This document shows, in pieces, positions 1 through 39,767 of a stretch of DNA of 39,767 nucleotides. A model generated the notes under the pieces. That model searched no databases and was not told the origin of the DNA. It saw only the letters and a program-made list of their open reading frames with translations. The DNA is from Micrococcales bacterium (GTDB lineage Bacteria; Actinomycetota; Actinomycetes; Actinomycetales; Microbacteriaceae): the NCBI GenBank assembly GCA_947483795.1, contig CANKLZ010000005.1, forward strand, positions 1 to 39,767, written 5' to 3'. The translations under genes and the position numbers were made by a program. Positions within the stretch are counted from its first letter, which is position 1. Each line of letters begins with the position of its first letter.

Positions 1-326
1 CTGTGTTCCTAGGTTATGCAGTGACAGCCGCATTGACTGGTGTGAACCAAAGATGGGGATTTGGTAAGACAACGCTTGCAGTTGCTTTGGCAATTGTGCC
101 TTATGGAACTATTCCTTTTGAAATGAGAGTTGCCAAGAACGGTTCTCTTGACGGATCTTGGCGAACAGCAGTAAGTGAAGACCCAAGAGATAAAGGATTA
201 ATTGACAGGCTGTTCCGCTGGTTCATTGCAAGACCAGTAATTCTGGTTGTTGTTATTGTGGTTGGCCTTACAGCCTTTTTCTCTTTACTAGTAACCCTGG
301 GCCCACCGAATGAATGGTTCGACTAG
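1..326 (+). CDS. DUF3817-like integral membrane protein, 3' part
   Basis: An open frame runs from the window edge to the TAG at 324-326. The first GTG at position 3 is probably internal, because the family is longer and normally carries another N-terminal membrane helix. The visible part has the DUF3817 pattern as I know it: a hydrophobic helix, a NQRWGFGK stretch, a second helix with VPYGTIPFE, then a long C-terminal helix (about residues 77-100 of the visible part). Function is unknown; it is probably a small inner-membrane protein of actinobacteria. It is convergent with the helicase gene and the two stop codons overlap, so there is no room for a separate terminator. The family call is from pattern memory. 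Confidence 0.7.
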   Translation, partial: VFLGYAVTAALTGVNQRWGFGKTTLAVALAIVPYGTIPFEMRVAKNGSLDGSWRTAVSEDPRDKGLIDRLFRWFIARPVILVVVIVVGLTAFFSLLVTLGPPNEWFD

Positions 327-3300
327 GAATTTAGAATCTTCTTGAGTCTCTCTAGCGATACTGGTTCCAATGTTCCAAGACTTTGAGCAAACAAGCTCAC
401 TCTGAATTCCTCTAGGGCCCAACGTGCCTTCACAATGTTTTCTGGCATTCCATCCTTCAACGGCAATGACCCACCAGCGTTTTCGAATAACAAGATTGCT
501 TGGTTGAGTTCAATCTCTAAACGTCTATCTCTTTCAAGATCTTCAAGTAACTTGTTTGTTCTCATCTTGTTAGCTTGGAGATAGACAGGCAATCGAGTCA
601 ATCGCTGTAATCCTGTCGTGCTAATGAGTTTGTTTGTCATTAGCTGAGCCAGATGCTTCTTTTGATTAGCTAAGACAAATAACAGAGAGATGTCTTGAAG
701 AAGAGAAATCGCTTTACTTGCTTCTCTTGAGAACAATGACACTTGAGAAATAACCTTCATGCAGCGCTGACACTCCTCAAGAACCTTTGCAGTGACATCT
801 TTACCTACAAGAGAAGCATCTAGATTGGCTAGAGTCTGATTGTCAATCTGATCTTCAACAAGAGCAAGAGTCACATCTTCAACAAAAGCGGCAACGTTTC
901 TATATCCAACAGACACAATTGCTAGCTTGTCCTCTTTAGATAATTCTTCAGTAACTTGAGCAACTGGAGCATTTACTTGAGTCATAACCTCATTGATGAA
1001 CTGTTGCCTCAACTTCAATGCATCAATGTTTGGAGTTAGAACCCTAGCCATGCCTGGCTTGTGTTTGATAAAGGCTGAATCAAACTTTAGCTTGAGTTCA
1101 TCAAGATCAAGGCTTATTCCTTTAGCCTCTTTGTTCTCGGCTAGGAGTTTGTAAGTGATGCGTAGAGAGTGGGGGAGCTCTTCTAACTTGAAATCACTTT
1201 GGGTCATGTGTGTGCCACTTAGGGTTCTAAGTGTTTTGGCAATTGTTTCAAGTAGTGGCTCTGTTGGATTCTCTGGCAGAGTGGCTAGTGCTTTATTGGC
1301 CCAGTCAGCAGCAGGAACTACATACTTCCTGATGTTTTTGGGAAGAGTTCTAATTAGTGCAGCAATTAGATCTTTTCTAAGTTCAGGAACCAGCCAGTCA
1401 AATACATCTCGGGTAATTGTTGGAAGTTCAACTATTGGAATTACGACAGTCAGACCATCTTCAATTTCACCAGGTTGATACTTGTGTTCAAGTTTGTAAG
1501 TATTCTCACCAAAGGTCCACTCACTAGGAATCTCAATACGTTCTGTTGTCTCTGGAGGGAGTAGGTCTTCACGAGTCATAGTTAGAAGGTTTGGTGAGTC
1601 TCGTTGAGCTTTCTTCCACCAGCCTTCAAAGCTTCTAGTTGAAACAACTTCTTGAGGGATTCTTGTTTGATAGAAGCGGAAGACATCCTCATCATCAGGG
1701 GCGTATAGCGGTTTCTGAGATGTCTCAGCTAGTTCTTCTAAGCGCTTGAGGAGTTCTTTGTTGGCTCGGTCAAAGGCTTGCTTCGAATCCCACTCCCCTT
1801 GAACCAGAGCATGCCTGATAAACAACTCTCGTGAGAGCTTCATATCCAGTCGTGAATACTGCATTCTTCTAGAGACAACAATCGGAACACCAAAGAGCAT
1901 GACTCGCTCATAGGCAACAACCGAACCTTGTGATTTCTCCCAGTGAGGTTCGCTAAACGATCTCTTTACTAGATCTCCTGCAAGTGCTTCTGCCCATTCA
2001 GGGTTGATAGCTGCATTCATTCGTGCAAATACTCTGCTGGTTTCAACCAGTTCAGCACTCATCACAGCAGCAGGTGGTTTCTTAGCCAAAGACGAACCTG
2101 GGAAGATTACGAACTTCTTACCGTTAGAACCTAAGTACTCATTGCTTACCTTGGCGGGCTTATCGCTCTTCTTGACTAAATCTCCAGCCTTCTTATCGCT
2201 GAGTTGTTTGAGCCCTATTTGAGAGAGAAGGCCAGGTAATAAACTCTTGTGAATTCCATCTGCATCTGCTTTCGCATCTCCTGGGATGAGTCCTAGAGGT
2301 TTAGCGATAGTTGTGATTTGCCGAACTAAGTCTTGCCACTCTCTTACCCTTAAGTAATTCAAATACTCGTTCTTACACAGTTTTCTGAAGGCAGAAGAAG
2401 ACAGTGACTTTTGTTTTTGCTCTACATAGTTCCAGAGGTTTAGAAGGGTTAGGAAATCACTTGTGAAATCGGTGAACCTGGCATGTGCTTGATCTGCCTG
2501 CGGTCTTTTGATGACAGGTCGCTCTCTAGGGTCTTGGATGGTTAGCCCTGCAACTATAATCATTACTTCACGAACTAGGTCGTGCTTCTTTGATTCAAGA
2601 AGCATGCGGCCAAAGCGTGGTTCAATCGGTAACCTAGCTAAATCTTTACCAATTGGAGTTAGCTCAACAGTTTTACTCTTTGGATCTTTGAGGCAACCCA
2701 GTTCTCCCAGTAGAGCTAGTCCGTCTTTGACTCCTCGTTGTTCCGGTGCTTGAAGGAAAGGGAACTTAGTTATCTCACCCAGATCAAGCTGAGCTGCTTG
2801 CAGAATTACAGAAGCAAGGTTTGTTCTTAGAATCTCCGGATCGGTGAACTCTGATTTAGCCTCATACTCAAGTTCTGAATAAAGCCTGATAACAACGCCT
2901 GGGCTGGTTCGTCCTGCACGACCTGCTCTCTGGTTAGCACTTGCTTTAGATATTGCTTCGATTGGTAGACGTTGAACTTTAGCTGCCGGTGAGTACCTAG
3001 ATATGCGAGCAGTTCCGGCATCAATTACGTACTTGATGTTTGGAATAGTAAGAGAGGTCTCTGCAACGTTTGTGGCCAAGATGATTCTTCTCTTCAGCCC
3101 TGCGACCTTGCTAGTTTCAAAAACTCTGTGTTGTTCGGCTGAAGACAATCTTCCGTAGAGAGGTAAGACTTCAACGCCTGTTCCTAAAGCACCTGATGTG
3201 ATTCTTCCTTGAATGGCTTCCTGAGCATCTTTGATTTCTGATTCACCAGAAAGGAATACGAGAACAGCACCCTTATCTTCCGTTGAGAGTTCATCCAAAG

Positions 3301-3961
3301 CACTGAGGATTCCATCGATGTAATCTCGAGCAGTTGTGCTGGCATCAGGATCTGGATTGTCTTCCTCATCTTGATTGATTGGACGATATCTAATCTCGAT
3401 AGGAAAGGTTCTCCCAGAGACTTCAATGATGGGAGCATCGTTGAAGTGCTTACTAAATGAGCCTGGGTCAATTGTTGCTGAGGTAATGATTACTTTTAGG
3501 TCTGGTCTTTTAGGAAGTAGTTGTTTGATGTACCCAAGAAGGAAGTCAATGTTTAGACTTCGCTCGTGAGCCTCATCAATGATGATGGTGTCGTACTGCT
3601 CTAGCTTTCTATTTCTTTGCATGGCATTGAGCAAAATGCCGTCGGTCATTACTTTGATTTTTGTCTTAGGGCTGGACTTATCGGTGAACCTAACTTGGTA
3701 GCCAACTAGGTCTCCTAGGTCTACCTTTAGTTCTTCGGCTATACGTTCAGCAACTGCTCTGGCAGCAATTCTTCTAGGTTGGGTATGAGCAATGCTGTTT
3801 CTGCCCAGCTCAAGGCACATCTTCGGAATCTGGGTAGTTTTACCAGAACCGGTAGCACCAGCTATAACAACTACTTGGTTATTCTTAATAGCTTCCAGAA
3901 TCTCGCTACGGCGAGCACTAACCGGTAGGTCTTCCGGGTAGCTAATTTTCAGGATGTTCAC
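323..3961 (-). CDS. hrpA: ATP-dependent RNA helicase HrpA, DEAH-box
   Basis: The protein has 1212 residues, close to the roughly 1300 of E. coli HrpA. Walker A GATGSGKT is at residues 35-42 and the Walker B box DEAH at 129-132. ITSAT (motif III) and the motif VI QRAGRAGR follow in the usual order. The long C-terminal half matches the HA2/OB and HrpA-specific regions. It probably unwinds RNA using NTP hydrolysis in mRNA or ribosome metabolism in the cytoplasm. The start is GTG at 3961 without a Shine-Dalgarno sequence. A TACCAT box 7 nt upstream suggests a leaderless transcript. Base composition is AT-rich like the right flank, so I count it as resident chromosome just outside the putative island. 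Confidence 0.95.
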   Translation of the reverse strand: MNILKISYPEDLPVSARRSEILEAIKNNQVVVIAGATGSGKTTQIPKMCLELGRNSIAHTQPRRIAARAVAERIAEELKVDLGDLVGYQVRFTDKSSPKTKIKVMTDGILLNAMQRNRKLEQYDTIIIDEAHERSLNIDFLLGYIKQLLPKRPDLKVIITSATIDPGSFSKHFNDAPIIEVSGRTFPIEIRYRPINQDEEDNPDPDASTTARDYIDGILSALDELSTEDKGAVLVFLSGESEIKDAQEAIQGRITSGALGTGVEVLPLYGRLSSAEQHRVFETSKVAGLKRRIILATNVAETSLTIPNIKYVIDAGTARISRYSPAAKVQRLPIEAISKASANQRAGRAGRTSPGVVIRLYSELEYEAKSEFTDPEILRTNLASVILQAAQLDLGEITKFPFLQAPEQRGVKDGLALLGELGCLKDPKSKTVELTPIGKDLARLPIEPRFGRMLLESKKHDLVREVMIIVAGLTIQDPRERPVIKRPQADQAHARFTDFTSDFLTLLNLWNYVEQKQKSLSSSAFRKLCKNEYLNYLRVREWQDLVRQITTIAKPLGLIPGDAKADADGIHKSLLPGLLSQIGLKQLSDKKAGDLVKKSDKPAKVSNEYLGSNGKKFVIFPGSSLAKKPPAAVMSAELVETSRVFARMNAAINPEWAEALAGDLVKRSFSEPHWEKSQGSVVAYERVMLFGVPIVVSRRMQYSRLDMKLSRELFIRHALVQGEWDSKQAFDRANKELLKRLEELAETSQKPLYAPDDEDVFRFYQTRIPQEVVSTRSFEGWWKKAQRDSPNLLTMTREDLLPPETTERIEIPSEWTFGENTYKLEHKYQPGEIEDGLTVVIPIVELPTITRDVFDWLVPELRKDLIAALIRTLPKNIRKYVVPAADWANKALATLPENPTEPLLETIAKTLRTLSGTHMTQSDFKLEELPHSLRITYKLLAENKEAKGISLDLDELKLKFDSAFIKHKPGMARVLTPNIDALKLRQQFINEVMTQVNAPVAQVTEELSKEDKLAIVSVGYRNVAAFVEDVTLALVEDQIDNQTLANLDASLVGKDVTAKVLEECQRCMKVISQVSLFSREASKAISLLQDISLLFVLANQKKHLAQLMTNKLISTTGLQRLTRLPVYLQANKMRTNKLLEDLERDRRLEIELNQAILLFENAGGSLPLKDGMPENIVKARWALEEFRVSLFAQSLGTLEPVSLERLKKILNS

Positions 3962-3968
3962 TAGACCA

Positions 3969-3974
3969 ATGGTA
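3969..3974 (-). promoter_or_regulatory. putative -10 box of hrpA, leaderless start
   Basis: On the minus strand TACCAT lies 7 nt before the GTG start at 3961, so transcription would begin at or very near the start codon. No ribosome-binding site is visible, which fits leaderless translation. No convincing -35 hexamer was found. Confidence 0.4.
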
Positions 3975-3994
3975 TTTGGCTTGAACCTGACAAA

Positions 3995-4048
3995 AAGTGA
4001 AAACCCCAGCCGAGGGGGGCTGGGGCATTTGTGGCTGATGAGCTATTC
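3995..4048. repeat. left direct repeat: tRNA-Tyr 3'-end remnant plus terminator (att-like)
   Basis: This 54-base segment aligns with 29767-29821 at 45 of 55 columns, with one gap. Matching blocks are AAGTGAAAA, CCCCAGCCG, GGGCTGGGG, GTGGCT, TGAG and ATTC. In the right copy the GTGGCT..TGAG..ATTC part is the 3' end of the tRNA-Tyr gene. Weaker similarity (TTTGGCTT..AC) extends leftward to 3975. The left copy overlaps the last codons of the thioesterase gene. I read it as an attR-like scar of integration at tRNA-Tyr; that is inference. Confidence 0.55.
4000..4025 (-). terminator. rho-independent terminator of the glp-like operon
   Basis: On the minus strand an 8-bp stem GGCTGGGG/CCCCAGCC (arms 4004-4011 and 4018-4025, loop of six) is followed by TTTT. 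It lies directly downstream of the thioesterase stop codon and ends the unit that starts at 8733. It also lies inside the left direct repeat. Confidence 0.8.
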
Positions 4049-4450
4049 ATGCTCCTTGGGTATGCGATCCCTCTCGGTACTGACTGAATCGTAGCCATGG
4101 GGAAACGGCCGGCCTGAGCTATCCAAGCTCACAAAAACAATTCGATCCACGGTCAGAATATTCTTCTTGGTGACCATGTTGCGAACTTCAGCTCGCATGG
4201 TGATTGATGTGGTGCCAAACTTTGTTGGAACCAGGCCTATTTCTATTAAGTCGCCCTCGATTGCAGAGGTAATAAAGTTGATTTCAGACATGAATTTTGT
4301 CACCACTCGGCGATTACCCAATTGCAAAATTGCGTGAATAGTGGCTTCCTCATCAATCCAACGCAAGAGACTTCCCCCAAAAAGTGTTCTATTGGCATTC
4401 AGGTCTTCGGGTCGCACCCATTTGCGCGTGGTGAATTCTATTTCTGACAA
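4043..4450 (-). CDS. acyl-CoA thioesterase, hotdog fold (YciA/BACH-type)
   Basis: The protein has 135 residues, the usual size of a single-hotdog acyl-CoA thioesterase. The N-terminal DLNANRTLFGG followed by LLRWIDEEA at about residues 16-36 is the family's active-site and helix signature. It should hydrolyse an acyl-CoA to free acid and CoA; chain-length preference cannot be read. The start is TTG at 4450, two bases after the glpX stop, with no clear ribosome-binding site, so it is probably translationally coupled to glpX. It is the last gene of the glp-like operon and is followed at once by the terminator. It might relieve CoA trapped in acyl-CoAs made by the E1/E2/E3 complex of the same locus (inference). 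Confidence 0.85.
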   Translation of the reverse strand: MSEIEFTTRKWVRPEDLNANRTLFGGSLLRWIDEEATIHAILQLGNRRVVTKFMSEINFITSAIEGDLIEIGLVPTKFGTTSITMRAEVRNMVTKKNILTVDRIVFVSLDSSGRPFPHGYDSVSTERDRIPKEHE

Positions 4451-4452
4451 GG

Positions 4453-5484
4453 CTAGAATCCATTCAAGTCATATGGCGACCTTTTGTTTTTCCACCGACT
4501 TGCAATGTGGTCTGCGCTCACTCTGCGAATTGTCCCCGAGTGAGATCGCAGAATCATACTTTCGGTCCGGATTAGGTCACCTTTTCTATAAACGCCGTTA
4601 AGGAGCAAACCGTCAGTGACTCCAGTGGCGACGAAGTACGTGTTGTCACTGGCCACCAAATCATCAATCTCAAAGATTTTCTCTAGATTGTGTCCAGCTA
4701 AAATAGCGTTCTTCATCTCTTCAGGCGAAAGCGGGGATAAACGACCTTGCATGTAGCCTCCGAGTGCTTTCGTGGCACATGCAGAAATGGTCCCCTCTGG
4801 CGCTCCACCAATTCCAAGCAACATATCTATGCCACCGCTTCCAGTGACCGCATGAACGCCGGCTGCGACGTCTCCGTCCAAGAAAAGCCGAGTTCGAGCT
4901 CCTGCTAATCTCACTTGATCCACAATTTCGCGATGGCGAGGTCTATCAATAATCGCGACAGTGATTTCACTGACATCTTTATTCAGGGCCTTCGCTAACT
5001 CACGGACATTCTCAGCAGGACTTAGGTCCAGGCTCACCACACCTTTCCCTGCGATTGTTGTGATCAGTTTGTTCATATAAAAGACATCTTTAGGGTTGTA
5101 CATGGTCCCTCGGTCGCTGACTGCTATCACGGATATAGCGTGTGCTCTACCTTCAGCTGTGACCGATGTGCCATCGACTGGATCGACCGCAATATCGTAT
5201 TTAGGGCCATTTCCATTTCCCACGATCTCGCCATTTGCGAGCATTGGAGCATCATCCTTTTCACCCTCTCCAATTATGACGGTCCCCTCGAAATCCACAG
5301 TGTTTAGGAAATCTCTCATGGCGGTGACAGCCGCACCATCAGCAGAATCCTTGTCCCCTCGGCCGATCCAAGCACTCGCCTGAATTGCTGCGGCTTCGGT
5401 GGCTCGAACCAACTCCATGCCTAGATTTCTATCCGGTAGCGAGCTCTGCCCCCTCTCTAGCAAACTTGAATCAATTTCGCCCAT
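4453..5484 (-). CDS. glpX: class II fructose-1,6-bisphosphatase GlpX
   Basis: The protein has 343 residues, normal for GlpX. GEGEKD at residues 72-77 and DPVDGT at 101-106 are the metal- and phosphate-binding signatures of the lithium-sensitive phosphatase fold. It hydrolyses fructose 1,6-bisphosphate to fructose 6-phosphate, the committed gluconeogenic step, in the cytoplasm. ATG at 5484 is preceded by AAAGGTG at suitable spacing. It lies downstream of the glpD-like and glpK-like genes in one direction and is probably co-transcribed. As in E. coli glpFKX, the grouping says that growth on the substrate yields triose phosphates that must be turned into hexose phosphate. Whether this is the only FBPase of the cell is unknown. 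Confidence 0.93.
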   Translation of the reverse strand: MGEIDSSLLERGQSSLPDRNLGMELVRATEAAAIQASAWIGRGDKDSADGAAVTAMRDFLNTVDFEGTVIIGEGEKDDAPMLANGEIVGNGNGPKYDIAVDPVDGTSVTAEGRAHAISVIAVSDRGTMYNPKDVFYMNKLITTIAGKGVVSLDLSPAENVRELAKALNKDVSEITVAIIDRPRHREIVDQVRLAGARTRLFLDGDVAAGVHAVTGSGGIDMLLGIGGAPEGTISACATKALGGYMQGRLSPLSPEEMKNAILAGHNLEKIFEIDDLVASDNTYFVATGVTDGLLLNGVYRKGDLIRTESMILRSHSGTIRRVSADHIASRWKNKRSPYDLNGF

Positions 5485-5560
5485 GCTCGGACACCTTTCT
5501 TCGGAGATCTAAGTCCCGGTTTGTTTTGGAAAACGCCTCACGATTCACGGTCTACACAAC

Positions 5561-7063
5561 TTAGGGGCGCACGGGCAAGCTGCGTGCAGCGGCCACGGCA
5601 TCCTGCCAGCCGGCGTAAATTCTTTCACGCTCGTCTTCGCTCATTCGAGGCTCAAAGGTTCTGTCAAGAATCCAGCGCTGAGAAATGCTATCTTCACTCC
5701 ACCAGCCAATTGCAGAACCGGCCATGTGTGCAATTCCAAGAACGGTGCGTTCTGGATTCACTGGTCGCAGAATCGGTATTCCTAAGATGTCTGCTTGAAA
5801 TTGGCAGAGCATATTGTTTTTTGTAGCTCCACCATCAACTTTGAGTTCAGGGACTTGAATCCCACCTGAGGTGAGTTTGTCAACATTGTCTCGGGTCTGG
5901 AATGCCATTGCCTCGATGCCTGCTCTGGCAACGTGAGACGAGGTTGATTCAAGAGTGAGGCCCATTATCGACGCCTTGACATTTCGATCCCAGTAAGGGT
6001 CGCAGAGTCCCGAGAATGCAGGCACAAAATAAACTCCGTTGCTCGATGACACACTCTCCGCCAGCGATTCAACTTCTTGAGTTGAAGAAAACAACTTGAG
6101 CTTGTCGCGCATCCATTGGATGGTTTGTCCGCTGTGAAATACGACACCTTCAGCTTCGTATGTCACTTGACCGTCAATACTCCAAGCGGCAGAAGTTGAC
6201 ATACCATCCATAAGTTTTGGAGCATTTCCAACGTTCACTACAAGTACGCTTGCGGTCCCAAAAGTATTTTTTGCACTGCCTGGTTCCAAACACGCTTGAC
6301 CAAATAGCCCAGCCTGCTGATCTCCCAACATGGCGGTCACCGGAACTGAGTGAGTGAGTGTTCCCAGTAGCACACCCTCTGCAAGTTCACCAAAAATTCC
6401 GGCGCTAGGAACTACCTGCGGCAATAGAGACATTGGGATGTCAAGTATTTGACAGAACTCTCCGTCCCACTGAGCCGTATGGATATCTAGCAGCGCTGTT
6501 CTTGAGGCAGCCCCTGGATCGATCTTGTGAGCGGTTCCGCCGGTCAAATTCCAAAGCAGCCACACATCTGGTGTGCCAATAGCTAGCTCTCCACGCTCAG
6601 CACGCTCGCGAGCACCGGGAATATTTCGAAGTAACCAAGTTATTTTGGCGGCAGAAAAATAAGAGTCATTGCGAACTCCGGTGCGCCGTCTGAATTCTTG
6701 GTCCAGCCCTTTGGCCGACCACTCTGCAACAATTTCATCGGTCTGTTTAGACATCCACATAATTGCGTTGTAGATCGGAATACCGGTTTTACGATCCCAC
6801 ATTACGATCGTTTCTCGGTGAGTGGTCACCCCAACAGCAGCAATGTCTTTGGCGCTAAGGTTTGCGGTCTTCATCGCTTCGTCAATGCAAGCCTTAGGAG
6901 CGTTCCATAGGTCGGCCGGGCTCAGCTCTACCCAGCCTGTGTTCGGAAACAGAGCGTCAATCGGTCGTGAAGCTTGACCTACAGTTCTTCCTTGGTCGTC
7001 GATAATCACAGCTCTAGCGCTGCTAGAGCCCCCATCTATAGAAAGTATGTAGTTACCTGACAC
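5561..7063 (-). CDS. glpK: FGGY-family glycerol kinase-like protein
   Basis: The protein has 500 residues, the usual GlpK length. Two actin-like FGGY domains are recognisable: phosphate loop DGGSSSAR at 10-17, substrate motif THRET at 81-85, SYFSAAK at 134-140, and GDQQAGLFGQ at 247-256. Residues matching E. coli GlpK Arg83, Glu84, Tyr135, Asp245 and Gln246 are kept. It would use ATP to make glycerol 3-phosphate. Several normally near-invariant positions differ: DGGSSSAR for DQGTTSSR, TTHRE for TNQRE, and DPGAASRT for the TD..NASRT block. A different polyol substrate is therefore possible. GTG at 7063 follows a strong AAGGAG. It sits between the glpD-like and glpX genes under the SorC-type operator. 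Confidence 0.82.
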   Translation of the reverse strand: MSGNYILSIDGGSSSARAVIIDDQGRTVGQASRPIDALFPNTGWVELSPADLWNAPKACIDEAMKTANLSAKDIAAVGVTTHRETIVMWDRKTGIPIYNAIMWMSKQTDEIVAEWSAKGLDQEFRRRTGVRNDSYFSAAKITWLLRNIPGARERAERGELAIGTPDVWLLWNLTGGTAHKIDPGAASRTALLDIHTAQWDGEFCQILDIPMSLLPQVVPSAGIFGELAEGVLLGTLTHSVPVTAMLGDQQAGLFGQACLEPGSAKNTFGTASVLVVNVGNAPKLMDGMSTSAAWSIDGQVTYEAEGVVFHSGQTIQWMRDKLKLFSSTQEVESLAESVSSSNGVYFVPAFSGLCDPYWDRNVKASIMGLTLESTSSHVARAGIEAMAFQTRDNVDKLTSGGIQVPELKVDGGATKNNMLCQFQADILGIPILRPVNPERTVLGIAHMAGSAIGWWSEDSISQRWILDRTFEPRMSEDERERIYAGWQDAVAAARSLPVRP

Positions 7064-7080
7064 GGCACTCCTTCCTGGGT

Positions 7081-7106
7081 TCCCTTATTAACTTGTAACT
7101 AAGGGA
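7081..7106 (-). other. intercistronic stem-loop between glpD-like and glpK-like genes
   Basis: A perfect 7-bp inverted repeat, TCCCTTA at 7081-7087 and TAAGGGA at 7100-7106, has a 12-base loop. It lies between the stop of the glpD-like gene and the ribosome-binding site of the glpK-like gene. There is no T-tract, so it is more likely an mRNA processing or stability element than a terminator. Confidence 0.35.
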
Positions 7107-7119
7107 GTTTGCTCTGAGC

Positions 7120-8733
7120 CTAAGCTGGCACCTTTAGGTGATCTAGCCAAGTTTCATAGTTTTCAATTTGTTTTTTGCGCTCAACTGAACTCCAGCCTAG
7201 GTGAGTGCCAAGTATTTCTGATGCACGCTGCACGCCTTGAAGGCCGTGACCAGGTTCGAATGCTAAAAGGTTTCTTCGTGCAAAAATATCTGCCATAGTT
7301 TCAGCGAATTCTTTTTCGACAGAGAATATAAGTTCAGCTGCGATTGCTGCAGATTTTGGATCAAATCTTTCACCTAATTTTGAATTTTCACGAACCAGCT
7401 GCAGAATATCTTCTGCGCGAGTGCCGTAGAGCTTTAGAAGTCGCTCGGCAGAATCTATTTGCACAACATTATCTCCGTTGAAATTTTTTCTGAAAGCTTC
7501 CATGTCTGAACTGCGTGCACCTGGGAACATTGTGTTTTTGCTGACTGGTTTTTTCAATCCGCGACCGAGTTGCTTCACCGCTAGGTCAACCGAATCCTCA
7601 GCGAGTTGACGGTAGGTTGTCAATTTGCCACCAATGATTGAGTGCAGCCCTGGGTAGCCAGTCTTGGCGTGGTCATGGACTATGTGGCTCCGTGGAATTT
7701 TCCATTCAGAAACACCTGGCGTGTATGGCAGTGGTCTAACACCACTGTAAGTGTAAAGAACATCTGCGCGGGTGAGCTTTGCCTCTGGCATTAGGGTGTT
7801 CACTTCTTTGAGAAGGTAATTAATTTCATCTTGATCACAACGAGCCTCATCTGGTTCTTGCTCAAAAAGGTGGTCGGTTGTGCCAATTAGGTATCTGCCC
7901 ATCCAAGGAATAACAAGCACTAAACGCCTGTCAGATTGTGACTCATAGTAAACGACATCAGTCGGCCCACCTTCAAATGGGTCAACAATTATGTGGCTTC
8001 CTTTGGAACCTCCGATTAGACGTTTTGATTCCACTCGTAGAGAACCTTCATCGCCCCTCAAGACATAATCAACCCATGGCCCCGCGGCATTTATAGTTAG
8101 ATCGCCGCGGAGTTTAAACTTCTCACCACTACTGCCAATAGCGTGGACTCCAACAACGCGGCCTTTTTCTTTAATAACACCGGCGACTTTTGAGTGTAGA
8201 AAAATTTCTGCTCCTGCCTCTCCAGCTGCAACAGCAAGTTCGGTGCAAAGGCGCTCTGCATATTCGACTTGACCGTCTGTAAACAAAGCTGCACCGCCAA
8301 GACCCTCGGTTGACATTGCGGGAAATCGCTTTTTCACATCGGTCTTACCAAGTACTCGGTGCCACTTGACGCTTTTATCAAACGATAAAAAGTCATAGGC
8401 GAGCATTGCAAGGCGGATCATCCAAGCGGGACGCTTGTTTCTCGAATAGAAAGGCATAAGCAATCGCACTGGCCTAACAAGATGTGGTGCAACTTTAAAC
8501 AGCAGTTCACGTTCACGGAGGGATTCACGAACCAGGGGAATATCGCCGTGCTCAAGATATCTCAACCCACCGTGGACAAGACGACCGGACCAAGCAGATA
8601 CCCCATAGCAAAAGTCTTCTTGCTCAACCATGGCCACGCGCAGACCTCGCTCGGCTGCGTCGCGCAATATGCCGAGACCATTAATACCTGCCCCGATTAC
8701 TACTAGGTCGTAAGTCTTTTCCTGCTCTGGCAC
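7120..8733 (-). CDS. glpD: FAD-dependent glycerol-3-phosphate dehydrogenase-like protein (GlpD-1)
   Basis: The protein has 537 residues. The Rossmann dinucleotide-binding motif is GAGINGLGILRDA from residue 14. RLVHGGLRYLEHGD, an NAAGPWVD block, KGSHIIVD, GTTDH and the GGKLTTYR near the end of the FAD domain are standard GlpD landmarks. A DAO-C-type C-terminal domain follows. The expected reaction is glycerol 3-phosphate to dihydroxyacetone phosphate with electrons to the quinone pool, at the membrane. GTG at 8733 has AGGAGA five to six bases upstream. It is the first gene of the glp-like operon and diverges from the SorC regulator, with an operator between. A second paralogue lies at 17774-19525; GlpD-like enzymes also oxidise other polyol phosphates (EryB), so specificity is open. 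Confidence 0.88.
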   Translation of the reverse strand: MPEQEKTYDLVVIGAGINGLGILRDAAERGLRVAMVEQEDFCYGVSAWSGRLVHGGLRYLEHGDIPLVRESLRERELLFKVAPHLVRPVRLLMPFYSRNKRPAWMIRLAMLAYDFLSFDKSVKWHRVLGKTDVKKRFPAMSTEGLGGAALFTDGQVEYAERLCTELAVAAGEAGAEIFLHSKVAGVIKEKGRVVGVHAIGSSGEKFKLRGDLTINAAGPWVDYVLRGDEGSLRVESKRLIGGSKGSHIIVDPFEGGPTDVVYYESQSDRRLVLVIPWMGRYLIGTTDHLFEQEPDEARCDQDEINYLLKEVNTLMPEAKLTRADVLYTYSGVRPLPYTPGVSEWKIPRSHIVHDHAKTGYPGLHSIIGGKLTTYRQLAEDSVDLAVKQLGRGLKKPVSKNTMFPGARSSDMEAFRKNFNGDNVVQIDSAERLLKLYGTRAEDILQLVRENSKLGERFDPKSAAIAAELIFSVEKEFAETMADIFARRNLLAFEPGHGLQGVQRASEILGTHLGWSSVERKKQIENYETWLDHLKVPA

Positions 8734-8794
8734 CGCTGTCTCCTTTTACTTAGAATTTGAATGGCGCTAAATTTAGTAATAAATAGTCAATGAA

Positions 8795-8808
8795 TGAACA
8801 ACTATTCA
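8795..8808. promoter_or_regulatory. SorC-type operator, glp-like operon / regulator divergent region
   Basis: The palindromic 14-mer TGAACAACTATTCA has half-sites TGAA and TTCA separated by six. On the minus strand it overlaps a weak -35-like TTGTTC that is 17 bases from TACTAA (8773-8778), upstream of the GlpD-1 gene. The same pattern recurs before the other three units of the locus. The link to the adjacent SorC protein is inferred. Confidence 0.6.
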
Positions 8809-8935
8809 CTATGCTAAGTATAGGTCAAAAAGAGCTGTAAACTGCTGTCTACTAACTCTATTTTGCCCCTCCGCCCCTACAGTGACCCATTCACAACCCG
8901 ATAGTCTATTCATCGTTACAGATAAGGAGTTGGCT

Positions 8936-9910
8936 TTGATTCAAGACAAGTACGACCTCGAGCAGATGAGGATGATGGTCAAAGTCTCCCACCTTTATCA
9001 CAACCGAGGCATGGTTCAGTCAGAGATCTCCCAGACCCTAGGCCTTTCCCAAGCCCGCGTCTCTCGCCTTCTCTCGGCAGCCGCCGAAGCAAACATCATT
9101 CGCACCGTTGTGGTCCCACCAATTGGCTTAAACACCGAAATCGAAGACCAGATCGAGAAGAAGTTTGGCCTGCTTGAAGTTCACGTGGTAGACACTATGG
9201 GCGGCACTGATATCGAGCGCGCAGAGACCCTTGGCCGTGCCCTCGGCAACATCTTCATCATTCTTCCGCTTAAGGACAAGGTGATTGGTCTTACCTCATG
9301 GAGCCGTTCCATGCGTAAATTCGTAGGCAGCCTGAACCGCTTTCCACACGCTAAAGCTCAAGCAGTTGTCGAACTAGTCGGGGGTGTTGGTGAGCCAACA
9401 TTGCAGCACGAGGCTACTAACGCCACCGCAAGACTTGCAACAGTGATTGATGCCGAGGCCAAGTTCCTTCGAGTCCCTGGAGTTGTCTCTACAATGGAAA
9501 TGAAAGATGCCATCCTACAGAGTGACCCACACGCACGCCTCACCCTAGAGGCGATGGACAAACTGGATATTGCACTTGTTGGTATTGGAACGTGTGCATT
9601 CAGATCTGGTCGAGTTTCCGAAGGTAACTTCTTTAGCCAAGAGCAGTTTGACCTAGCAAAATCTAAGGGTGCTGTAGGCGAAGTTAATTTGCGCTTCATA
9701 GACGAAAACGGAAAACCAATCAAGTCCGAGCTTGATGATTTGGTAATTGGAATTTCGCTCGATCAACTTGCCAAGGCAGAGCGCAGAATTGCGGTCTCCG
9801 GCGGTGTAGAGAAACACGAGATTACCCTTGCGGCTATAAGAGGCGGTTGGATCAACGTGCTAATCACCGATGAAGAAACCGCAGAGTACCTAATCTCACA
9901 AAGCATCTAA
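8936..9910 (+). CDS. SorC-family transcriptional regulator, sugar-phosphate-sensing type
   Basis: I place the start at TTG 8936, preceded by AAGGAG with 6-nt spacing, giving 324 residues, the usual SorC/DeoR-type length. An in-frame GTG at 8882 would add 18 residues but has no ribosome-binding site. A helix-turn-helix (VQSEISQTLGLSQARVSRLL) occupies about residues 27-46. The rest is the NagB-like effector domain, ending in the family's typical INVLITDEETAEYL. Members such as EryD, LsrR and SorC sense phosphorylated sugars or polyols and mostly repress catabolic operons. It is the only regulator in the block, is divergent from the glp-like operon, and is the natural candidate to bind the TGAA-N6-TTCA palindromes. 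The effector cannot be deduced. Confidence 0.9.
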   Translation: MIQDKYDLEQMRMMVKVSHLYHNRGMVQSEISQTLGLSQARVSRLLSAAAEANIIRTVVVPPIGLNTEIEDQIEKKFGLLEVHVVDTMGGTDIERAETLGRALGNIFIILPLKDKVIGLTSWSRSMRKFVGSLNRFPHAKAQAVVELVGGVGEPTLQHEATNATARLATVIDAEAKFLRVPGVVSTMEMKDAILQSDPHARLTLEAMDKLDIALVGIGTCAFRSGRVSEGNFFSQEQFDLAKSKGAVGEVNLRFIDENGKPIKSELDDLVIGISLDQLAKAERRIAVSGGVEKHEITLAAIRGGWINVLITDEETAEYLISQSI

Positions 9911-9921
9911 TCCAAAAATCC

Positions 9922-9969
9922 TTAAACAAATCAACCACCCTCGCACAAGTGGGTGGTTGATTTGTTTAA
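9922..9969. terminator. bidirectional terminator between the regulator and pepD
   Basis: A perfect 19-bp inverted repeat (arms 9922-9940 and 9951-9969, 10-base loop) has a GC-rich inner part and an AT-rich outer part, so each strand ends in a T-rich arm. It separates the rightward regulator gene from the leftward ABC transporter-pepD operon. Confidence 0.85.
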
Positions 9970-9973
9970 CAAA

Positions 9974-11470
9974 CTAGCCCAGGCGGGAGACTACTTCCTT
10001 CACCAGGGGCCACACGCGAGCAACAGATGTGTAGTTAACTTTTTCTGCAGGCGAATGCAAGGCTTGTAGCTCAGTACCAATCGAAATGATATCGGCAACC
10101 GGGACTTTACGACTAAACATTCCAAGCTCGAGGGAACACTGAGAAACTTCCACGTTTGGTTCGGCACCCAATACGTCCCGGTAGGCCTGCGAGGCGACTG
10201 CAAGCAACTCTGAATCTGGACGGTACGGAAATTCGGGTGCATCAAGGCCAAACATTTCTACCTTTGTTTGGCCACCAACGGCAGCTATCAAAGAACGCAC
10301 GCGGTTATAGAGTTCGTGTTTACGTGAGGTGACTGCAGAGGTGATGGTTGACATCAACTGAATACCATCTGCGGTTGGACGAATGGTTCCAAGGTTGTTT
10401 GAAGTCTCAACTCGACCTGGAACTCGCAAGTTCCAACTAATCACTCCATGCGGAATCAAAATTGTAACCGCCGCAAAACGAACTGCAGCTGGCTTAGAGA
10501 ACACCTTCTCTGGTGCGCTTGCAGAATCCAACTGCAAACGAACTCCAGGGTCAGCTACGCCGTACTCGTAACGCAAAGCTTCTTCAAGGTCGGCAACCAC
10601 CGCTGCAACCGCTGCGCTGTCACTTGGTTGCACAGAGAGAACAACCTCAGCATCAGCGGGAATCGCGTTGTTCTGTGCCCCGCCATAAGGAGCTGAGATT
10701 CGTGCGTCAACCTTGTCTAAGACTGCGTTAATTGCGCGGGCAAGAATCTGCAGCGAGTTAGCTCGCTCAAGTTGAATGTCAAACTCGCAGTGCCCGCCCT
10801 GTAGTCCTCGGACTGAGAGCTTGTGGTGTGCTGAGTGTGAGCTTGGGTTTGCCTCGAAATCTGCCGGCACGTCAACGGTGAAGGTCACATCTCCTGAACA
10901 GCCAGCCAAAATTTCTTTGTCGGTGATCCAGTTGAAGTCAATCATGCGACGACCCTTAAGTTGAGTGGTGTCGAACTGGTTAGCGCCAGCCTTACCCTGC
11001 TCTTCCATGGCAGTAAGTACTGCCTCTAGCGGTGGGTGCGGGGTGTTCTCATCTGCAAGCAGCGCAAGAATGTAGCTGACCCCGATGCCATTATCTGCGC
11101 CAAGGGAGGTGCCATCGGCGGTGATGTAGTCCCCGTCAAGCAGTAGTTTGATCGGGTCTTTTTTAAAGTCGAATTCAACGCCCTCGGCTTTTTCACAAAC
11201 CATGTCTAGGTGGCCGTGAAGAATAAGTGCAGGTGCGCTTTCTAGTCCGCCCTGGCCTGGCTTCTTAACCAAAACACAGCTCAGTGCATCCTTATTGGCT
11301 TCCAGACCGAGGCCGGTTGCGTATGCAACCACCCAATCTGCTACTTGAGTTTCGTTTCCTGAACCACGAGGGATATTTGCCAGCACCTCAAAAAGGCCAA
11401 GCACTTCTTTAGGCTCTAGATGGTCAAGGACGTTCTTGGTCTCAACCGCTGGAGAAATTGTTGGTGACAT
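9974..11470 (-). CDS. pepD: M20-family aminoacyl-histidine dipeptidase (PepD-like)
   Basis: The protein has 498 residues, the usual PepD/beta-alanyl-histidine dipeptidase length. Metal-site motifs are HGHLDM at 85-90 and LGADNGIG at 123-130, then a glutamate pair at 156-157 expected to carry the catalytic base. QGGH and the late HSPAEKVN supply further ligands, with a dimerisation (lid) domain in between. It should hydrolyse dipeptides in the cytoplasm with two zinc ions. The residue before the glutamate pair, usually Asp in M20 peptidases (DEE), is Met here. The start ATG follows AAGGAA. It begins 12 bases after the last permease gene and is likely the final gene of that operon. A peptidase behind a sugar-type importer is unexpected; cargo or a peptide/amide-linked substrate are both possible. 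Confidence 0.9.
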   Translation of the reverse strand: MSPTISPAVETKNVLDHLEPKEVLGLFEVLANIPRGSGNETQVADWVVAYATGLGLEANKDALSCVLVKKPGQGGLESAPALILHGHLDMVCEKAEGVEFDFKKDPIKLLLDGDYITADGTSLGADNGIGVSYILALLADENTPHPPLEAVLTAMEEQGKAGANQFDTTQLKGRRMIDFNWITDKEILAGCSGDVTFTVDVPADFEANPSSHSAHHKLSVRGLQGGHCEFDIQLERANSLQILARAINAVLDKVDARISAPYGGAQNNAIPADAEVVLSVQPSDSAAVAAVVADLEEALRYEYGVADPGVRLQLDSASAPEKVFSKPAAVRFAAVTILIPHGVISWNLRVPGRVETSNNLGTIRPTADGIQLMSTITSAVTSRKHELYNRVRSLIAAVGGQTKVEMFGLDAPEFPYRPDSELLAVASQAYRDVLGAEPNVEVSQCSLELGMFSRKVPVADIISIGTELQALHSPAEKVNYTSVARVWPLVKEVVSRLG

Positions 11471-11482
11471 TGTTGTTTTTCC

Positions 11483-12472
11483 TTACTTAACAATTGAATT
11501 GCTAGATCTAGATAGAGTCAGGGCCACGGTGACAATAATTACTAGGCCATAAACCAAGCTCTGTGCCTGGGATGGAACTCCAACAGCAGCCGAAGCAATT
11601 GGAACAAGCGCAACAGAAAGCGCACCAAAGACCACGTTTAGCGGATTTGTCACACCTCCAGAAATTGATGTTCCGCCAACGATAGCCGCAGCGATACCCG
11701 GTAGCAAGAGGTCACTACCAAGCCCCATTGGCGATGCAGATCCAGCCTGAGCAATGATGGTTAGACCGGCTAAGCCAGACAAGAAACCAGACATTGTGAA
11801 GGCAAGAACCTTTAACCAGCGAGTCTTAATGCCTGAGAAAATAGCGCCGCTTTCGTTCTTGCCAATTGCAGTCATAGCTAGACCCGGGCGGGTGAAGCGA
11901 AGGAACCACCAAGCCACGAGCGCTGCTATTACACCAAGTGCGAAAGTCATTGGAATACCGCCGATACCGCTCTGGTAAAGAGCTTTGATTGCGTCGCCAT
12001 TTTCTTTTACATAAACAGTGGTAGCGCCACTAACTACAAGCGCGGCTGACTGAAAAATACCAAAAGTTCCAAGTGTCAACGCAAATGATGGAACCTGGGT
12101 GAAGGCAATAATCAAACCGTTAATGGCACCAAAAATTGACACAACTATCAAGATAAACAGTGGGGCAATTGCTCCAACTGAATTAAGCGTCATGGCAAGC
12201 AGAATCGCACCCAAGATGGTGATCGATGCGTTGGACAGATCAATTGAACCAATGTTCAAAACCAGAGACTGGCCTAGTGCAACTAGCAAAACCGAGGCCG
12301 CCGATGACGCAACAATTGTCACACCGCCGTTGCCTAGGAAGGTTGGGGTCAGGATTGCCACGAGTGCAAACATGGTCAGGAAAACAACTAGCGGGCCAAC
12401 TGATTGCCAGGCTTTGGCTAACTTTACCTTTAGGTTTCCGCCCGCAGGCACTACGTTTATTTCAGCAGTCAT
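11483..12472 (-). CDS. ABC sugar-type importer, permease 2 (RbsC/LsrD-like)
   Basis: The protein has 329 residues with about nine to ten hydrophobic segments. The conserved permease segment (LPGIAAAIVGGTSISGGV) near residues 260-280 contacts the ATPase in the ribose/AI-2 permease family (BPD_transp_2). It forms the membrane channel together with the permease at 14013-15044. ATG at 12472 is just after the ATPase stop and has only a weak ribosome-binding site, so coupling is likely. Two different permeases with one double ATPase is the arrangement of Lsr and rhizopine/inositol-type importers; ribose systems use one permease gene. The substrate is unknown. Confidence 0.92.
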   Translation of the reverse strand: MTAEINVVPAGGNLKVKLAKAWQSVGPLVVFLTMFALVAILTPTFLGNGGVTIVASSAASVLLVALGQSLVLNIGSIDLSNASITILGAILLAMTLNSVGAIAPLFILIVVSIFGAINGLIIAFTQVPSFALTLGTFGIFQSAALVVSGATTVYVKENGDAIKALYQSGIGGIPMTFALGVIAALVAWWFLRFTRPGLAMTAIGKNESGAIFSGIKTRWLKVLAFTMSGFLSGLAGLTIIAQAGSASPMGLGSDLLLPGIAAAIVGGTSISGGVTNPLNVVFGALSVALVPIASAAVGVPSQAQSLVYGLVIIVTVALTLSRSSNSIVK

Positions 12473-12477
12473 TTTGA

Positions 12478-14016
12478 TTAAACCATCCGTTCTAGCAGGT
12501 CAAGGGTTGATGGATTCTGTTTCGCCAAATCGTATGACGAGGTAACCTCACCATCGCGCATGACTAGAACTTGGTCGCCCATTTCTAGTGCTTCCTCGAG
12601 AGTGTCAGCCAGCAGAATCACCGCCGCGCCTTCCTTGCAAGCGCGCTTGATCTCAGCGTTTACAGTTTCGGCAGCACCCGGGTCAAGACCGCGAAGTGGA
12701 TGGTCAAGAATTAGAACACGCAGTTCAGGTGAGTTAAGCCACTTCGCCATAACCACCTTTTGCTGGTTTCCACCAGAGAAGCGACCAAGCTCCTGAGAGA
12801 TGTCGTTTGGTCGCACATCAAGCGCATTGAACCAATCCTGGGCAATTTTCTTGCGTGCCCGAGGAATTAGGAACGGACCGAGAGCTGACTTACCCGGATG
12901 AGTCAAGGTTAGGTTTTCCGATGCGGTGAAGCCACCAATGATGCCCTCGATCTTGCGCTCGGATGGCACGTAGCCTATTCCAGACTTCACAGCTTTTGGA
13001 ATGCGCCAATTATTGATTTGTTTTCCATCAAGCAGCACACTTCCGGAGTCAATCTTTTCTGCACCAAAGAGTGCACGGGCTAATTCTTCGCGACCAGAGC
13101 CAGTTGCTCCAACTATCGCAGTTAGTCTTCCTGAGTGAACCGAGAAGCTAACGTTAGAGAACTTGCCCTTTCGAGACAGAGAATTCACTTCAATTGCCGC
13201 GGTCTCTTTTGAATCAATCGACTTACGGCTACTTGCTTCGGCACGTGAATCGTGACCAATCATCAGTTTGAAAAGTTGCTTTTCAGTTACTTCAGATGTC
13301 TTGCGGTCTGCAACAAGTTCACCATCTCTCATAACCAGAATTCTCTCGCAGTTTCGCATGATTTCATCAAGACGGTGTGAAACGAAAATCACAGCCCCAA
13401 AGTTTTTTAGTTTTCTGATTTCTTTTTCAAGAACTTCGGTCTCATGCTTTTCAAGAACAGAGGTTGGTTCATCAAGAATAACCAATGAGGAACCATCGGC
13501 TCCAGCGTCTGCGCTAACGGCACGTGCAATTTCAACCATCTGACGGTCTACGAAACCAAGTTGGTTAACCACTGCCTTTGGATCAAGCTTCGAACCAATT
13601 GCCTCCAAGGTGACCTTTGCAGCCTGGTAAATCTGGCTCCAGCGGTAGATGCCGAATTTAGTTGATGCCGATGAGCCCTTGCCGCTGTTCATAGCGATGT
13701 TTTCCGCGACTGTGAGGTTGGTGAAGAGAGACTGCTCCTGGTGAACAACACCGATGCCCGCTGAGATTGAGTCTCTGGGGTTCTTGAACTTCACGACCTT
13801 GCCGTTGACTTCAATGGATCCAGCGTCCGGTTGATACATTCCGGTAAGAATCTTTAGCAGAGTTGATTTACCGGCACCGTTTTCACCAATCAATCCAACT
13901 ACTTCGCCTGGATTAATTGAGAACGAGATTCCCTTTACAGCTTTGTTGGAGCCGAAAGATTTTTCGATGTTTGTTAGGGCAATTACTGGAACACCACTCT
14001 TCGTTGAAGGTGTCAT
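12478..14016 (-). CDS. ABC sugar-type importer, double ATPase (RbsA/LsrA-like)
   Basis: The protein has 512 residues with two fused ATP-binding domains, as in RbsA, MglA and LsrA. The first Walker A is GENGAGKST at 44-52, with Walker B and D-loop ILDEPTSVLEKHE. The second half has a degenerate Walker A (GATGSGREE), but an intact FSGGNQQK signature and ILDHPLRGLD. This asymmetry, one catalytic and one degenerate site, is usual for the family. It energises sugar or polyol import. Its start ATG overlaps the stop of the upstream permease (ATGA), with AAGGA upstream. Confidence 0.94.
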   Translation of the reverse strand: MTPSTKSGVPVIALTNIEKSFGSNKAVKGISFSINPGEVVGLIGENGAGKSTLLKILTGMYQPDAGSIEVNGKVVKFKNPRDSISAGIGVVHQEQSLFTNLTVAENIAMNSGKGSSASTKFGIYRWSQIYQAAKVTLEAIGSKLDPKAVVNQLGFVDRQMVEIARAVSADAGADGSSLVILDEPTSVLEKHETEVLEKEIRKLKNFGAVIFVSHRLDEIMRNCERILVMRDGELVADRKTSEVTEKQLFKLMIGHDSRAEASSRKSIDSKETAAIEVNSLSRKGKFSNVSFSVHSGRLTAIVGATGSGREELARALFGAEKIDSGSVLLDGKQINNWRIPKAVKSGIGYVPSERKIEGIIGGFTASENLTLTHPGKSALGPFLIPRARKKIAQDWFNALDVRPNDISQELGRFSGGNQQKVVMAKWLNSPELRVLILDHPLRGLDPGAAETVNAEIKRACKEGAAVILLADTLEEALEMGDQVLVMRDGEVTSSYDLAKQNPSTLDLLERMV

Positions 14017-15044
14017 TTTGAGATCCTTAGGCGGTCACGCTGTGACCATGCGGTTATGACAATGGCAAGGATCAGGATTCCTCCCGAAACTGCCGTTTTG
14101 AAATTAGGACTCACGTCAGCCAAGGTCAGTCCGTTGGTCAGTGTGGTTAGAAGAATTACACCGAGAACGGTTCCAAGCATGCTTCCCTTTCCGCCAGCAA
14201 GAGATGTTCCACCAATTACCACCGCTGGAAGTGCAATGAATAGGTTTCCAGCCGCGATGGTTGGGTTTACCGCACCGAGTTGAATGGTGGCTACGATACC
14301 AGCGATGCCGCTGATTGCTCCGGCAATTACGAATACTGTGACTTTATTGCGGTTGACTTTTAGTCCGTTGCCTCTTGCGATTTCTTCGTTGTTACCAACA
14401 GCAAGAGTTACGCGACCAAAGGAAGTGAATCTAAGAAATAGTGCACCGAGAATTGCGACAATCAAACCTAGAAGGAAGTTGTTCGGCATTCCAAGATTTT
14501 GCTGTGATGCCCAGGTTGAGAGATCGTCGTTAGTTAGGAATGGCATTGTGTCTGTACCAAAAAGAACTGTTGCAACGCCTAGCCCTACGTACCACATTCC
14601 AAGTGTGACGATGAATGAGGGGACTTTTACCTTTGTAAACAGAACTCCGCTAAAAAAGCCCAGTGCCGCAGCTAGCCCGATGGCTACCACATAGGCCCAG
14701 AAACCATAGTCTGTTCCGCCGCGGCTGTTTGCGGTCATCAGAACGAAAGTCATTCCCGCGGCGCTCATCACACCCTCAACGGAGAGGTCGATGGAGCCGA
14801 TCAAAATCACGAAAGTGGCACCTACGGCGATGATCAGTGGAAGACCCGCCTGATTCAAGATATTTTCTAAGTTTTCGACGCTTGCGAATCGTGGGTTCAA
14901 GATTGAGAAAATTATCGCAAGAACGAAGATAGAAGCAGAAATGGAGATGACCTCCACATTTCGCTTGATAAAGCTAGCTACGACACTAGTCGGCTGGCCC
15001 GTTGCAGCGCGATTCATTGACTTGGCATTTGCTGTTGAAGCCAT
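14013..15044 (-). CDS. ABC sugar-type importer, permease 1 (RbsC/LsrC-like)
   Basis: I choose ATG 15044, preceded by AGGAGA at 8 nt, giving 343 residues. The frame is open to 15104, but those extra codons lie in an intercistronic hairpin and have no ribosome-binding site. The protein has about ten membrane segments and the conserved FIALPAVVIGGTSLAGGKG coupling region near the C-terminal third. It pairs with the second permease to form the transport channel. The gene lies between the binding-protein gene and the ATPase gene. Confidence 0.92.
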   Translation of the reverse strand: MASTANAKSMNRAATGQPTSVVASFIKRNVEVISISASIFVLAIIFSILNPRFASVENLENILNQAGLPLIIAVGATFVILIGSIDLSVEGVMSAAGMTFVLMTANSRGGTDYGFWAYVVAIGLAAALGFFSGVLFTKVKVPSFIVTLGMWYVGLGVATVLFGTDTMPFLTNDDLSTWASQQNLGMPNNFLLGLIVAILGALFLRFTSFGRVTLAVGNNEEIARGNGLKVNRNKVTVFVIAGAISGIAGIVATIQLGAVNPTIAAGNLFIALPAVVIGGTSLAGGKGSMLGTVLGVILLTTLTNGLTLADVSPNFKTAVSGGILILAIVITAWSQRDRLRISK

Positions 15045-15075
15045 TTGAATTCTCCTGATTAAGAGTTTTTGGAGC

Positions 15076-15118
15076 CCATTCTGGCCGCAGGGTTTATGAG
15101 CCACTGCGGCCAGAATGG
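15076..15118 (-). other. intercistronic hairpin after the substrate-binding protein gene
   Basis: A perfect 15-bp stem (arms 15076-15090 and 15104-15118, 13-base loop) lies between the binding-protein stop and the permease start. There is no following T-run, so full termination is unlikely. Such hairpins typically protect the upstream binding-protein mRNA from 3' decay, giving far more lipoprotein than permease. Confidence 0.75.
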
Positions 15119-15138
15119 TATTACTTTAACTTTATTTG

Positions 15139-16287
15139 TTACTTGTTGCGAGCTGGAATCTTCTCCGGACCAGCGCCTACTAGAGGTACTGGAGCGGTGT
15201 CCCAAGGACCGTTCTCAATGAGGGTGTCTACCCAACCTTCAACGTCGTTGTCCCACTGTAGGTACTCGTCGATCTTGTCAGGGGTTACACAGCTAATTGC
15301 GAACAGACTGTCGCGCTTTTCTGCAGGCAATGTGCTTGGGTCGATTTCACCGATAGCAGCAAGGTAAGCGGTGTATAGACCGATTGCCGATGCCATGTAT
15401 CCACGGTGGAAGGTCTCTCCAACGATTGCGCCGTTACCTTCGTTTGACTTGATTGCAGCAACGGTTTCAGGGTATAGACCGTCAGAAACGAACTTAACCT
15501 TCTCAAGCATGCCAGCTTCCTTGAATGCCTGCATTGCACCGATCTGCATACCGTCATCAGCTGTCCAAACACCCTTGATCTTGTCGCCGTGCTTAGCAAT
15601 TAGATCTTTTGAGTTCTTGTAAGCCAACTGTGGGTCCCAGTTTGATGGAATTTCATCTAGAACAGTTACATCTGGGTAGTTAGCGTCAAGCTCCTGGTAC
15701 ATACCTGCAACGCGAGTCGCGCTTGTGGTACTGTCCTGAACACCTGGAAGAGCAATGATGCCACCCTTCTTGCCAATAGCGTCGCTCAAAGCTGAAGCGG
15801 TGCAGGCACCTGACTCAAGACCTGAGTGCTTCTGGAAAGCTACGAAGTTGTTACCAATGTCAGCTGGGTTTAGCTCATCTGGCTTGTTCCACCAGATAGT
15901 TACGAAACCACCAGCAGCCTTTACGTCGTTAACAATTGTTGGAGCATCAGAGCTAGCAACAGTGTTTACGAACATAACTACCTTCTTGCCTTTAGCAAGA
16001 ATTGCCTGGATCTTTGAGATTTCAACCTGAGATGAACCCTGTGAGTCAACAATCTCTAGAGGAATATCCAACTTCTTTGCAAGAACCTGAGCACCAAGAA
16101 TGTTAGCTGCGAAATAAGGGTTGGTGGTGTTAATTACAGAAACAACCATTACTAAATCCTCTTTTTTCAAAGGAGCGGTTGATCCTTCGCCAGTTGTTGA
16201 AGTACAACCGGATAGTGCTAGTGATGAAGCTAAAGTCAGGGCTGCAATCATTCGCACTGGCTTTGTGAGGATGCTCTTTAGAGACAT
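15139..16287 (-). CDS. ABC sugar-type importer, substrate-binding lipoprotein
   Basis: The protein has 382 residues. The signal peptide has KPVRM, a hydrophobic stretch and lipobox LALSGC with the acylated Cys28. The mature part is a periplasmic-binding-protein type 1 fold (Peripla_BP_4, RbsB/LsrB-like), beginning VMVVSVINTTNPYFAANILGA. Later GVWTADDGMQIGAMQA is the usual hinge-side motif. It captures the substrate outside the membrane and hands it to the two-permease importer. ATG at 16287 has AAGGAG upstream. It is first in its operon; two TGAA-N6-TTC(A) palindromes lie upstream. The family binds ribose, polyols, AI-2 and inositol, so the ligand is open. Confidence 0.92.
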   Translation of the reverse strand: MSLKSILTKPVRMIAALTLASSLALSGCTSTTGEGSTAPLKKEDLVMVVSVINTTNPYFAANILGAQVLAKKLDIPLEIVDSQGSSQVEISKIQAILAKGKKVVMFVNTVASSDAPTIVNDVKAAGGFVTIWWNKPDELNPADIGNNFVAFQKHSGLESGACTASALSDAIGKKGGIIALPGVQDSTTSATRVAGMYQELDANYPDVTVLDEIPSNWDPQLAYKNSKDLIAKHGDKIKGVWTADDGMQIGAMQAFKEAGMLEKVKFVSDGLYPETVAAIKSNEGNGAIVGETFHRGYMASAIGLYTAYLAAIGEIDPSTLPAEKRDSLFAISCVTPDKIDEYLQWDNDVEGWVDTLIENGPWDTAPVPLVGAGPEKIPARNK

Positions 16288-16331
16288 CTTGACTCCTTTT
16301 CGTTTTAGTTTGGGTGAAGCTATGTGTGTGG

Positions 16332-16345
16332 TGAATAATCATTCG
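16332..16345. promoter_or_regulatory. SorC-type operator, proximal, ABC operon
   Basis: TGAATAATCATTCG lies 45 bases upstream of the binding-protein start. Its GAATAATCATTC core is identical to the site at 29635-29648. A further degenerate half-site cluster (TGAACATTCGG, GATTATTTC) follows up to 16373. Confidence 0.6.
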
Positions 16346-16407
16346 GCTATTGGATGAACATTCGGATTATTTCTATCACGAGAATTAACGAATAGACAGC
16401 CAAATAG

Positions 16408-16421
16408 TGAAAATTTATTCA
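16408..16421. promoter_or_regulatory. SorC-type operator, distal, ABC operon
   Basis: TGAAAATTTATTCA is a 14-base palindromic site with intact TGAA and TTCA ends. It lies 76 bases from the proximal site (centre to centre), between the end of the epoxide hydrolase gene and the ABC operon. Paired sites could allow looping. No convincing -35/-10 pair was identified between them. Confidence 0.5.
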
Positions 16422-16465
16422 TTTGTTATTGCATTGTTACTTGTTACCTATTAACTTGATTTTGC

Positions 16466-17698
16466 CTATCTAAGTGTGCGGAAGAAGGTTGTTACGTCGT
16501 CCACATAGATCTCTGGCACCTCTAGAGGAGCAAAATGCCCGCCCTCGTTGTGCACACGATACTGCTGAAGGTTGAAATACTTGCTTGTCCAGGTCATTGG
16601 AGGCTTGTAAATCTCACCCGGGAAGATGCTTACGGCAGTTGGCACCCCAACCACTGGGAACCGGTCATGGCTTGGCTTCCAAGGATTTCCGCGGCACTCC
16701 CAGTAGTAACGAGAGGATGAACCACCGGTGTTAGTCAGGTAGTAGACTAAAGCGGTAGTAATTAGGTCCTCTTTTGGCCATACCTTTTCAAAGGCATCGG
16801 TTCCGGTGCCGCGCTCAGCTAGGCCCCAGAAGTAACGCTTCTCGGTAATCCAAGCCAACTGAGCTGCTGGTGAATCAGCAACCAGCGCACCAAGGGTCTG
16901 TGGCTTAGTCAACTGAATTTCGCCGTAGCCGCTTTCGTTTTCAACGAAGAGCTTTCCTCGTTCAAACCAGCCGGCTTCGTCAGCGGTGTACTCACCGGCT
17001 GCAGGAAGACCCAACTTTGCGTCGAACTTCACGCCTTCTGGTTGGTCAGGGTGATCTGCCAAGTAGTGACTCATCTGCGCAGGGAAATGAGTGTAAACAC
17101 CGATGACGTCCTTCTCATACTTGTGACCGTGCTGCTGTGCAATTAATGCACCCCAGTCTCCGCCAGCGGTTGCATACTTCTCGTAACCAAGAACTTCCTT
17201 CATCAGTGTGTTCTCAAGATCGGCGGTGTGCCACCAGTTCCAGCCAGTTTCGTGCAACGGGGAGGAGAACCCGTAACCAGGAAGCGAGATTAGAACTACG
17301 TCAAATGAATCGTCTGGGTTGCCACCAAATTTTTCTGGATTGGTGAACGGTTCGATTACTTTTCGAACATCCCAGAAAGTCCAAGGCCAACCGTGGTGAA
17401 GTAGCAGTGGCATTGGGTTCTTGCCCTTGCCCTTAACGTGAACGAAATGCAATGGCACACCCATGATATCTACCTTGAAATGTGGCAGTTCATTCATTTT
17501 TGCTTCGACTGATCTCCAGTCGTATTCATTCACCCAGTAGTCAATTAACTTGCGGTGGTAATCGGTGTTGTATCCGTAGCGCCAATCATCGTTTCCAAAA
17601 TCATCAGGGAAACGGGTCTGACGCAAACGAGCCATCATGTCATTTATTTCTGCATCGCTGAAATGAATTTTGAATGGCTTTACTTCGTACTTTGTCAT
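16466..17698 (-). CDS. epoxide hydrolase, alpha/beta-hydrolase with EHN domain
   Basis: The protein has 410 residues, standard for microsomal-type epoxide hydrolases. The N-terminal EHN domain starts VKPFKIHFSDAEINDMMARL. The oxyanion-hole motif HGWP is at 102-105, the nucleophile Asp181 in GGDWG, and the catalytic His388 in EGGHFAP. The key catalytic Asp and His are present, so it should be active, opening an epoxide to a vicinal diol. ATG at 17698 is preceded by a full AAGGAGG in a strongly AT-rich 75-base leader. It is the last gene of the long operon that starts at 25610. A diol-forming enzyme next to polyol kinases and dehydrogenases suggests the pathway can begin from an epoxide (inference). 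EHN-domain relatives with other substrates also exist. Confidence 0.88.
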   Translation of the reverse strand: MTKYEVKPFKIHFSDAEINDMMARLRQTRFPDDFGNDDWRYGYNTDYHRKLIDYWVNEYDWRSVEAKMNELPHFKVDIMGVPLHFVHVKGKGKNPMPLLLHHGWPWTFWDVRKVIEPFTNPEKFGGNPDDSFDVVLISLPGYGFSSPLHETGWNWWHTADLENTLMKEVLGYEKYATAGGDWGALIAQQHGHKYEKDVIGVYTHFPAQMSHYLADHPDQPEGVKFDAKLGLPAAGEYTADEAGWFERGKLFVENESGYGEIQLTKPQTLGALVADSPAAQLAWITEKRYFWGLAERGTGTDAFEKVWPKEDLITTALVYYLTNTGGSSSRYYWECRGNPWKPSHDRFPVVGVPTAVSIFPGEIYKPPMTWTSKYFNLQQYRVHNEGGHFAPLEVPEIYVDDVTTFFRTLR

Positions 17699-17773
17699 TT
17701 TGAACCTCCTTCTTCTTGATTTTATTTTTTTATTTTATTTTTTTTAACTTGATACTGCGTTCTAAGAAACTCT

Positions 17774-19525
17774 CTAAATTGCAACGGGTCCCCCAGTTTT
17801 CTCAACTCCGTGCTTGAACTGCAGAATGTCCCAGGCTCGGGTGATTTCATTCTGCATTTGTTCCGCACTCCAACCAAGTGCAGCTGCGGCTACTTTGGCT
17901 AGCTCTTGAACGCGCTCTTGGTTCAGCAAACCGCTGAAGGCGAGCGTCGTACGGCGAAGTAAAAAGTCATCTAGTCGAACTGCATTTTCCTCTTTCGCGA
18001 GGTAGGCAATCTCCTGCTCACTGTAACCCTCGAGGCTCTTAAATTCGGTATCACCGTTTTGCTCAAGGTGCTTGATTAGTTTTTCCGCAGCGGTGCCGTA
18101 TCGAGTTAGCAGTGCGTGAGTGCGAATCAAACCCAACACTGATGCGCGAGCTGCAACCCACTCCTCAGTTGCCTTTGCAGTTGTCGGAAAATTCTTTCCA
18201 CCACCAATCCCAAGTCCCAGGGTGGACACCGCTCGAGCCTTTGAAAGCTCTGCCAACGCCAAGTTAGAAACATGCTCGCCAAGGGCGCGAAAAGTTGTCC
18301 ACTTTCCACCAACCACGCTAAATAGCGGGGTCTTCTCAGATTTGGGCAAGATGCCTTGGTCGATCTTGTAATCGCGAGAAATGAATCCTGGCTGCGCTGC
18401 GTCCTGCTTAGGCAGCGGTCGAATACCTGAGAATCGGAAGACAATCTGAGAGCGCTCCATGTGGATACCAGGCAAAATGTGCTCAACAAGATTAAAGAAG
18501 TAGTCGACTTCCTCCTCGGTGCAAACCACATCCTCACTTGACTCCACAAAAATATCGGTGCTACCAATCAGCACGCGTCCCTTCACTGGATAAATAAGTA
18601 CTATTCGGCCATCTTCATTCTCAAAGAACAACTCGCGACCGGCGAGCTCCGAGTAGAGCTTTGGGTGGTCAACAACAATGTGCGATCCCTTGGTACCTCC
18701 CATGAACTGTGTTTGCCTGCCAAGCGAAGAATTTGTGATGTCAGTTAGCGGTCCAGAAGCATTGACTACAACGTCTGCGAATGTGAGCACGGTTTGATGT
18801 GAAAGTGCATCCTGGATGATTACGCCACCATCTTTTGTGCCCACAGCTTTTGCGTAGGTCAACACGCAAGCGTTGCCGGTTGCTAAAGCATCGGAAACTA
18901 GGTCGAGCGCTAATCTTTCAGGCTCGTGCACCGAAGCATCAAAGTAGGTAGCCATGTACTTGACCTTTGGGTGCAGCGATGGAATCTCCCTGGCAGAGCG
19001 CTTAGCTCCATAAAAACTGAACCTATCCATAATGCCATTTACCCGACTGAATGATTCATAGATGACCAGGCCAATAGCAATTAGCAGTGCGCCACGCTCG
19101 TTGCGCTTCGCCTTTGTCTTGCTCTTACCGTGATTCAAAAAATTCATTGGTGCCTTTAGAATTCCTGAGGTCAAGGAAAAGATTGGAACAACGGTTCGAA
19201 GTGGCTTCACCACGTGAGGCGCGGTTCTCAGCAAATCGTTTCGCTCTTGAACAGATTCGCGCACCAAACGGAACTCGCCGTTTTCTAGATAGCGAATGCC
19301 ACCGTGAATCATGTGTGAAGATGCGGCTGATGCCCCGCTGATTAGATCTCCTGAATCAACAAGCGTGACCTTCACTCCCTGCAGAGACAGGTCTCGCAAA
19401 ATAGATATTCCGTTGATGCCGCCCCCGATAACGAGGACTTCGCTGCGGTGGTTCTCCAGTGCTAGGAAAGCAGGTCGTGTCTCCCAAGTTTGGTTGTGGT
19501 CATTCGTGGAATCAAAGTCGTTCAT
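17774..19525 (-). CDS. FAD-dependent glycerol-3-phosphate dehydrogenase-like protein (GlpD-2)
   Basis: I choose ATG 19525, with AAAGGGAG upstream, giving 583 residues; the frame is open 11 codons further, overlapping the preceding gene. The FAD motif GGGINGISILRDLS starts at residue 34. SSHMIHGGIRYLENGE, NASGPLTD, KGSHIVVD, GSTDIF and VVGGKWTTFR are GlpD landmarks, and the C-terminal domain is complete. Compared with GlpD-1 it has a longer insert after the HGGIRY region (around residues 130-160, Lys-rich then hydrophobic), as in many full-length actinobacterial GlpDs. It is thus the more canonical glycerol-3-phosphate dehydrogenase of the two, yet it sits in the E1/E2/E3-aldolase operon. An erythritol-phosphate-type (EryB-like) role is an alternative. 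Confidence 0.85.
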   Translation of the reverse strand: MNDFDSTNDHNQTWETRPAFLALENHRSEVLVIGGGINGISILRDLSLQGVKVTLVDSGDLISGASAASSHMIHGGIRYLENGEFRLVRESVQERNDLLRTAPHVVKPLRTVVPIFSLTSGILKAPMNFLNHGKSKTKAKRNERGALLIAIGLVIYESFSRVNGIMDRFSFYGAKRSAREIPSLHPKVKYMATYFDASVHEPERLALDLVSDALATGNACVLTYAKAVGTKDGGVIIQDALSHQTVLTFADVVVNASGPLTDITNSSLGRQTQFMGGTKGSHIVVDHPKLYSELAGRELFFENEDGRIVLIYPVKGRVLIGSTDIFVESSEDVVCTEEEVDYFFNLVEHILPGIHMERSQIVFRFSGIRPLPKQDAAQPGFISRDYKIDQGILPKSEKTPLFSVVGGKWTTFRALGEHVSNLALAELSKARAVSTLGLGIGGGKNFPTTAKATEEWVAARASVLGLIRTHALLTRYGTAAEKLIKHLEQNGDTEFKSLEGYSEQEIAYLAKEENAVRLDDFLLRRTTLAFSGLLNQERVQELAKVAAAALGWSAEQMQNEITRAWDILQFKHGVEKTGGPVAI

Positions 19526-19538
19526 CTTGGCTCTCCCT

Positions 19539-20306
19539 TTACTCGCCCTGTAAAACAAGTTGTCGGTTAAATTGGTATAGATCGGTTAGCGAATCGAAGG
19601 AATCAACCTCGGGTGCAAATGCCACAATCAACTCTTTTTCTAGGTCATCAATACTAAAGTTCGGTACCTCACTATTTAATCCCACCAAAGTAGCTGGATC
19701 CCAATCAAGTCCAAGTTCAGCGTTTACTCGTTCGAACAAAGTTGCCACCGAATGTGAGATAGAAATTGGGATGCATGCGCTGAAAAGGCGAGCGCCACGC
19801 TGAACCCGCTGAGCGGTGCCGACTATCTTTACCTGTCCACGGGCATTGATGCTGTATTCCCCCGGGCAATATTCGCCTGTGACCGCGCCTAGATTGGCGT
19901 CGACTCCTAGCTCACGCAAGATATTCACCAGAATCGCGCCAAATTCCAGATACACATCCCGATTGCTCTTGGTTTTTTCAGGTTCCGGAGTGATGACATC
20001 AAGAATTAACCAGTCCTGGTCCAGTGCCACCATTCGGCCTCCAGCCGGTCTGATTACTGGTTCAAATGAATAAGCTGCTGCTTCACTCACGGCATCTTGG
20101 AACCCAGGCAGTCTTCGTTCGAGTCCACTAAAAGCCACGGTTGGAGCCGGGCGATATATTCTGACTACTCGGCCCAACTCGGGATTCAAAGAAACCATGG
20201 AGATCAGCCGCTTAGAGGCGGTCAAATCGGCTGATCTTTCGAGGCCCCAGTCAATAGCGCTTGAACTACCTGTGATCAGTGTTGTTTTCATACCGCTCGT
20301 GTTCAT
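19539..20306 (-). CDS. lipoate-protein ligase / lipoyl transferase-like protein
   Basis: The protein has 255 residues of the BPL/LplA/LipB superfamily. IRPAGGRMV (85-93) corresponds to the family's RxxGGG.V binding loop. EYCPGEYSI (145-153, Cys147) and VKIVGTAQR (159-167, Lys160) match the lipoyl-AMP-binding and catalytic lysine region. It lacks the C-terminal accessory domain of full-length LplA, so it may be a transferase (LipL/LipM-like) instead of a complete ligase; Cys147 could be catalytic in that case. It lies between the E3 and GlpD-2 genes. The obvious target is Lys44 of the lipoyl protein encoded at 23339-23578 in the same operon. Confidence 0.8.
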   Translation of the reverse strand: MNTSGMKTTLITGSSSAIDWGLERSADLTASKRLISMVSLNPELGRVVRIYRPAPTVAFSGLERRLPGFQDAVSEAAAYSFEPVIRPAGGRMVALDQDWLILDVITPEPEKTKSNRDVYLEFGAILVNILRELGVDANLGAVTGEYCPGEYSINARGQVKIVGTAQRVQRGARLFSACIPISISHSVATLFERVNAELGLDWDPATLVGLNSEVPNFSIDDLEKELIVAFAPEVDSFDSLTDLYQFNRQLVLQGE

Positions 20307-20314
20307 AGCAATGC

Positions 20315-21730
20315 CTAAAAATTAATCATCTGGCCAGCTAGCCCGTGCAGTGCTTCTTGCAGGCTCTCGCTGAGGGTTGGATGAGCGTGAACGTTATGAA
20401 TCAATTCATCGATGGTCAGTTTTGCTTCAGCAGCCAAAGTTAATTCCGGCAGCAGTTCAGATACTTCTGGCCCCACCATGTGGCCACCGACAAGCAAGCC
20501 AGTTGAAGCGTTGGCAATCAGTTTTACAAAGCCGGTAGTTTCACCAAATGCGTGAGCCTTACCGTTTGCCACAAAGGGGAATTTAGCAACTTTTAGTTCG
20601 CCAAATTCTGCGCTCGCTTCTGCTTCAGTGAGTCCAAAGCTGGCTACCTGTGGTAAAGAGTAAACCGCACGTGGCATAAAGCGGTAGTCAGCGATTTCGC
20701 GCTTGCTGTCTGCACCAATCACCTCGGCTGCCAAAATACCTTGGGCCTCGGCAACGTGTGCCAGAGAAAGCTTGGCGGTAACATCGCCGATTGCAAAGAT
20801 GTGCGGCACGGTGGTGCGCAGTTGCGAGTCAACAGCGATTGCTTTGTTTGCCGTCAACTCGACTCCGGTGTTTTCTAGACCGTAGCCCTCTACAAATGGG
20901 GCAAAGCCGACTGACACCATAATGTGCTCTGCTTCAAGAGTCTGCTCGAGATCCTCAACAGTAAAACTAACGATCGCGGAATTTACAGTTTCAACAGCAC
21001 TGGTTACGCGAGCCGCAGTAACAATACTGATGCCGAGCTTCTTTAGCGCTTTAGCCATTTCGGCAGATGAATCGGCATCTTCAAGCGGAAGAATTCGATC
21101 CTGATACTCCAGGATTGTGACCTGGCTACCAAAGCTTGCGGCCACGCAGGCAAATTCAATACCGATGGGTCCCGCGCCAACAATCACTAGGCTCTTTGGC
21201 ATTTGCGTTGCAAGGACAACTTCTTCGTAGCCGGTGATGCGCTTGCCTATTGGCACAACTGGCAGAGTGCGAATTACCGCACCAGTTGCGATTATTGCGT
21301 TGGAAAAATTGAGAGTGTCAGTTAGTGTTCCATCGGCACCGGTCACAGTCAGAGAATTTGCGTCGACAAAATTTGCAGCGCCTTCAAATTCGGTGATGCC
21401 ATTTTTCTTCATTAGGTAGTGCACGCCTTTGTTGCGACCAACCGATACCTCACGACTGCGGGTGTGCGCTGCGGAGAAATCCGCGCTCAAACCTTCTGGC
21501 AAACCGAAGGCCTTAGCGTGACGACTAACCAGATTTGCAACTTCAGCGTGACGAAGCAGAACTTTAGTTGGGATGCAACCGATGTTTAGGCAAACGCCGC
21601 CCCAGTACTGTTTCTCAACAATGGCAACACTCTTGCCTAATTGCGCGGCACGAATTGCCGCTACGTATCCACCTGGGCCAGCACCAATCACCACTAGATC
21701 AAAGTAGGTGCCCTGCGGATTTGAAGACAT
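20315..21730 (-). CDS. lpd: dihydrolipoyl dehydrogenase (E3)
   Basis: The protein has 471 residues. The FAD motif is GAGPGG at 16-21, the redox-active disulfide is Cys47/Cys52 in GGVCLNIGCIPTK, there is a central NAD-binding GAGPIGIEF, and the C-terminal catalytic pair HPTLSE is at 450-455. It re-oxidises dihydrolipoyl groups with NAD+. The start is three bases after the E2 stop codon, so translation is coupled. It has no fused lipoyl domain, unlike some acetoin-dehydrogenase E3 proteins. The symbol refers to family function; the cell probably has another copy for pyruvate dehydrogenase. Confidence 0.95.
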   Translation of the reverse strand: MSSNPQGTYFDLVVIGAGPGGYVAAIRAAQLGKSVAIVEKQYWGGVCLNIGCIPTKVLLRHAEVANLVSRHAKAFGLPEGLSADFSAAHTRSREVSVGRNKGVHYLMKKNGITEFEGAANFVDANSLTVTGADGTLTDTLNFSNAIIATGAVIRTLPVVPIGKRITGYEEVVLATQMPKSLVIVGAGPIGIEFACVAASFGSQVTILEYQDRILPLEDADSSAEMAKALKKLGISIVTAARVTSAVETVNSAIVSFTVEDLEQTLEAEHIMVSVGFAPFVEGYGLENTGVELTANKAIAVDSQLRTTVPHIFAIGDVTAKLSLAHVAEAQGILAAEVIGADSKREIADYRFMPRAVYSLPQVASFGLTEAEASAEFGELKVAKFPFVANGKAHAFGETTGFVKLIANASTGLLVGGHMVGPEVSELLPELTLAAEAKLTIDELIHNVHAHPTLSESLQEALHGLAGQMINF

Positions 21731-21732
21731 GA

Positions 21733-22416
21733 TTAACTGACCTTTACCAACCCGGTGGCCGCAAGACTGGTTTCTAGATGCGACTTGAGTGCACCGGCAA
21801 ACCTAGCTCCGGTGGCACCATCGAGCGCGCGGTGATCGCAGGTAAGCGTTAATTCAGCAATTGGCTTCCACCCTGCGTTCTCAGGGCCACCGACAAAACG
21901 ATTTACCGTTGCACCAACAGCCAAGATTGCCGCCTGAGGCACATTCACAATTGCATCGAAGCGAGTAATGCCCATCATTCCCAAGTTAGAAATGGTGAAA
22001 GTTCCGTTTGAAATATCTGGTCTCGCCAGCGCACCTTCACGAGAACGGGTTACCAAATCTGATCGAGCTGACGCAATCTCGGAAAGCGATAGCGAACCTG
22101 CATCATGGATTACCGGAACGACTAGGCCCTTAGGACTTGCCACCGCGATGCCAACATTGGCAACCGGATAACTCACCAACTCTTCTTCACCAACGTGCAC
22201 GTTGACCTCAGGTACTTCCTTCAGTGCCTTTGCCACAGCCGAGACAATTACGTCTGTGACAGTTGCGGTTGGCACCACTGACTTCACCTTCATTGCCTCA
22301 GTCATGTCGACTTCAATGTTTAGGTGAAAGACCGGTGCCTGCCAAGCGCGCACCATGTGCTTTGCAGCAGTGCGCGCAATTCCAGCTAACGGGATGATGG
22401 TTGGTTGGTTACTCAT
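21733..22416 (-). CDS. E2 acyltransferase, catalytic domain only
   Basis: The protein has 227 residues, about half the usual E2 length. It consists solely of the 2-oxoacid dehydrogenase acyltransferase domain, from IPLAGIARTAAKHMVRAW to the end. The active-site DHRALDGA lies at 194-201, with His195 and Asp199. NGTFTISNLGMMGI is the usual central motif. The N-terminal lipoyl domain and the peripheral-subunit-binding domain found in ordinary E2 proteins are absent, and no in-frame upstream sequence could encode them. The lipoyl domain is instead a separate protein encoded two genes upstream. It should transfer the acyl group from lipoamide to CoA. How E1 and E3 would dock is not evident. Confidence 0.9.
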   Translation of the reverse strand: MSNQPTIIPLAGIARTAAKHMVRAWQAPVFHLNIEVDMTEAMKVKSVVPTATVTDVIVSAVAKALKEVPEVNVHVGEEELVSYPVANVGIAVASPKGLVVPVIHDAGSLSLSEIASARSDLVTRSREGALARPDISNGTFTISNLGMMGITRFDAIVNVPQAAILAVGATVNRFVGGPENAGWKPIAELTLTCDHRALDGATGARFAGALKSHLETSLAATGLVKVS

Positions 22417-22446
22417 TTAAACTTTCATTGATTGGGATAGTAATAG

Positions 22447-23334
22447 TTAGAGGTTGTAGTTTGCAGTTCCAGCGCAGCCGTACTCACGCATCTTCTGCAC
22501 AGTGGCTACAATCATGCGCTCACGACCAGCCACCATAGCTTCTTCCAGCTGACGGTCACCCTCAGAGAATTTCTCTTCAAGCCCGGCACGGAACGCGTGA
22601 CGTAGATCTGTGTCTGCGTTTAGTTTGTGCACGCCGGCTTTTACAGCATTCCGAAGTTGATCGGCTGGAACACCCGAGGCTCCGTGCAGGACCAATGGAA
22701 TACCAGTGACTTTTGAAATTTGAGAAACTCTTTCAATATCTAAAGGCTGCTGCGCGACATCTGTCACACCGTGCATCACTCCTGCAGAAATTGCTAGCCA
22801 GTCAACACCGGTCTCGGCAACAAAGCGCTCCGCTTCGTCGACCTGGGTGTAGTAGTCAGACCAATTGATGCTTACCGAGGCGTCAGGAATTTTTCCCAAC
22901 TCTGCTTCAACTGGAATTCCCGCGGCGTGGCAACGCTCTACAACATCGCGTGTGACGCGAATGTTTTCCTCAAGGTCCAAGTGCGCGCCATCAAACATGA
23001 TTGAGTCAAAACCCAGTTTAATAGCGAGCAGAACCTCGTCGTAGGTTCCGTGGTCAAGGTGAATCGGCGCTGAGATTCCTGACTTATCAAGTTCGCGACG
23101 GGTCATCTCAAAGGCTTCGCGCACACCCATGTGTGGAACCACAGCACGACCTACCTGCAGGAATACCGGTGCATCGGCAATCTCTGCAGCACGAATAAGT
23201 GCTTGAGTGGTTTCTGGGTTGTGCATATTAAACGCGCCAACGGCGTATCCGCCAGACCTTGCCGCTTCAATCAGAGCAAGTGGATCTGGTTTCAGTAGGT
23301 TGGTCTTCGTTGGATCAACTGGAGTGTTTGTCAT
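22447..23334 (-). CDS. class II aldolase, ketose-bisphosphate type (FBA/GatY/IolJ family)
   Basis: I choose ATG 23334, with GAGGAG upstream and just past the lipoyl-gene stop, giving 295 residues. The order of motifs is that of zinc-dependent class II aldolases: HLDHG (92-96, catalytic Asp94 and zinc ligand His95), SIMFDGAHLDLEENI (phosphate loop region), VEAELG with the zinc-site Glu, a histidine in AGVMHG (about 188), LHGASG (217-222), and NADTDLR near 240-245. It should reversibly cleave a ketose 1-phosphate or bisphosphate to dihydroxyacetone phosphate and an aldehyde. It lies between the lipoyl-protein and E2 genes, inside the dehydrogenase complex operon. That is unlike glycolytic fba and suggests that its product feeds the complex. 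Confidence 0.88.
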   Translation of the reverse strand: MTNTPVDPTKTNLLKPDPLALIEAARSGGYAVGAFNMHNPETTQALIRAAEIADAPVFLQVGRAVVPHMGVREAFEMTRRELDKSGISAPIHLDHGTYDEVLLAIKLGFDSIMFDGAHLDLEENIRVTRDVVERCHAAGIPVEAELGKIPDASVSINWSDYYTQVDEAERFVAETGVDWLAISAGVMHGVTDVAQQPLDIERVSQISKVTGIPLVLHGASGVPADQLRNAVKAGVHKLNADTDLRHAFRAGLEEKFSEGDRQLEEAMVAGRERMIVATVQKMREYGCAGTANYNL

Positions 23335-23338
23335 TTTC

Positions 23339-23578
23339 CTACTCCTCGATAATTGCAATTACTGTGCGAACTTCAACGGTCTCGCCCTCTTTGACAAGGA
23401 TTTCAATTAGCGTTCCGGTTGCCGGAGACTCAAGGATCTCTTCTACCTTTTCGGCCTCAACCTCAGCTAGCGGCTCGTCTTCTACAACGCTGTCGCCAAC
23501 CTTCTTGAGCCAGGTCACGATTGAGCCCTCACTCATTCCCATGCCCCACTGAGGGAGCAAAACTTCTACTCTTGCCAT
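23339..23578 (-). CDS. free-standing lipoyl-domain protein
   Basis: The protein has 79 residues and is a complete biotinyl/lipoyl beta-barrel and nothing more. WGMGMSEGSIVTWLKKVGD precedes the hairpin turn EAEKVEE, where Lys44 is the lipoylation site. SPATGTL and EGETVEV complete the fold. ATG at 23578 has GGGAA upstream and the stop is five bases before the aldolase start. It must act as the swinging acyl carrier for the neighbouring E1 and catalytic-domain-only E2. Acid-rich flanks and the lack of linkers indicate a diffusible carrier like GcvH, not part of a cleaved longer protein. A biotin-carrier role is less likely, because the modified Lys is not flanked by the Met residues of the MKM motif. 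Confidence 0.9.
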   Translation of the reverse strand: MARVEVLLPQWGMGMSEGSIVTWLKKVGDSVVEDEPLAEVEAEKVEEILESPATGTLIEILVKEGETVEVRTVIAIIEE

Positions 23579-23607
23579 CTGGATTTCCCGTCTTCGAGGC
23601 TCGCTTA

Positions 23608-24627
23608 TTAGGCGAGCACTCTTTCTTTGTCTTTTTGAGTTATTTTTCTAACAGCAGCCACAATGTCCTGCTTGTTTGGATACATCTGCTTCTCAAGCGA
23701 GGGGCTGAACGGAATCTGCATATCAGGTGCTGTAATTCGGATAATCGGTGCCTTCAGCGAGTCAAAGACTTCCTCGGCAACGATGGCTGAGATTTCTCCA
23801 GCTGCTCCACAGGTTCGGTGAGCTGGCTCTACAACAACTAGGCGCCCGGTCTTGGCAACTGAATTTAGAATTGCCCGCTTGTCCAGCGGCACCAAAGTGC
23901 GCGGGTCAATTACCTCAACAGAGATTCCCTCTGTTTCAAGTTCTGTAGCAGCGGCAAGAGCTTCATGAACCGAGCTTGAAATCGCAACGATGGTGACATC
24001 TGTTCCCTCGCGGTGGGTGCGAGCAACACCGAAGGGAATCCAGAACTCGTCATCGTTTACTTCTTCTTTTAGGCCCCAGAGAATACAAGCCTCAAAAGTT
24101 AGTACCGGATCGTTCATATCAATTGCAGTGCGAAGCAAACCCTTGGCATCCGAAGGGGTTGATGGAACCATGATCTTTAGACCTGGTGCGTTCATGAACA
24201 TAGGGTATGGGCGGTCACTGTGGTGGGCACCGGTGTTTAGGCCGTAGAACATAGCCGAGCGGAATACAGCCGGCATCGAAGCCTGCCCCCCAAACATGTA
24301 ACGGTTCTTCGCAACCTGGTTTACCAGCTGGTCCATCGCCATGTATAGGAAGCTCGAGTACGAAAGGTCAACGATTGGACGAAGACCAGTCATCGCAGCA
24401 CCTGCAGCAGCTCCAACAATTCCCTCTTCCGAAATTGGTGTGTTGCGAATTCGGTTGCGGCCATACATCTGCACGAAGTCGCCGGTTTCTTGACGAGTCT
24501 TTCCGCCACCGGTGGTTCCGTACACATTTGCCTCTACGTCTTCACCGATGATGATTACGCGCTCGTCGGCATCCATCGCTTCTTTTTGTGCGGCGCCAAT
24601 GGCACCTAGAAAACTCATTACGCTCAT
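23608..24627 (-). CDS. thiamine-diphosphate dehydrogenase E1 beta subunit (acetoin/2-oxoacid type)
   Basis: The protein has 339 residues, usual for E1 beta. IIGEDVE at 26-32, the TPISEEGIVGAAAGAA block with the ThDP-activating Glu67, DLSYSSFLYMAMDQLVNQVAK, GLNTGAHHSDRPYP, and the C-terminal transketolase-like domain (VVVEPAHRTCGAAGEI) are all present. It forms a heterotetramer with the E1 alpha protein and decarboxylates or cleaves an alpha-keto/hydroxy-ketone substrate, passing the acyl group to the lipoyl protein. It starts at an ATGA overlap with the E1 alpha stop. The overall similarity seems closer to acetoin dehydrogenase (AcoB) and pyruvate dehydrogenase than to branched-chain enzymes, but specificity cannot be fixed by eye. 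Confidence 0.92.
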   Translation of the reverse strand: MSVMSFLGAIGAAQKEAMDADERVIIIGEDVEANVYGTTGGGKTRQETGDFVQMYGRNRIRNTPISEEGIVGAAAGAAMTGLRPIVDLSYSSFLYMAMDQLVNQVAKNRYMFGGQASMPAVFRSAMFYGLNTGAHHSDRPYPMFMNAPGLKIMVPSTPSDAKGLLRTAIDMNDPVLTFEACILWGLKEEVNDDEFWIPFGVARTHREGTDVTIVAISSSVHEALAAATELETEGISVEVIDPRTLVPLDKRAILNSVAKTGRLVVVEPAHRTCGAAGEISAIVAEEVFDSLKAPIIRITAPDMQIPFSPSLEKQMYPNKQDIVAAVRKITQKDKERVLA

Positions 24628-25610
24628 GCTGCATACTCCGAATCGGTGTAGAGATCTTTAAAGCCGACAGAAGGGTCAGGCCAGGGACTGTTCTCTGAAA
24701 AGGCAACTGCGGCATCAACCTCGGCCAAAATTTCAGCCTCGAGTGCGTCCATCTCTTCTGCAGAGAAACCTTCAACAGAAATTAGGTGCTCGCGGAACAG
24801 CACCAGTGGGTCCTTCTTCAGCCAAGCTTCACGCTCATCTGCCGGACGGTAATCGGTGCCCAAACGAAGACCCTCTGAATGTTCGTTGTAGCGGTAAGTG
24901 ACAACCTCAATCAGGCTTGGTCCCTCACCACGGCGAGCGCGCTCAACCGCGGTTGAAACCGCGTCGAACACTGCAAGTAGATCTTGACCATCTTCAACGC
25001 GGATTCCTGGAATTCCGAAACCTGCGGCGCGCTCAGCGATAACACCCGAGGTCACGGTGTGAGCCGGAGTTGAAAGTGCGTACTGGTTGTTTTCGCAAAG
25101 GAAGATAACTGGCAGATTCCAAACACCAGACATGTTCATTGATTCGTAAAGCACGCCCTGGTTTGCCGCGCCATCACCAAAGAAAGCCAGCGCAACTGTG
25201 TCGCGACCCAAAACCTGTGATGAAAGAGCTGCACCCATCGCGATTGGAATCGAAGATCCCACGATTCCCGATTCGCCGAGGCTACCCACGTTGAAGTCAG
25301 CTAAGTGAAGTGAGCCACCTTTACCCTGACAAACGCCGGTTGATTTGCCCTGAAGCTCAGCCATCAGTGGGCCAAGTGGTGAGCCCTTACCGATTGGGTG
25401 TCCGTGGCTGCGGTGGTTTCCAGACATGTAGTCTTTCTCGCCCAATGCCATGGTGGCACCAACAACCTGTGCCTCCTGGCCAATGCTGGTGTGCACGGTT
25501 CCAGGAATATGGCCTCTTTTGACCATTTTTGAGGCGCGTTCGTCAAATGCACGAATGCGCAGCATTCGGCGCTGAGCCTCTATCTTCTGCTCTCTACTTA
25601 GAGTGGCCAA
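24624..25610 (-). CDS. thiamine-diphosphate dehydrogenase E1 alpha subunit (acetoin/2-oxoacid type)
   Basis: The protein has 328 residues, the AcoA-like size. GHIPGTVHTSIGQEA near the N-terminus, CQGKGGSLH at 94-103, and the thiamine-diphosphate motif GDGAANQGV at 145-153 ending in ENN (173-175) are intact. RYNEHSEG is at the position of the usual phosphorylation-loop RYxGHS. It is the catalytic partner of the E1 beta protein. The start is TTG at 25610 with AAGGAG five bases upstream. It is the first gene of the operon of nine, behind a promoter and a SorC-type operator. It lacks the long N-terminus of branched-chain E1 alpha. Confidence 0.92.
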   Translation of the reverse strand: MATLSREQKIEAQRRMLRIRAFDERASKMVKRGHIPGTVHTSIGQEAQVVGATMALGEKDYMSGNHRSHGHPIGKGSPLGPLMAELQGKSTGVCQGKGGSLHLADFNVGSLGESGIVGSSIPIAMGAALSSQVLGRDTVALAFFGDGAANQGVLYESMNMSGVWNLPVIFLCENNQYALSTPAHTVTSGVIAERAAGFGIPGIRVEDGQDLLAVFDAVSTAVERARRGEGPSLIEVVTYRYNEHSEGLRLGTDYRPADEREAWLKKDPLVLFREHLISVEGFSAEEMDALEAEILAEVDAAVAFSENSPWPDPSVGFKDLYTDSEYAA

Positions 25611-25641
25611 TGGAACTCCTTGCTGTTCTCAATTCGTTGTT

Positions 25642-25656
25642 TGAAATAATTATTCA
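25642..25656. promoter_or_regulatory. SorC-type operator, E1/aldolase operon
   Basis: TGAAATAATTATTCA is palindromic with TGAA/TTCA ends and one extra base between half-sites. Read on the minus strand as TGAATAATTATTTC it matches the other sites. It lies downstream of the putative -10 and 32 bases before the E1 alpha start, where a repressor would block transcription. Confidence 0.6.
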
Positions 25657-25673
25657 TTAACTGGTTAGTTATT

Positions 25674-25702
25674 CTATTACTAATTACTGCAAGTTTTGGC
25701 AA
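25674..25702 (-). promoter_or_regulatory. putative sigma-70-type promoter, E1/aldolase operon
   Basis: On the minus strand TTGCCA (25697-25702) and TAATAG (25674-25679) are separated by exactly 17 bases. The -35 sits in the loop of a perfect 10-bp inverted repeat (25687-25696 and 25710-25719), which may be a second regulator site or a weak terminator of the upstream gene. Confidence 0.5.
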
Positions 25703-25736
25703 TTTTGCGAAACTTGCAGAATTTGTTGCCAAATCT

Positions 25737-26612
25737 TTATTCTTTTGTTTCGGGGTAAAGCGTTGCGATGTTTTGGAGCACGAAAGTCGGCCAGAAAGCC
25801 CTGTCGGTGGACTCGAGATCTTCAAGCTTTGAGTCTCCGGTCAGGACTAGGGCCGATTTCATGCCCGCATTTACGGCCATGCGAACGTCGGTTTCCAAGC
25901 GGTCGCCTACCATGATGGTCCTTTGTGCAGCTACCCCAATCTCGGCCAAGGCTGTCTCGATCATGGTGCTGTCTGGCTTTCCCATATTGGCTACGCACTT
26001 TGTGCCAGTGGTTGCCTCAATCGCTGCAACAATTCCGGCCGCATCCGGCTCACCCCTGCCACCTGGGAAAGGGCAATAGCGGTCAGGGTTCGTGGTGATT
26101 AGGAAAGCTCGCTTGTGCTGCCAGATTGCGTCAAAGGCAATCTGCAGTTTCGCGTAGTCAAAAGTGCGGTCGTAGCTGGCAATCACAATATCTATCTCAG
26201 TTGGATCGCTAGAAATCTTGATGCCGGCTCTAACCAGAGCATTGATAAGTGGTTCCTCGGCAATCGGAAACACCACGGCATCAGGGTGGTTTTGTTTCAA
26301 CCACAGCACGGTGGTCACCACGGTGTTGAGAATTTCTTCGCGCTTGGTTGGAATGCCTAAATCGTTCAACTTGCGCACGTACATGTCTGGATCACGGGTT
26401 GGATTATTCGAAAGAAAAATTGTCTTTGCACCAGCAAGACGCAAATTCTCAATCAGTTGACTGGCACCTGGCAGTAACTCACTGCCAAGGTAGATGGTGC
26501 CGTCTAGATCAAAAAGATAGGCGTCAAAAACTTCATCTGGAAGTGCGCCTCCTAGCTCTGCTACTGTTTCCGCTGCTGCAAATGACAACTCAGTCATTTT
26601 CTTTGTGCTCAT
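25737..26612 (-). CDS. HAD-IIA sugar phosphatase (NagD/AraL-like)
   Basis: The protein has 291 residues. HAD motif I LFDLDGTIYLG lies at 33-43, motif II FLSNNPTRD follows, and GKPDSTMI and motif IV VGDRLETDV are in the C-terminal half; the cap between them is of the C2A (NagD) type. It should dephosphorylate a small sugar or polyol phosphate in the cytoplasm. The start at 26612 overlaps the end of the kinase gene; ATG 26600, in an overlapping ATGACTGA, is an equally possible start. B. subtilis AraL, a member of this subfamily encoded in the arabinose operon, removes excess sugar phosphates, so a house-cleaning role for this pathway is plausible. Confidence 0.88.
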   Translation of the reverse strand: MSTKKMTELSFAAAETVAELGGALPDEVFDAYLFDLDGTIYLGSELLPGASQLIENLRLAGAKTIFLSNNPTRDPDMYVRKLNDLGIPTKREEILNTVVTTVLWLKQNHPDAVVFPIAEEPLINALVRAGIKISSDPTEIDIVIASYDRTFDYAKLQIAFDAIWQHKRAFLITTNPDRYCPFPGGRGEPDAAGIVAAIEATTGTKCVANMGKPDSTMIETALAEIGVAAQRTIMVGDRLETDVRMAVNAGMKSALVLTGDSKLEDLESTDRAFWPTFVLQNIATLYPETKE

Positions 26613-28104
26613 TTCGTGACGCGTTTAGAAAAACAGATTTCAATGCTGGATAAATTGTGCGATAGGTCTGGTAAAGAGTTTCGTAGCGTGCGGCGCTTTC
26701 AGGGTTTGGTTCGTAAAGTGTGCGTGTGGTGGTCATTGACTTGACCGCAACATCAATATTGGGGTACAGCCCGACACCAACCGCTGCCAGAATTCCAGCG
26801 CCACGCGCCGTGGCTTCGTCGCTACCGGCCAGCATCAATGGTCGATTCAATATGTCCGCAAATATTTGACACCAGAGTGGGCTTCTTGTTCCACCACCCA
26901 TCGCAATAAATTTTTGAATCGGCTCAGAAAGTTTAGGCTCGGCCTCTTCAAGACAAATGCGAAGTTCGAAGGCAACGCCTTCGAGCATCGCTCGATAAAC
27001 GTGCGCAGACTGATGTGCCCCGGTGAAACCCATCATTACACCACGTGCGTTGTGATCCCAGAATGGGGTGAGCTGTCCGTTCCAATACGGCAGCACAAAT
27101 AACCCATCAGCCCCAGGTTCAACGTCTTGGGCTTGGCGCTCCCAGAAAACTTCTTTTGATAATCCACCAGGTAGTTCTTGATTTGCCGCGAAGGTTTTCA
27201 TAAACCAAGACACCATCAAAGTTCCAGCGCCAACAAACAGTTCGTAATTGAAGGTGCCCGGAATTGTTCCGGCCATCGCGCGGTAGGCAGTGCTTGCCGA
27301 ATAGTTATCGCTAAAGAAACCTGAAATTAATCCAGAACCAACGTTTAGGTAGGCAAGTCCTGGCCCAGTGATCCCAGCTCCGAGTCCGGCTGACTGGCCA
27401 TCACCTGCTCCAGAGATAATTGGAATGCCGGCAGGTAGCGCCAGTGCCTTAGCTGCTTTGTCACTCAGCAACCCAAGCACCTCCCCCGGTTTTACAAGTT
27501 CGGGCAACAAGCTTCGGTCAATGCCAATGATTTCTAAAATCTCATCTGAGTAATCGCCGGTGGCAAGATCAATTAGCCCAAGCGGGTCAGCGCTAGCCAC
27601 CGATGTCTTCCACTCACCAGTTAGTTCGTGAGCCAGGTAGGCGTGCACATCAACAATGTGTGTGGTTCGCTTAAGGGTCTCTGGCTCGTTCTCTCGAATC
27701 CACAGCAACTTATAAAAAGCTGGTGTTGGGTTAGGAGGTTTGCCAGTGAGTGCGTGAATGCGCTCAGTGCCAAAGCGGTTTACCTGATTACCAGCGCGCA
27801 CATCCAACCAAAGCATTGCTGGGCGTATCGGTGCATCCGATGAGTCAAGGCAAGCAAAAGTCTCCCGCTGATGAGTGACGGCAAAACCTCTAACTCGTGA
27901 CGGGTCAAGGTACTGCATGCAAGAGCGCACAGCTTTGACAAAACCGTTCCACCAATCGCGCGGGTCCTGCTCGCCGTAGCCGTGTTCTGGGATGCTCAGT
28001 TCAAGAGCGCTCGATCCAGTGGAAACCTGAGTGCCGTCTAAACCCCAAGCGATGCACTTCACGCCGGATGTCGAACAGTCAACCGATAAAATCAGATCAG
28101 ACAT
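26590..28104 (-). CDS. FGGY-family carbohydrate kinase (xylulokinase/gluconokinase-like)
   Basis: I choose ATG 28104, with GAGGTGG close upstream and overlapping the preceding stop, giving 504 residues. The N-terminal phosphate loop is VDCSTSGVKC, the substrate region VTHQRETFACLD, the central hinge SGAGDGQSAGLGAG, and the C-terminal FGGY-like element MGGGTRSPLWCQIFAD with ATARGAGILAAVG. It phosphorylates a sugar, ketose or polyol using ATP. It resembles xylulokinase, LsrK and gluconokinase about equally by eye, so I give no symbol. It is flanked by the AraM-like dehydrogenase and the HAD-IIA phosphatase and is controlled by the promoter with two operators at 29616-29684. It is distinct from the glpK-like kinase at 5561-7063. 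Confidence 0.9.
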   Translation of the reverse strand: MSDLILSVDCSTSGVKCIAWGLDGTQVSTGSSALELSIPEHGYGEQDPRDWWNGFVKAVRSCMQYLDPSRVRGFAVTHQRETFACLDSSDAPIRPAMLWLDVRAGNQVNRFGTERIHALTGKPPNPTPAFYKLLWIRENEPETLKRTTHIVDVHAYLAHELTGEWKTSVASADPLGLIDLATGDYSDEILEIIGIDRSLLPELVKPGEVLGLLSDKAAKALALPAGIPIISGAGDGQSAGLGAGITGPGLAYLNVGSGLISGFFSDNYSASTAYRAMAGTIPGTFNYELFVGAGTLMVSWFMKTFAANQELPGGLSKEVFWERQAQDVEPGADGLFVLPYWNGQLTPFWDHNARGVMMGFTGAHQSAHVYRAMLEGVAFELRICLEEAEPKLSEPIQKFIAMGGGTRSPLWCQIFADILNRPLMLAGSDEATARGAGILAAVGVGLYPNIDVAVKSMTTTRTLYEPNPESAARYETLYQTYRTIYPALKSVFLNASRNEHKEND

Positions 28105-29545
28105 TTTCCACCTCACTGATTAGGGTCTCAACGCGATTTAGAACTTCGTCGACATCGTTGCTCGTCCACCAACCAGCGGCATCTAAAAGATCAACAATAG
28201 TTACGCGATTACGCATAAGGTAACAGTTTCTAACCGCCCACTTCCAAACATCAGCAGTTACCCAATCGTCTAGTTGAGAAGGCGAGTATGCAGCACCGGC
28301 TAGGTGCAAACCGCGTAAGAGATTTTCTGAGTTAGGTAAGGTCTTGCCCAGGGCAGTTTCAATTTCTTCTGCGGAGCTAAGCAGCTCAGTAATTTTGTCT
28401 CCAGCGGAATCTAGCTTGGCAAGTTTTGCCGAGTAGTCATTCCAGCACTCTGCACCGAGCGCTCCAGTTTCATCACAAACAACAAACACAGAGGCAACCG
28501 TTTGTTCTAAACCAGCGGTCGAATTGCGAATCTCAATTTTGCGACCGGCACGAATTTGATCAAGCAGGTATTCCCAAGTCACGGCTGCAACAACGGAGGC
28601 CACGCCTACCTGCTTACCGTGCAAACCAACTTCAAAGTGGTGACCTGCTGCATACATATCAAGCATGTGGCTAATCAGGTGTTCCATGCCAGACAGGCAG
28701 GCAGTTGTTCCTGCAATACCAGTGCCAATTCCGCGAATAGCCAAAACTTTGGTCAGTTGCTCAACTGCTACTTGGTTGCCCTGGCTAATGCCAGCGCACC
28801 ACTCACTTGGGTTTCCCGCAAAGGTGAGTAGCAAATCTCTTGGTGTGCTGTGAAAACTTTTATCAGTGCCCAGTTGATATGCCAACCACCAGTCAGCGGG
28901 TGCGGTGAATAGCGAAAGTAATTCGCCAAACCCAGATGTATTCAATTCAGCCGGAGCCGAAGAAATAACTTCGGTATCAGCCAGAACCACCTCTGGCCAG
29001 CGCGAATCAATTGTGCGCTTTGCGCCGGCACGAAGCACCACCGAGACGTTATCTGTATAGCCATCAACAGAAGCTGCAGTTTGCACCAACACGTGAGGCA
29101 CAGCACCCTGTCGATCACTTGCGACTTTGGCAATATCCGAAATAGTTCCGGAACCAACCGAGACCACTGCAGCAGCGCCTTCGAGAGCTTTGGTTGCAGC
29201 ATCGAGCGCAGTGTCGTCTGCATATAGATGGCCACCACCACCGAGAGTGATTCGGGAGACATCAAAGTGCTCTGCGAGAGATACCTCTATTAAAGACTTG
29301 AGGTCCTGACCGTTTCGAAGAATTTGGGTGGCATCAGCCAGCAACACAACCCGAGGTCGGCTAGCCGAGAGGTCAGCGTCCAGCAAATCATGAAGGTATT
29401 CAACTACCTTTAGCGAAGCATCCGCTGAAATAACCAGGTGCTTGATGCCTAGGGCAACCAGGTCGTGTGACCGATCCGACGCGGCAATCACTGATTTGAG
29501 CGTGGCCAGATCAGTCGGGTCTTCGACCTTTTCAAATAAGTTCAC
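28097..29545 (-). CDS. sn-glycerol-1-phosphate dehydrogenase-like protein (AraM/EgsA family)
   Basis: The protein has 482 residues, longer than the roughly 390 of B. subtilis AraM because of an extended C-terminal helical region. The NAD(P)-binding GSGTISD is at 131-137, and QTAASVDGYTDN (155-166) corresponds to the family's PTAPSMDGYTS. Metal-site regions GFGELL (205-210), GMEHLISHM (286-294) and LHGKQVG (308-314) follow. The residue usually Asp in GFGD is Glu208 here. It should reversibly oxidise a polyol phosphate such as glycerol 1-phosphate to a keto phosphate. GTG at 29545 has GAGGG upstream. It is the first gene of the trio with kinase and phosphatase. Actual substrate uncertain. Confidence 0.85.
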   Translation of the reverse strand: MNLFEKVEDPTDLATLKSVIAASDRSHDLVALGIKHLVISADASLKVVEYLHDLLDADLSASRPRVVLLADATQILRNGQDLKSLIEVSLAEHFDVSRITLGGGGHLYADDTALDAATKALEGAAAVVSVGSGTISDIAKVASDRQGAVPHVLVQTAASVDGYTDNVSVVLRAGAKRTIDSRWPEVVLADTEVISSAPAELNTSGFGELLSLFTAPADWWLAYQLGTDKSFHSTPRDLLLTFAGNPSEWCAGISQGNQVAVEQLTKVLAIRGIGTGIAGTTACLSGMEHLISHMLDMYAAGHHFEVGLHGKQVGVASVVAAVTWEYLLDQIRAGRKIEIRNSTAGLEQTVASVFVVCDETGALGAECWNDYSAKLAKLDSAGDKITELLSSAEEIETALGKTLPNSENLLRGLHLAGAAYSPSQLDDWVTADVWKWAVRNCYLMRNRVTIVDLLDAAGWWTSNDVDEVLNRVETLISEVENV

Positions 29546-29615
29546 CTAGAACCCTCGCCTTACCTCGTTGTCGGTCTGAAACCAGCTACGCCTAAAGGCC
29601 AACGATTTCAGTACT

Positions 29616-29629
29616 TGAATTATAATTCT
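29616..29629. promoter_or_regulatory. SorC-type operator, proximal, dehydrogenase-kinase operon
   Basis: TGAATTATAATTCT contains the perfect palindrome GAATTATAATTC (29617-29628). Its centre is 19 bases from that of the next site. Two adjacent sites fit binding of a tetrameric SorC protein. Confidence 0.55.
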
Positions 29630-29634
29630 ATAAA

Positions 29635-29648
29635 CGAATAATCATTCC
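29635..29648. promoter_or_regulatory. SorC-type operator, distal, dehydrogenase-kinase operon
   Basis: CGAATAATCATTCC has the same 12-base core, GAATAATCATTC, as the site in front of the ABC operon at 16332-16345. It begins seven bases after the -10 element, at the expected transcription start, so binding should repress. Confidence 0.65.
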
Positions 29649-29655
29649 ATTTGGC

Positions 29656-29684
29656 AGTCTAGGCATGTGATTTGCGAGTGTCAA
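29656..29684 (-). promoter_or_regulatory. sigma-70-type promoter of the AraM-like/FGGY/HAD operon
   Basis: On the minus strand a consensus TTGACA (29679-29684) and TAGACT (29656-29661) are separated by 17 bases. This is the best promoter in the window. It is followed at once by two SorC-type operators, which suggests a strong but tightly repressed promoter. Confidence 0.75.
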
Positions 29685-29766
29685 ATCCTTTCAAGGTGAA
29701 CTATTAGCCGCCGGCTCTCCGGCGTTTGAAGCTATCGCAACTAACCAGACCGTTTGGCTTCGACTT

Positions 29767-29821
29767 AAGTGAAAAACCCCAGCCGTGGAGGGCTGGGGTT
29801 TTCGTGGCTAGTGAGGGATTC
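29767..29821. repeat. right direct repeat: tRNA-Tyr 3' end plus terminator (att-like)
   Basis: This is the partner of 3995-4048, with 45 of 55 alignment columns identical. It includes the terminator hairpin and the last 17 bases of tRNA-Tyr. Weaker similarity continues left to 29753 (TTTGGCTT). This would be the attL-like junction that keeps the tRNA gene intact. Confidence 0.55.
29772..29802 (-). terminator. tRNA-Tyr terminator
   Basis: An 8-bp stem CCCCAGCC/GGCTGGGG (29777-29784 and 29791-29798), extended by A/T pairs, has a six-base loop and is followed by five T on the minus strand, two bases after the tRNA 3' end. A-rich sequence on the other side also lets it work for rightward transcripts. 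Confidence 0.85.
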
Positions 29822-29886
29822 GAACCCCCGAAGTCTGAGACGGCTGATTTACAGTCAGATCCCTTTGGCCGCTTGGGTAACTAGCC
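29805..29886 (-). tRNA. tRNA-Tyr (GTA)
   Basis: The gene has 82 nt and the cloverleaf closes: acceptor GGCTAGT/ACTAGCC, D stem CCC/GGG, anticodon loop CTGTAAA with GTA, a class II variable arm (GTCT/AGAC), T loop TTCGAAT and discriminator A. CCA is not encoded. The first pair of the anticodon stem (T27 against C43) is mismatched, which is unusual. The gene is read leftward, so its 3' end points into the putative island. Confidence 0.95.
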
Positions 29887-30003
29887 AGTGCTCCCATCCG
29901 CCTGTAATCAGCCGGACGGGTGCTAATAAAGAATACCTGAAACAGAGCCTTCTTCGCCAATCGCCCTTACACAACGAAAAGGTTTCAATCTGGAGCTATT
30001 ACC

Positions 30004-30023
30004 TGTAAGGGTATGTAAAGGTA
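30004..30023. promoter_or_regulatory. tandem 10-bp repeat, likely LacI-gene control region
   Basis: TGTAAGGGTA is followed immediately by TGTAAAGGTA, nine of ten bases identical and one helical turn apart. A perfect short palindrome TTACCTGTAA (29999-30008) overlaps it. It lies about 50 bases upstream of the LacI-type gene. An autoregulatory site is possible. Confidence 0.35.
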
Positions 30024-30070
30024 GATAGATTACATAGAGATTCGCTTACTTTTACAGAAAAAGGTTTTTG

Positions 30071-31093
30071 ATGGCTGGCATAGTTGATGTTGCTCGTGAG
30101 GCTGGGGTCTCAACAGCAACTGTTTCAAGAGCACTTAGCGGTAAAGATTATGTCTCTATTGAGACTAAGGAACTGGTTCAATCAGTTGCTGACAGATTGG
30201 GCTATGTCCCTTCTGCATCGGCATACACCCTGGTTACCGGTAGAACTAAGACCATTGGGGTGGTAGTCCCTTACGTAGATCGCTGGTTCTTTGCAACTGT
30301 GCTCGAAGCGATTGACCGGTTACTGGTAGCTGCTGGCTACGACGTGACTTTGTATAACCTCTCCGCTGGAGATGAACACCGTAAGTCAATTTTTACTAAG
30401 TCTCTTCCACGCAAGAGAGTGGACGCTGTTATGTGTGTTTCAGTCAAGATGAGTGAAGAAGAGATTGCTGCTCTAACCAAAGTGAATAAGCCTTTGGTTT
30501 CATTAGGTGGTTCTGTTCAAGGCGCTAAGACAATAAGAATCAATGACCATGCTGCCGGATCTCTTGCAACTAACCACTTACTCTCTATGGGACATACCAA
30601 GATTGCAATGATTGGCCAAAGTGAGTCAACCGATAACTTTTATAAAGTCTTCGACGTTAGAAGAGTTGGCTACGAAGAAGCTCTAAAGGCGGCAGGAATA
30701 GAACCAAGACCTGGTTGGTATAGAGCTGTCGCTCGTTATGCAATGCCAGAAGGATATGCTGCAGCCAAGAACTTACTTGGCGATCCTGAAAATGCGCCAA
30801 CAGCAATCTTTGCTTCTTCAGATGAATTAGCGTTTGGGGTATTACTTGCTGCCAGGGACCTTGGTCTAAATGTCCCTGCCGACTTATCTATTGTCGGAGT
30901 CGATAACCACGAGCTCGCTGAGTTCTTTGGAATAACGACTATTAACCAGAATGTTGTTGGCCAAGGTGAGCTACTAGCTAAGACCATGCTGGAGTTACTA
31001 GATAACCCGGACCAAAAGGTTCCTGAACTTACCGAGTGGCCAATAGAACTTATTGTCCGTTCAAGCACAGCCAGAGCGCCATCAGCCCAGTAG
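30071..31093 (+). CDS. LacI-family transcriptional regulator
   Basis: ATG 30071 has AAAGG upstream, giving 340 residues (a TTG one codon earlier is also open). The N-terminal helix-turn-helix VDVAREAGVSTATVSRALSG and the hinge region with YVPSASAYTLVTGRT are typical. The effector domain is a periplasmic-binding-protein type 1 fold starting TIGVVVPYVDRWFF. Family members bind sugars and repress uptake or catabolic operons. No sugar gene adjoins it in this flank. It is oriented away from the catabolic block and has the AT-rich composition of the resident flank, so I do not assign it to the block. Confidence 0.92.
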   Translation: MAGIVDVAREAGVSTATVSRALSGKDYVSIETKELVQSVADRLGYVPSASAYTLVTGRTKTIGVVVPYVDRWFFATVLEAIDRLLVAAGYDVTLYNLSAGDEHRKSIFTKSLPRKRVDAVMCVSVKMSEEEIAALTKVNKPLVSLGGSVQGAKTIRINDHAAGSLATNHLLSMGHTKIAMIGQSESTDNFYKVFDVRRVGYEEALKAAGIEPRPGWYRAVARYAMPEGYAAAKNLLGDPENAPTAIFASSDELAFGVLLAARDLGLNVPADLSIVGVDNHELAEFFGITTINQNVVGQGELLAKTMLELLDNPDQKVPELTEWPIELIVRSSTARAPSAQ

Positions 31094-31111
31094 TTAGTTA
31101 GAATCACAGTT

Positions 31112-31600
31112 ATGGCAGATTCCTCATTCGACATAGTCAGCAAAGTTGACAAGCAAGAAGCGTCTAACGCTCTAACCCAGGCTGAAAAAGAAATTGAACA
31201 GCGCTACGACTTCAAAGGTGTTGGCGCATCTATTGAATGGTCAGGCGACAAGATCCTGATGAAAGCCAACAGCGAAGAACGTGTGAAAGCTGTTCTGGAT
31301 GTATTCCAGAGCAAGTTGGTCAAGCGTGGTATTTCTCTAAAGAGCCTCGATGATGGCAAGCCTTATGCCTCTGGTAAAGAATTCCGCATTGAAGCCACTC
31401 TCAAGGATGGCATTGAGCAGCCTGAGGCTAAGAAGATTTCTGCAATCATCCGCGAGCAAGGACCTAAATCAGTCAAAGCTAACATTCAAGGTGATGAGCT
31501 GAGAGTCACTAGCAAGAGCCGTGATGATCTTCAAGAAGTAATGGAGCTATTGCGCTCTAGCGATCTTGACATTGACGTTCAGTTCACAAACTACCGCTAG
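31112..31600 (+). CDS. YajQ-family nucleotide-binding protein
   Basis: The protein has 162 residues, the usual YajQ size, with the highly conserved start SSFDIVSKVDKQEASNALTQAEKEI and QRYDFKG. Two ferredoxin-like domains follow, ending in LDIDVQFTNYR. Family members bind cyclic-di-GMP or nucleotides/tRNA in vitro; the physiological role is unclear. The gene lies 18 bases after the LacI-type gene without its own ribosome-binding site and is convergent with the MFS gene. Confidence 0.95.
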   Translation: MADSSFDIVSKVDKQEASNALTQAEKEIEQRYDFKGVGASIEWSGDKILMKANSEERVKAVLDVFQSKLVKRGISLKSLDDGKPYASGKEFRIEATLKDGIEQPEAKKISAIIREQGPKSVKANIQGDELRVTSKSRDDLQEVMELLRSSDLDIDVQFTNYR

Positions 31601-31603
31601 AAA

Positions 31604-32833
31604 CTAAAGATCTGGATTGAGCTTGATATCTCTGTGCTTGTTAGCAACAAAACCTGCAATAACACCAGCGATAGCAAAAGTAATTATTGGGAAAATCATT
31701 GCTAGTGGCAATGATGATGCATCAATCAAAGAACCCATAAACATCTTTGCGAAGATCACCACAACAGTGTTGAACATCAGTAGTCGACTTAGTGCTTGAG
31801 CAGTTGAGAGTCCCTCGACATTACCTGCAGCACTAAAGTATCCAGGGACCATCGATGAAATACCCAGTCCAGCAATTGCAAAGAATACGCAGAGAACAAG
31901 CAGTGCTAAATCTTGATTACTCTCGGCAATGCTAGCCGAAGCAAACACTGCAATTGCAAGAGCCATCGATCCAAAGATTCCACCAACCTGAGAGAGCCTA
32001 GCCACATTGTATTTCTTGGTTAGTCTGCCGATTGAGAATCGACCCAAGATCATTGCCATTACAAACAGTGTGTAAGGCCAGGCTGCTCGGGAAGAGTCAA
32101 CACCAACAACTTCCTTGCCATAGACACTTGCCCAGTCCATAATCACGAGTTCCGGCCACATTCCCATGAAACCTCCGATGGCTAAAAGCCATAGGAAACT
32201 TGGAGTCTTCAACCAAGAGATTCGCTCGGTTGGAATATCTCTATCAACTGAGTCACTTTCAGCAGGTTGCAGCATGTGCTTAGCTGACCAGAGAAATAGA
32301 ACTAGACAGACAGCAGGCATGATAAACATCTGAACTTTCAAAGGAGTGAAAGATGCAATCACGCTAGAAACAGCGGCTGAAGCTGCGGCTCCTACGCTCC
32401 AAGAACCGTGGAAGGTTCCCAGAAGAACTTTGTCCACTCTCTTCTGGAACATTACTGCCTGAGAGTTTAAAGCGATGTTGAAAACGTTGATAGCAAAGGA
32501 GAGCATGAAGTGCAGAACTAAAAACAACCACCACTGGGTTGGGTACGGCATCGCTAGAAGAATTGCCACTACGGAGTAACTCGACCATTTGATCAGAGGT
32601 GTTGTGCCAAACCTAATTACTAATCGGCTAGTGAAGATCAGGGGAATAATCGCTCCAGCTCCACCAAAACCAATGATTGCTCCCCAAAGTTCTTTAGAGA
32701 CCTGAAGGTTATCGATGAATTCTGGAATGCGAGGCATCCAAGAAAGCGCTGCTACACCCTGGGTAAAGAATGAAAGCATCAGAGCGAACTGAGCTGTTTT
32801 AGCTCTACTGTCTGAGATGCCTGTTGTGCTCAT
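31604..32833 (-). CDS. major facilitator superfamily transporter
   Basis: The protein has 409 residues with about 12 hydrophobic segments in two halves. N-terminal FFTQGVAALSWMPRIPEF followed by LWGAIIGFGGAGAI resembles the sugar-transporter-like MFS proteins of actinobacteria (YbjJ/FucP-like). The substrate is unknown. The start is two bases from the fprA stop, so the two genes are probably co-transcribed. Confidence 0.88.
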   Translation of the reverse strand: MSTTGISDSRAKTAQFALMLSFFTQGVAALSWMPRIPEFIDNLQVSKELWGAIIGFGGAGAIIPLIFTSRLVIRFGTTPLIKWSSYSVVAILLAMPYPTQWWLFLVLHFMLSFAINVFNIALNSQAVMFQKRVDKVLLGTFHGSWSVGAAASAAVSSVIASFTPLKVQMFIMPAVCLVLFLWSAKHMLQPAESDSVDRDIPTERISWLKTPSFLWLLAIGGFMGMWPELVIMDWASVYGKEVVGVDSSRAAWPYTLFVMAMILGRFSIGRLTKKYNVARLSQVGGIFGSMALAIAVFASASIAESNQDLALLVLCVFFAIAGLGISSMVPGYFSAAGNVEGLSTAQALSRLLMFNTVVVIFAKMFMGSLIDASSLPLAMIFPIITFAIAGVIAGFVANKHRDIKLNPDL

Positions 32834-32835
32834 CC

Positions 32836-34182
32836 TTAGTAGTTCTTAAAGGCAGCATCAAGGAAATCTTCGCGATCGACTAGCTTTACTCGTTCGCGAT
32901 CTTGAGAGGCCCCAATAGCTTTCTCAGTTGCGTCAATCTTTAGCCATTCAGGCCAACCTAGGAACTGAACTCCTTTGGAGTTTAGAAGTTCAACTATTGC
33001 TGATTCATCTGCGTGAGCTGGCTGCCACCAAGAATCTTTATCTTCAAGCACACAAGCAATAGTTTCCATGGCGTCACTCTTAGTGTGACCAATAAGACCT
33101 ACTGGTCCACGCTTGATCCAACCTGTTGCATAGATACCAGGAATGTGTTCACCTGCGGAATCTAAAACTCTTCCCTCAGCATTGGTGATAACACCCTGTT
33201 TGTCATCAAAAGGAATTGAATCTAATTCAGAACCAAAGTAACCAACAGCTCGGTAAACAGCTTGCACTGGGAACTCTCTAAACTTTCCAGTTCCAGTAAT
33301 ACCACCTTTACCATCAAGCTCTGTTCTTTCAATTCTTAGACCAGTAACCTTGCCATCTTCACCGAGTATTTCTGTAGGTGAACTAAAGAAATGTAGGTGA
33401 AGCCTCTTTGTAGCACCTGTAGTCACTTTGCCTCGGTGACTCTCAAGGGTGTTGACCATAACTCTGGTCTGGTTGTTGGTATCAATGGCTTCTTGTGATC
33501 CAGCATCGTATTTGAAGTCTTCGTCATAGACGATGGTGTCAACACCTTCGATGTCACACGCTTCACGAAGTTCTAGCGGCGTGAACTTCACTTGAGCTGG
33601 TCCTCGTCTACCGAAGACGTGCACATCAGTAACAGGAGATGAAAGTAAACCCTGATAAACGTTGTCTGGGATATCTGTCGATAAAAGGTCTTCTGGCTGC
33701 TTAGCCAAGATACGTGCAACGTCCAGTGCTACGTTTCCATTTCCTAGGACTGCAACTTCTTTAGCGTGTAGTGGCCAGGTTCTAGGGAAATCGGGATGAG
33801 CGTCATACCAGTTCACAAAATCAGCAGCACCATAGCTTCCATCAAGTTCAACACCAGGAATGTTTAGTTCAGCATCCTTGATAGCACCTGTTGCAAAAAT
33901 AACTGCGTTGAAGTGACTCTTTAGTTCATCAAGTGTGATGTCAGTTCCATACTTCACGTTTCCAAAGAAACGGATGTCACCTCTATCTAGAACTTCATAG
34001 AGCGCTCTGATGATTCCTTTGATTCTTGGGTGATCAGGAGCAACTCCATAGCGAACCAAACCGTACGGTGCTGGAAGTAAATCGAATAGGTCAATGCTCA
34101 CATCAAAGTCTCTTTCAGCTTTGATGATTAGATCGGCAGCATAAATACCGGCAGGGCCAGCACCAACTATTGCTAAACGCAT
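32836..34182 (-). CDS. fprA: ferredoxin/flavodoxin--NADP+ reductase FprA-like
   Basis: From ATG 34182 the protein has 448 residues (a TTG at 34191 adds three codons). The FAD motif VGAGPAGIYAADL is at the N-terminus, followed by LLPAPYGLVRYGVAPDHPRIK, the NADP-site GNGNVALDVARIL, and GWIKRGPVGLIGHTKSDA near the end. These match Mycobacterium tuberculosis FprA (adrenodoxin-reductase type). It moves electrons between NADPH and ferredoxin in the cytoplasm. It is leftward, followed by the MFS gene and preceded by the polyprenyl diphosphate synthase gene. Confidence 0.93.
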   Translation of the reverse strand: MRLAIVGAGPAGIYAADLIIKAERDFDVSIDLFDLLPAPYGLVRYGVAPDHPRIKGIIRALYEVLDRGDIRFFGNVKYGTDITLDELKSHFNAVIFATGAIKDAELNIPGVELDGSYGAADFVNWYDAHPDFPRTWPLHAKEVAVLGNGNVALDVARILAKQPEDLLSTDIPDNVYQGLLSSPVTDVHVFGRRGPAQVKFTPLELREACDIEGVDTIVYDEDFKYDAGSQEAIDTNNQTRVMVNTLESHRGKVTTGATKRLHLHFFSSPTEILGEDGKVTGLRIERTELDGKGGITGTGKFREFPVQAVYRAVGYFGSELDSIPFDDKQGVITNAEGRVLDSAGEHIPGIYATGWIKRGPVGLIGHTKSDAMETIACVLEDKDSWWQPAHADESAIVELLNSKGVQFLGWPEWLKIDATEKAIGASQDRERVKLVDREDFLDAAFKNY

Positions 34183-34208
34183 TTTGTTCAACTTAATTCA
34201 AATCCTTT

Positions 34209-35213
34209 TTACTGTTCGCGGTCAACGACTGCCTCAGCGAATACTCGCAGGGCATCTTTGACTGGTGAGTCTGGTAACGGAGCTAGTGCTGCGACAGCCT
34301 CAGCTGCCCAAGTCTTTGCTAACTGATAGGACTCTTCGAGAGCTGGATGCTCGCGAAGCTTGCTTACTGCAAAAGCCAACTGGTCATCATCTTCGAGACC
34401 TGCATCAATTATCTCAACTAGTTCTTGAGCCTTAGGGTCTGTTGTTGCATGGGCTCTTAGTAACAGGGTTGGCATGGTTGGTACGCCTGCACGGAGGTCT
34501 GTGCCTGGAGTCTTACCTGATTCATTAGAAGCGATATCGATAACGTCATCAATTAGTTGGAAGGCAACGCCAACCTTCTCACCATAGATTCTCATTGGTT
34601 CACGGTATTCATCAGGACCATCACCGTAGACAACACCCAGTTCAGCACTTGCTGCAATTAGGGAACCTGTCTTATCTGCTAGAACTTGGATGTAGTGCGC
34701 GATTGGATCTTCATTGTTCTGCGGGCCTAAGGTCTCGTGCAACTGGCCTAAACATAGTCTTTCAAAAGTATCTGCCTGCAAAGAAAGTGCTTTGCCGCCA
34801 AGGCGACTAACTATTTGTGATGCACGTGCGAAGAGTAAATCTCCAGTCAAGATGGCTACGCTGTTACCCCAAACCTCATGTGCTGTTGGCACACCTCTGC
34901 GCATTGGTGCTCTGTCCATAACGTCATCGTGATAGAGAGTTGCTAGGTGAGTTAGCTCCACTACAACTGCAGCCTTAATAACCTCATCCTTTGAGTCATC
35001 ACCAAGAGCTGCTCCTAATAGAACTAGAACAGGGCGTAGTCTCTTTCCACCAGCTTCAAGCAGATGTCTTGAAGTCACATTGGCAACCGGATCAGTATGA
35101 GTAACTGCTTCAAGAAGTTGAATCTCCACTTGCTCTAAGCCCGACTGAATCTTCTTCAGTAGAGCTTTATCAACTACCTTGCGTAGTTGGGGAGGTAAAA
35201 CTATCTTGTTCAT
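34209..35213 (-). CDS. polyprenyl diphosphate synthase (menaquinone side chain)
   Basis: The protein has 334 residues. First aspartate-rich motif DDVMD at 96-100, second DDVID at 222-226, and GGKRLRP at 55-61 are the landmarks of trans-isoprenyl diphosphate synthases. It condenses isopentenyl diphosphate units to a long-chain diphosphate, presumably hepta- to nonaprenyl for menaquinone. The start overlaps the menG stop (ATGA type), so it is co-transcribed with menG. Chain length cannot be set by eye. Confidence 0.93.
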   Translation of the reverse strand: MNKIVLPPQLRKVVDKALLKKIQSGLEQVEIQLLEAVTHTDPVANVTSRHLLEAGGKRLRPVLVLLGAALGDDSKDEVIKAAVVVELTHLATLYHDDVMDRAPMRRGVPTAHEVWGNSVAILTGDLLFARASQIVSRLGGKALSLQADTFERLCLGQLHETLGPQNNEDPIAHYIQVLADKTGSLIAASAELGVVYGDGPDEYREPMRIYGEKVGVAFQLIDDVIDIASNESGKTPGTDLRAGVPTMPTLLLRAHATTDPKAQELVEIIDAGLEDDDQLAFAVSKLREHPALEESYQLAKTWAAEAVAALAPLPDSPVKDALRVFAEAVVDREQ

Positions 35214-35908
35214 TTAGTCGCTTTCTTAGCGCTGTGAATTGCTACGATTCCCAAACTTGAATTCTTGTAGGTAGCATCAGTGAATCCTGCATCAACTAAC
35301 CACTGAACTAGTACTTCTTGTTTAGGCCAGGCTGCAATTGATTCAGAGAGATAATCATAAGCACCTTTGTTCTTGGCCAGAATTCTACTCAGTGTTGGCA
35401 ATACGTTAGCCAGATACCAGCGGTACAAAGAACCAATAACAGGAGTGCTGACGTGGGAGAACTCACAGATCACAACTACTCCACCAGGCTTGAGCACTCG
35501 CAACATTTCAGACAGTGCTTTCTTTGGGTCAACAACATTTCGAAGTCCGAAGGATATGGTTACGGCATCCATTGAACTATCTCCAAATGGCAACTTAGTT
35601 GCATCCGCATAAACAAACTCAAGTTCAGGATGACGCTTTCTACCAACCGCCAACATACCCTCGCTGAAATCACTAGCGATAACTTTGACCCCAGGCTTAG
35701 CGAAAACAACAGATGAGGAACCTGTGCCTGCTGCAAGATCTAGTACAGTTTGTCCATTTTGTGGGTTTACAGTCTTCAATACTTTTTTACGCCATAAACG
35801 GTCTTGACCGAAAGATAAGAGGTCATTCGTGCGGTCGTAGCTCTCAGCAACCGAATCAAACATGGCTGCGACTTCTGCCGGCTTTTTAGCCATATCCGCT
35901 TTATTCAC
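35210..35908 (-). CDS. menG: demethylmenaquinone methyltransferase
   Basis: The protein has 232 residues. MFDSVAESYDRTNDLLSFGQDRLWRK is split here as FDSVAESYDR and NDLLSFGQDRLWR, the UbiE/MenG N-terminal signature. The S-adenosylmethionine-binding DLAAGTGSSS is at 57-66, and SFGLRNV follows. It performs the last step of menaquinone synthesis. GTG 35908 is six bases after TAGACT, suggesting a leaderless mRNA; ATG 35893 is an alternative. It heads an operon with the polyprenyl synthase gene. Confidence 0.95.
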   Translation of the reverse strand: MNKADMAKKPAEVAAMFDSVAESYDRTNDLLSFGQDRLWRKKVLKTVNPQNGQTVLDLAAGTGSSSVVFAKPGVKVIASDFSEGMLAVGRKRHPELEFVYADATKLPFGDSSMDAVTISFGLRNVVDPKKALSEMLRVLKPGGVVVICEFSHVSTPVIGSLYRWYLANVLPTLSRILAKNKGAYDYLSESIAAWPKQEVLVQWLVDAGFTDATYKNSSLGIVAIHSAKKATK

Positions 35909-35914
35909 TAGCCA

Positions 35915-35920
35915 AGTCTA
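35915..35920 (-). promoter_or_regulatory. putative -10 box of menG, leaderless start
   Basis: On the minus strand TAGACT lies six bases before the GTG start, placing the transcript's first base at the start codon. A nearby perfect 7-bp inverted repeat (35926-35932 and 35944-35950) may end the upstream gene's transcript or control this promoter. Confidence 0.45.
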
Positions 35921-35955
35921 ATCTTTGGGCAGATGAGTATCTACTGCCCAGGGCG

Positions 35956-36498
35956 CTAAAGATTGTTGAATTTTCCTTGATCACGACGATAAGAAGATAT
36001 TCCTGCAAGGCCCAAGAGTGCAAAGGTTGTCACAACTAAAACTATGCCCCACTGCCTAGCCCCATCCACGAATTCATCTGCAGGGGTTCGCGTAGTCAAA
36101 ACCAAGTCGGCGACCGGAAGTGGGGAGAGTTTGTGAGGGTCAAGGCTCTTTCTCTGGTCATACCCTGAAATTCCAATGTTTTGAATAATGAGGTTTGACG
36201 ATCCAGCCAGTGTTGAGCGTTCTTCTTGGGTCAGCGGCAGTATGGGCAGGATGTAGATATCAGGGTTGATTTGTTCACCCAGTCTCATCACCACAGGTGG
36301 AATGACAACACCCTCAAAGTTCTCGTATGTCTCTTCAATTTCGTCGTGGCGGTCATTCATCTCTTCGTGCTCGCTCAAAGAGCCTTCCGCGATGGTTGAT
36401 TCTGTTTCAGGGGCCACTTCATCCGCGGAGCTAGCCAAAGGGAGAGAGATTAATGAAAGGAGCAGTAGCGCTGCGAGAGTATTTAGAACTTTACGCAT
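35956..36498 (-). CDS. secreted, C-terminally membrane-anchored protein of unknown function
   Basis: The protein has 180 residues. MRKVLNTLAALLLLSLISLPLASSA, here split as MRK and the hydrophobic LAALLLLSLISLPLASSA, is a clear signal peptide. A strongly acidic stretch (EHEEMNDRHDEIEETYENFEG) occupies about residues 43-63, here written only as its Glu/Asp-rich span. One C-terminal helix (about 150-167) and a short basic tail follow. ATG 36498 has AAGGAG upstream. I do not recognise a family. It lies between menG and menF, oriented like menG. The topology suggests an extracytoplasmic domain with a single anchor. Confidence 0.8.
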   Translation of the reverse strand: MRKVLNTLAALLLLSLISLPLASSADEVAPETESTIAEGSLSEHEEMNDRHDEIEETYENFEGVVIPPVVMRLGEQINPDIYILPILPLTQEERSTLAGSSNLIIQNIGISGYDQRKSLDPHKLSPLPVADLVLTTRTPADEFVDGARQWGIVLVVTTFALLGLAGISSYRRDQGKFNNL

Positions 36499-36543
36499 GT
36501 TTAGCTCCTTTCACTGATTTAGGCTTGCATTAAGGATATCCCA

Positions 36544-36581
36544 GTGAAAAGCCAGTCGATTAGGCTCTCTGGGCCTTTCAC
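36544..36581. other. inverted repeat in the menF divergent promoter region
   Basis: GTGAAAAGCC (36544-36553) and GGCCTTTCAC (36572-36581) pair at nine of ten positions with an 18-base loop. They lie between the secreted-protein gene and menF, which diverge. A regulator site is possible; a chance repeat is not excluded. Confidence 0.3.
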
Positions 36582-36617
36582 AGATAATGCTCAGACGATG
36601 ATTCCGGAAAGAAACTG

Positions 36618-37847
36618 TTGTCCCTAAAGGTGAATTCAAGGCTAATAACAGCCACTGAACTAGGCCTAACCGAGGGTTTCAACTTTGCAGAGCTCCTGGG
36701 CTCAAATAGCTCAGCCTTTATCTACGAGCATCAGGGTCTGATTGGCTGGGGTGAGGCTCTTCGTCTAGAAGCCTCTGGATCTAATCGAATTCTTGAATTA
36801 GATCAGCTTTGGAGAGATACGGTCACAAGTGCCGAGATAATCGATGAGGTAACCCTCCCTGGCTCAGGGCTAATCTCATTCGGTTCAATAGCTTTCTCTG
36901 CAAACAGCGAGACCACAAGCGTCTTGGTAATCCCACAAGTTGTTATTGGTAAGCAAGATGGCAGTCTCTGGATCACCACAATAAACATCTCTGAAAAAGA
37001 TGCTCTTGACTTGATTGATTTGGCAAGCACTTTCGTTCCTGCTTCATTTGAACCAGGCCAGATCTCGACAGAGCAATACAAGATCAATGTTGATAAGGCT
37101 CTAGAAGCAATCGAAGCTAATGACATTGAGAAAGTAGTGCTAGCAAGAGACCTAAAGGCAACTGTCTCCAAAGATTTCAACATCAATCCTGCACTCAAGA
37201 AACTAGAGAGCAAGTTTGAAACTTGCTACATCTATTCCGTTGCTGGTTTGTTTGGAGCAAGTCCTGAACTCCTTGTAAAAGTTCAGCACTCCGAAGTAAG
37301 TGCAAGGGTGTTAGCTGGAACTGCAGGTCGAGGCACAGACCCTGGTGTTGATCAGGCCATTGGCACTGCCCTTGTTGAATCGCCTAAGAATAGAGCAGAG
37401 CACAAGTTCGCTATTGATTCACTGGTTGCATCCCTTGAAGAGTTATGTATTGAAATCAATGTTGATGCAGAACCATTTAGCATGGCGCTACCTAACCTTT
37501 GGCACCTCGCGAGCGATGTTAAAGCTGTTCTCAACTCAGACTCGAGTTCTTTACAAGTAGTTAATGCTTTGCATCCATCAGCTGCGGTTGCTGGAACTCC
37601 TAGAGATAAAGCGTTAGAAGTTATTGAAGAGATTGAAAATGTTGACCGCGGTAGATACGCAGGTCCTGTCGGTTGGCTAGGTGCCGATGGTGATGGTGTT
37701 TGGGCAATAGCACTTAGAGGTGCTCAACTCAAAGATCAAACACTAACTGCTTTTGCTGGTTGTGGAATTGTTGCAGGATCTGGTGCTCAAGCTGAACTAG
37801 AAGAAGCAATTCTGAAGTTCAAGCCGATTGTTGATGCGCTTAGCTAA
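36618..37847 (+). CDS. menF: isochorismate synthase
   Basis: The protein has 409 residues. The C-terminal chorismate-binding domain contains IEKVVLARDL, YSVAGLFGASPELLVK, LAGTAGRGTD and SPKNRAEHKFAIDSLV, ending with GCGIVAGSGAQAELEE; these are the MenF/EntC active-site blocks. It isomerises chorismate to isochorismate for menaquinone. The start at TTG 36618 is weakly supported; GTG 36630 is an alternative. It is convergent with menD, the next enzyme of the pathway, and their stop codons overlap. Confidence 0.93.
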   Translation: MSLKVNSRLITATELGLTEGFNFAELLGSNSSAFIYEHQGLIGWGEALRLEASGSNRILELDQLWRDTVTSAEIIDEVTLPGSGLISFGSIAFSANSETTSVLVIPQVVIGKQDGSLWITTINISEKDALDLIDLASTFVPASFEPGQISTEQYKINVDKALEAIEANDIEKVVLARDLKATVSKDFNINPALKKLESKFETCYIYSVAGLFGASPELLVKVQHSEVSARVLAGTAGRGTDPGVDQAIGTALVESPKNRAEHKFAIDSLVASLEELCIEINVDAEPFSMALPNLWHLASDVKAVLNSDSSSLQVVNALHPSAAVAGTPRDKALEVIEEIENVDRGRYAGPVGWLGADGDGVWAIALRGAQLKDQTLTAFAGCGIVAGSGAQAELEEAILKFKPIVDALS

Positions 37848-39439
37848 TCCAGCTTCACTTCAATAATTACGCGACCCTTTATTTCTAGCGCTAACTCATA
37901 GTCAGTTACTGTCTCAGGGTTCACATACTGCCAGCCATAAGCTTCAGCTAACTTAGAGATGTCAACATTCTGCGGAGTTTGAAAAACTCTCTCAAAAGTA
38001 TTTGCTCCAACACTTTGAGCTACTTCTAAATTGCTAAAGATCTTTCCACCATTGTCATTGACCACGATGATCTGAAGATCTAAAGGTCCATCATTCTTAT
38101 CAATGGATAGTGAGCCAACATCATGTAGGAAGGTTAGATCTCCCATTAGGGCTCTCACCTGGTTCTCTGGCTCTTGAATAGCAATACCGGTAGCGGTTGC
38201 GATGGTGCCATCAATGCCTGATAGTCCTCGGTTAGCCCAAGCTCTAACCTGATTGCCAGGAGCATAGAAATCAGCTTCTCTAATCAGTTGAGAAGCACCT
38301 AGAACCAAGATGGTATCTGCTGCATGAGATGCTGCCCATGTCTTAGAGATGATGGTTCTTCTGTCTAAGCCATCTGCATGAGAGAGATCAACCTGGTTTG
38401 ATTCTTGTTGCCAAGACTCCAACCAAGCACCATTTCTAGCTCCTTCAATGTGGTTATCAACCTTGGTGATGTCGTTACCGATTTCAAAGGCACCCATCTG
38501 CCCTTCACGAACGAATACCTTTACATCGCTTCTTTTGAGTAGTGCAATAACTGGTCTACTCAGAGTTGGTTTGCCATAAACAACAAGTTGTTTAACTTCA
38601 CTCAAGAGAGCTGTGTTATTTTCAAGAAGTGTCCTGTATCGAAGGATTGATTGCTCTAGATGTCTAACGCCTGAAGTAGGTTCAGCAAATACTGGAAGAC
38701 CTAGGTTCTGGATCTCAGCCGCATGAACACCGGCGTTAGCTCCAGCAATAACAACTGTTGGAATGGACAGATCTATTGGGAAGCCAGCAGTTGTCTCTTC
38801 GGTACTTGCAACTTCCTTCTCTTCTTCATTCCAAATGCTTTCAAGAACTTCAACAGCATCAGGAGTTGTCGCAGACAGCGGTTCAATGAACTGAAGGTTG
38901 AGTTGAACAGGTTGTGCTCTCTTGCCCCAAGCAAGTAAGACAGCTTTCTCAACTAGCTCTTTAGCAAGGCGGGGAAGGTTAGGAATATCTTCCACCGTAG
39001 GTGCTGCAACGTCTATGCATTCGATAACAGCATCAGAGAATATGCCAACCTGATTGGTTGTCTGATTAGCACCCTTATCTCTAAGTTCTGCTGGTCTATC
39101 TGCAGTTAGAAGAATCAAACCTAAACCTGAATGATGTGCTTCAAGAACTGCTGGATGTAAGTTAGCTACCGCAGTTCCTGAGGTTGTAATGATTACCTGA
39201 GGTCCGCCATAGACAGAAGCACCTAAAGCACTAAAGCCTAAAGAGCGCTCATCAATTCTTACGTGCAGATTTGCCTTGCCTGCCTCCGCTAGTTGAGCTG
39301 CTGCAATAGCCAAAGCTTGTGATCTTGCGCCAGGGGCTAACCAGAAGTCTCTACCCCAGGCTGCAAGCTCAGCGATGATGTGTGCTGAGAATATTTGTGC
39401 AGGTGAAACTAACTCGGTATCAGTCTGGTTATTTATCAT
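37844..39439 (-). CDS. menD: SEPHCHC synthase MenD
   Basis: The protein has 531 residues, the usual length. FWLAPGARSQALAIA and RIDERSLGFSALG in the N-terminal domain, ILLTADRPAELRDKGANQT, and the C-terminal thiamine-diphosphate-domain elements LMGDLTFLHD and VVNDNGGKIF are MenD landmarks. It joins 2-oxoglutarate-derived succinic semialdehyde to isochorismate. The start overlaps the PLDc_N-like gene by 11 bases. Confidence 0.95.
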   Translation of the reverse strand: MINNQTDTELVSPAQIFSAHIIAELAAWGRDFWLAPGARSQALAIAAAQLAEAGKANLHVRIDERSLGFSALGASVYGGPQVIITTSGTAVANLHPAVLEAHHSGLGLILLTADRPAELRDKGANQTTNQVGIFSDAVIECIDVAAPTVEDIPNLPRLAKELVEKAVLLAWGKRAQPVQLNLQFIEPLSATTPDAVEVLESIWNEEEKEVASTEETTAGFPIDLSIPTVVIAGANAGVHAAEIQNLGLPVFAEPTSGVRHLEQSILRYRTLLENNTALLSEVKQLVVYGKPTLSRPVIALLKRSDVKVFVREGQMGAFEIGNDITKVDNHIEGARNGAWLESWQQESNQVDLSHADGLDRRTIISKTWAASHAADTILVLGASQLIREADFYAPGNQVRAWANRGLSGIDGTIATATGIAIQEPENQVRALMGDLTFLHDVGSLSIDKNDGPLDLQIIVVNDNGGKIFSNLEVAQSVGANTFERVFQTPQNVDISKLAEAYGWQYVNPETVTDYELALEIKGRVIIEVKLD

Positions 39440-39722
39440 TATCGTTTTTGAAACGAGTTCCTAAATCTCTTAGGAAATCAGCATCATCATCTGGAGCTAC
39501 CGGTCGAGAGCGCTTAGCTCCCTGCCCTGAGTCCCCATCAATAGGTCTACCGATGGTGATGTATAGAAGTCCACCAATAATTGGGATGAATAGACACAAT
39601 AAAACCCAGACAATCTTCGGTAAGACTCTTACCTGTCTTGGGTTAGCACTGGCTGCATAAACGGTTGTGAAAATCTGAAATATTGCCACAGCGACTAGAA
39701 CGGCTAGTTGGATTCTATTCAT
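39429..39722 (-). CDS. PLDc_N-type small membrane protein
   Basis: The protein has 97 residues. Two membrane helices (about 5-23 and 37-57) are separated by RQVRVLPKIVW, and the second is followed by GGLLYITIGRP, the signature of the phospholipase-D N-terminal (PLDc_N) domain that occurs alone in many actinobacteria next to menD. The C-terminal tail is acidic and polar. Function unknown. ATG 39722 starts it and its end overlaps menD. Confidence 0.88.
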   Translation of the reverse strand: MNRIQLAVLVAVAIFQIFTTVYAASANPRQVRVLPKIVWVLLCLFIPIIGGLLYITIGRPIDGDSGQGAKRSRPVAPDDDADFLRDLGTRFKNDNDK

Positions 39723-39749
39723 AGGGCAATTCTAACCGAGCCTCAAACA

Positions 39750-39755
39750 TAGACT
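39750..39755 (+). promoter_or_regulatory. putative -10 box before a leaderless gene at the window end
   Basis: TAGACT lies six bases before ATG 39762, the same spacing as at menG. Only two codons of the possible rightward gene are in the window, so its identity cannot be told. Confidence 0.35.
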
Positions 39756-39767
39756 AAAGACATGAGA

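What the first reader, a model, noticed from the sequence alone, without database searches (positions are those of the whole stretch)
4043..29545. Unrecognised catabolic system joining polyol enzymes to an acetoin-type dehydrogenase complex
The block combines a two-permease ABC importer, two FGGY kinases, two GlpD-like flavoproteins, an AraM-like dehydrogenase, a HAD-IIA phosphatase, a class II aldolase, E1alpha/E1beta/lipoyl/E2/E3, a lipoate ligase, an epoxide hydrolase and GlpX. I know of no described pathway with this set. Proposed route: phosphorylate and oxidise a polyol or deoxy-sugar, split it by aldolase into a triose phosphate and a small carbonyl compound, convert the latter to an acyl-CoA, and use GlpX for gluconeogenesis. 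Candidate substrates (speculative) are branched or deoxy tetritols, epoxydiols, or glycerol-containing compounds.
Basis: inference. Interest (0 to 1): 0.8.

Follow-up and report, generated by a model that had tools for sequence, protein, structure and literature searches.

The report
Probable mobile polyol-degradation gene island
A small-genome actinobacterium carries a probably acquired 25-kb gene island, with counterparts in other actinobacteria and alphaproteobacteria, that appears to break down an unidentified polyol or deoxy-sugar with an acetoin-dehydrogenase-like enzyme complex, and its relatives hint at methylerythritol-type compounds as the food.

Summary
The first gene, a thioesterase, is backbone; GlpX to AraM (4453-29545) looks like an accessory island: higher G+C, imperfect 70-bp repeats at both ends, one including the tRNA-Tyr 3' end; 66 of 67 genus genomes lack the close E1alpha. 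The set is not accidental: in 28 named genomes with 69-87% identical E1alpha, AraM lies within 10 kb in 21, the aldolase in 23, GlpD in 18, against 0, 0 and 0 of 52 loci with more distant E1alpha. E3, GlpX and the second GlpD are not co-conserved. E1alpha shares its motif with an aco-like operon, not with an oxo-acid E1. Related E1 genes sit beside DXR-II, the alternative deoxyxylulose-phosphate reductoisomerase: 14 of 20 actinobacterial regions examined, 32 of 39 plasmid records. I propose that the complex cleaves a phosphorylated ketol, probably a 1-deoxyketose, to acetyl-CoA and triose phosphate. The window genome has no DXR-II match; substrate and the roles of AraM, HAD and aldolase are unproven. 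Ten library searches found no description of this route.

The parts
3975..4048 (.). left copy of imperfect direct repeat (terminator plus tRNA-Tyr 3'-end-like stretch), left island border
   Evidence: local alignment score 73 with 29753-29822, next best elsewhere in the window 33; sequence
4043..4450 (-). 4HBT thioesterase; backbone gene, not part of the system
   Evidence: 82-85% identical gene 2.4-8.3 kb from tRNA-Tyr in L169, L170, L171 without the island genes
4453..5484 (-). GlpX class II fructose-bisphosphatase (accessory; 1 of 28 relatives)
5561..7063 (-). FGGY kinase 1, GlpK-like
   Evidence: NF000756 588.3 bits over cut-off 498, but 558.4 under the TIGR01311 cut-off 590.35; 14 of 28
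7120..8733 (-). GlpD-like flavoprotein 1
   Evidence: PRK12266 362 bits vs cut-off 360; 18 of 28
8882..9910 (+). SorC/DeoR/LsrR-type sugar-binding regulator
   Evidence: 21 of 28
9974..11470 (-). M20 dipeptidase beside the importer
   Evidence: TIGR01893 over cut-off; 5 of 28
11483..12472 (-). ABC permease 2
   Evidence: 7 of 28
12478..14016 (-). ABC ATPase (CUT2, double)
14013..15104 (-). ABC permease 1
15139..16287 (-). substrate-binding protein
   Evidence: best PDB 2rjo, then 4rsm, 4rs3; 6 of 28
16466..17698 (-). EHN-type epoxide hydrolase, optional unit with the importer
   Evidence: best PDB 5f4z, 4i19; 75-87% identical where matched, 6 of 28 over threshold
17774..19558 (-). GlpD-like flavoprotein 2 (not co-conserved)
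   Evidence: 2 of 28
19539..20306 (-). lipoate/octanoate ligase or transferase-like protein
   Evidence: PF21948 38.1 bits over 27; 20 of 28
20315..21730 (-). E3 dihydrolipoyl dehydrogenase
   Evidence: TIGR01350 510 bits over 409; 0 of 28 within 10 kb of the E1 gene
21733..22416 (-). E2 acyltransferase, catalytic domain only
   Evidence: no lipoyl domain match; 22 of 28
22447..23358 (-). class II ketose-phosphate aldolase
   Evidence: 23 of 28
23339..23578 (-). 79-aa stand-alone lipoyl protein
   Evidence: 27 of 28; annotated biotin/lipoyl-containing protein in plasmid relatives
23608..24627 (-). E1beta
   Evidence: 28 of 28
24624..25610 (-). E1alpha, acetoin-type motif
25737..26612 (-). HAD-IIA phosphatase
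   Evidence: 11 of 28
26590..28116 (-). FGGY kinase 2, XylB-like
   Evidence: XylB best NCBIfam model (290.9 bits) but under cut-off 380.25; 18 of 28
28097..29545 (-). AraM / glycerol-1-phosphate-dehydrogenase-like Fe-ADH_2
   Evidence: 21 of 28
29753..29822 (.). right copy of the imperfect direct repeat, overlapping the tRNA-Tyr 3' end
29804..29886 (-). tRNA-Tyr, likely attachment site
   Evidence: a tRNA-Tyr beside the LacI and YajQ genes in 6 of 6 relatives

Best explanation
The block is an accessory catabolic island next to tRNA-Tyr. Shown: a co-conserved gene set centred on an acetoin-type E1alpha/E1beta, a lone lipoyl protein, a catalytic-only E2, a class II aldolase, AraM, an FGGY kinase, GlpD and a SorC regulator. 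Inferred: an ABC importer brings in a polyol or deoxyketose; FGGY kinases phosphorylate it; AraM and GlpD, whose known relatives oxidise opposite stereoisomers of glycerol phosphate (recalled), turn it into a ketose phosphate; the E1/lipoyl/E2/E3 complex then cleaves the C-C bond beside the ketone (R-CO-CHOH-R' + CoA + NAD+ -> R-CO-CoA + R'-CHO + NADH), most likely in a 1-deoxyketose phosphate such as 1-deoxyxylulose 5-phosphate (DXP) or a stereoisomer, giving acetyl-CoA and a triose phosphate; the aldolase and GlpX handle triose or ketose-1-phosphate products. My odds by step: one coherent catabolic system 0.95; ketol cleavage by the complex 0.75; 1-deoxyketose phosphate as its substrate 0.4; 2-C-methyltetritols as the imported food 0.25. 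The confidence below is for the 1-deoxyketose reading as a whole.
For: Co-conservation with an internal control: AraM 21, aldolase 23, lipoyl 27, GlpD1 18 of 28 against 0, 0, 6, 0 of 52 distant-E1 loci. E1alpha carries the HRxHGH motif of an aco-like operon (L190: sigma-54 regulator, lpdA, E1alpha, E1beta, E2) and not the YREHG of the genus' own core E1; it falls in a clade of 32 rows, support 100/98. DXR-II near the same E1 clade: in the operon in 2 of 28 loci (L071, L076); in genome G110 the window-type cluster is followed directly by SorC, DXR-II, a fused E1, E2, GlpD and FGGY; in Shinella sp. WSC3-e both clusters lie about 23 kb apart on one plasmid. Reverse test: 14 of 20 DXR-II regions examined (of 65 matches in 61 of 396 genomes), from 5 families, have E1alpha and E1beta homologues beside DXR-II; 32 of 39 plasmid records with DXR-II of 44% identity or more have E1alpha within 300 bp, many of them near-copies from rhizobia. 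Six DXR-II residues named in PMC3847144 are all kept in 24 of 26 E1-linked proteins. Chemistry: PDH is reported to make 1-deoxyxylulose from pyruvate and glyceraldehyde, XylB to phosphorylate it, and aceE mutants to make DXP (PMC3424233, abstract and discussion); FGGY2's best model is XylB.
Against: The window genome (82% complete) has no DXR-II match at 1e-50. Most DXR-II-linked E1s form another clade, 43-49% identical to the window's E1alpha, so their substrate may differ. The aldolase, so tightly linked here, is not found in the DXR-II operons and is not explained by DXP cleavage alone. Four loci of the same clade (L060, L062, L078, L079) lack aldolase and AraM. The reverse test is weighted: 9 of my 20 regions are one family (f34, all linked), while 30 of the 61 genomes are family f28, of which the 3 regions examined had no E1. 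One E1 of the DXR-II clade (L189) has no DXR-II within 8 kb; I had wrongly put it in the DXR-II group. Phyllobacterium has an 87%-identical DXR-II with no E1 within 7 kb. Ligilactobacillus, Listeria and Phyllobacterium proteins keep all six residues without E1 nearby. No biochemical data.
Confidence: 0.4

Rival explanations
1. Same architecture, but the ketol is an ordinary tetrulose or pentulose (phosphate); E1 takes the hydroxyacetyl half and makes glycolyl-CoA plus an aldehyde, for tetritol or pentitol use.
For: CUT2 importer, SorC regulator, FGGY and GlpD-type enzymes resemble erythritol/threitol gene sets (recalled); binding-protein hits include CUT2 proteins (polyol ligands recalled); SDR plus kinase variants.
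Against: Ordinary pentulose phosphates need no such complex; DXR-II beside related E1 genes points to methyl-branched or 1-deoxy compounds.
Confidence: 0.25
2. The complex is a plain accessory pyruvate or acetoin dehydrogenase; the island is a glycerol/polyol scavenging set in which the aldolase and GlpX serve gluconeogenesis.
For: GlpK passes a subfamily cut-off and GlpD1 a curated cut-off, narrowly; GlpX over cut-off; aldolase best models are fructose- and tagatose-bisphosphate aldolases; E1 scores best, though under cut-off, with PDH models.
Against: The genome also has a 928-aa frame with a Transketolase_N match that I take for AceE, another class II aldolase and another E1; the E1alpha motif is not the oxo-acid one; the aldolase gene overlaps the lipoyl gene and an aldolase homologue stays with the complex in 23 of 28 loci.
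Confidence: 0.2
3. A mixture-degrading island: two separate pathways (glycerol/polyol phosphates through GlpK-GlpD-aldolase, and a ketol through FGGY2-AraM-E1) that travel together because both feed triose phosphate.
For: Front modules are exchanged: GlpD-GlpK in L070, FucA-DXR-II in L071 and L076, in front of the same AraM-FGGY-SorC-E1 core; GlpK in only 14 of 28.
Against: GlpD1, GlpK and aldolase stand inside the E1-E2 gene run in several loci (e.g. L058, L066, L072).
Confidence: 0.15

Closest known systems
Acetoin dehydrogenase complex (AcoABC-Lpd)
   Same: E1alpha/E1beta/E2/E3 gene set; HRxHGH motif in E1alpha shared with one aco-like operon
   Different: no sigma-54 regulator in the block; lipoyl domain on a separate 79-aa protein and E2 without lipoyl domain; embedded with kinases, AraM, GlpD and aldolase
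DXR-II (DRL) linked E1-E2 operons with sorbitol-type PTS or ABC importers
   Same: related E1, SorC regulator, importer plus kinase or PTS, GlpD nearby in some
   Different: window lacks DXR-II; has AraM, aldolase, HAD, GlpK; E1alpha 43-49% identical
AI-2 (Lsr) uptake and breakdown (recalled)
   Same: CUT2 two-permease importer, SorC/LsrR-type regulator, FGGY kinase, end products acetyl-CoA plus triose phosphate
   Different: no LsrF or LsrG match among the block's family hits; thiamine-lipoyl complex instead of the LsrF thiolase
Erythritol/threitol catabolism (Ery and mycobacterial tetritol routes; recalled)
   Same: CUT2 importer, FGGY kinase, GlpD-like dehydrogenase, SorC regulator
   Different: no tetrulose-phosphate isomerase among the family hits; thiamine complex and aldolase added

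Membership tests
Acetoin dehydrogenase complex | E1alpha HRxHGH-type motif instead of YRxHG | tested here: met
   GNHRSHGH in window clade, STHRGHGH in aco-like L190, PSYREHG in the genus' core E1; one aco-like reference only, function inferred from its layout
Acetoin dehydrogenase complex | E2 with its own lipoyl domain | tested here: not met
   E2 matches the catalytic domain only; lipoyl domain is a separate gene
Acetoin dehydrogenase complex | sigma-54 AcoR-type regulator in the operon | tested here: not met
   only a SorC-type regulator and a LacI-type gene beyond the tRNA
Acetoin dehydrogenase complex | activity on acetoin | not testable with these tools
   needs enzyme assay
Pyruvate dehydrogenase E1 (alpha/beta type) | curated NCBIfam PDH E1alpha score | tested here: not met
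   TIGR03182 311.8 vs cut-off 393.85; TIGR03181 254.4 vs 411.35
Glycerol kinase GlpK (5561-7063) | equivalog cut-off TIGR01311 | tested here: not met
   558.4 vs 590.35; but subfamily NF000756 met, 588.3 vs 498
Glycerol-3-phosphate dehydrogenase GlpD (7120-8733) | curated cut-off PRK12266 | tested here: met
   362 vs 360, narrow; PRK13369 not met (340.6 vs 352); second copy 17774-19558 not met (288.2 vs 360)
AraM / sn-glycerol-1-phosphate dehydrogenase | Fe-ADH_2 domain and G1PDH structures as best solved relatives | tested here: met
   PF13685 72.8 over 28; best 9h4x, E 8.4e-23
AraM / sn-glycerol-1-phosphate dehydrogenase | activity on glycerol-1-phosphate | not testable with these tools
   needs enzyme assay; the main AraM copy varies from 38 to 59% identity across the clade's loci
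DXR-II-linked ketol pathway | DXR-II gene beside the E1 genes | tested here: not met
   no DXR-II match at 1e-50 in the window genome; present in 2 of 28 loci of the same E1 clade
Fructose-1,6-bisphosphatase GlpX | TIGR00330 cut-off | tested here: met
   337.3 vs 259.3

The most novel reading that the evidence does not exclude
The E1/lipoyl/E2/E3 complex is a DXP (1-deoxyketose-phosphate) dehydrogenase that runs the opening of the MEP pathway backwards for food: methyl-branched tetritols such as 2-C-methylerythritol (a plant metabolite and isoprene oxidation product, recalled) or 1-deoxyxylulose are imported, phosphorylated and cut into acetyl-CoA and glyceraldehyde 3-phosphate. DXR-II-PTS-E1 operons are the direct version; the window island, with AraM, GlpD, aldolase and an optional epoxide hydrolase, is a broader version for stereoisomers or epoxydiols.
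Probability: 0.3. Interest if true: 0.85.

Novelty: new variant of a known kind. Interest (0 to 1): 0.62.

Why it matters
If right, it gives a catabolic role to a family of thiamine-lipoyl complexes now annotated only as generic dehydrogenases, and a likely catabolic role for many DXR-II genes, whose scattered distribution the passages read here (PMC3847144, PMC13001223) leave without a clear pattern. It would also be a route by which bacteria eat methyl-branched tetritols, for which my searches found none, and it can be tested directly with purified enzymes and simple growth tests.

Tried and rejected
Rejected: chance assembly of unrelated units. Rejected: thioesterase as a pathway member. 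Considered and left as unproven: ether-lipid or teichoic-acid breakdown through AraM (not tested); AI-2 itself as substrate (no LsrF/LsrG among the family hits); the epoxide hydrolase as an obligatory step (6 of 28). A BKACE-family gene near relatives (tblastn matches in 6 loci) was not pursued. Ten literature searches (open-licence PMC only) gave no listed paper that describes this gene set or methylerythritol catabolism; several returned many more papers than were listed, with six exact phrases, returned zero. The isoprene-aerosol papers and the acesulfame papers on the Shinella strains were seen only as search listings. PMC13001223 was seen as one passage: it mentions Dxr-II but the words catabol and acetoin do not occur. 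PMC3847144: abstract and passages. PMC3424233: abstract and discussion. My gene callers are crude on high-GC DNA and leave genes out; counts rest on tblastn. One search uses stricter thresholds, and genes cut by locus ends count as misses (e.g. AraM in L082, FGGY2 in L061, L074, L077, L081). In some searches L189 was put in the DXR-II group by mistake; it has no DXR-II match in its 17 kb. E1alpha absence in six plasmid records means not among the 60 of 167 records that one search listed. PLSDB gene tables are incomplete. Structure prediction and fold searches were not used.

Full report
1. What is there. The block is a dense set of open frames, nearly all on the minus strand. NCBIfam and Pfam give: GlpX, a GlpK-like FGGY kinase, GlpD, a SorC regulator (plus strand), an M20 dipeptidase, permease, ATPase, permease and binding protein of a CUT2-type importer, an EHN epoxide hydrolase, a second GlpD-like flavoprotein, an LplA/B-type protein, E3, an E2 that matches only the catalytic domain, a class II aldolase, a 79-aa lipoyl protein whose frame overlaps that of the aldolase, E1beta, E1alpha, HAD-IIA phosphatase, an XylB-like FGGY kinase, and AraM.

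2. It looks like an island. G+C is 0.47-0.52 in the 2-kb windows of 4001-30000 and 0.43-0.46 outside. tRNA-Tyr lies at 29804-29886 on the minus strand, its 3' end facing the block. A stretch of about 70 bases holding a terminator-like inverted repeat and the tRNA 3'-end sequence occurs at 29753-29822 and, imperfectly, at 3975-4048; the alignment score is 73 against 33 for the next best place in the window. No integrase was noticed. Of 67 genus genomes searched (this one included, many incomplete), only this one has the close E1alpha; 63 others have matches at 29-42% identity, some of them in fused frames of about 740 aa, and 3 have none at 1e-20. AraM has no match in the 35 other genus members searched. 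In the nearest of six relatives looked at, G473, the left gene (93% identical), tRNA-Tyr, LacI gene (93%) and YajQ (94%) are in place but another 6.7 kb lies between left gene and tRNA; in 3 of the 6 a thioesterase 82-85% identical to 4043-4450 lies 2.4-8.3 kb from the tRNA without the island genes. The thioesterase is therefore counted as backbone, and the site as variable.

3. It is one system. Twenty-eight are 69-87% identical to the window E1alpha, then one at 61%, then 54% and below. In the 28 loci (up to 10 kb either side, three under 15 kb) homologues above fixed thresholds occur as follows: E1beta 28, lipoyl protein 27, aldolase 23, E2 22, AraM 21, SorC 21, LplA-like 20, GlpD1 18, FGGY2 18, GlpK 14, HAD 11, permease 2 7, epoxide hydrolase 6, binding protein 6, M20 5, GlpD2 2, GlpX 1, E3 0. 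In the other 52 loci, with looser thresholds: E1beta 22, E2 20, SorC 7, lipoyl 6, E3 3, FGGY2 1, HAD 1, GlpK 1, all others 0. The hosts include Microbacteriaceae, Micrococcaceae, Nocardioidaceae, Geodermatophilaceae, Streptosporangiaceae and Alphaproteobacteria. Annotated plasmids of Rubrobacter indicoceani and two Shinella strains carry much of the set (no E2 is annotated in the former), with lipoyl synthase beside it in Shinella. So the conserved core is AraM-FGGY-(HAD)-E1alpha-E1beta-lipoyl-(GlpD-GlpK)-aldolase-E2-LplA with a SorC regulator; the importer, epoxide hydrolase and M20 form a second, optional module; E3, GlpX and GlpD2 are local additions.

4. What the complex is. A maximum-likelihood tree of 104 E1alpha rows puts the window in a clade of 32 (support 100/98), apart from the genus' own E1 that I take for an oxo-acid E1. 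Its motif GNHRSHGHPIGKG resembles the STHRGHGHCIAKG of an Enterococcus operon with sigma-54 regulator, lpdA, E1alpha, E1beta and E2, which I take for acetoin-type from its layout, and differs from PSYREHGVAITHG of the core E1. PDH models score under their cut-offs. This supports cleavage of a ketol rather than oxidation of a 2-oxo acid; it is inference, not assay.

5. The DXR-II lead. A 430-440-aa gene beside several E1 genes (L046 of G110, MAGs L071 and L076, Agrobacterium L174) is homologous to PDB 3upy/3upl (E 3e-103 for L046; both recalled as Brucella DRL); three of these proteins tested carry Pfam 'Oxidoreductase DRL, catalytic domain' (L071, L224, L239). This is DXR-II, the alternative enzyme that makes 2-C-methylerythritol 4-phosphate from DXP (PMC3847144, abstract and passages). 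Reverse test: DXR-II matches occur in 61 of 396 Actinomycetota genomes. I fetched 20 of the 65 matches, chosen for spread and contig length, not at random: 14 have E1alpha (41-47%, one 39%) and E1beta homologues beside it, nine in one family (DXR-II-SorC-E1alpha-E1beta-E2) and five in four other families with DXR-II next to E1alpha; the six without are three of family f28 (43% identical) and three at about 36-37%. Family f28 makes up 30 of the 61 genomes, so across all of them linkage is probably nearer half. Among 39 plasmid records with DXR-II of at least 44% identity, many of them near-copies, 32 have E1alpha within 300 bp, one 8.4 kb away, six none among the listed matches; of those six I looked at one annotated region, a Phyllobacterium with an ABC importer and no E1, and one without annotation. 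Six residues named in PMC3847144 are all kept in 24 of 26 E1-linked proteins; of 11 unlinked ones L183, L184 and L240-242 differ at two or more, L234-236 at one, and L185, L187 and L188 at none. Several of these operons carry a sorbitol/glucitol-type PTS (L177, L180, L181, L224, L238), which would deliver a polyol already phosphorylated; others an ABC importer plus sugar kinase or an MFS transporter plus FGGY kinase. Two have an IspD-type gene within 5 kb (L238, L239; Pfam IspD over its gathering score; NCBIfam ispD 180.6 and 160.6 against a cut-off of 181.3), whose known substrate is the same methylerythritol phosphate. The simplest reading: polyol uptake and phosphorylation, DXR-II to DXP, then the complex to acetyl-CoA and glyceraldehyde 3-phosphate. 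PDH (the AceE type, not the alpha/beta type) is reported to make 1-deoxyxylulose, XylB to phosphorylate it, and aceE mutants to make DXP (PMC3424233 abstract and discussion), so the chemistry is within reach of thiamine E1 enzymes.

6. Back to the window. The same E1 clade has DXR-II in its operon in L071 and L076; in G110 (same genus as G132, whose 52,117-base contig has the length of the Rubrobacter indicoceani plasmid) a DXR-II cluster follows directly on the window-type cluster; in Shinella both lie on one plasmid about 23 kb apart. In L070, close to L071 and L076 in the tree, GlpD1-GlpK stands where FucA-DXR-II stands in those two. I therefore favour a 1-deoxyketose phosphate as the E1 substrate here too. 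Against it: no DXR-II match in the window genome, E1 types 43-49% identical, an E1 of the DXR-II clade without DXR-II nearby (L189), and an aldolase whose tight linkage this route does not explain. AraM and GlpD may interconvert stereoisomers of a methyl-tetritol phosphate through a shared ketone, or feed the aldolase with a ketose 1-phosphate; both are guesses.

7. Verdict. Real, accessory, co-conserved, and not described in the papers my searches listed; enzyme families known, combination new. Substrate open. Interest 0.62.

Noticed in passing
L177, L178, L180, L181, L223-L233, L237-L239: Recurring operon of DXR-II with E1alpha, E1beta and E2, mostly with SorC and in several cases a sorbitol-type PTS; candidate 2-C-methylerythritol catabolic operon and the most interesting side find.
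   Followed up: partly
L238:10869-11594 and L239:5079-5783: IspD-type cytidylyltransferase genes within 5 kb of DXR-II-E1 clusters.
   Followed up: partly
L150-L155 (same-genus genomes): E1alpha and E1beta homologues (33-37% identical), in fused frames of about 740 aa, with E2 and in most an ABC importer, in some genus members.
   Followed up: no
L045:14248-15195 and L042, L058, L063, L064, L067: A BKACE-family gene, 75-90% identical to the L045 copy, in six loci of the system.
   Followed up: no
L060, L062, L078, L079: Reduced variant: GlpK-like kinase, SorC, ABC importer and the E1/lipoyl/E2 complex, with an SDR in L060, L062 and L078, no aldolase or AraM; L060 adds a transketolase N-terminal gene.
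   Followed up: partly
L187 (Ligilactobacillus plasmid): DXR-II-like gene with sorbitol-type PTS, sugar-binding regulator, fructose-6-phosphate aldolase and transketolase, no E1: perhaps another end-game for the same kind of substrate.
   Followed up: no
window 3975-29822; L168 10.5-17.2 kb: The site downstream of tRNA-Tyr holds different content in the nearest relative looked at: probably an integration hotspot.
   Followed up: partly
window 34209-39439: Right flank holds UbiE-type methyltransferase, polyprenyl synthetase, chorismate-binding and thiamine-enzyme genes, a probable menaquinone locus.
   Followed up: no
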